Origin: a virus
Length of the DNA: 26,101 bases
Virus record (IMG/VR): IMGVR_UViG_3300030419_002465
Location: 1 to 26,101 of that record
Strand: one strand, 5' to 3'
Below the pieces are notes generated by a model that did no database searches, was not told where the DNA came from, and saw nothing but the letters and a program-made list of their open reading frames with translations. Numbering within the stretch: the stretch's first letter is position 1; every line of letters begins with the position of its first letter. Positions 1 through 26,101 of the stretch are shown one piece after another. The translations under genes and the position numbers were made by a program.

Positions 1-23
1 ACAAGAAACGGAGGTAGAAAGCT

Positions 24-230
24 ATGTCGTCGGAGGAATCAAACAAGATGTCAAAAAAGACACCTTCACAGGATTCAGACTCTGAAGAAGAGTATGTTCC
101 TGGAGGAATTACTGACAATATCTTTTCCAAAGAAGCAAAAGAAGAAGAAATAGAATGGGATCTTGAGGAGATGAAGAGAGCATATAAAGATGCTGCTGAA
201 CAACAATGGGATAAGTATGCGGGAGGGTGA
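24..230 (+). CDS. Small acidic hypothetical protein
   Basis: A 68-residue, Glu/Asp/Lys-rich protein with no recognisable domain. The N-terminal third is Ser/Glu-rich and looks disordered; the C-terminal half is a probable amphipathic helix ending in WDKYAGG. The ATG is preceded by a good Shine-Dalgarno sequence (GGAGGT at 10-15, eight bases upstream), which supports this start. Short acidic ORFs of this sort are typical filler between larger genes in T4-like cyanophages. I do not recognise the family and propose no function. Confidence 0.7.
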   Translation: MSSEESNKMSKKTPSQDSDSEEEYVPGGITDNIFSKEAKEEEIEWDLEEMKRAYKDAAEQQWDKYAGG

Positions 231-290
231 CTTTCCAAATGAAGTTGAATTATTAGAACTAAATAAGAACATGACTGTAAGAATTGGAAA

Positions 291-758
291 GTGGAAACCA
301 CCCCAAAGGCCTCAGTGGGTGAAGGAAGTTATGAAAACCCCTGGACATATCAGGGTGCAACTTTTACTTCTGACAATATTAACGACTTCTTCGGTTTTGT
401 CTACTGTATTACAAATAACACAAACGGTAGACAATACATCGGGCGTAAGTATTTCTGGAAGTTTAGAACTCCGCGAGGTAAAAAGAGAAAAGTAAAATCA
501 GAATCTGATTGGAAGAAATATTATGGGTCTTCTGAGGAACTTAAGGAAGAGATTGAGCAATTGGGTCGACAGAATTTTAGTCGATGTATCTTATCATTAC
601 ATAAAACAGCTGGCAAAACAAACTTCGAGGAAACGAGACAACTGTTCGTCAATGGAGTCCTTACAGAACAACTTGACGATGGTACACCAAGATTCTATAA
701 TAGCAATATCCTCTCAAGATATTTCCGAAAAGATTACTATGGATCAGATAATGACTGA
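291..758 (+). CDS. Seg-like GIY-YIG endonuclease
   Basis: Probable GIY-YIG nuclease of the Seg-like type common in cyanomyoviruses. The GIY half appears as GFVY (residues 35-38) and the YIG half as QYIGRKYFW (48-56), 13 residues apart as expected. After a basic stretch comes SDWKKYYGSS (72-81), a block I recognise from phage homologues, as I do the PWTYQG segment before the domain. Family members cut DNA, sometimes as free-standing homing enzymes; whether this one is mobile or domesticated cannot be told. There is no in-frame ATG: the frame opens at 267 and the first start is GTG at 291, with another GTG at 315. Neither has a convincing ribosome site, so the N-terminus is uncertain. Confidence 0.75.
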   Translation: METTPKASVGEGSYENPWTYQGATFTSDNINDFFGFVYCITNNTNGRQYIGRKYFWKFRTPRGKKRKVKSESDWKKYYGSSEELKEEIEQLGRQNFSRCILSLHKTAGKTNFEETRQLFVNGVLTEQLDDGTPRFYNSNILSRYFRKDYYGSDND

Positions 759-918
759 AGATATTGTGGCTCATGTGAGAGATTGGTCTATCGATAAAAT
801 TGAAGAAGCAGAAATGGTAGGAGATAAAATAGCATTGTATGCAGAGTTCGAAGAGTGGATTGAGATTGAAGATGAAGGAGATTTGGAGATCATTTCTTTG
901 GACGGAGAAGTGGAGTAA
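739..918 (+). CDS. Small acidic hypothetical protein
   Basis: A 59-residue, strongly acidic protein (MDQIMTEDIVAHVRDW at the start), overlapping the end of the endonuclease gene by 20 bases. The frame stays open upstream to 523, but that part is the antisense-like shadow of the endonuclease and is basic, whereas the sequence after 739 has the acidic character of its neighbours. ATG 739 or ATG 751 could be the true start. No domain is recognised. The overlap suggests translational coupling to the endonuclease. Confidence 0.6.
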   Translation: MDQIMTEDIVAHVRDWSIDKIEEAEMVGDKIALYAEFEEWIEIEDEGDLEIISLDGEVE

Positions 919-964
919 TTCCTAAATAATGTTAGTGAATAGAGATTTTTCAGGATGAAAAGAG

Positions 965-1219
965 ATGTTAGTAGTACAGTGTCGCGATTGTCATAAAGAA
1001 ATTACCAGCCACGATACACAAGCACGAAGCTGTGGTTGCCCTAATATGATGACTGTTAAAGGAGACTCAGTAACAGCAGTTGACTTAAACAGAGTGATTA
1101 TGATACAATCAAACAAGAAACAATCTAAGCAACAGTCCCTTTTTTCACCTCAGGAGTTACAATTCCAAGAAGAAAGACGCAAGAGAAAAGTCCGTAAACT
1201 TGATTTTGAGGTTCGATAA
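965..1219 (+). CDS. Small Cys-rich protein, probable zinc ribbon
   Basis: An 84-residue protein with an N-terminal CxxC (CRDC, residues 6-9) followed by CGCP (23-26). This spacing is compatible with a four-cysteine metal site. The middle (VDLNRVIMI) looks like a short beta/alpha unit, and the C-terminal 35 residues are Lys/Arg/Gln-rich and probably disordered or nucleic-acid binding. Small proteins of this appearance are conserved among cyanomyoviruses, but I know no assigned function. ATG 965 follows a 46-base gap after the previous gene and has only a weak purine-rich ribosome site (AAAAGAG). Confidence 0.7.
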   Translation: MLVVQCRDCHKEITSHDTQARSCGCPNMMTVKGDSVTAVDLNRVIMIQSNKKQSKQQSLFSPQELQFQEERRKRKVRKLDFEVR

Positions 1220-1250
1220 TCTCTATCCACTGTAGAATTCAATTTCAACT

Positions 1251-1460
1251 ATGGATAATTACACCAACGATCATAAGGTTTATGATAATATGGTGAGAAC
1301 CAAAAAGATTTATGAACAGACTGGTAAGACAGATGATGAAGTGTATCTGAAGGCATGTGAGTATTTAAGTACACATCAAAACCCTGAAGATATATACAAT
1401 AAGGTTAGAGAACCTTTGATTATTGACATAAAGGATCCTCCACATGACTCCAATCGATAA
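1251..1460 (+). CDS. Small hypothetical protein
   Basis: A 69-residue mixed-charge protein with Tyr-rich, probably helical segments (VYDNMVRTKKIYEQTGKTDD near the N-terminus). It has no Cys motif, signal peptide or membrane segment, and I do not recognise the family. It begins 31 bases after the preceding gene and overlaps the next by 17 bases, so it is probably co-transcribed and coupled with the membrane protein that follows. Confidence 0.6.
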   Translation: MDNYTNDHKVYDNMVRTKKIYEQTGKTDDEVYLKACEYLSTHQNPEDIYNKVREPLIIDIKDPPHDSNR

Positions 1461-1749
1461 TGTTTATACTAAGGAAGAAGTAGATATGTTAGTTCGTGCA
1501 GCTGTTGCTGAAGCGCACGAGATGGATCAAAAATTAATGGCAAAGCATAATCGTAATGCTACTATAATAAGTATGATTTTGGGTATGATTTGTCTTGCAT
1601 TGTTTCTTGATGGATTACTTAGGATTCTGGGTATTATTCCACCCTTTATGGATCTTGATGTAAATGTTATTGATGATGTAGTTGATAAGGTAGAGAGTGA
1701 TATAATGCCGTTGGTAAATAAATATATACCTAAAATACCAGGAAGATGA
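1444..1749 (+). CDS. Small membrane protein with one transmembrane segment
   Basis: A 101-residue protein with a charged N-terminal helix (about residues 8-38), one strongly hydrophobic segment at about 40-66 (ATIISMILGMICLALFLDGL and on), and an acidic C-terminal region with a VIDDVVDKVESD helix. It is probably an inner-membrane protein of the infected cell. It shares an ATGA stop-start overlap with the tiny membrane protein at 1746, so the two are likely translated together. No family is recognised. Confidence 0.65.
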   Translation: MTPIDNVYTKEEVDMLVRAAVAEAHEMDQKLMAKHNRNATIISMILGMICLALFLDGLLRILGIIPPFMDLDVNVIDDVVDKVESDIMPLVNKYIPKIPGR

Positions 1750-1862
1750 TTGATAATATTGTTACTGAAATTGGTTTTGTTTTATTAGGTGGTGCTGTGG
1801 CGGCAGTACCTCTTTACATATTAGGATTATTCTTGAGGAATGAAAATGACAATAACATATAA
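1746..1862 (+). CDS. 38-residue membrane peptide
   Basis: A short ORF supported by position: its ATG overlaps the previous stop (ATGA at 1746-1749) and its end overlaps the next gene by 23 bases. The product has a short polar N-terminus (MIDNIVTE), a hydrophobic helix of about 22 residues with GG and AVAAVP small-residue patches, and a polar tail LRNENDNNI. This is the plan of a single-pass membrane micropeptide. It follows directly on another membrane protein gene, so the two may form a pair. Function unknown. Confidence 0.55.
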   Translation: MIDNIVTEIGFVLLGGAVAAVPLYILGLFLRNENDNNI

Positions 1863-2184
1863 TGATATTGAGATTAAAATTAATCTTACTGAGTTAGTGG
1901 CTGTTAGAGCATCTTTCATTGGTGAGGAGATGACCGAGGAAGAAGTTGATGAGTTAGCTACTGATCTTAAACACACTCTTACATGGGATACCCTGTATGG
2001 TATGATAGATAATGCTATCTTAGATTATTATGATAAGTTAGAAACTCATTATGGTGAGATTCAACCTGAACCTGGACGTGAGGAGTATTTAAATGAGATT
2101 GAAAAGAATAAGAAACAGTTTGAGATGGTAGATTTAGTATCACCGTCATGGACAATTCAAGTACCTAGGAGGAAAAAGAAGTAA
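1840..2184 (+). CDS. Hypothetical acidic protein
   Basis: A 114-residue soluble protein that begins like a small beta-sheet (MKMTITYNDIEIKINLTE), continues with acidic helices (GEEMTEEEVDELATDLKHT) and ends in a basic tail (RRKKK). A GAGG ribosome site (1834-1837) lies close to the ATG, inside the preceding micropeptide gene. No known domain is recognised. It is followed immediately, in the same reading frame, by a GTG-initiated gene, so its TAA and the next start codon touch. Confidence 0.65.
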   Translation: MKMTITYNDIEIKINLTELVAVRASFIGEEMTEEEVDELATDLKHTLTWDTLYGMIDNAILDYYDKLETHYGEIQPEPGREEYLNEIEKNKKQFEMVDLVSPSWTIQVPRRKKK

Positions 2185-2523
2185 GTGGACAATCTTTCCA
2201 TTTTTTTATTTGCCATTGCAGGCATATCCACCCTTGTGGGTGCTTTTTATTTGATGGCTAGTGCAGCAAATTCGAAACCAGTCAGGGATTATAATGCGGG
2301 ACGTTTAACAGGTGAATGGACTACTGAAGTAAAGAAACCAGTTCATCCGGAGATGGCTGATGTTAAACCTGGTACAGAATTGATGGGTGTTAATTTTCAA
2401 CAAAAAACTAGTTGCGATTTAGAAGAGTATAAAGATCTTCAAGCAAGAATAGAAGCATTAAAGGCAGAGTTGGAAGAAGATGAGGATGAAGATGATGATG
2501 GAGATATCATTGTGAGAGTATGA
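2185..2523 (+). CDS. Membrane-anchored acidic-tail protein
   Basis: A 112-residue protein with an N-terminal membrane anchor (about residues 4-27, NLSIFLFAIAGISTLVGAFY), a soluble middle, and a C-terminal coiled-coil-like helix ending in an Asp/Glu run (EEDEDEDDDGD). The only sensible start is GTG 2185: a stop codon lies just before it, and the next in-frame Met is inside the hydrophobic helix. An AGGAGG at 2167-2172 is the likely ribosome site, although its 12-base spacing is long. Family not recognised. Confidence 0.65.
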   Translation: MDNLSIFLFAIAGISTLVGAFYLMASAANSKPVRDYNAGRLTGEWTTEVKKPVHPEMADVKPGTELMGVNFQQKTSCDLEEYKDLQARIEALKAELEEDEDEDDDGDIIVRV

Positions 2524-2549
2524 TATATAATGAGGTTCAAATCCATTAA

Positions 2550-2711
2550 ATGAAAACGTTAACTATTAAAGAATTTGTGGCTGACTCTGAAGCGATTATT
2601 AAAAGAGTGGAAAAGGGAGAAAAGATTGCTGTTACGGATGGGGAGGTGAGTGCGGTATTAGTTCCTTCAACTGAATATCTTTACCGTGTTAATAATAATG
2701 ACGCACCTTGA
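2550..2711 (+). CDS. Phd/YefM-like orphan antitoxin
   Basis: A 53-residue ORF whose pattern fits the N-terminal DNA-binding half of Phd/YefM antitoxins: MKTLTIKEFVADSEAIIKRV, then a KGEKIAVTDG turn and VSAVLVPSTEYL. Family members start with a short strand and an xEFxxN/D helix, have a VExGExxxVT beta hairpin, and end with a VAVLVP strand. The toxin-neutralising C-terminal tail is almost absent, and no RelE/Doc-like toxin follows. It may act as an autonomous small repressor, or neutralise a host toxin; both are inferences. The next gene has its own promoter, whose -35 box overlaps the stop of this one. Confidence 0.6.
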   Translation: MKTLTIKEFVADSEAIIKRVEKGEKIAVTDGEVSAVLVPSTEYLYRVNNNDAP

Positions 2712-2736
2712 CTTCTGTAAGGTTTTTTCTTATAAT
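2708..2736 (+). promoter_or_regulatory. Sigma-70-type early promoter
   Basis: TTGACT at 2708-2713 and TATAAT at 2731-2736 are separated by exactly 17 bases. The -35 box overlaps the TGA stop of the antitoxin-like gene. Transcription would start near 2743, giving a leader of about 17 bases, without a Shine-Dalgarno sequence, before the ATG at 2760. Such host-type promoters drive early genes in T4-like cyanophages. Confidence 0.7.
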
Positions 2737-2759
2737 CTTCGAGTCAACCATTCAAAGCA

Positions 2760-2975
2760 ATGACGCTTACAACAAAATTCAAGAAAGATCTACAAACTCT
2801 TAGGGGAGCCGCCAATGGTGAATTCTTCTTAGATGTAAAGAATCCTAAACTTTTAAAGAAAGTTCGTCGATTCTATCAGAATGAGGGAGTAGACTTCTCT
2901 GGTGATGCACTGGATGATTACGACATCCTTATGGATTGCATCCTCCAAGATCTACAATCTGTTGAAGCACAATGA
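2760..2975 (+). CDS. Small hypothetical protein
   Basis: A 71-residue protein with a basic N-terminal half (TKFKKDLQTLRGAANGEF, then KLLKKVRRFYQNEG) and an acidic, helical C-terminus (GDALDDYDILMDCILQDLQS). It looks like a compact helical protein; no domain is recognised. It sits directly behind a consensus sigma-70 promoter and has no Shine-Dalgarno sequence. Its TGA overlaps the next ATG (ATGA, 2972-2975). Confidence 0.65.
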   Translation: MTLTTKFKKDLQTLRGAANGEFFLDVKNPKLLKKVRRFYQNEGVDFSGDALDDYDILMDCILQDLQSVEAQ

Positions 2976-3208
2976 ATGTAATTTTAGAACGGTATCCATA
3001 TCGTTATGTAGAATGTGGAACTCTAGAAAATGGATTTCCTGATTTTCGTATTCAAAAAGAAGATTACTATACAAAAAGATACAAAGATATGTATCTTTTA
3101 GATAATCAGATGCAATTGTTAACTGCAATTGAAGATTTTGAATATACTAAATGGTTAGATCCCGAAGGAGTTCCTTGTTATGTGGGCGATAAAGTCCAAT
3201 ATAAATAA
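2972..3208 (+). CDS. Small hypothetical protein
   Basis: A 78-residue, Tyr-rich protein (NVILERYPYRYVECGTLENG at the start) ending in a VPCYVGDKVQYK motif that resembles the turn of a small SH3-like or KOW-type barrel. That resemblance is weak and no function is proposed. The gene is coupled to the one before by an ATGA overlap. A late promoter (3200-3207) for the next genes lies across its last codons and stop. Confidence 0.6.
   Translation: MNVILERYPYRYVECGTLENGFPDFRIQKEDYYTKRYKDMYLLDNQMQLLTAIEDFEYTKWLDPEGVPCYVGDKVQYK
3200..3207 (+). promoter_or_regulatory. T4-type late promoter
   Basis: A perfect TATAAATA, the late-promoter -10 element read by the gp55-type sigma factor. It sits 23 bases before the ATG at 3231, overlapping the stop codon of the preceding gene. 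It should switch on the DUF2997/DUF1257 pair late in infection. Confidence 0.6.
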
Positions 3209-3230
3209 ATGTAACATCATAATGTAACCA

Positions 3231-3452
3231 ATGGCACAGGAAACGATTAAATTTACTATCAAACAGGATGGTACGGTAACTGAAGAGGTTTTTGGTGTCT
3301 ATGGTGATGCTTGTGAGAAGCTCACGGAGAGTATCGAAGAAAAACTTGGGGTTGTTCAGTTTAAAGAACCAACTGCTGATATGTATAGGAGTGTGGTTGA
3401 ATGTGATCATGTTTCAGTCTCAAGTCAAGAACAACATTTCCCCGGACCATAA
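3231..3452 (+). CDS. DUF2997 family protein
   Basis: A 73-residue protein beginning QETIKFTIKQDGTVTEEVFG, followed by a Cys-containing helix (GDACEKLTESIEEKLG). This matches the small DUF2997 family, which in cyanobacteria and cyanophages is encoded next to DUF1257/Ycf35, as it is here. The stop and the next start overlap (TAATG at 3450-3454), so the pair is coupled and the products may work together. The biochemical role of the family is unknown. A late promoter lies just upstream. Confidence 0.7.
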   Translation: MAQETIKFTIKQDGTVTEEVFGVYGDACEKLTESIEEKLGVVQFKEPTADMYRSVVECDHVSVSSQEQHFPGP

Positions 3453-3844
3453 TGTCACATTTTACTTGTATCAAAACTAAAATTAAAGAGCGACCGTATT
3501 TGATTGAAGCTCTTGAACTCATGGGATATGATATTCAAGAGAATCAACAGTTGGTTATTAATAATCCATCTCATGCAGAGGAGCATCCAGAGTTTCATGC
3601 AGAGGTTGCTATTAGAAATGATATAGGATTTCGTTTGAATAAAAATACAGGTAACTATGAGTTAGTGGCTGAACTGGATACGTGGGATTTAGATGTTCCC
3701 GTCGAAAGGTTTATTGAAAAAGTAACCCAACAGTATGCACGGATGACTTTGTATGGGACTGTTAAGGAAGAAGGATGGGAGGTTGCAGAAGAGTGGCTAA
3801 TGGATGATAACAGTCTTGAATTAACCGTTACGAGATGGGTTTAA
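3452..3844 (+). CDS. DUF1257 / Ycf35-like protein
   Basis: A 130-residue protein starting MSHFTCIKTKIKERPYLIEA, the signature N-terminus of the DUF1257 (Ycf35-like) family, with the expected LxxMGYDI segment next. Homologues occur in cyanobacterial and plastid genomes and in cyanomyoviruses, so this is good evidence for a cyanobacterial host. The family's function is not established. The length is close to that of the cellular proteins. It follows DUF2997 with a one-base overlap under a shared late promoter. Confidence 0.75.
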   Translation: MSHFTCIKTKIKERPYLIEALELMGYDIQENQQLVINNPSHAEEHPEFHAEVAIRNDIGFRLNKNTGNYELVAELDTWDLDVPVERFIEKVTQQYARMTLYGTVKEEGWEVAEEWLMDDNSLELTVTRWV

Positions 3845-3850
3845 TAAATA
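3843..3850 (+). promoter_or_regulatory. Probable late promoter
   Basis: AATAAATA, matching the cyanophage late consensus NATAAATA, begins two bases before the TAA of the DUF1257 gene ends. It is 23 bases upstream of the ATG at 3874, the same distance as at 3200. An AGGAG ribosome site lies between. Confidence 0.45.
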
Positions 3851-3873
3851 ACACAGGAGTTTAGTTTAAAATC

Positions 3874-4140
3874 ATGGCATTTAAAGGTACAGCTGGAAAA
3901 TCTTCAAGTGGAGCATCCATGTCAAAATATGATGTGGAAGTGGAAGCAAGACTACAGAAATTAGAAAAAGCAGTAGCAGCATTAGAATCACACTCACATG
4001 CTGCACCAGCAGTTGGTGGTGGCGATACAGGACTAGTGGGTCAGAGACTTGATAAACTAGTTGCAGTTCTTAATGGTTGTGAAGTAGTCACAAATGCTTG
4101 TGCTAAGGGAGCTGATGGTGAGAGAAGGCTAGAAATCTAG
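3874..4140 (+). CDS. Coiled-coil hypothetical protein
   Basis: An 88-residue protein with a Gly/Ser-rich N-terminus, a heptad-like helix at about residues 20-40 (EVEARLQKLEKAVAALESH), a flexible Ala/Gly linker (APAVGGGDTG) and a second helix containing two cysteines (C69 and C76). It looks like a small oligomeric or virion-associated protein, but no function is known. A late promoter and an AGGAG ribosome site precede it, which fits a product made late in infection. Confidence 0.65.
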   Translation: MAFKGTAGKSSSGASMSKYDVEVEARLQKLEKAVAALESHSHAAPAVGGGDTGLVGQRLDKLVAVLNGCEVVTNACAKGADGERRLEI

Positions 4141-4141
4141 T

Positions 4142-4149
4142 TATAAATA
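4142..4149 (+). promoter_or_regulatory. T4-type late promoter
   Basis: A perfect TATAAATA starting one base after the previous stop codon and 20 bases before the ATG at 4170. It is the third late-type element in about 950 bases, so each small gene unit from 3231 to 4439 seems to have its own late start. Confidence 0.65.
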
Positions 4150-4169
4150 CATCAGACGATACAAATTAA

Positions 4170-4439
4170 ATGAACGAGAAGGTTAAGTTAGGTATTGCTG
4201 GTGCAGTGGGAATAGTCGGTGGAGGATTAATTTCCTTCTTCGGCGGAACTCCTGGACAGAACAATACGGATAACTCAGGATTAAGTTGTGCTAGTGGAGC
4301 ACCAGTTCAATGTTGCACTACAGGTTTTAATTGTTCAAACACACCTGATGGTGTGGTATGTGAGAGATGTGAAGGATGGACTGATCTTGGAAAGAAAGAT
4401 CCAACTGTAGAATGCTGGAAGATCGCAGCACCTAACTAA
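4170..4439 (+). CDS. Cys-rich membrane-anchored or exported protein
   Basis: An 89-residue protein with an N-terminal Gly/Ala-rich hydrophobic segment (residues 7-25, with a GIVGGGLISFFGG run). A small domain with seven cysteines follows (C40, C48, C49, C55, C64, C67, C82), together with many Asn, Ser and Gly. The pattern suggests an anchored or secreted disulfide-rich or metal-binding domain. The hydrophobic segment has no clear signal-peptidase site, so it is more likely an anchor. A perfect late promoter is directly upstream and a terminator directly downstream, making this a monocistronic late gene. Family not recognised. Confidence 0.65.
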   Translation: MNEKVKLGIAGAVGIVGGGLISFFGGTPGQNNTDNSGLSCASGAPVQCCTTGFNCSNTPDGVVCERCEGWTDLGKKDPTVECWKIAAPN

Positions 4440-4446
4440 TAAATTG

Positions 4447-4476
4447 AGAGGAGGTTGACTACAATCTCCTTTTTTT
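4447..4476 (+). terminator. Intrinsic terminator
   Basis: A 7-bp stem GGAGGTT/AATCTCC (4450-4456 with 4463-4469, one G-T wobble) has a six-base loop and is followed by seven T (4470-4476). An A-T pair can extend the base of the stem. It closes the late-transcribed small-gene region. The stem end and loop also contain the -35 box of the next promoter. Confidence 0.7.
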
Positions 4477-4483
4477 GTATAAT
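4455..4483 (+). promoter_or_regulatory. Sigma-70 promoter of the glycan cluster
   Basis: TTGACT (4455-4460), a 17-base spacer and TATAAT (4478-4483) form a near-consensus host-type promoter. Transcription would begin near 4490, leaving about 18 untranslated bases and no Shine-Dalgarno sequence before ATG 4508. A second TATAAT (4496-4501) lacks a good -35. This is the natural early promoter for the long glycan-gene block. Confidence 0.75.
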
Positions 4484-4507
4484 ACATAGTATACTTATAA
4501 TCTGATT

Positions 4508-5554
4508 ATGCGTGAGTATAAAAAAACTGCATTGGTTCTTGGTGCAGGTGGCTTTATAGGAAGTCATATGGTAAAACGACTTCGTTCCGAGGGGTATTGG
4601 GTGCGAGGTGTTGATTTAAAGTACCCTGAATTTTCTCCTACTGAAGCTAATGAGTTTGTGTTGGGAGATTTAAGAGATGTAAATATAGTTCGTAGAGTAA
4701 TTAAATTTACTGGGTATCTGGGTAATTATTATAAGCAGATAGCGGATAAATTTGCTGAACCTTTCGATGAAATCTATCAGTTTGCTGCTGATATGGGAGG
4801 TGCTGGATTTGTATTTACTGGAGAGAATGATGCAGAGATTATGCATAATTCTTGTTCAATTAATTTGAATGTACTTGAAGAACAGCGTAAATTAAATGAA
4901 AATAAGGATATAAATGAAACAGTAATATTTTATTCTGGATCAGCATGTATGTACCCAGAACACAATCAATTAGATCCTGACAATCCTGATTGCCGTGAAG
5001 ATTCCGCATACCCAGCTGCACCAGATTCCGAATATGGATGGGAGAAACTTTTTTCAGAGAGACTGTACTTGGCTTACCATCGTAATCATGGTATGCCTGT
5101 TAGGGTTGCCCGTTATCACAATATCTTCGGCCCAGAAGGAACCTGGGAGGGAGGTAGAGAGAAAGCTCCAGCAGCAATATGCAGAAAGGTTGCTTACCTA
5201 CCCTCCAAAGGTGGAGAAATAGAAGTATGGGGTGATGGAGAACAGACTCGTTCTTTCTTATATGTTGATGAGTGTATTGAAGCAACCAGAAGATTAGTTG
5301 ATTCTGAATTTACAGGACCTGTTAACATTGGTTCTGAGGAAATGGTTACTATTAATCAATTAGTAGAGACTGCTGCAAAGGTTGCTAAGAAGCAAGTAGA
5401 AAAGAATCATATTGATGGGCCATTAGGTGTTCGTGGACGTAATTCAAATAATGATCTTATTCGTGAGAAACTTGGTTGGGATTACTCTCAAACTCTTGAA
5501 GAAGGTATTCGTAAAACTTATAAATGGATTTTGGGACAAATTAAAAGCAAATGA
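4508..5554 (+). CDS. GDP-mannose 3,5-epimerase-like SDR
   Basis: An extended SDR enzyme that resembles plant GDP-mannose 3,5-epimerase (GME), which converts GDP-D-mannose to GDP-L-galactose and GDP-L-gulose. Visible features: the Rossmann motif GAGGFIGSH (12-20); AADMGGAGFV (93-102); SACMYPE (145-151) with the Cys147 that acts in GME acid/base catalysis; Y176xxxK180; HNIFGPEGTWEGGREKAPAA (204-223) with the second catalytic Lys, K219; and VRGRNSNN (308-315). At 348 residues it is close to GME length. It is the first gene behind the cluster promoter and overlaps the next by ATGA. GME specificity is well supported by the motifs; the product in the phage is inferred. Confidence 0.85.
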   Translation: MREYKKTALVLGAGGFIGSHMVKRLRSEGYWVRGVDLKYPEFSPTEANEFVLGDLRDVNIVRRVIKFTGYLGNYYKQIADKFAEPFDEIYQFAADMGGAGFVFTGENDAEIMHNSCSINLNVLEEQRKLNENKDINETVIFYSGSACMYPEHNQLDPDNPDCREDSAYPAAPDSEYGWEKLFSERLYLAYHRNHGMPVRVARYHNIFGPEGTWEGGREKAPAAICRKVAYLPSKGGEIEVWGDGEQTRSFLYVDECIEATRRLVDSEFTGPVNIGSEEMVTINQLVETAAKVAKKQVEKNHIDGPLGVRGRNSNNDLIREKLGWDYSQTLEEGIRKTYKWILGQIKSK

Positions 5555-6399
5555 AAGTAACTATTCTTGGATCTAGTGGGCAGATTGGTGCCTATTTAAC
5601 AGCGTATCTTCGTGAGAAAGATCATGAAGTTACTGAATTTGATATTGTTAATGGGGAAGATCAAGATCTAACTCAAATTCCTAATAAGAATCTCATGCGG
5701 GCTATTCGCATGGCTGATTTTGTATTTGTCCTTGCATTTGATGTTGGAGGATCAAGGTATCTGAAAAAGTATCAGCATACATTTGATTTTGTTAATAACA
5801 ATACTCGCATTCTTGCAAATGTGTTTAATCTTTTAGGGGAGTATAAGAAACCCTTTATCTTTGCTTCATCTCAAATGAGTAACATGAGTTACTCTCCGTA
5901 TGGTGTATTGAAGAGAGTGGGTGAACTTTATACTCAAACTCTTAAGGGATTGACTGTTAAGTTTTGGAATGTGTATGGTATTGAGAAGGACATGGAGAAA
6001 GCCCATGTTATTACTGACTTCATACGTAAAGGATTTGAAGAAGGTGATTTTGAGATGTTAACTGATGGAACTGAGGAGCGGCAATTCTTATATGCAGAGG
6101 ATTGTTGTGAAGCACTGGAAACAATCATGGAATGTTATTCAGACTTTAAACCAACCGATCCATTACATGTTACTAATTTTCATGCAAGTTCTATTAGGGA
6201 AGTTGCTGATGAGATTCAAGGGCAGTTTCATTTAATTGGAAAATATATTACTATTAAAGCTGGACTTGCTAAGGATAGTGTTCAAATGGATAAAAGAAAT
6301 GAGGCAGACACTCATATTTTAGGTTGGTGGCAACCTAAAACTACTCTAGATAAAGGTATTGCAAAAGTATTCACGGAGATGAAAAAAGACTATGACTAA
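5551..6399 (+). CDS. NAD-dependent epimerase/dehydratase (SDR)
   Basis: An extended SDR of 282 residues with the dinucleotide motif GSSGQIG (7-13), a FASSQMSNMS segment (104-113) in the place of the catalytic Ser/Thr, and Y117xxxK121. RQFLYAEDCCEAL later in the chain is the usual sugar-nucleotide SDR motif. It is shorter than GalE or RmlB. Lying between the GME-like gene and a methyltransferase, it may act on the GME product or as a 4-ketoreductase, but the substrate cannot be read from the sequence. It overlaps the genes on both sides. Confidence 0.75.
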   Translation: MKVTILGSSGQIGAYLTAYLREKDHEVTEFDIVNGEDQDLTQIPNKNLMRAIRMADFVFVLAFDVGGSRYLKKYQHTFDFVNNNTRILANVFNLLGEYKKPFIFASSQMSNMSYSPYGVLKRVGELYTQTLKGLTVKFWNVYGIEKDMEKAHVITDFIRKGFEEGDFEMLTDGTEERQFLYAEDCCEALETIMECYSDFKPTDPLHVTNFHASSIREVADEIQGQFHLIGKYITIKAGLAKDSVQMDKRNEADTHILGWWQPKTTLDKGIAKVFTEMKKDYD

Positions 6400-7156
6400 C
6401 CTAACTCCTCTCAGAAATTTCATTAATCAACCTCATTGTGATTTAGGATCCAATGCTTGGGTGTTGGCTGATTTAGTAAGATCAATGAAGAATGCAAGAT
6501 TTATAGATCTTGGTGTTCGATTGGGTGCATCATCTGCTCTCATGTCAATTGAAGCAGATGAAAGAAACAATAAAGTTCATGGTTGTGATTTGAACTTTGA
6601 TGGTTTCGAAAAAAATGGAGCGCGATTTGTTAATAAAGATTATATGTGTTACCTGGCTGACAGTGTAACTCTAGGTAAAAATTGGGATGAAGATCCTTTT
6701 GATATTATTTTTGTTGATACCATTCATACTAGGGAGCAGGTTTTAGCTGAACTTTATTATTGGGTAGATCATTTGAAAGAAGGGGGTTATCTCGTTTTCC
6801 ATGATTCTCATTGGACTGGACCGGGAGATACCATTGGTGGAATGCAGCATGAACGGGTTGATGTTGCCATTACAGATTTTTTCAATCTACCAACTAGTGT
6901 TCGTGAAATGAATGTATATGAAGATGAGGATATTGTTCTTGAGCATCATCAACCAAGTTTTGGTATGACATTTGTTAAAGTAAAATCTCTTGATGCTATT
7001 AAGAGATTCAAAGAAGGTGTTGATTGGGATCAGGTATTTGAGAGACGTAATTGGTTAGCAGATCTTCACTTTAATGAGAGTAGGCCTGATCGTGCTAGTC
7101 GTGAGTGGGGAATAGATTTAAATGCAATTGAATATGAATTGGGAATTACTCGATGA
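6392..7156 (+). CDS. SAM-dependent methyltransferase (Methyltransf_24-like)
   Basis: A 254-residue class I methyltransferase. The SAM-binding motif I is FIDLGVRLGASS (37-48), followed by an acidic strand-2 end (GCDLNFDG). FDIIFVDTIHTREQV is the motif IV region with the Asp-x-x-His pattern seen in the CmcI/Methyltransf_24 group, and GGYLVFHDSHWTG follows. These enzymes commonly methylate sugar hydroxyls. The 75-residue tail after the core is specific to this protein. It overlaps the upstream SDR by eight bases and the next gene by ATGA. The acceptor is unknown; a glycan or nucleotide sugar made by this cluster is likely. Confidence 0.75.
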   Translation: MTNLTPLRNFINQPHCDLGSNAWVLADLVRSMKNARFIDLGVRLGASSALMSIEADERNNKVHGCDLNFDGFEKNGARFVNKDYMCYLADSVTLGKNWDEDPFDIIFVDTIHTREQVLAELYYWVDHLKEGGYLVFHDSHWTGPGDTIGGMQHERVDVAITDFFNLPTSVREMNVYEDEDIVLEHHQPSFGMTFVKVKSLDAIKRFKEGVDWDQVFERRNWLADLHFNESRPDRASREWGIDLNAIEYELGITR

Positions 7157-7983
7157 CATTTGAAGTATCTCATTGGAGTGGTAGACTTGGTAACAATATT
7201 CAACAGGTTGCCAATTGTATTATGGCTGCTGAGAAATATAAATCTACTTTTATTCAGAGATTAGATCATGATATTATTCCAGAATTTAAAGTAGATTTTA
7301 ATACTTTATCAGAAGTATCTCAATGGTGTGGGAAAGGAAGATATTATTGTTGGGAACCTCTTATTCATTGTGAGAAGGGAATCCATGAGGGTGGTAATGA
7401 GACGGGTGTAGATAGAGATTATATCTATGAAAATATGAGGAGGATATGTAAAGATCATATTGCTCCTCATTTAAATCTTCCACGGAAAGAAGAACTGGAT
7501 GATGATACGATTGTAATGCATCTAAGAAGTGGTGATAATTATCATAGATTATTTGATCCACCTACTAACTATGTTCCTAATCCATTAATTTTTTATTTAA
7601 ATCTTATTGAAAGTTTTGATAAGTGTATTCTAATTACAGAACCAGATAGGGAAAATCCTATAGTACATGAGTTGGAGAAGATTGATAAGGTTACTATTCA
7701 ATCCTCAACGGTGGCAGATGATTTTGCTACTCTTATGAGTGCTAAGAATGTGGCTCTTTCTGGTGTAGGAACATTTGCAATGGCGGCCGCTTTATGTTCT
7801 AGTTATATTAAAAATTTATTTACAACAGATCTATTGTTGACTGAACACTTAAACTATACTATGATGTATAACACAGATGTAGAAGTACATGTTATGGAAT
7901 TAGGAGAAGAATATATCCCAGTTATTCCATGTAGTTGGGCTAATACAGAAGAGCAGAGAAAATTTATCATAGATTATAGATGA
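7153..7983 (+). CDS. GT11/O-fucosyltransferase-like glycosyltransferase
   Basis: A 276-residue protein with the GT11-like N-terminal motif GRLGNNIQQV (10-19) and the donor-binding motif HLRSGDNYH (123-131). The latter corresponds to the HxRRxD of alpha-1,2-fucosyltransferases and the HxR of the wider O-fucosyltransferase superfamily. A C-terminal GVGTFAMAAAL segment matches the conserved nucleotide-contacting loop. It is the most diverged of the four such proteins in the window. Family members use GDP-fucose; here GDP-L-galactose is also possible. ATGA overlaps link it to both neighbours. Confidence 0.65.
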   Translation: MTFEVSHWSGRLGNNIQQVANCIMAAEKYKSTFIQRLDHDIIPEFKVDFNTLSEVSQWCGKGRYYCWEPLIHCEKGIHEGGNETGVDRDYIYENMRRICKDHIAPHLNLPRKEELDDDTIVMHLRSGDNYHRLFDPPTNYVPNPLIFYLNLIESFDKCILITEPDRENPIVHELEKIDKVTIQSSTVADDFATLMSAKNVALSGVGTFAMAAALCSSYIKNLFTTDLLLTEHLNYTMMYNTDVEVHVMELGEEYIPVIPCSWANTEEQRKFIIDYR

Positions 7984-8972
7984 AAATATTTGTTACTGGA
8001 TGTGCTGGATTATTGGGTGCACATTATACGCGACATTTACTTCAAAATGGACATGAAGTAATTGGTATTGATGATCTCTCTGGTGGGTATAAAGCTTTTG
8101 TACCCAAAGGGGAGAGGTTTTCTTTTGTAAAATTAAATTTAGAAAGAAGAAAAAAGATTGTAGAACTCTTTGATGAACATAAACCAGAAGTCTTAGTTCA
8201 TTTTGCTGCTTATGCTGCAGAAGGATTATCTCCTTTTATTCGGAATTATAATTACAGAAATAATCTTATCTGTTCTGCTAATTTAATTAATGAATGTATT
8301 AAACATAATACTAAGGTTATTTTTACTTCCAGTATGGCTGTCTATGGAGAGCAGGAACCTCCATTTACAGAAGAGAAAAAACCTCAACCCGTAGATCCCT
8401 ATGGTATTGCTAAGTATGCTGTTGAATCTGATCTTAAATTAGCTCATGATCAGTTTGGATTACGTTATAATATTGTTCGTCCTCATAATGTTCTTGGAAT
8501 ATATCAAAATATTTGGGACAAATATAGAAATGTAATTGGTATTTTTATTCGTAAGACTCTTGATGGATTACCTATTCTTATCTATGGGGATGGAGAACAG
8601 ACAAGAGCATTTTCTGATATTAAATATTACATGGAACCATTTGATCGTCTTTTAAATGAGGAATTCGATGGTGAAATATTTAATATTGGTGCTGATAAAT
8701 ATTTTACACTTAATGAAGTTGCAGAAACAGTTCAACGCATTGGTATAAAGTATGGGTATGAAGTTCCTATTGAACATGGAGAACCAAGGCATGAAGTAAA
8801 GCATGCTTATTGTGATCACACTAAAGCAAAAACTATGTTAGACTTTAGGGATGGAACAAATCTTACGGAACTAGTTGAGAGTATGTTTGTGTGGGCAATG
8901 AATCAACCTAAGAGGAAAGTTAAGGAAATGGAATACGAAATCACTGAAGGCATTTACGATTATTGGAAATGA
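7980..8972 (+). CDS. UDP-glucose 4-epimerase-like SDR
   Basis: A 330-residue GalE/WbpP-like extended SDR with TGCAGLLGAHY (6-16), IDDLSGG (30-36), HFAAYAA (74-80), TSSMAVYG (116-123) with the catalytic Ser, and Y141GIAK145. RPHNVLGIYQNIWDK and YGDGEQTRAFSDI are the nucleotide-sugar binding segments. The length is near that of GalE (about 338). It probably interconverts UDP-Glc/UDP-Gal or their N-acetyl or uronic forms. A UDP-glucose dehydrogenase-like gene at 23801 could supply UDP-glucuronate for such an epimerase. Exact substrate uncertain. Confidence 0.75.
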   Translation: MKIFVTGCAGLLGAHYTRHLLQNGHEVIGIDDLSGGYKAFVPKGERFSFVKLNLERRKKIVELFDEHKPEVLVHFAAYAAEGLSPFIRNYNYRNNLICSANLINECIKHNTKVIFTSSMAVYGEQEPPFTEEKKPQPVDPYGIAKYAVESDLKLAHDQFGLRYNIVRPHNVLGIYQNIWDKYRNVIGIFIRKTLDGLPILIYGDGEQTRAFSDIKYYMEPFDRLLNEEFDGEIFNIGADKYFTLNEVAETVQRIGIKYGYEVPIEHGEPRHEVKHAYCDHTKAKTMLDFRDGTNLTELVESMFVWAMNQPKRKVKEMEYEITEGIYDYWK

Positions 8973-9697
8973 GTATTACCGAAGAAGTCTTACTGGAAAT
9001 GAGTTCCAGAGATAACACAGATCCTAATTACTGGACACGTTATTTTAAAAATGATCATGGTAAATTGAGGCATAATTTTCCTGGATCTGAAAATATAGAG
9101 AAAAATTATTCTCAATCAATGCAAGATATGTTTGTGTTGAGTGTATTGAATGGTAAAAAGAATGGAGTTTATCTGGAGATAGGAGCTGATCTTCCTCGAA
9201 TAGTTAATAATACATATTTGTTGGAGACAGAGTTTGATTGGATGGGAGTATCTTTCGAATGGGAAGGTGATAAAGTTGCATACTTTAATACCGTTAGAAG
9301 AAATCAATGTCTATGTGAAGATGCGACAAAATTTGATTATGACTTTCTTTTTCAACAAAGGAATTATCCAAAACAGATTGATTATCTTCAACTAGATATT
9401 GATCCTGCAGATCAGACTTTAAAAGCTTTAAAGCAATTGCCATTAGATGATTATCGGTTCTCTGTTATTACATATGAGACAGATTTATATCGTTATGGTG
9501 GTGATATACAAGATGAACAGATAGATATTTTGAAATCTTATGGATATGATTTAGTAGTAAGGAATGTAGCTAATGAACAGAATCCTTATGAGGATTGGTG
9601 GGTTGATCCAAATGTTGTTGATATGGATATAGTTGAGAAGTTTAGACAACCTAGTAGATTATCAAAAGAATCTCCACTTTGTATTTTTAGGAGTTAA
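8969..9697 (+). CDS. FkbM-like methyltransferase
   Basis: A 242-residue protein resembling the FkbM group. SQSMQDMFVLSVL (48-60) followed by GVYLEIGADLP (66-76) is the typical SQxxQDxF...GxFVEIGA signature, and DYLQLDIDPAD is the later acidic motif. The usual DPxxxN/GxxxSNTxxLE region is changed to IVNNTYLLE. ATG 8969 (ATGA overlap with the previous stop) is preferred over the TTG at 8963. It may methylate a sugar, or be a degenerate relative working with the FkbM protein that follows two bases downstream. Confidence 0.65.
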   Translation: MSITEEVLLEMSSRDNTDPNYWTRYFKNDHGKLRHNFPGSENIEKNYSQSMQDMFVLSVLNGKKNGVYLEIGADLPRIVNNTYLLETEFDWMGVSFEWEGDKVAYFNTVRRNQCLCEDATKFDYDFLFQQRNYPKQIDYLQLDIDPADQTLKALKQLPLDDYRFSVITYETDLYRYGGDIQDEQIDILKSYGYDLVVRNVANEQNPYEDWWVDPNVVDMDIVEKFRQPSRLSKESPLCIFRS

Positions 9698-9699
9698 GA

Positions 9700-10332
9700 A
9701 TGTTATTAAGTTATCCAGGATTGGTAAGACAATTTAATTGTAATGTGAGTGGAGTCATTCATGTGGGTGGACATATTGGAGAGGAATTGGAAGTATATAA
9801 AGATCAAGGGGTAAGAAATCTCCTTATGTTTGAACCCCAAAAACATTGTTTTGATCAGATTGTAGAAAGATCTAAACAAATGGGGATGACTGATATAAAA
9901 TTAGTTAATAAAGCATTAGGAAGTGTGGTTGAAGAAAAGGAAATTGTTTCTGATCCTACAGGCCTTACAGGATCTTTATTGAAAGGTAAAGAGGTTTATA
10001 ATTTTCCTGATCTAGATGAATCTAAATGGACACATCGTGAGATGGTACAAGTCTCAAAACTTGATGATGAAATTCCAGAAGATCATAATTATAATTTTTT
10101 AAATATGGACACTCAAGGGTATGAACTTGAAGTATTGAAAGGTGGGACTAGAGTAATGGAGAAAATAGATTATGTTTATACAGAAGTTAATAAGGTAGAA
10201 GTCTATGAAAATAATGCTATGGTTGAAGAACTTGATGAATTTTTAAACGGATATAATATGAAGAGAGTTAATGAATGGTGGCATGTTCATGGTTGGGGTG
10301 ATGCTTTTTATATTAAGACAGATTTGATATGA
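9700..10332 (+). CDS. FkbM family methyltransferase
   Basis: A compact 210-residue FkbM-type SAM methyltransferase. Motif I is VIHVGGHIGEELEVY (19-33), FEPQKHCFDQI is the strand-2 acidic motif, and FLNMDTQGYELEVLKG (133-148) is the hallmark of the family. Members O-methylate sugars in LPS, capsules and natural products. AGGAG (9689-9693) precedes ATG 9700 with good spacing. It is tandem with another FkbM-like gene; the two may methylate different positions or residues. Confidence 0.8.
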   Translation: MLLSYPGLVRQFNCNVSGVIHVGGHIGEELEVYKDQGVRNLLMFEPQKHCFDQIVERSKQMGMTDIKLVNKALGSVVEEKEIVSDPTGLTGSLLKGKEVYNFPDLDESKWTHREMVQVSKLDDEIPEDHNYNFLNMDTQGYELEVLKGGTRVMEKIDYVYTEVNKVEVYENNAMVEELDEFLNGYNMKRVNEWWHVHGWGDAFYIKTDLI

Positions 10333-11177
10333 AGGTATTTGATTCTTTTAGATTCTTTAATGAATTAGATCTTTTAGAGATAAGATTTAATTTACTTTAT
10401 GATGTAGTAGATCATTTCGTTATTACGGAATGTCCATATACTATTATGGGTGATGAGAAACCTTTATATTATTTGGAAAATAAAGATAGGTTTGCCAAGT
10501 TTAATGATAAAGTTATCCATGATATCATGGAAGATATTCCCGATGATTTTTCAGACTATATTCAGAAGAGAAAGTACCACACTCCTTATGGGGCTATTGA
10601 TCGTAATTGTGGCCAACGTTATATTGATATCCCTATTAGGTATCAAAGAGATATGTATGCTAGAAACTATACTGCATACTCTTTAGAAAAGGCAGGTGTA
10701 TCTAATGGAGATATTGTTATTACAAGTGATGCTGATGAAATTATTAATCCTTTAATCTTAGAGTCACTTGATTGGTTTGATCCATTTAATCATTACGTTG
10801 CCCTTCAAAGGACTTTTTATTATCAATTAAATACTCTTTATCAAGAAGACTGGATGGGATCTAGAATATGTACCTGGGATAAGTTGAGGAATTTATCGGT
10901 TGATCAGTTACGTCAGAGTCATCCTGATTCCTATAGATTAGAACAGGGTGGATGGCATTGGAGTTATTTTGGTAATGTGGATACTGTTAAACAGAAACTA
11001 ACAGCTTGTGCTGATAGTCATCATGGTGTAGATAATTTAGAAGAGAAAGTTGAGAAGGGAATGGATCCGGTAGGACGGGGATTAAGTTATCCTGCAGTCC
11101 CTCTTGACGATTCTTTCCCTGCTTATATTATAGAGAATCAAGAAAAATATTCTGCATTTATCAAACCATGGAATTGA
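10329..11177 (+). CDS. Family 17 glycosyltransferase (GT17)
   Basis: A 282-residue protein with the GT17 signature at the N-terminus (VFDSFRFFNELDLLEIRF, residues 3-20; then FVITECPYTIMGDEKPL). SDADE (133-137) is the DxD-like metal and nucleotide motif, and GGWHWSYFGNVDTVKQKL is the conserved C-terminal block. The family is named for the animal bisecting beta-1,4-GlcNAc transferase and has many members in bacterial and viral glycan clusters. The likely donor is UDP-GlcNAc or another UDP sugar, the acceptor a growing oligosaccharide. ATGA overlap with the FkbM gene. Confidence 0.8.
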   Translation: MKVFDSFRFFNELDLLEIRFNLLYDVVDHFVITECPYTIMGDEKPLYYLENKDRFAKFNDKVIHDIMEDIPDDFSDYIQKRKYHTPYGAIDRNCGQRYIDIPIRYQRDMYARNYTAYSLEKAGVSNGDIVITSDADEIINPLILESLDWFDPFNHYVALQRTFYYQLNTLYQEDWMGSRICTWDKLRNLSVDQLRQSHPDSYRLEQGGWHWSYFGNVDTVKQKLTACADSHHGVDNLEEKVEKGMDPVGRGLSYPAVPLDDSFPAYIIENQEKYSAFIKPWN

Positions 11178-12088
11178 TTGAAGGTGTAGCACTTTCCAAC
11201 CTTTGCGATTATTCTTTTGGAGATCAGTCAGGCCAGTGGAGTAGCATTTATACTTCTTTTATGAAACCTGCTAATCTTCTTAATACCGAATTTGTTAGTA
11301 AGGTATTTGAAGTGCAGAAAAGTCGTGATTATATGACTTTGTTTATTGATAATATAAGATTATATAAAAGAGATATTAAATCTGTAAGTGATAGGGATCG
11401 TCCTTATGTTGAACAGTTGATGGATGAAAGTGATTTGCTTTCCTTATGTTCTAATTTTCCGCATATGAAGTTTATTATCTTCACTAATTTGGAAGATACT
11501 CCTACAGATGAATATATCTTTGATGCAATCCCTGAGAATGTTATTAGAATTGTTGCTGTCAATGCGGTTGCTAATGGTGGAAAAGTGATACCAGCACCCT
11601 ATGGTGTGCAACGTAGGATGCAATCAAATGATTATAGAATAGAACATCTGCAGAAGGCAATGTTGAGTTCTATTCCTCTTTTGGATTCTAAACTCTTGTA
11701 TATAAGTCATCAAGAGTCATCTGAGAGAGCAGGGATTAAGGATATGTTTGCGGATCAGGAATGGGCTACTGTTAATTATGATAGAGTAGATTATTCTACA
11801 TTCTTATATAATATTTGTCAGCATAAGTTTATGATATGTCCTATAGGTAATGCTGTTGACTGTCATAGGAACTGGGAAGTTCTTTATTTGCGTCGAGTAC
11901 CTGTAATGGAAACGCATCCATATCTTATTGACTTATTCGATGATTATCCTGTATTATGGGTGAGTGGGTATGAAGATATTACAGAAGACTTATTAAGATT
12001 GAATAATCATTTGTTTGAAGAAGTTCAAAAAATGGATCTAAATCAATTATCACTACCACATTTCTTTGAAAAATGGACAAAAAATTAG
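11168..12088 (+). CDS. Exostosin-like glycosyltransferase
   Basis: A 306-residue protein without an obvious N-terminal signature. Its C-terminal part has KFMICPIGNAVDCHRNWEVL followed by YLRRVPVMETHPYLIDLFDD and VLWVSGYEDIT. This matches the GT-B C-terminal domain of exostosin/GT47-like enzymes (FxxxPxGxxxDxxRxxExLxxGxxPV). Such enzymes transfer uronic acid, galactose or xylose from nucleotide sugars. It overlaps the genes on both sides. The transferase assignment is fair; donor and linkage are unknown. Confidence 0.6.
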   Translation: MELIEGVALSNLCDYSFGDQSGQWSSIYTSFMKPANLLNTEFVSKVFEVQKSRDYMTLFIDNIRLYKRDIKSVSDRDRPYVEQLMDESDLLSLCSNFPHMKFIIFTNLEDTPTDEYIFDAIPENVIRIVAVNAVANGGKVIPAPYGVQRRMQSNDYRIEHLQKAMLSSIPLLDSKLLYISHQESSERAGIKDMFADQEWATVNYDRVDYSTFLYNICQHKFMICPIGNAVDCHRNWEVLYLRRVPVMETHPYLIDLFDDYPVLWVSGYEDITEDLLRLNNHLFEEVQKMDLNQLSLPHFFEKWTKN

Positions 12089-12786
12089 TTATATCAAATC
12101 ATAATTCTGATCTTGAATGGTTGAGTATGACATATGAATATGGATTCTCACCAGAGAATACCATCATTTATGATCGGAGTGATGAAGTAAAAGATTGGAG
12201 TCATTTAGGAGAGAGTATTCGTTCTCCTAATGTTGGAGAGAATATCTATGATATAATGAGATTTATTGTAGAACATTATTATGATCTCCCTGATGTAAGT
12301 ATCTTTGTTAAGGGTAATCTGTTTCAACGTCCTGAAGAGAAGGGTGGAGAGAATTATTACACTACTAAAGAAAGATTTCGTCGTGCTTTGCAAGCAGAAT
12401 ATTTTTTACCTATAGAACGGTTTCATGATTCTACTTCTTTTGTAGTTAATGGGGGTGGATTTATTCAACCCACTTGGGAGGCTGTATCTAATAGGGAAAT
12501 ATATACGAGACATTTTTCAACCTTTCCAGAGATGTTGGATAAGTTATTTGTTAATGCTCCGCGTTTTCCTTATAATAGATTTGCACCAGGTGGGAATTAT
12601 GTTGTACCTAAAGCTAATATACTGAAATTTACTAAATTTTTCTATGAGAAGTTGCAGCATTATTGTTCTTATGAACCCCCTGACGAATTTCAAAGTACTT
12701 CGGGTGAATCTTATTTACTAGAAAGGGGTTTATATATGTTCTGGACTGAAGATCTAGTGGAAAAGAGAATACCAGGAGTATGGTGA
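12073..12786 (+). CDS. DUF3431-like putative glycosyltransferase
   Basis: A 237-residue protein with the pattern of DUF3431-type proteins: NVGENIYDIMRFIVEHYYDL, then PDVSIFVKGNLFQRP, and a late FAPGGNYVVPKANILKF motif followed by a YLLERGLYMFW segment. Family members are found in polysaccharide clusters and resemble GT-A transferases that read a donor and a protein- or sugar-borne acceptor. Biochemical evidence for the family is thin, so the role is inferred from position among other transferases. It overlaps the upstream gene by 16 bases. Confidence 0.55.
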   Translation: MDKKLVISNHNSDLEWLSMTYEYGFSPENTIIYDRSDEVKDWSHLGESIRSPNVGENIYDIMRFIVEHYYDLPDVSIFVKGNLFQRPEEKGGENYYTTKERFRRALQAEYFLPIERFHDSTSFVVNGGGFIQPTWEAVSNREIYTRHFSTFPEMLDKLFVNAPRFPYNRFAPGGNYVVPKANILKFTKFFYEKLQHYCSYEPPDEFQSTSGESYLLERGLYMFWTEDLVEKRIPGVW

Positions 12787-12788
12787 CT

Positions 12789-13280
12789 ATGAAGATTGGA
12801 TTTAATTGTAGTTCTTTTGACTTATTCCATGCAGGGCATGTCACTATGCTTAAGATGGAAAAAGAATTATGTGATTATTTGAAGGTTGCTCTTCAAGTAG
12901 ATCCTACTATTGATCGTCCTGGAGTTAAAAATAAACCTACCCAATCTGTCTATGAAAGGTATGTTCAATTGCAGGGGTGTAAGTATGTGGATGAGATTCT
13001 AGTGTATGAGACAGAAGCAGACTTACTTAATATGATTCAGACACAAACAATTGATGTGAGATTCTTGAGTGAGGAATATAAGGATAGGGATTTTACGGGT
13101 AAACAATATTGTATTGATAATGGAATTGAATTATACTTTCATTTAAGGAGACATCAATATTCTTCTACAGAATTAAGAAATAGGGTTTATCAATTGGAGA
13201 AGGAGAAGAGATCTGAGAATGTAAAAGAAAGTGTAGAACAATATTCTCCTAAATTATTAGACAAGTACTTGGATCAATGA
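12789..13280 (+). CDS. TagD-like cytidylyltransferase
   Basis: A 163-residue nucleotidyltransferase of the HxGH superfamily. FNCSSFDLFHAGHVTML (5-21) carries the H14-A-G-H17 motif, and YSSTELRN (124-131) is the ISSTxxR-type motif that closes on the triphosphate. RYVQLQGCKYVDEIL is the conserved helix-strand unit of glycerol-3-phosphate cytidylyltransferases. It probably makes a CDP-activated polyol or alcohol, although related enzymes activate other phosphates. ATG 12789 is preferred because homologues start MKIG-like; ATG 12780 is an alternative, overlapping the previous stop. It directly precedes rmlB with an ATGA overlap. Confidence 0.7.
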   Translation: MKIGFNCSSFDLFHAGHVTMLKMEKELCDYLKVALQVDPTIDRPGVKNKPTQSVYERYVQLQGCKYVDEILVYETEADLLNMIQTQTIDVRFLSEEYKDRDFTGKQYCIDNGIELYFHLRRHQYSSTELRNRVYQLEKEKRSENVKESVEQYSPKLLDKYLDQ

Positions 13281-14191
13281 CGGTATTAGTTACAGGAGGA
13301 GCTGGATTTATTGGTAGTAATTTACTTCACAGTTTAGTGGAGTTGGGTGATGATATTGTTTGTGTAGATAGTCTTACTTATGCAGGGGATAGGAAAAATA
13401 TTCCTTCATCTGTTACTTTATATGTGACTGATATTTCTGATACTCATAACTGTGAGTTTATATTTAAAAAGCATAAACCCTCTATTGTATTTCATTTAGC
13501 GGCAGAGAGTCATGTAGATAATTCAATTAAAGATTGTTCTAAATTTATTCAAACCAATATTGTTGGGACGGTAAATTTATTGAATCTCTCGATGAAATAT
13601 GAGGTGGATAAGTTCATTCATGTTTCTACTGATGAGGTATATGGATCTATAGATCAAGGATCATTTACTGAGGATTCATTGTATGATCCGAGGAATCCAT
13701 ATTCAGCCTCTAAAGCATCTAGTGATCACTTTGTAAAAGCATATCATAATACATATGGTTTACCTGTAGTCATTACTAATTGCTCTAATAATTATGGACC
13801 TAGACAGAATAAAGAAAAATTAATTCCTCAAACAATTCTAAATTTGATGAATGGAAAGACGGTTCCTGTGTATGGTGAAGGGAAACAAATTAGAGATTGG
13901 TTGTATGTACAAGATCATTGTGAAGCATTGATACGAGTGATGAAAGATGGTAAAGTTGGTGAGAAATATAATATTGGAGGAAGACAGGAGATTGCAAATA
14001 TTGATTTAGTGAAAAAAATTATTTCTATTATGGGGAAAAGTGTATCTATGATAGAATTTGTTGAAGATCGTCCAGGTCATGATTATAGATATTCAACAGA
14101 CATCACTAAGATTCAAAATAATCTATCGTGGTGGCCTAGATTTACTTTAGAAGAGTCTCTTATTAAAACTATTGAGTGGTATGCATACTGA
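13277..14191 (+). CDS. rmlB: dTDP-glucose 4,6-dehydratase-like (RmlB)
   Basis: A 304-residue extended SDR with TGGAGFIGSN (6-15), HLAAESHVDNSI (73-84), STDEVYG (117-123) carrying the diagnostic catalytic Thr118, Asp119 and Glu120, and Y142SASK146. NNYGPRQ and RPGHDYRYSTD are the RmlB substrate-binding blocks. The Asp-Glu pair distinguishes dehydratases from epimerases. It converts dTDP-glucose to dTDP-4-keto-6-deoxyglucose. It is slightly shorter than cellular RmlB (about 330-360). rmlC follows directly, but no rmlA is seen, so dTDP-glucose must come from the host or from elsewhere in the genome. Confidence 0.85.
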   Translation: MTVLVTGGAGFIGSNLLHSLVELGDDIVCVDSLTYAGDRKNIPSSVTLYVTDISDTHNCEFIFKKHKPSIVFHLAAESHVDNSIKDCSKFIQTNIVGTVNLLNLSMKYEVDKFIHVSTDEVYGSIDQGSFTEDSLYDPRNPYSASKASSDHFVKAYHNTYGLPVVITNCSNNYGPRQNKEKLIPQTILNLMNGKTVPVYGEGKQIRDWLYVQDHCEALIRVMKDGKVGEKYNIGGRQEIANIDLVKKIISIMGKSVSMIEFVEDRPGHDYRYSTDITKIQNNLSWWPRFTLEESLIKTIEWYAY

Positions 14192-14780
14192 ATTTGAACC
14201 ATGTAAAGGATGTATTCCTACATATGATTTCCATCCACCAGATACTGGTAATGGAGATTATATAAAAGAGGTGATGGTCAGAGAAGGGAAAGTATTTGTG
14301 GATGAAAGAGGGTTCTTTATGGAATCCTATAATAGAAAAAGGTTTGCGAATGAAGTTGCACCTTATACATTTGTTCAGGATAATCATTCAAAGTCTTCTA
14401 AAGGAGTTTTAAGAGGACTTCATTATCAAGTAGAACATCCTCAAGGAAAATTGATAAGGTGTACTCAAGGTTTGGTTTATGATATAATGGTAGATCTTAG
14501 GAAGTCTTCTTCTACTTTTGGGAAGTGGTTTGGTATTCATTTAGATAAACCTAACTTTCAAATTTGGGTTCCTCCTGGACTAGCTCATGGGTTTTATACT
14601 TTAAGTAATACTGCAGAGTTAGAATACAAAACGACTGATTATTATTATCCTGAACATGAAAGAACTTTGTTATGGAATGATCCTCAACTGAATATAGATT
14701 GGGAGTTGGTAGGAAATCCTATACTTTCTTCTAAAGATAAGGAAGGAAAATTATTTGAAGAGTGTGAAAAGTATGAGTAA
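14181..14780 (+). CDS. rmlC: dTDP-4-dehydrorhamnose 3,5-epimerase-like (RmlC)
   Basis: A 199-residue cupin epimerase. VFVDERGFFMESYNR (38-52), FVQDNHSKSSKGVLRGLHYQ (64-83) with the catalytic His81, VPPGLAHGFYTL (130-141) and AELEYKTTDYY with the catalytic Tyr region are all RmlC hallmarks. It epimerises C3 and C5 of dTDP-4-keto-6-deoxyglucose. Before the normal RmlC start there are about 27 extra residues with a CKGC motif and a HPPDTGNGDY stretch, unusual for the family. ATG 14181 overlaps rmlB by 11 bases; the TTG at 14172 is less likely. Confidence 0.85.
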   Translation: MHTEFEPCKGCIPTYDFHPPDTGNGDYIKEVMVREGKVFVDERGFFMESYNRKRFANEVAPYTFVQDNHSKSSKGVLRGLHYQVEHPQGKLIRCTQGLVYDIMVDLRKSSSTFGKWFGIHLDKPNFQIWVPPGLAHGFYTLSNTAELEYKTTDYYYPEHERTLLWNDPQLNIDWELVGNPILSSKDKEGKLFEECEKYE

Positions 14781-15591
14781 AATTTCTGTTTATGGTTCTA
14801 CTGGATTTGTTGGTGGGACTTTTTGTGATTTATTTCCTGAGGATATAATTAAAATTCCACGGGAACAAAGAGAACCAGCATCTAATAATATTCTTTATCT
14901 GATTAGTACAACAACTAATCATAATATGCTGACGGATCTTACTTTAGATGTGGATGTAAATCTTCGTGTTCTCTTAGAGACTTTAGAGTATTGTAGGGAT
15001 AAGAATATTACTTTTAACTATGTAAGTACTGGGTTTGTTTATGGTGCAGATATAATTGAGGCTAAAGAAACAGATTTCTGTAATCCTATAGGATTTTATT
15101 CTATTACAAAGAGAACAGCAGAACAATTGGTAATTTCTTTTTGTGAAGTAAATGATGTTAATTATCGTATCATGAGATTTGGAAATGTCTATGGACATGA
15201 TAAGACAGTTTCTTCTCAAAAGAATGTGTTGGGATTTTTAATAGGGTTAATGCGTCGAAATGAAGATTTGTCTTTATATAATAATGGGGATGATCTGAGA
15301 GATTATATGCATGTCATTGATATCTGTCGCGCATTAAAATTGGTAATAGATAGGGGTGATTTAAATACGATATATAATATTGCTACAGGTAATCCTTTAC
15401 CCTTTAGAGAAGTCTTAGAAATGGTAAAGGATAATTTAGATAGCCGAAGTAAATTTACTTCTATAGATACTCCAAGATTTAATCAGTTAACAATCCCAAA
15501 GAATTTTTCTTTGAATGTAGATAAATTAAAGTCCCTTGGATTTGAACCTGCAATTAGTTTAGAGGAGGGGTTGAAAATAATATGCCAATGA
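14773..15591 (+). CDS. NAD-dependent SDR, possible dTDP-4-ketohexose reductase
   Basis: A 272-residue extended SDR with GSTGFVG (8-14), YVSTGFVYG (83-91), Y109SITK113, RFGNVYG and RDYMHVIDICRAL. It lies straight after rmlB and rmlC, where an RmlD or another 4-ketoreductase is normally found. It is therefore a candidate for the reduction that completes a dTDP-6-deoxyhexose. It is not a typical RmlD, because it lacks the usual YVFDG segment. ATG 14773 lies inside the end of rmlC and is preferred over the TTG at 14755. Confidence 0.7.
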   Translation: MSKISVYGSTGFVGGTFCDLFPEDIIKIPREQREPASNNILYLISTTTNHNMLTDLTLDVDVNLRVLLETLEYCRDKNITFNYVSTGFVYGADIIEAKETDFCNPIGFYSITKRTAEQLVISFCEVNDVNYRIMRFGNVYGHDKTVSSQKNVLGFLIGLMRRNEDLSLYNNGDDLRDYMHVIDICRALKLVIDRGDLNTIYNIATGNPLPFREVLEMVKDNLDSRSKFTSIDTPRFNQLTIPKNFSLNVDKLKSLGFEPAISLEEGLKIICQ

Positions 15592-15599
15592 TGTATAAT
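15571..15599 (+). promoter_or_regulatory. Internal sigma-70 promoter
   Basis: TTGAAA (15571-15576), a 17-base spacer and TATAAT (15594-15599) span the end of the SDR gene and the only sizeable gap inside the glycan cluster (27 bases). Transcription would start near 15606, about 13 bases before ATG 15619, which has no Shine-Dalgarno sequence. It would give the second half of the cluster its own early transcript. Confidence 0.6.
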
Positions 15600-15618
15600 A
15601 AATTGCTTGCATTGAATT

Positions 15619-16920
15619 ATGTATCAACTGATTGATAATTTTATTGAATCCGCAAAGGAAATAGATGATGACATCTTTCCATTTATTGCGAATAAAAAAG
15701 ATTTTGAGCCTGGTAGGGATAGTGTTTATTATTCAGGGCCATATTGGGATGAATCAGAAGCAAGAGAGTTAATTCATTCGGTATTAAAAGGTAAGTGGTT
15801 ATCTTCTGGTGAGAAGGTTAATAAGTTTGAGCATGAATTTTCTAAGATGTTTAATTTTAAACATTCGGTGATGGTTAATTCAGGTTCATCTGCTAATCTG
15901 GTGATGATTGCTGCTCTTAAAAAATATTTTGGGTGGCATGATGGGGATGAGATTATCGTATGTGCCTGTGGGTTTGCTACTACAATTGCACCTATTGTTC
16001 AGTGTGGATTAAAACCAGTCTTTGTTGATATTAATTTTACTGATCTTAATTGGGACTTAGATCAAGTCAGAAAGAAGATTACTCCTAGGACTAGAGCATT
16101 ATTTTCTTCTCCTGTCTTAGGTAATCCTTATGACTTTGATAAATTTTTAGAAATTGTTAGAGATCATGGGGTAGAATACATTGCAGATAATTGTGATTCT
16201 CTAGGTAGTAAGTGGCGAGATGAATTTTTAACTAAGAATGCTGTGGCAGCATCTTGTTCTTTCTATCCTGCTCATCATATCTGTACTATTGAAGGAGGAA
16301 TGGTTTCTTCTAATAATAAAGCCATTATTGATCTTGCTAGAAGTTTTGCTTGGTGGGGACGGGGATGTTATTGTGTAGGACAACAAAATCTTCTTTCTAA
16401 TGGGGTATGTGGAAGGCGTTTTGATAAGTGGTTAGAGAAGTATGATGATATTGTAGATCATAAGTATGTTTTTGGGCAGATGGGATATAATTTAAAACCC
16501 CTGGATCTTCAAGGTGCAGTTGGATCTGTTCAATTGCTTAAGTTTGAGAAGATTCACAGAGTCCGTCGGAGAAATAAGTTCTTTATAGGAAGAGTCTTAG
16601 AGAAGATTCCTGGAGTGACAGTGATTAAAGAAAACTCTGTTGCCGAAACTTCTTGGTTTGGTATTCCTATTCTTTGTAGTGATAAGAAATTGAAGAGAGA
16701 TCTCGTTACTTATTTGGAAAAGAATAAGATTCAAACACGTAATTATTTTGCAGGTAATATTCTACTTCATCCAGGTTACTGTCATCTAGATGATGCAAGT
16801 GCATATCCTAATGCCAATCAAGTTTTAGATAGAGTATTCTTTCTTGGATGTTCTCCCGCTATTACTAATCATATGATTGGTTATATGAAAACAACTATTG
16901 AGAAGTATGTTAGCAACTGA
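15619..16920 (+). CDS. E1/RfbH-like PMP- and [2Fe-2S]-dependent hexose 3-dehydratase
   Basis: A 433-residue member of the DegT/DnrJ/EryC1/StrS fold. The usual PLP Lys is replaced by His220 in SFYPAHHICTIEGG (214-227), as in the 3-dehydratase E1 (DdhC/RfbH), which uses PMP without a Schiff-base Lys. It also has C192-x57-C250-x-C252-x11-C264; E1 has C-x57-C-x-C-x7-C for its [2Fe-2S] cluster, so only the last spacing differs. DHKYVFGQMGYNLKPLD is another E1-type block. Such enzymes remove the C3 hydroxyl from NDP-4-keto-6-deoxyhexoses with a partner reductase; SpnQ does so on TDP sugars. The upstream rmlB suggests a dTDP substrate. No dedicated E3 reductase is visible. Confidence 0.85.
   Translation: MYQLIDNFIESAKEIDDDIFPFIANKKDFEPGRDSVYYSGPYWDESEARELIHSVLKGKWLSSGEKVNKFEHEFSKMFNFKHSVMVNSGSSANLVMIAALKKYFGWHDGDEIIVCACGFATTIAPIVQCGLKPVFVDINFTDLNWDLDQVRKKITPRTRALFSSPVLGNPYDFDKFLEIVRDHGVEYIADNCDSLGSKWRDEFLTKNAVAASCSFYPAHHICTIEGGMVSSNNKAIIDLARSFAWWGRGCYCVGQQNLLSNGVCGRRFDKWLEKYDDIVDHKYVFGQMGYNLKPLDLQGAVGSVQLLKFEKIHRVRRRNKFFIGRVLEKIPGVTVIKENSVAETSWFGIPILCSDKKLKRDLVTYLEKNKIQTRNYFAGNILLHPGYCHLDDASAYPNANQVLDRVFFLGCSPAITNHMIGYMKTTIEKYVSN
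16900..16920 (+). repeat. Gene-junction repeat, copy 1
   Basis: A 21-base sequence at the overlap of the E1-like gene and the following GT11-like gene. It matches 21565-21585 at 18 of 21 positions, in the same reading-frame setting: EKYVS(N/D)-stop in one frame, MLAT start in the other. Confidence 0.4.
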
Positions 16921-17797
16921 ATTTCTTCACGGACAAGGATTGGGAAATCAATTATTTGTTTATGTTACTACTAGAATGCTTGCTCGTAAATTGGGGTATG
17001 AGTTTGGTATTACTGGACTAAAAGATGCTGGTGATTCGAGAGTGAATCAAAAGGGATTCTATTTTATGGATCTTGATTATGGTAAAGAGGTTCCAGAGGG
17101 ACTTACTAGATACGATGAATATAGACATGGAGCTCATACTGATCCACAGTTAAGAACTGATATCCGTTTAACAGATCAAAATCTTTTATCTATTCCAGAT
17201 AACCATATAATTTATGGTAGTCTCCAGTCAGAAGATTATTTCTGTGATCGATTAGATCTTATTAAAGAATGGTTGAAGGTAAAAGAAGAGTATGAACATA
17301 CGGATACAAATGGAAAAAACATTTGTGTTATAAATTTTCGAGGAGGAGATATTGTAGGAAATGCTGGAGCATATGTTCCCAGATCATATTGGGATAAAGC
17401 AATAGAAAGAATGAAAGAATACAATCCTCACATGGAGTTTTGTATTGTGACAGATGATGTTGCAACGGCTAATCAGATGCTTCCTGAGTATCCTGCATAT
17501 CATCATAGTATTGCATGGGATTATGTAGCAATTAAAAATGCACGTAATGTTATTTGCACTACCTCTACTTTCTCTTGTTTTCCTTTATGGACAAGTGAGA
17601 CTTTAGAGTATTGTATTGCACCTAAGTATTGGTTTCATCATAATCTTTCTCATGGATGGTGGAGTCTGGGATGCAGCATATATAGTTATCCTACTTACTA
17701 TATGGATAGATCGGGAAAGCTCTTTACACCCGACGAATGTAGAGTAGAATGGGAAGAGTATAAAAAGACTTCGAATATCTATGAAGGGGATTTATGA
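16907..17797 (+). CDS. GT11-like glycosyltransferase
   Basis: A 296-residue protein with GQGLGNQLFVYVTTRMLA (9-26), the N-terminal motif of GT11 alpha-1,2-fucosyltransferases, and NFRGGDIVG (143-151) at the position of HxRRxD, with Asn in place of His. CTTSTFSCFPLW corresponds to the ANSTFSWWGAW loop of classical members. The C-terminal part, rich in Tyr and Trp, is longer than usual. ATG 16907 lies inside the previous gene and is favoured over the TTG at 16898. It likely transfers L-fucose, L-galactose or a similar GDP sugar. Confidence 0.7.
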   Translation: MLATEFLHGQGLGNQLFVYVTTRMLARKLGYEFGITGLKDAGDSRVNQKGFYFMDLDYGKEVPEGLTRYDEYRHGAHTDPQLRTDIRLTDQNLLSIPDNHIIYGSLQSEDYFCDRLDLIKEWLKVKEEYEHTDTNGKNICVINFRGGDIVGNAGAYVPRSYWDKAIERMKEYNPHMEFCIVTDDVATANQMLPEYPAYHHSIAWDYVAIKNARNVICTTSTFSCFPLWTSETLEYCIAPKYWFHHNLSHGWWSLGCSIYSYPTYYMDRSGKLFTPDECRVEWEEYKKTSNIYEGDL

Positions 17798-18468
17798 TTG
17801 ACTTACCAAATGTAACATTGTTTTGTATCTCCTCTGATAATGTTCAGGGAGCATTGTTTGCTTTACAGACAAGCATGCGAGGGATTGAGTATGGTGAAAT
17901 AAAACTCATTACCCATGAAGATCCTGGTGATTTACCGTCAGGGATTGAATTTTCTCAATGTCCTGAGATTAAATCCATTCATGAATATAATTATTATTGC
18001 ATTTATAATCTTACCAATCATATCGACACGGAGTATTGTCTTCTAGTTCAACCAGATGGATTTGTTATTAATCCTCAGAAGTGGGAGGATGATTGGTTTA
18101 ATTATGATTATATTGGAGCTCCTTGGTATGAAGCACCGGATGCATATATTGATCCTTGGGGTAAGCAACATAGAGTAGGTAATGGTGGATTCTCTTTCCG
18201 CAGTAAAAAACTTTTAGATGTACCGAAGAGAGCACATATTCAATTTGATGTGAATTGGGGTGACTTCTATAAGCATATGGATGTAGGATCAACCTCGGAG
18301 GATGGTAATATATGTGTTCATAATCGTCATATATATGAAGCATTGGGATGTAAATTTGCACCCATAGAAGTGGCGGCTAGGTTCTCTCATGAGAAATCTA
18401 TACCAGAAACTCAAGGAATTACTCCTTTTGGATTTCATTTCCATTTACCAGCAGGAACCCAACTATGA
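17794..18468 (+). CDS. DUF5672-like glycosyltransferase
   Basis: A 224-residue protein matching the DUF5672 family: YCLLVQPDGFVINPQKW (81-97) with a Q-P-D motif in the DxD position, NYDYIGAPWYE (103-113), and VGNGGFSFRSKKLLD (128-142). These are GT-A-like transferases, frequent in LPS and capsule clusters. It is linked to both neighbours by ATGA overlaps and has an upstream AGGGG ribosome site. Donor and acceptor are unknown. Confidence 0.7.
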   Translation: MIDLPNVTLFCISSDNVQGALFALQTSMRGIEYGEIKLITHEDPGDLPSGIEFSQCPEIKSIHEYNYYCIYNLTNHIDTEYCLLVQPDGFVINPQKWEDDWFNYDYIGAPWYEAPDAYIDPWGKQHRVGNGGFSFRSKKLLDVPKRAHIQFDVNWGDFYKHMDVGSTSEDGNICVHNRHIYEALGCKFAPIEVAARFSHEKSIPETQGITPFGFHFHLPAGTQL

Positions 18469-19040
18469 ATATAAAGTTACCCTCATTAAAACAACTAAAC
18501 GAATTTAGTATAGAGGGGTTAAGGGAATTTGCTACGGAAAAGATAGATGAGGCTCAAATCGCTGACATGCTTGACAATCCACCAGGGATTGTCCCTTATA
18601 AACTTTACGCTTATTTGTCTACAACGTTTGATGATGGTATAATATTAGATCTAGGAACCAATAAGGGATGTTCTGCTCTGGCAGCATCTTTTAATCCTAA
18701 GAATCATGTTTTAAGTTATGATATAAATGACTTTGGCCAAAAAGGTGTTAAGAAGGATAATATTACTTTTAAAATAATGGATTGGCAAAGTGATGAGGAA
18801 CTTGATTATGAGAAGATTAAAATGATTATTATTGATACTGCTCATTCTGGCAGTCAAGAGAATGCATTTATGCAATGGTTAACCTCAAAAGGTTGGTGTG
18901 GTATTCTTTTATTAGATGATATCTATCTTAATCATGGTATGGTAGGTATGTGGGAGAGTATTGGTGCTCCCAAAAGGGATGTGACTAGATTGGGTCATCA
19001 TCGTCCTTGTGGAACAGGTATTGTGGAGTTTGGTAAATGA
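18465..19040 (+). CDS. SAM-dependent methyltransferase-like protein
   Basis: A 191-residue class I methyltransferase fold: ILDLGTNKGCSALA (60-73) is motif I, YDINDFG the strand-2 acidic end, and IIIDTAHSGSQENAF plus GILLLDDIYLN follow the CmcI/Methyltransf_24 pattern. It resembles a shorter version of the protein at 6392 (shared DTxH and D-D/H-S-type blocks), so the two may be distant paralogues. It overlaps both neighbours and probably methylates a glycan hydroxyl. Confidence 0.7.
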   Translation: MNIKLPSLKQLNEFSIEGLREFATEKIDEAQIADMLDNPPGIVPYKLYAYLSTTFDDGIILDLGTNKGCSALAASFNPKNHVLSYDINDFGQKGVKKDNITFKIMDWQSDEELDYEKIKMIIIDTAHSGSQENAFMQWLTSKGWCGILLLDDIYLNHGMVGMWESIGAPKRDVTRLGHHRPCGTGIVEFGK

Positions 19041-19852
19041 TTGGACACAACCATTTAGGAAAGAATGGACGCTTTGGAAATCAGATGTTCCAATATGCAG
19101 CTACTAAAGGAATTGCTGCATGGAATGGGTATGATTGGTGCATTCCTCCTGGCCCTAAGACAGATGAAGAGTTTAATGATGAAGAGAATCAGCATAAACT
19201 TTTCATGGCATTTAAAGTGCCTAGTGTAAAGGAAGTTAATATGTTTCCTGCTCCTTATAAACAGGAAGGAAGTTTTAGATTCGATCCAGATTTATTTGCT
19301 AATTGTCCTGATAATGTAAACCTTTATGGTTACTTTCAATCAGAAAAATATTTTCAACATATAGAAGAAGATCTTCGTAAAGACTTTGAATGGAGAGATG
19401 ATGTAAAGAAACTATGTCAGGAAATGATTGATAGTCTGGGATGTGATAAAGTTATTTCTCTCCACATTCGTCGGACAGATCACCTAACTAAACCAACATA
19501 CCATCCAGTTCTTCCTTTAAGTTACTATGAAGAAGCACTCTCCCGATTCCCCACAGTACATGATAGTTGCGATGTTCCAGTCCTTGTTTTTTCTGATGAT
19601 CCTCAGTGGTGTAATGAACAAGAATTTTTCTCAGGAGATAGATTTTTAATCTCTGAAAGTGGTGATAATATTACTGATATGTGTTTGATGAGTATGTGCT
19701 CTCATCAGATTATGGCTAATTCTACCTTCTCTTGGTGGGGAGCCTGGTTGTCTAATTCTGAACATGTCATTGGACCTAAACTATGGTTTGGACCTGATGG
19801 AGAGGATCCTACAGACATCTATGTAGATAGATGGGAGTATCTGGATGTCTGA
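19037..19852 (+). CDS. GT11 alpha-1,2-fucosyltransferase-like
   Basis: A 271-residue classical GT11 protein: GRFGNQMFQYAATKGIA (11-27), HIRRTDHL (143-150), which is the GDP-sugar-binding HxRRxD motif, FSDDPQW, and ANSTFSWWGAWLS. The family transfers L-fucose from GDP-L-fucose. No GDP-fucose pathway is visible here, whereas a GME-like enzyme that makes GDP-L-galactose is, so the donor may differ. A clear paralogue lies at 22059. Overlaps both neighbours. Confidence 0.8.
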   Translation: MIGHNHLGKNGRFGNQMFQYAATKGIAAWNGYDWCIPPGPKTDEEFNDEENQHKLFMAFKVPSVKEVNMFPAPYKQEGSFRFDPDLFANCPDNVNLYGYFQSEKYFQHIEEDLRKDFEWRDDVKKLCQEMIDSLGCDKVISLHIRRTDHLTKPTYHPVLPLSYYEEALSRFPTVHDSCDVPVLVFSDDPQWCNEQEFFSGDRFLISESGDNITDMCLMSMCSHQIMANSTFSWWGAWLSNSEHVIGPKLWFGPDGEDPTDIYVDRWEYLDV

Positions 19853-20594
19853 GATTTCAATATGTATTCCCACCTATGAATTTAAGGGTGCGGGAGTGAG
19901 ATTTCTTGCTGAATTGTTTTCATCATTGGAGAAACAAACCTTTCAGGATTTTGATATTGTCATCTCAGATCATAGTCGGAATGATGAGATTAAAAATTAC
20001 TGTCAAAGTACTGACTTTGATATTTTATATGTAAGTAATCCAAATGGCAGAGGGTATCAATCAACTAATACTAATTGTGCTTTAGAGCATGCAGAAGGTA
20101 GAATTTTAAAACTCATTTATCAAGATGATTTGTTTGTGGATGAGCAGGCATTAGAGAAGATTAAAAATAGATTTGATTTAGGATGCAAATGGTTATTTCA
20201 TGGATTTACTCATACTACTGACGGAGTAGAAACACATAGAGATTGTGTTCCTAGGTGGTGTGATCTGATGTTAGAGGGGAGAAATCTTTTAGGGAGTCCT
20301 TCATGCATAGCATTTTTAAATGAATCCAAAATGTATATGGATGAGAATATTAAGCTCTTGATAGATACGGAATTGTATCATAGAATGAGAATGAAACATG
20401 GGATGCCAGAAATTATTTCTGATATTCTGATTGCTAATAGAGAACATGATGATCGAGTTAGTGCAGGTGGAGTTGTATATGATATACAATTTGAACATCC
20501 TGAAGGGAATTGGTTGATGAATAGGGGTGAACTTGCATACATATCAGAAAAACATTCGCAGTTTATGAAAGAGAGGAGGTATCCTGATGACTAA
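19845..20594 (+). CDS. Family 2 glycosyltransferase
   Basis: A 249-residue GT-A enzyme with the GT2 opening ISICIPTYEFKGAGVRFLAE (4-23), LEKQTFQDFDIVISDHS (28-44), and YQDDLFVDEQAL (92-103) carrying the QDD metal/nucleotide motif. The C-terminal half holds a DTELYHRM acceptor-type segment. It is an inverting transferase, probably using a UDP sugar. It overlaps the GT11 gene before and the GT-A gene after it. Confidence 0.8.
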   Translation: MSEISICIPTYEFKGAGVRFLAELFSSLEKQTFQDFDIVISDHSRNDEIKNYCQSTDFDILYVSNPNGRGYQSTNTNCALEHAEGRILKLIYQDDLFVDEQALEKIKNRFDLGCKWLFHGFTHTTDGVETHRDCVPRWCDLMLEGRNLLGSPSCIAFLNESKMYMDENIKLLIDTELYHRMRMKHGMPEIISDILIANREHDDRVSAGGVVYDIQFEHPEGNWLMNRGELAYISEKHSQFMKERRYPDD

Positions 20595-21585
20595 TAGTGG
20601 AAGATTAATTCCAGGAGATAAGAGCGCTGGTGCTGTAAAAAATCATGGATCCTATATTAGGGATGAGAAGTGGAATCAAGTTTATAAGAATCCTTTTGAT
20701 TTTGAATATAGAGCTAGAGTTAATCCCAGAGTTGATTTAACTCAAGCTACCTTTATTATTCCGGTAAGGATTGAATCGGAGGATAGATTAAGAAATGTAG
20801 TAACTGCTATTTCTTTTCTTATAGAAAATTTTAATACTAATATTTTTGTTAAAGAAGTAGATACTGTTTCTCATTTTCAAAATAGGGCTCTTCCTAAGAT
20901 TGGTAAACTATTAGGAATTAAGTTAGATGTTCCTGGGACAAAAGGACTTCCTAGATTTAGATTTGCATTTGAACATAGTGATGATCCTTTATTTCATAGA
21001 CAAAAAATTCTCAATGAGATGATTAGTACTCTGAATAGAGAAACTACAGTCACATCTAATGTCATAGTAAACTATGATGCGGATGTTGTTCTACCTTTAG
21101 AATCATATACTCTTTCTTATAAAGGTATTTTAGATGGAGTATTTGATGTAGTATATCCCTATGGACAAGGTGAGTATCAAAGAAAAGTAACTGTAAATAA
21201 TGATCAATGTAGAAAATTTATATTTAAAAAAGACTATAGTATCCTTGATAATAATTCGGAAGTATCCACTTCAGATTTTGGGTGGGCTCAATTCTTTAGA
21301 AAGAAGACTTATATAGAAGGGGGAATGGAGAATGAAAACTTTAAAGCATATGCTCCGGAAGATAAAGAAAGATTTTATAGGTTTAATACTCTAGGATATA
21401 GAGTAGGAAGAATAGATAATGTTGTTTATCATTTAGAGCATGCACGGGGTGAAAATTCATGGTTTACAAATCCCCATATGGAGTCTAATATGGGTGAGTG
21501 GAATAAGATTCAACAAATGAATAAGGAACAACTGTTACAATATTATTCTGAGCAGCAGTATCTGGAGAAATATGTTAGCGACTAA
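20587..21585 (+). CDS. Chondroitin-synthase-like GT-A glycosyltransferase
   Basis: A 332-residue enzyme with an N-terminal IIPVRIESEDRLRNVVTAI segment (57-75), NYDADVVLP with Asp164 and Asp166 as the DxD motif, and a C-terminal block of galactosyltransferase type (GWAQFFRKKTYIEGGMENE and then PEDKERFYR). Such domains occur in chondroitin polymerase and beta-1,4-galactosyltransferases. A near-perfect ribosome site AGGAGGT (20574-20580) lies six bases before ATG 20587, the strongest in the cluster. The donor may be UDP-Gal, UDP-GalNAc or a uronate. Confidence 0.7.
   Translation: MTNSGRLIPGDKSAGAVKNHGSYIRDEKWNQVYKNPFDFEYRARVNPRVDLTQATFIIPVRIESEDRLRNVVTAISFLIENFNTNIFVKEVDTVSHFQNRALPKIGKLLGIKLDVPGTKGLPRFRFAFEHSDDPLFHRQKILNEMISTLNRETTVTSNVIVNYDADVVLPLESYTLSYKGILDGVFDVVYPYGQGEYQRKVTVNNDQCRKFIFKKDYSILDNNSEVSTSDFGWAQFFRKKTYIEGGMENENFKAYAPEDKERFYRFNTLGYRVGRIDNVVYHLEHARGENSWFTNPHMESNMGEWNKIQQMNKEQLLQYYSEQQYLEKYVSD
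21565..21585 (+). repeat. Gene-junction repeat, copy 2
   Basis: Second copy of the 21-base junction sequence at 16900-16920 (18 of 21 identical), again spanning the end of one gene and the MLAT start of the next. Confidence 0.4.
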
Positions 21586-22072
21586 GGAGGAATTCCTAAG
21601 TTCAAAAGAATGTGATTTTATTATTTCTTATTATAAGAAACAAAAGAAAACTATTCCATATTTTAAAACTAGATATATTCGTTTACAAGACATTCCCTTT
21701 TATCATTTTCGTATGAAGATGCTTTTAAAAAAATATATTAGAAATATAAAGAAAAACTTTCCTTTTTTAAAGTTAACCTATGGACAAATAGTACTGTGGG
21801 AAAATAATTCATCAAGAATTATGCATAAAGATACAGATATTCCTCTGTATAATTCTACTGGTACTGGAATTGTTGATTGGACTTCTGTTTGTTATCTTAA
21901 TGACGATTTTAAGGGTGGAGAAACTTTAATAGAAGATAAGGCATTCAAACCTAAGAAAGGATCTTTATTAGTTTTTAATAGTAAACAACTTCTTCATGGT
22001 GTAAATAATATTTTTGGGAATAGATATACTTTTATTCTTTGGTGGGAGGAGATTAAAAATGCTTGCGTTTAA
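21572..22072 (+). CDS. 2-oxoglutarate/Fe(II)-dependent oxygenase
   Basis: A 166-residue protein with the double-stranded beta-helix signature of prolyl-4-hydroxylase-like dioxygenases. Iron ligands are His85 and Asp87 (MHKDTD) and His142 (LLHGV), and Arg151 (GNRYTFILWW) binds 2-oxoglutarate. TSVCYLNDDFKGGETLI is the conserved core strand. Such enzymes are common in cyanophages. Here it lies between glycosyltransferase genes, so it may hydroxylate a sugar, or a protein side chain that then serves as glycan acceptor (inference). A GGAGA ribosome site precedes it, and it overlaps both neighbours. Confidence 0.8.
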   Translation: MLATKEEFLSSKECDFIISYYKKQKKTIPYFKTRYIRLQDIPFYHFRMKMLLKKYIRNIKKNFPFLKLTYGQIVLWENNSSRIMHKDTDIPLYNSTGTGIVDWTSVCYLNDDFKGGETLIEDKAFKPKKGSLLVFNSKQLLHGVNNIFGNRYTFILWWEEIKNACV

Positions 22073-22910
22073 TAACATTGGTAGTCTGGGAAGACTAGGA
22101 AATCAAATGTTTGAGTATGCTGCACTACGTGGTATTGCGGCTTATCGTGGATTTGATTGGTGTATTCCCCCAATTAATCAAAAGGGGATAGAAAATTACA
22201 GTCTTCATGAATGTTTTAAACTATCACCTGATGTCAGGTATAGTATTCTTCATGGTACATCATATGTGCAAGAAAGATTTTTTCATTTTGATGAGGAAAT
22301 ATTGACACGTTGTCCAAACAATGTAAGTCTTCATGGGTTCTTTCAATCCTGGAGATACTTTGATAATGTTCAAGATGAAATCAGAAAGGATTTTACTTTT
22401 CATGATTCGCATTTGAATCCATGTAAAGAGATGATGGAAGAACTTGAAGGACAAGAACCTATTATGCTTCATGTCCGTAGAGGAGATCCTAATCTTACAG
22501 ATCCTCGTGGATTTAAATGGTCCTATACTCAGTGTGGTTCAATGCATCCCGTGCAACCTATAGAGTATTATGAGAAGGCTCTGTCTAAGTTTGATAAGAA
22601 CCAACCAGTTATTGTATTTTCTGATTCAATGGATTGGGTTAAAGAACAGGAGTTCTTTTCTGGAGATAGATTTTTGCTTTCTGAACCAGTAGATAAATAT
22701 GAAGATGGATCCTTTACCCCTTATGCAGATCTATGCTTGATGTCTTTGTGTTCTCATGCTATTATTGCTAATAGTTCTATGAGTTGGTGGGGTGCATGGT
22801 TGATTTCTAATCCAAATAAGAAAGTAATCGCACCTAAGATGTGGTTTGGCCCTGACTACGCAGATAAGGATACTAAAGACCTTTATTGTCCCGATTGGAT
22901 TTTACTATGA
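22059..22910 (+). CDS. GT11 alpha-1,2-fucosyltransferase-like
   Basis: A 283-residue GT11 enzyme: GRLGNQMFEYAALRGIA (11-27), HVRRGDPN (138-145), QEFFSGDRFLLSE, and ANSSMSWWGAW. It shares these and the GFDWCIPP stretch with the protein at 19037, so the two are paralogues that arose by duplication or separate acquisition. ATG 22059, with GGAGGA (22044-22049) upstream, is preferred over the TTG at 22014. The donor is a GDP-L-sugar; the linkage is unknown. Confidence 0.8.
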   Translation: MLAFNNIGSLGRLGNQMFEYAALRGIAAYRGFDWCIPPINQKGIENYSLHECFKLSPDVRYSILHGTSYVQERFFHFDEEILTRCPNNVSLHGFFQSWRYFDNVQDEIRKDFTFHDSHLNPCKEMMEELEGQEPIMLHVRRGDPNLTDPRGFKWSYTQCGSMHPVQPIEYYEKALSKFDKNQPVIVFSDSMDWVKEQEFFSGDRFLLSEPVDKYEDGSFTPYADLCLMSLCSHAIIANSSMSWWGAWLISNPNKKVIAPKMWFGPDYADKDTKDLYCPDWILL

Positions 22911-23692
22911 ACAGAATAGAAGATTATTCAAAATTAAAATTGGAAATTGATCGATGGTTGAAAGATTATTATTACTTTCATGCCATCAATGCCTTTGTAG
23001 TAGGAGTATCAGGTGGAATTGATTCTGCCGTAGTGTCTACTCTTTGTGCTGAGACAGGATTACCCACATATGTGGTGTCTATGCCATTAATGTCAAGTAT
23101 GGAAACAGATAAATTATCTGATGGACATACTAAATGGCTGGAAGAGAAATATGATAATGTAGAGAGGGTACGAGTAGAATTATCTGGTGCATATGATCAT
23201 TTCCTTCATTGTATAGAATGGTGGAATGATGTAACAAGAAATAATAAAAAAGAATTTACTAATAATGATCTAGCAAATGCGAATACAAAGTCAAGGTTAA
23301 GAATGATTACTTTATATCAGATTGCTGGTGTAAAGGGTGGTATTGTAGTTGGAACAGGTAACAAGGTAGAGGATTATGGAATCGGTTTTTATACTAAGTA
23401 TGGTGACGGCGCTGTGGATATTGCTCCCATTGCTGACCTCTATAAGACGGAAGTCTGGGAACTCGGACGACACCTCGGAGTGAGTGAGGATATTATTGCT
23501 GCAAAACCAACAGATGGTTTGTGGGATGATAAGAGAACAGATGAGGATCAAATAGGTGCTTCTTATGCTGATCTAGAAGAAGCAATGGAGAATGGAACAG
23601 GCCCTGCAGTTAATATCCTTAAGGAATATAATGAAAAGAATAGACATAAAATGGAACCTATACCAACATTCAAACTAGGAGAAAAGACATGA
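22907..23692 (+). CDS. nadE: NH3-dependent NAD synthetase-like
   Basis: A 261-residue ATP-pyrophosphatase-fold enzyme. GVSGGIDSAVVS (33-44) is the P-loop, NTKSRLRMITLYQIA and GTGNKVEDYGIGFYTKYGDG are NadE blocks, and IAPIADLYKTEVWELG closes the core. There is no N-terminal glutaminase domain, so ammonia would be the nitrogen source. It would form NAD from deamido-NAD. In this cluster it may supply the cofactor for the several SDR enzymes and the UDP-sugar dehydrogenase, or be a diverged amide-forming enzyme acting on a sugar acid. ATG 22907 (ATGA overlap) is favoured over the TTG at 22886. Confidence 0.8.
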   Translation: MNRIEDYSKLKLEIDRWLKDYYYFHAINAFVVGVSGGIDSAVVSTLCAETGLPTYVVSMPLMSSMETDKLSDGHTKWLEEKYDNVERVRVELSGAYDHFLHCIEWWNDVTRNNKKEFTNNDLANANTKSRLRMITLYQIAGVKGGIVVGTGNKVEDYGIGFYTKYGDGAVDIAPIADLYKTEVWELGRHLGVSEDIIAAKPTDGLWDDKRTDEDQIGASYADLEEAMENGTGPAVNILKEYNEKNRHKMEPIPTFKLGEKT

Positions 23693-23787
23693 CAGAAAAT
23701 GTAATGACATGGGTTGCATTAATTATTGCCTCATTTGTAATAACTTCAACTCAGTTTAAAATTATTGATTGGTTCACAAAAAAATAA
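23689..23787 (+). CDS. 32-residue membrane peptide
   Basis: A very short ORF coupled by ATGA to the end of nadE and ending 13 bases before the next ATG, so the spacing fits a real gene. The product is MTENVMTW, a hydrophobic helix VALIIASFVITS, and a basic/aromatic tail ending in FTKK. This is the layout of a single-pass membrane micropeptide with the positive end inside. Function unknown. Confidence 0.55.
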   Translation: MTENVMTWVALIIASFVITSTQFKIIDWFTKK

Positions 23788-23800
23788 AACTGGAGAAAAT

Positions 23801-25015
23801 ATGATGCCACTAGTTGATCTTGATGCTTTGGATAACTTTGTAGAAACCGATAAACCAAAGATTGGTATTATTGGAGCAGGAAGACTTGGAATTTGTTTTG
23901 CTTTGCTTTGTGATAAAGCAGGGTATGATGTAATGGTGTCTGATATTCGTGAAGATTATGTGAAAAATCTTCAGAATAAAAAGATTAGTACTAATGAACC
24001 AGGAGTAGAAGAATTACTACAGACATCTAATATTAAAGCAACTACTTCTAATGAAGAAGTTATAAAGTATGCTGATGTCATTTATACTCTTGTTGCTACT
24101 CCATCAACACCAGAAGGTGACTATGATGTAAGTGCAGTTGATAATGTGGTGGGTGATATATCAAAGGCAGGATGGGCCACATGTGGGCCAAATGGTTCTG
24201 GAATGACGGGTAAAGCATTTGTTGTTGGATGTACTACTAACCCAGGTGATTGTGATAGGTGGGCAAAGAAATTAGAGGATGATGGTGTAGATGTTTATTA
24301 TAATCCAGAGTTCATAGCACAAGGATCTATCATTAAAGATCTTCAGAATGCTGATATGGTATTAGTTGGTGGGTATGGACATCATATTCCTCTCATAGAG
24401 AAGATTTATAATAATATTCAGATTATAGAACCATCTATTCATTTTATGAGTACGACTGCTGCTGAACTTGTTAAGTTGGCAGTTAATTGTTTTCTTACTA
24501 CGAAGATTAGTTACGCCAATATGGTTGGTGAAGTAATGACTAGGGCTGGATTGGGAGATGAAATTAAGAATGTTTTGGATGCCATTGGTGGTGATAGTAG
24601 AGTTGGGAAAAAATATTTAAATTATGGATATGGTTTTGGTGGCCCATGTTTACCTAGAGATAATCGTGCATTTGCTGCATATGCAAAGAAGGTTGGATTG
24701 AATTATAATTTAGGAGAGACTACAGATAATTTTAATGAAGAGCATTCTAAATTCTTATGTGAATATTTCTGCCATAAAAACTTACAAGGACTTCCTTTTT
24801 ACTTTGATTATGTGTCTTATAAGAAAGGAACTGATATACTAACTGAAAGTCAACAGTTACGTTTGTGTACTGATCTTTTGGATCTAGGATACACAGTTTA
24901 TGTAAATGATATTTCTGCAATTGTTAACCAACTTGAATATGATTTCTCTATAAAATATAAGGATAGAGTAAAGTTTGAAGAACCCACAGAACAAGTGTAT
25001 CGAATTGATCTATGA
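23801..25015 (+). CDS. UDP-glucose 6-dehydrogenase-like
   Basis: A 404-residue nucleotide-sugar dehydrogenase. IGIIGAGRLGICFAL is the NAD-binding motif, VATPSTPEGDYDVSAV and YNPEFIAQGS are the UGD-family blocks, ELVKLAVNCFLTTKISYAN is the central substrate helix, and GYGFGGPCLPRD carries the catalytic Cys (residue 283). UDP-glucose is the usual substrate, giving UDP-glucuronate with two NAD reduced; other UDP sugars are possible. The C-terminal domain (FYFDYVSYKKGTD) is shorter and more diverged. GGAGA (23792-23796) precedes ATG 23801; ATG 23804 is also possible. Confidence 0.8.
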   Translation: MMPLVDLDALDNFVETDKPKIGIIGAGRLGICFALLCDKAGYDVMVSDIREDYVKNLQNKKISTNEPGVEELLQTSNIKATTSNEEVIKYADVIYTLVATPSTPEGDYDVSAVDNVVGDISKAGWATCGPNGSGMTGKAFVVGCTTNPGDCDRWAKKLEDDGVDVYYNPEFIAQGSIIKDLQNADMVLVGGYGHHIPLIEKIYNNIQIIEPSIHFMSTTAAELVKLAVNCFLTTKISYANMVGEVMTRAGLGDEIKNVLDAIGGDSRVGKKYLNYGYGFGGPCLPRDNRAFAAYAKKVGLNYNLGETTDNFNEEHSKFLCEYFCHKNLQGLPFYFDYVSYKKGTDILTESQQLRLCTDLLDLGYTVYVNDISAIVNQLEYDFSIKYKDRVKFEEPTEQVYRIDL

Positions 25016-25842
25016 CAGACCTTTTAGATAGAAATAAAGCAGCATTTAAGCTTGCTAATATTGGGCCCATTTATTGTATCAATCTCGATGGACAACCAGA
25101 GAGATGGGAACATATGGAAACTCAGTTTAAGCACTGGGAAATAAAAAATTATACTCGTGTCTCTGCATATGATGGTAGAGAAGATGATTTAAGTCATATC
25201 ATTACAGGAAGATATCCTGATATGATGACACCTGGTGAGATTGGATGTACTACATCTCATCTTAAAGCAATGAGAATGTTCTTGGAGACTGATGAACCTT
25301 ATGCAGTCATGATGGAAGATGATTGTAGTTTAGAATTGGTAAGGTGTTGGGGATTTACTTGGGCAGATTTTTATGCACACATTCCATATGATTGGGATGT
25401 TGTACAGATTTCTATTATTTGTACAGGAGATATACATGTTAAACTTCATAAGAGATTTATAAATGATTTTTCCACTGCATGTTATTTAATTACACGACAT
25501 CATGCAGAAAAATTGGTTAAGTTTCATTGTAGAGGAGATAAGTATAAGTTGGATCAAGGAGCTAAACCACGTCCTGTAGCAGATGATCTGATTTATAATT
25601 CTGGTAATACCTATGCTATTCCTTTACTTTTATATCGTACAGAATTAGGATCTTCTATTCATCCGGAACATATTGATGCATTTCATAAAGGAAATTATGA
25701 GGCACAATCTACGTATTGGAATCAGAATGGAGCAAATATCGATATAAAAGAACAGATGGATTATGATCCTTACTTGGGACGGATAACCGAAAACACTCTA
25801 GCGCAAAGAATGCAAGAAGAGCAGGAACAACACCAGGGATAG
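25012..25842 (+). CDS. Family 25 (LPS-type) glycosyltransferase
   Basis: A 276-residue GT25 protein: YCINLDGQPERWEHM (21-35), a GEIGCTTSHLKAMRMF block (75-90), AVMMEDDCSL (98-107) with Glu102-Asp103-Asp104 as the metal motif, and STACYLITRHHAEKL. GT25 includes LOS galactosyltransferases such as LgtB and LpsA, and collagen galactosyltransferases. It is the last gene of the cluster, linked to the dehydrogenase by ATGA. The likely donor is UDP-galactose, which the GalE-like enzyme could help provide. Confidence 0.8.
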   Translation: MTDLLDRNKAAFKLANIGPIYCINLDGQPERWEHMETQFKHWEIKNYTRVSAYDGREDDLSHIITGRYPDMMTPGEIGCTTSHLKAMRMFLETDEPYAVMMEDDCSLELVRCWGFTWADFYAHIPYDWDVVQISIICTGDIHVKLHKRFINDFSTACYLITRHHAEKLVKFHCRGDKYKLDQGAKPRPVADDLIYNSGNTYAIPLLLYRTELGSSIHPEHIDAFHKGNYEAQSTYWNQNGANIDIKEQMDYDPYLGRITENTLAQRMQEEQEQHQG

Positions 25843-25844
25843 TG

Positions 25845-25874
25845 TTGACAAATAATTTCGATGTATGTTACACT
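25845..25874 (+). promoter_or_regulatory. Sigma-70-like promoter
   Basis: A consensus TTGACA (25845-25850) lies just after the last cluster stop codon. An 18-base spacer leads to TACACT (25869-25874), a four-of-six -10 match. Transcription would begin near 25881 and run through the palindrome and the leader into the next gene. Confidence 0.5.
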
Positions 25875-25885
25875 GTATGAACAAC

Positions 25886-25899
25886 TGTCACATGTGACA
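25886..25899 (+). promoter_or_regulatory. 14-bp perfect palindrome, possible operator
   Basis: TGTCACATGTGACA is a perfect inverted repeat placed just after the expected start point of the sigma-70-like promoter and five bases before the late promoter. It could be a dimeric regulator site or the first hairpin of the transcript. No known regulator consensus fits clearly. Confidence 0.4.
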
Positions 25900-25903
25900 C
25901 TTG

Positions 25904-25911
25904 TATAAATA
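25904..25911 (+). promoter_or_regulatory. T4-type late promoter
   Basis: A perfect TATAAATA, 118 bases upstream of the ATG at 26029, so the late transcript carries an unusually long leader. With the upstream sigma-70-like promoter, the exported-protein gene could be expressed both early and late. Confidence 0.6.
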
Positions 25912-25944
25912 ACTTTACATAACAAAGGCCCGAAAGAATCGTAC

Positions 25945-26002
25945 CCTGCGTAGAATGTACACAGTCCCATGTCGAGGGACTTATCATCCGCAGGATTTTT
26001 TT
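25945..26002 (+). terminator. Two-stem leader structure with T tract (terminator or attenuator)
   Basis: An outer stem CCTGCG/CGCAGG (25945-25950 with 25989-25994) encloses a hairpin AGTCCC/GGGACT (25963-25968 with 25976-25981, seven-base loop) and is followed by A and seven T (25996-26002). It could end transcripts from the glycan cluster or the two promoters just upstream, or act as an attenuator or small RNA. There is no tRNA-like cloverleaf. Confidence 0.5.
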
Positions 26003-26028
26003 ATTCTTGCGAGACACTCTAAAGAAAA

Positions 26029-26101
26029 ATGTTTAAACCTCTTATAGCAGCTGTTGCAGCTGCACCTCTATTCGCTGGCGCTGCTTTTGCAGGTCCTTAC
26101 G
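26029..26101 (+). CDS. Exported protein, N-terminus only
   Basis: The first 24 codons of a gene that continues beyond the window. The start MFKPLIAAVAAAPLFAGAAF is a clear Sec signal peptide: a short basic n-region, an Ala/Leu-rich core, and an AFA-G cleavage site before GPY. Phage-encoded exported proteins are uncommon; a product of this type may reach the periplasm or outer membrane of the host. The mature part cannot be judged. It is preceded by two promoters and a structured leader, and only a weak AAAGAA ribosome site. Confidence 0.7.
   Translation, partial: MFKPLIAAVAAAPLFAGAAFAGPY

Follow-up and report, generated by a model that had tools for sequence, protein, structure and literature searches.

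Background

T4-like cyanophages carry variable gene clusters known as 'LPS' clusters, and the available excerpts of earlier reports describe this cluster type for P-SSM2, S-SM2 and S-SSM7 (PMC3037559, PMC2984593, PMC7824862), as an earlier note on the present DNA had stated for some cyanomyoviruses such as P-SSM2. In the excerpted text of the 2010 comparison it was left open whether such islands function at all (PMC3037559). In chloroviruses, A075L contributes to building the N-glycan of the capsid, according to the accessible part of PMC11571054.

Organization of the island

The window, that is the whole stretch of DNA analysed here, is an entire 26,101-base IMG/VR record and represents a genome fragment. 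ORF calls and translations delineate a glycan island of 26 genes at 4508-25842, all on the plus strand, in which adjacent genes overlap barring three gaps of 2, 27 and 72 nt (as given by mechanical ORF starts). Profiles and folds support 9 of these as nucleotide-sugar enzymes and 11 as glycosyltransferases or transferase-like proteins; of the other six, 4 are methyltransferases, one is a 2OG-Fe(II) oxygenase and one an NAD+ synthase (NadE). The earlier note had correctly described same-strand, mostly overlapping genes, with nucleotide-sugar genes, at least ten transferases (their firmness varies by gene), four methyltransferases (2 above profile cut-off, 2 from sequence reading) and an oxygenase; its count of 27 genes has to be lowered by one, and it had overlooked NadE. 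The features, with genes named below by their start, are:

4446..4483, +, composite terminator/promoter element (RNA fold, pattern scan, comparison across loci)
4508..5554, +, GDP-mannose 3,5-epimerase homologue, GME (Arabidopsis GME 2c59, E 2.5e-83)
5551..6399, +, NAD-dependent sugar epimerase/reductase, SDR (profiles)
6392..7156, +, methyltransferase (Pfam Methyltransf_24; CmcI family below cut-off)
7153..7983, +, GT11/fucosyltransferase-like protein (motif recognised by eye, without a profile match)
7980..8972, +, GalE-type SDR (profiles; UDP-glucose 4-epimerase 4zrm, E 7e-40)
8963..9697, +, FkbM-like methyltransferase (sequence reading; no Pfam match)
9700..10332, +, FkbM methyltransferase (Pfam, above cut-off)
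10329..11177, +, GT17 glycosyltransferase (Pfam)
11168..12088, +, GT114-related glycosyltransferase, chlorovirus A075L-like (8avq/8q8i/8asa, E 8e-30)
12073..12786, +, DUF3431-like putative GT-A-type transferase (Pfam below cut-off, weak fold matches)
12780..13280, +, cytidylyltransferase-like sugar nucleotidyltransferase, HldE-C/TagD-like (profiles, under equivalog cut-offs)
13277..14191, +, RmlB, dTDP-glucose 4,6-dehydratase (TIGR01181, 404 bits, cut-off 365)
14172..14780, +, RmlC, 3,5-epimerase (TIGR01221, 234 bits, cut-off 156)
14755..15591, +, SDR reductase in the RmlD position, not certified as RmlD (TIGR01214, 31 bits, cut-off 224)
15619..16920, +, RfbH/E1-like PLP 3-dehydratase (PLP fold, catalytic His replacing Lys)
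16898..17797, +, GT11-like transferase (Pfam below cut-off)
17794..18468, +, DUF5672 protein, transferase-like (Pfam)
18465..19040, +, small methyltransferase-like protein (sequence reading; no profile match)
19037..19852, +, GT11 fucosyltransferase family (Pfam)
19845..20594, +, GT2 glycosyltransferase (Pfam)
20587..21585, +, GT-A-fold glycosyltransferase, phrog_15655 (K4 chondroitin polymerase, E 1e-9; GalNAc-T2; RmlT)
21572..22072, +, 2OG-Fe(II) oxygenase (profile matches)
22014..22910, +, GT11 fucosyltransferase family (Pfam; ORF from TTG, true start probably further in)
22886..23692, +, NadE (TIGR00552, 174 bits, cut-off 64)
23765..25015, +, UDP-glucose 6-dehydrogenase-type nucleotide-sugar dehydrogenase, UGDH (TIGR03026, 202 bits, cut-off 190)
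25012..25842, +, GT25 glycosyltransferase, closing the island at its 3' end (Pfam; phrog_2835, E 4e-126)
25904..26101, +, right flank: TATAAATA late-promoter-like site at 25904 and incomplete signal-peptide ORF from 26029

Synteny identifies the virus as a T4-like cyanophage of Kyanoviridae type, and by its genes the island is a member of the known class of variable 'LPS' clusters found in S-SM2, Bellamy, SynMITS9220M01 and others, the islands of these three measuring about 20-24 kb within genomes of 190-205 kb. The genes of the left flank match phrog_447, phrog_552 and phrog_481, which in relatives adjoin nrdB and tRNAs. With these families on the left and, by position, a DUF680-type gene in the incomplete ORF from 26029, the island sits in the slot that has nrdB-side genes on one side and DUF680/pstS/hli genes on the other, although nrdB itself lies beyond the window and the right flank consists of that one ORF. 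DUF680 genes come after the island in S-SM2 and SynMITS9220M01, and across loci GT25 is followed by DUF680 in 47/76 (a crude pattern) and by TATAAATA in 27/76 (a pattern match). The window has three TATAAATA late-promoter-like sites, which is not above chance, and no tRNA in its 26,101 bases. The island has a GC of 0.33-0.35 and the left flank one of 0.37, with no abrupt change.

Sugar-nucleotide and modifying enzymes

The GME homologue, 84.5% identical to that of RB11-B, is the putative source of a GDP-L-galactose/L-gulose donor. A complete RmlABCD set for dTDP-L-rhamnose is lacking in the window: RmlB and RmlC exceed their cut-offs, the protein in the RmlD position reaches 31 of 224 bits, and RmlA, which the earlier note had also listed as not seen, has no Pfam match at E 0.001 among the 26 island proteins. 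That note's claim of several unusual sugars is supported, with a divided result for its 3,6-dideoxy part. The 15619 protein has the catalytic His, and its top PDB match is 3bcx (E 5e-61), but its RfbH equivalog score is 356 bits vs a cut-off of 423 and one of the four cluster cysteines is replaced, as in the window's subgroup. A 3,6-dideoxy sugar step through this RfbH-like enzyme is plausible. A collagen-like protein as the general target of the oxygenase and GT25 was rejected, because collagen-like proteins are above cut-off in just 3/22 cyanophage records.

The transferase set

GT17, GT2, GT25, DUF5672 and two of the GT11 proteins score above the Pfam cut-off, while the third GT11 (16898) and DUF3431 (12073) fall below it; 11168 and 20587 were assigned from PDB and fold matches. 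For 7153 there was no Pfam match and nothing convincing in the PDB profile search, and the fold search for 12073 returned nothing at E<=0.001. The match of 11168 to A075L spans profile positions 136-303 of 303, which is the C-terminal, donor half only. It keeps counterparts of Arg158, Arg208, Glu211 and Asn202 (in a numbering with an offset of 2 set by us); Asn148 is not conserved, and the Asp73 region lies outside the alignment. None of the island genes could be certified as a protein-linking transferase. GT4 is unmatched in the window and above cut-off in 1/22 cyanophage records (4/22 at E<=0.001) vs 14/14 control genomes, and the LPS-core family GT9 occurs in 0/22 (a single weak match at 6.8e-4) vs 5/14. 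This near-absence of both families makes the transferase set unlike that of the usual bacterial O-antigen locus.

Absence of export machinery

No initiating transferase, flippase, polymerase or exporter was detected in Pfam at E 0.001 among the 26 island proteins, in agreement with the earlier note. The search for export genes elsewhere that it had called for gave 0/1 for the Wzx profile in the window's own record, itself a fragment, and 0/22 for each of the Wzx, Wzy/WaaL, WbaP, WecA and ABC-2 exporter profiles in a cyanophage set made up of 17 complete genomes of named phages and 5 IMG/VR records, the latter possibly fragments; among 14 control genomes, 9 to 14 gave matches. In these relatives the note's reading was thus not refuted. 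A GME homologue is present in 18 of these 22 records, P-SSM2, Syn9, S-PM2 and P-SSM4 being outside the GME check. Hydropathy stays below 1.6 over 19 residues in 24/26 island proteins, and the exceptions, the PLP enzyme 15619 (1.83) and NadE (1.60), are both from soluble families, so that the island has no evident membrane protein. A phage-borne island with unusual sugars and no recognised export or polymerisation machinery suggests that the products are probably assembled and finished in the cytoplasm, as had been proposed.

NadE and its association with UGDH

The NadE ORF opens at TTG, with the real start probably at an ATG near 22907. Judged from its score and conserved residues, it is a true NAD synthase: 63 sites are common to 81 phage and 80 cellular sequences at >=95%, and there are 3 group differences from the nearest cellular NadE, all conservative (thresholds 85% and 75%). 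In locus sets limited to the best 77-80 of each scan, with some redundancy and retrieved by means of the very gene under examination, NadE adjoins UGDH in 57/59 phage loci, and the reverse linkage from UGDH to NadE holds in 14/17. NadE also lies about 20 kb or less from GME, on the same strand, in 8/8 NadE-bearing records. UGDH precedes GT25 in just 5/49 loci with room, so NadE-UGDH-GT25, the order found in the window, does not hold generally. No UGDH adjoins the cellular NadE relative in the best 80 loci (tblastn with phage UGDH, <=6 kb each side; distant UGDHs may escape), and this relative is the sole strong full-length NAD_synthase match in 18/18 genomes picked from those loci, others being partial.

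The pairing with UGDH raised the idea that NadE amidates UDP-glucuronate to a uronamide. We demoted it on account of the few, conservative differences from cellular NadE and the 63 shared sites; the uronamide enzymes known from the available excerpts of PMC7468200 are AsnB-like WbpS. The preferred role is supply of NAD+ to the NAD-consuming UGDH.

The start of the island

Immediately ahead of GME lies an intrinsic terminator hairpin (4446-4473; RNA fold -14.5 kcal/mol, z -3.94) with an embedded sigma-70-type, host-type promoter, whose -35 is inside the hairpin (from 4455) and whose -10 is at 4478-4483, the U-tract forming part of the 17-nt spacer. This composite element is present in 37/72 loci (85 de-duplicated to 72 for this count only), against a shuffle mean of 0.0 (100 shuffles). 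A wcaG-type RNA precedes the island in 59 of 87 scanned sources, and none was found in the window. Late expression together with virion genes was rejected, as TATAAATA occurs <=160 nt upstream of GME in 0/85 loci; ATAAATA does so in 5/85. Promoter-like matches across the whole island number 119 vs 94.6 +/- 11.6 in shuffles, and individual internal sites carry little weight because this total barely exceeds the shuffles. Transcription would start early, via host RNA polymerase, and such an early-type promoter fits virion glycosylation and host-surface remodelling alike.

Acceptor and function

The island sugars probably coat either the virus or the surface of the infected cell. With export and lipid-initiation families absent in 22/22 records, two outcomes remain, namely a virion glycan or a glycan passed to host exporters. 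In the reading we favour, enzymes of soluble families would start from host GDP-mannose, dTDP-glucose and UDP-glucose and yield donors of L-galactose-type, 6-deoxy, uronate and probably 3,6-dideoxy sugars, with NadE working alongside NAD-consuming UDP-glucose dehydrogenase. The 11 transferases would then join the sugars, methylation would follow, and the oligosaccharide would be finished while still in the cytoplasm, on an acceptor accessible from it, by analogy with the chlorovirus capsid protein most likely a phage-made protein destined for the virion. A virion acceptor is our choice, tentatively, as the leading candidate. On its side are the missing export families, the scarcity of GT4/GT9, the lack of an evident membrane protein and the A075L-related 11168; NadE linkage to GME and UGDH, purifying selection and the neighbourhood in S-B05, where tail-fibre, endosialidase and carbohydrate-binding genes lie directly beside the island, were also counted. 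Against it, the promoter is early-type rather than late, the match to A075L is confined to the donor half, lacks Asn148 and involves a family that occurs in bacteria too, collagen-like proteins as a possible hydroxylated target are rare, and a glycolipid could be finished by host export enzymes. Titles and abstract openings in the open-licence literature mentioned no glycosylated virion protein from a cyanophage.

The route through host export enzymes is a real possibility, although we lean against it: on the cytoplasmic side, the island enzymes would modify glycolipid or O-antigen intermediates of the host for export by host flippase, polymerase and ligase, and the phage would carry no export genes because host export would serve. 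The altered glycan outside could, with the same reserve, block superinfection or grazing. Excerpts of published work take this view (PMC2984593, PMC9602691, PMC7824862), and the early-type promoter and cassette-like variation of island content agree with it, but there is almost no GT4 or GT9, families that bacterial surface loci usually contain, a lytic infection would leave little time, and we found no direct evidence for it.

A soluble glycoside, or diversion of host sugar nucleotides without a polymeric acceptor, appears improbable; no dedicated acceptor gene was identified and strong constraint acts on most of the donor-side enzymes, but 11 transferases would exceed the needs of pool diversion. 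Stuffer DNA filling a large head, raised for the LPS clusters of larger cyanophages in an excerpted report in which the larger genomes are those with clusters (PMC3037559), would suit the differing content among phages, but is very improbable in view of the maintained gene order between loci and purifying selection in 23/23 genes tested. Median dN/dS is 0.07-0.38 and the largest pair value 0.75, for intact frames only with decayed copies dropped (<=60 sequences per gene, pairs with 0.1<dS<1.5; 23 of the 26 genes, excluding 6392, 18465 and 21572). In T4, phage glycosyltransferases modify DNA, and those of the island might be able to do the same. This is scarcely credible here: none of the annotated window genes is a base hydroxymethylase, there is more sugar variety than needed and, in the excerpted text of a 2010 report, nothing pointed to modified nucleotides or DNA glycosylation in cyanomyoviruses (PMC2984593).

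Returning to the virion acceptor, one may go further and picture phages glycosylating their virions much as chloroviruses do their capsids. The pathway would be self-sufficient, would run in the cytoplasm and would include an NAD+ synthase linked to UGDH; it would place methylated oligosaccharides on virion proteins and vary them through cassette exchange, and in most relatives wcaG RNA, terminator and embedded promoter would together act as its switch. Taken as a whole, this picture is less likely than not. Three features offer handles for deciding between the virion and host-exporter outcomes: the pairing of NadE with UGDH, the GT114-related transferase and the wcaG-terminator-promoter module. 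New here are the export-family absence in 22/22 records, the NadE-UGDH pairing, the GT114 relative, the terminator with embedded promoter at the island start, and the purifying selection that counts against stuffer DNA.

Comparison with known systems

Bacterial Wzx/Wzy- or ABC-dependent O-antigen loci share nucleotide-sugar genes, RmlB/RmlC, an RfbH-like gene and transferases with the island, but their flippase, polymerase, initiating transferase and exporter are not found in it and GT4 is nearly absent in its relatives. Of six cyanophage 'LPS' clusters compared, five share a slot that follows nrdA/nrdB and small or tRNA genes, S-B05 being rearranged. In S-SM2, Bellamy, SynMITS9220M01, Sf-CH5, P-TIM68 and S-B05, GME is at or near the start (6/6) and a GT25 homologue is the last sugar gene (6/6), as in the window, and the records of the named clusters also lack export families. 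The window differs in that no phage record spans 80% of the query (best 9% at DNA level), no wcaG RNA precedes its island, and it has no phosphoheptose isomerase match, unlike S-SM2, P-TIM68 and Sf-CH5. By gene-order strings, in which, as in the next-gene calls, only matches to window genes can appear, its cytidylyltransferase-RmlB-RmlC-SDR block sits between DUF3431 and RfbH, whereas in loci L020, L024, L027 and L067 it stands before GME. Chlorovirus PBCV-1 belongs to another virus realm with another host, and the relationship shown concerns one enzyme in its C-terminal half; its capsid N-glycosylation likewise uses virus-encoded transferases, and the one related glycosyltransferase keeps the phosphate-binding arginines and Glu211.

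Gene content and identity of the sugar island

The window, 26,101 bases long, is an entire IMG/VR record. ORF calls and translations delineated 26 genes between positions 4508 and 25842, all on the plus strand and overlapping in most cases. Profiles and folds assigned nine of these to nucleotide-sugar enzymes, namely a GDP-mannose 3,5-epimerase homologue (GME), three other NAD-dependent sugar epimerases/reductases, RmlB, RmlC, an RfbH-like dehydratase, a cytidylyltransferase-like protein and an enzyme of the UDP-glucose 6-dehydrogenase type (UGDH). Eleven more are transferases or transferase-like proteins (GT11 types, GT2, GT17, GT25, a GT114-related protein, a GT-A fold, DUF3431 and DUF5672) and four are methyltransferases, two of them by profile, the remaining two genes encoding a 2OG-Fe(II) oxygenase and an NAD synthase (NadE). 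The GME call is well supported by a match to the Arabidopsis enzyme (E 2.5e-83). The GC content of the island is a little lower than that of its left flank. It is near certain that this locus is a kyanovirus-type glycan island, and it adds several new details to an already known cluster type. When compared with the RfbH-like enzyme of the window (15619-16920), those of the relatives L005, L016, L018 and L084 can be divided by their presumed iron-sulphur site, one group having four cysteines there and the other three.

Absence of export machinery and the acceptor of the glycan

Judged by hydropathy, none of the 26 island proteins is evidently membrane-bound. The earlier note had described the island as devoid of export genes, and had held that export and polymerase genes elsewhere in the genome, if combined with unmodified virion proteins, would point to ordinary LPS synthesis. 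We searched 22 records of relatives, comprising five IMG/VR records with GME and 17 named complete genomes (13 GME-positive by homology search, and P-SSM2, Syn9, S-PM2 and P-SSM4, whose GME status does not enter the count). Profiles for Wzx, Wzy/WaaL, WbaP, WecA and the ABC-2 exporter each detected 0/22, in line with that description, though such searches are blind to divergent or unknown exporters. Since these families are absent, the glycan is likely to be finished in the cytoplasm. An NTP_transferase of the RmlA type was recovered in 5/22 records, and thus such phages sometimes carry a donor-forming enzyme. GT4 exceeded the cut-off in one record (P-SSM2) and reached E<=0.001 in four of the 22, while GT9 exceeded the cut-off in none of them.

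As the acceptor we tentatively favor a virion protein. The family of the GT114-related gene at 11168 matches the chlorovirus PBCV-1 transferase A075L with an E-value of 8e-30, across the donor half only. Counterparts of A075L Arg158, Arg208, Glu211 and Asn202 are kept and Asn148 is replaced, the roles of these residues being those given in PMC11571054. A075L is the enzyme that attaches xylose to the N-glycan carried by the major capsid protein of PBCV-1. Its family is found in bacteria too, as that paper states; therefore this sequence kinship may serve as a lead, short of proof, for a virion acceptor. A host glycolipid is a possible, if somewhat doubtful, alternative acceptor. The option, raised in PMC3037559, that sugar clusters are 'stuffer DNA' is very improbable here, given that median dN/dS lies at 0.07-0.38 in all 23 genes tested (of the 26, intact frames only; highest pair value 0.75) and that gene blocks hold their order from locus to locus.

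Association of NadE with UGDH

NadE (22886 in the window, with UGDH at 23765) scored above cut-off in 8/22 records, and in all eight it lies on the same strand as GME, at most about 20 kb away. Its neighborhood was counted in the best 77 loci per scan, which are partly redundant and not de-duplicated; among the 59 with at least 3 kb downstream, UGDH follows within 3 kb in 49, lies just upstream or within 2.3 kb in a further eight, and is absent nearby in two. Conversely, NadE is present beside UGDH in 14/17 cases. The pairing holds in either gene order and at NadE identities as low as 43%, and the phage NadE residues agree with those of housekeeping NadE. UGDH uses two NAD+ per UDP-glucuronate formed, and for this reason we read the island NadE as a probable cofactor supply for UGDH.

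A terminator-promoter composite and the wcaG RNA at the island start

One regulatory feature precedes the first island gene:

4446-4483, upstream of GME: terminator hairpin with embedded promoter (fold z -3.94)

The -35 element occupies the 5' arm and loop of this hairpin, and the U-tract falls within the spacer to the -10. Such composites were detected in 37 of 72 de-duplicated loci (mean 0.0 in 100 shuffles), and sigma-70 matches of at least 10/12 in 43 of the 72 (mean 4.7 in 100 shuffles). The composite is not exclusive to sugar islands, because similar ones occur upstream of hli genes in S-SM2 and Bellamy. A second composite lies in the window at 2700-2736 (-10 at 2731), upstream of the phrog_552 gene at 2760.

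Directly 5' of the composite, relatives carry the wcaG RNA (RF01761), which was above the Rfam gathering score in 3/3 relatives tested; neither Rfam nor our model search detected it in the window. With our model, derived from 21 such sequences, it was matched at E<=0.01 in 59/87 sources (for example L011:9832-9932 and L066:2287-2380), 21 of the 59 being positive by construction. In 55/59 a terminator hairpin lies no more than 90 nt downstream (median start 10 nt), and a promoter of at least 9/12 is embedded in 47/59. An island gene starts within 1.5 kb of wcaG in 58/59, and within 160 nt in 53 of these, in a count that considered island genes alone and in loci mostly fetched via GME. That cyanophages carry wcaG ahead of exopolysaccharide or high-light genes is already known (PMC2864571); a terminator with embedded promoter beside it was not found described in the accessible passages. 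Because the terminator, mostly with an independent promoter, follows so closely, the transcript coming from the tRNA side upstream may have wcaG as its 3' end, contrary to its published placement as a 5' leader of sugar genes.

Genomic slot and comparison with known cyanophages

The same layout recurs in S-SM2, Bellamy, SynMITS9220M01, Sf-CH5 and P-TIM68: nrdA, nrdB, tRNAs with small genes, the sugar island, and finally DUF680, pstS or hli. One relative has an abiF RNA (RF03085, 40.3 bits) in its tRNA region (L011:3138-3174), and in the window DUF2997 (3231-3452) and DUF1257 (3452-3844) genes are adjacent. Several named relatives have a gene annotated 'NAD synthetase' beside nrdA/nrdB. The window gene at 291-758 (phrog_447) encodes a SegE-type GIY-YIG endonuclease (PF19835, E 3e-55), and genes of the same name, 'NAD synthetase' beside nrdB, are annotated in L003, L004 and L085. 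Judged from the window member, this label looks wrong for the small nrdB-side gene, which could be mistaken for the real NadE of the island.

In the named relatives GME stands at or near the island start and the last sugar gene is a GT25 homologue (6/6). Between these ends the content is variable, with at most 9% of the window covered by any phage record (megablast). The island of S-B05 is inverted, its GT25 end still adjoined by DUF680, pstS and hli; in this phage (29261-38001) the sugar island adjoins genes whose annotations name an endosialidase, tail fibre and carbohydrate-binding proteins.

Follow-up and report, generated by a model that had tools for sequence, protein, structure and literature searches.

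A long-loop E1-type nucleotide-sugar 3-dehydratase in a marine, cyanophage-like virus, with a predicted dTDP-sugar substrate

The window analyzed here, a 26,101-base virus fragment from IMG/VR, encodes a putative E1/SpnQ-type sugar 3-dehydratase belonging to a diverse and almost wholly viral clade with an extended cysteine loop. Taken as a whole, the evidence is best explained, with fairly high confidence, by an enzyme of this kind that would depend on PMP and a [2Fe-2S] cluster, act on the dTDP sugar supplied by RmlB, receive electrons from ferredoxin, and contribute to a surface glycan. The virus is marine and cyanophage-like; its nearest annotated relatives are the Synechococcus phages S-H68 (filed under Kyanoviridae), S-B43, S-B05, RB11-B, and RN05-S. 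The gene lies in a long same-strand run of sugar genes that includes nucleotide-sugar epimerases, dehydratases, methyltransferases, and glycosyltransferases. Its surroundings and predicted functional residues are as follows.

12780–13280, + strand: small nucleotidyltransferase, HldE-C/TagD-like (TIGR02199, 55.7 bits, under the cut-off)
13277–14191, + strand: dTDP-glucose 4,6-dehydratase (RmlB), proposed supplier of dTDP-4-keto-6-deoxyglucose (TIGR01181, 404.2 bits, cut-off 365.1; CDP-glucose model only 116.8)
14172–14780, + strand: dTDP-4-dehydrorhamnose 3,5-epimerase, RmlC-type (TIGR01221, 234 bits, cut-off 155.75)
14755–15591, + strand: SDR of the extended family with GxxGFxG and YxxxK present, may act on the 3-dehydratase product as 4-keto reductase or epimerase (Pfam Epimerase, motifs, conserved position)
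15619–16920, + strand: long-loop (x11) E1/RfbH/SpnQ-type nucleotide-sugar 3-dehydratase, 433 amino acids, predicted catalytic His219 and predicted cluster Cys192/250/252/264 (Pfam, NCBIfam, PDB matches by sequence and fold, invariant residues)
16192–16194, + strand: codon of Cys192, putative first cluster ligand (ORF position, invariant in aligned relatives)
16273–16275, + strand: codon of His219, equivalent of E1 His220 at the PLP-lysine position of aminotransferases (lines up with the mutant 3bb8 lysine, invariant)
16366–16410, + strand: cluster loop Cys250-x-Cys252-x11-Cys264, CYCVGQQNLLSNGVC (recurrence and alignment; lowest-confidence part of the AF2 model)
16898–17797, + strand: following ORF of the cassette (ORF call, no NCBIfam match)

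Sequence comparison and structural modeling support the assignment of this ORF, which begins with ATG and has an intact frame, to the E1/RfbH-type sugar 3-dehydratases. The short gap between the SDR gene and its start contains TATAATAA at window positions 15594–15601, which is consensus-like only. Pfam DegT_DnrJ_EryC1 (the DegT/DnrJ/EryC1/StrS family) matches the protein at 241.5 bits, and the top NCBIfam model is RfbH (NF011936), a CDP-specific E1 equivalog, at 355.7 bits against a cut-off of 423. The best solved relatives by sequence are the E1 structures 3bcx and 3bb8 (E 5e-61), followed by ColD. An AF2 model built from 35 relatives, with phage and plasmid record rows left out, has a mean pLDDT of 86. 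E1 ranks first in Foldseek and again in VIA-align, with a Z of 47 over 383–385 residues (47.3 over 383), while the next non-E1 entries, perosamine synthase and ColD, reach a Z of 43. Residues 253–266 of the cluster loop fall below pLDDT 50, so that the model does not resolve the loop and gives no cluster geometry. The sequence-only reading of the gene as an E1-type Fe-S/PMP 3-dehydratase fits the sequence, the fold, and the motif, with its chemistry standing as a prediction.

The viral protein shares with E1 (AscC/DdhC/RfbH of Yersinia pseudotuberculosis), the CDP-6-deoxy-L-threo-D-glycero-4-hexulose 3-dehydrase, a whole-length alignment, the fold, a histidine in place of lysine, the C-x57-C-x-C spacing, and all four cysteines. 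It differs from E1 in the last cysteine spacing (x11 as opposed to x7), in having only ~28% identity, in having a dTDP-type 4,6-dehydratase as neighbor, and in coming from records without an E3-like reductase. Its cysteines lie at positions 115, 117, 129, 192, 213, 222, 250, 252, 264, 353, 388, and 411, and the spacing first read from the sequence, Cys192-x57-Cys250-x-Cys252-x11-Cys264, is exact. These four align with the cluster cysteines of the x7 family. A first spacing of 69 reported for some relatives reflects an extra upstream cysteine caught by the regular expression, the spacing itself being unchanged.

Two adjacent histidines occupy the active-site region (SFYPA-H219-H220-I). A histidine had been placed correctly at the position of the PLP lysine, but the residue named, His220, was the wrong one of the pair: 3bb8 is the E1 mutant H220K, and its mutant lysine (residue 220) aligns with His219, not His220. 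His219 and all four cluster cysteines are invariant in 40 diverse aligned relatives with loops from x7 to x13, whereas His220 is only nearly invariant, some proteins having Gln, Phe, Glu, or Thr instead; the Gln and Phe variants occur in some cyanobacterial proteins. In two long-loop proteins the second histidine is replaced by Thr or Glu and the first is retained, an observation in favor of His219 as the catalytic residue. A chance motif is ruled out by the joint recurrence of the four cysteines, His219, and x11 in 80/80 close homologues from viruses and one from Prochlorococcus.

On these comparisons, the x11 loop is a clade signature and no oddity. It had been described as unfamiliar, with a proposal to look for it in other phages; it does differ from x7, but it is common to every one of the 80 close viral relatives (64–79% identity) and to the Prochlorococcus protein. 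A viral motif scan, with the last cysteine spacing free to vary from 5 to 15 residues, covered at least 120 viral stretches and found, among the matches listed and classified, at least 67 x11, at least 40 x12, at least 6 x13, and at least 5 x7 loops. The RfbH proteins from 386 cyanobacterial genomes are x7, and two other homologues in these genomes, like those of the phages ACG-2014f and S-CAM7, are without the Cys250/252 pair. In a tree of 121 proteins, computed with the loop columns excluded, loop class changes 5 times, against a possible minimum of 4 and a shuffled mean of 58. A single branch sets the x7 proteins apart from all others (support 100), another does so for the x13 proteins, and one group (99) gathers 48 of the 51 x11 proteins, including that of the window. 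A sequencing or frameshift artefact is ruled out, the same x11 loop recurring across 80 viral contigs, isolates including S-H68, and a Prochlorococcus chromosome.

As far as these sequences extend, the long-loop clade is large, diverse, and almost wholly viral. Among the 386 cyanobacterial genomes, the long-loop enzyme occurs only in Prochlorococcus AG-347-J21, and 398 genomes of the Halobacillus phylum gave two matches at the pattern level that are taken as chance. A cellular reservoir was rejected within this scope, other phyla being covered only by a close-relative scan. The phage origin proposed for the 3-dehydratase is borne out by sequence.

The gene neighborhood favors a dTDP sugar over the CDP sugar. 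Two references served to type the neighboring 4,6-dehydratases: the RmlB of the window, and an Azospirillum plasmid enzyme annotated as CDP-glucose 4,6-dehydratase. Of the long-loop viral loci, 98 (70 x11, 23 x12, 5 x13) have a neighboring 4,6-dehydratase; all of these carry the dTDP type and none the CDP type, while all 19 x7 loci with such a neighbor (16 cyanobacterial, 2 plasmid, 1 viral) carry the CDP type and none the dTDP type. Curated models, which are independent of the two chosen references, give the same division: 51 of 51 representative long-loop neighbors match dTDP-glucose 4,6-dehydratase and none matches the CDP model at E 1e-55, and the x7 neighbors match the CDP model in 17 of 17 cases and the dTDP model in none. 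The window's own neighbor scores 404.2 bits as a dTDP enzyme and only 116.8 as a CDP-glucose (RfbG) enzyme. About half of the long-loop loci have no 4,6-dehydratase within 4.5 kb, many contigs being short, and since the loop classes are clades, the pattern reflects few independent events, making the link between loop and nucleotide a correlation and no proof of cause.

Loop length as the sole determinant of the nucleotide was rejected. On a Streptomyces plasmid, a 2,3-dehydratase adjoins an x7 enzyme in what is probably a dTDP pathway, so loop length alone does not fix the nucleotide. The same plasmid served as positive control in a search for 2,3-dehydratase (PF03559), which is absent from the window and from 14 related viral records. 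Characterized substrate preferences are CDP-4-keto-6-deoxyglucose for E1, GDP-4-keto-6-deoxymannose for ColD, and dTDP-4-keto-2,6-dideoxyglucose for SpnQ (PMC8987622). Because the SpnQ substrate needs a 2,3-dehydratase and the viral records have none, the simplest reading is that dTDP-4-keto-6-deoxyglucose itself is used. The consistent pairing of long-loop enzymes with dTDP-type 4,6-dehydratases likewise suggests that the viral enzyme probably works on this sugar, which lies outside the substrates of E1, ColD, and SpnQ.

The ascarylose route comprises a 4,6-dehydratase, E1, an epimerase, and a reductase. The window's set of RmlB, RmlC-type epimerase, SDR, and E1-type enzyme resembles this route with dTDP replacing CDP, although just 5 of 81 relatives have an RmlC homologue. 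An SDR homologue lies immediately upstream of the 3-dehydratase in 74 of the 81, and an RmlB homologue lies ~2 kb upstream in 46. The HldE-C/TagD-like nucleotidyltransferase immediately precedes rmlB in the window, S-H68, and RB11-B. An NAD+ synthase gene, nadE, lies within the phage glycan cassette at 22886–23692 (TIGR00552, 174 bits, cut-off 63.65); 8 of the 81 related loci carry a homologue, 6–7 kb downstream of their 3-dehydratase gene. A 2OG-Fe(II) oxygenase-like ORF, recognized by eye at 21572–22072, has no homologue in the DNA examined around the 3-dehydratase of the 81 relatives.

The RmlB neighbors could, against the preferred reading, serve a separate L-rhamnose route, given that rmlB also occurs in phages of other hosts and that RmlC is present in the window. 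An E1-type Fe-S 3-dehydratase would then act, like RfbH/AscC, on CDP-4-keto-6-deoxyglucose made by the host, with RmlB feeding L-rhamnose only. The closest solved relatives are indeed CDP enzymes, and the many cyanobacteria with an x7 RfbH beside a CDP-glucose 4,6-dehydratase suggest that infected hosts may hold the CDP sugar. This alternative is nevertheless improbable, about one-quarter as credible to us as the preferred reading: the 98 typed long-loop loci include no CDP-type neighbor, and the rarity of RmlC homologues means that an L-rhamnose route fails to explain the RmlB linkage.

Ferredoxin, of phage or host, is the likely electron donor by analogy, because an E3-like reductase is lacking. 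Taking a dedicated E3 as a protein with Fer2, FAD, and NAD domains, the search found no NAD_binding_1 domain (PF00175; E3/FNR-like) in the window or in 30 other viral records, mostly fragments, which confirms the initial impression that no such reductase is encoded. Fer2 (2Fe-2S) ferredoxins are encoded in 7 of 18 clade records, and in S-H68 and RB11-B the gene lies ~12 kb downstream of the 3-dehydratase. Their distribution is not specific: one occurs in ACG-2014f, whose 3-dehydratase is cluster-less, and ten x11/x12/x13 records lack one. The phage ferredoxin as a dedicated partner was rejected, its gene being kilobases away and also present in ACG-2014f. On the host side, a single NAD_binding_1 reductase domain occurs in 6 of 7 cyanobacterial genomes tested, and a host reductase domain was found in a Prochlorococcus genome, which together with the phage Fer2 genes makes ferredoxin/FNR a possible donor. 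The suggestion that host ferredoxin may serve holds in that ferredoxin is a plausible donor, but the source need not be the host alone, given how often the clade's phages have a 2Fe-2S ferredoxin gene of their own.

SpnQ, from the spinosyn pathway, offers a precedent, accepting electrons from ferredoxin or flavodoxin with their reductases instead of from E3 (PMC8987622). By analogy, the viral enzyme is predicted to resemble SpnQ in its dTDP sugar, in a ferredoxin/flavodoxin donor other than E3, and in its chemistry. It would differ in that SpnQ takes a 2,6-dideoxy sugar whose synthesis involves a 2,3-dehydratase, a comparison made by description. ColD is similar in its DegT fold, catalytic histidine, and C3-deoxygenation (predicted for the viral enzyme), and unlike it in having no Fe-S cluster and belonging to a GDP-mannose pathway, whereas the window enzyme has all four cysteines. 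The cyanophages ACG-2014f and S-CAM7 encode a cluster-less ColD-type 3-dehydratase that adjoins a GDP-mannose 4,6-dehydratase, an arrangement that represents a further route to a 3-deoxy sugar, one based on GDP, within the same phage group.

These comparisons also bear on a second alternative, in which the protein would be a conventional PLP aminotransferase or a 3-dehydratase like ColD with no working cluster. The RN05-S and RB11-B homologues are annotated as 'DegT/DnrJ/EryC1/StrS aminotransferase', ColD follows as the next 3-dehydratase among the PDB matches, and SpnQ can transaminate when no reductase is supplied (PMC8987622). Such an identity is very unlikely, as His219 replaces the PLP lysine in all aligned relatives and the four cysteines are invariant, whereas the ColD-type homologues of ACG-2014f and S-CAM7 lack the Cys250/252/264 group.

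The Prochlorococcus AG-347-J21 copy is nested among the viral ones in the tree. It lies on a chromosomal contig with the same SDR alongside, near genes that resemble argF, lexA, and ftsH when named by reading their translations. Nesting within the viral clade, together with the chromosomal setting and the shared SDR, suggests phage-to-host transfer, at least for this strain. The cassette itself is prone to shuffling: in 49 of 81 relatives the 3-dehydratase is immediately followed by a homologue of the epimerase/dehydratase gene at 4508–5554, a gene that lies ~10 kb upstream here. Such variable order would suit a recently captured host gene drifting without a special role in a phage-variable cassette, the least probable account of all, given the diverse, almost wholly viral clade with its single nested Prochlorococcus copy, the intact frame, the invariant active-site residues, and the retained pairing of SDR and 3-dehydratase.

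A phage copy of this enzyme is not new as such. The S-H68 copy is already annotated as CDP-4-dehydro-6-deoxy-D-glucose 3-dehydratase, ascC/ddhC/rfbH are listed as viral auxiliary genes (PMC10653327), and cyanophage LPS genes are known in general (PMC9602691). The homologues in the five Synechococcus phages named above are 73% identical at the protein level and sit in a comparable glycan cassette, its order differing from that of the window; x11 is seen in S-H68 and RB11-B as in the window. The worthwhile part is the long-loop, dTDP-associated viral clade; a limited search of open-licence papers turned up none that treats the clade or its connection with dTDP genes.

Under the preferred reading, RmlB would generate dTDP-4-keto-6-deoxyglucose, which would form a Schiff base with PMP in the 3-dehydratase. 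His219 would take a proton from PMP as the C3 hydroxyl leaves, and the resulting 3,4-glucoseen intermediate would be reduced by two single electrons through a cluster held by Cys192, Cys250, Cys252, and Cys264, with a plant-type 2Fe-2S ferredoxin of phage or host as the electron source. The SDR may then reduce the 4-keto group, and glycosyltransferases of the cassette could place the 3,6-dideoxyhexose on a surface glycan of the infected cyanobacterium. The phage thus probably helps to build an unusual deoxy sugar for the host surface. The general form of this proposal, that viral Fe-S 3-dehydratases with x11, x12, and x13 loops use dTDP and not CDP sugars, act directly on dTDP-4-keto-6-deoxyglucose, and in cyanophages draw on photosynthetic ferredoxin, is more tentative, and we consider its chances about even.

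For the family, the generic 'aminotransferase' label found in many marine phages gives way to an enzyme open to testing, for which a specific cofactor, substrate, and electron source are proposed. The division of loop lengths between dTDP and CDP neighbors provides a handle on how Fe-S 3-dehydratases recognize the nucleotide or the electron donor. If the general proposal is true, these viral enzymes would represent a fourth substrate class beside E1, ColD, and SpnQ, and infected cells would make dTDP-3,6-dideoxyhexoses, remodeling the cell surface during infection. Cyanophages would then couple ferredoxin to host-surface deoxy sugars, with possible consequences for superinfection exclusion and grazing.
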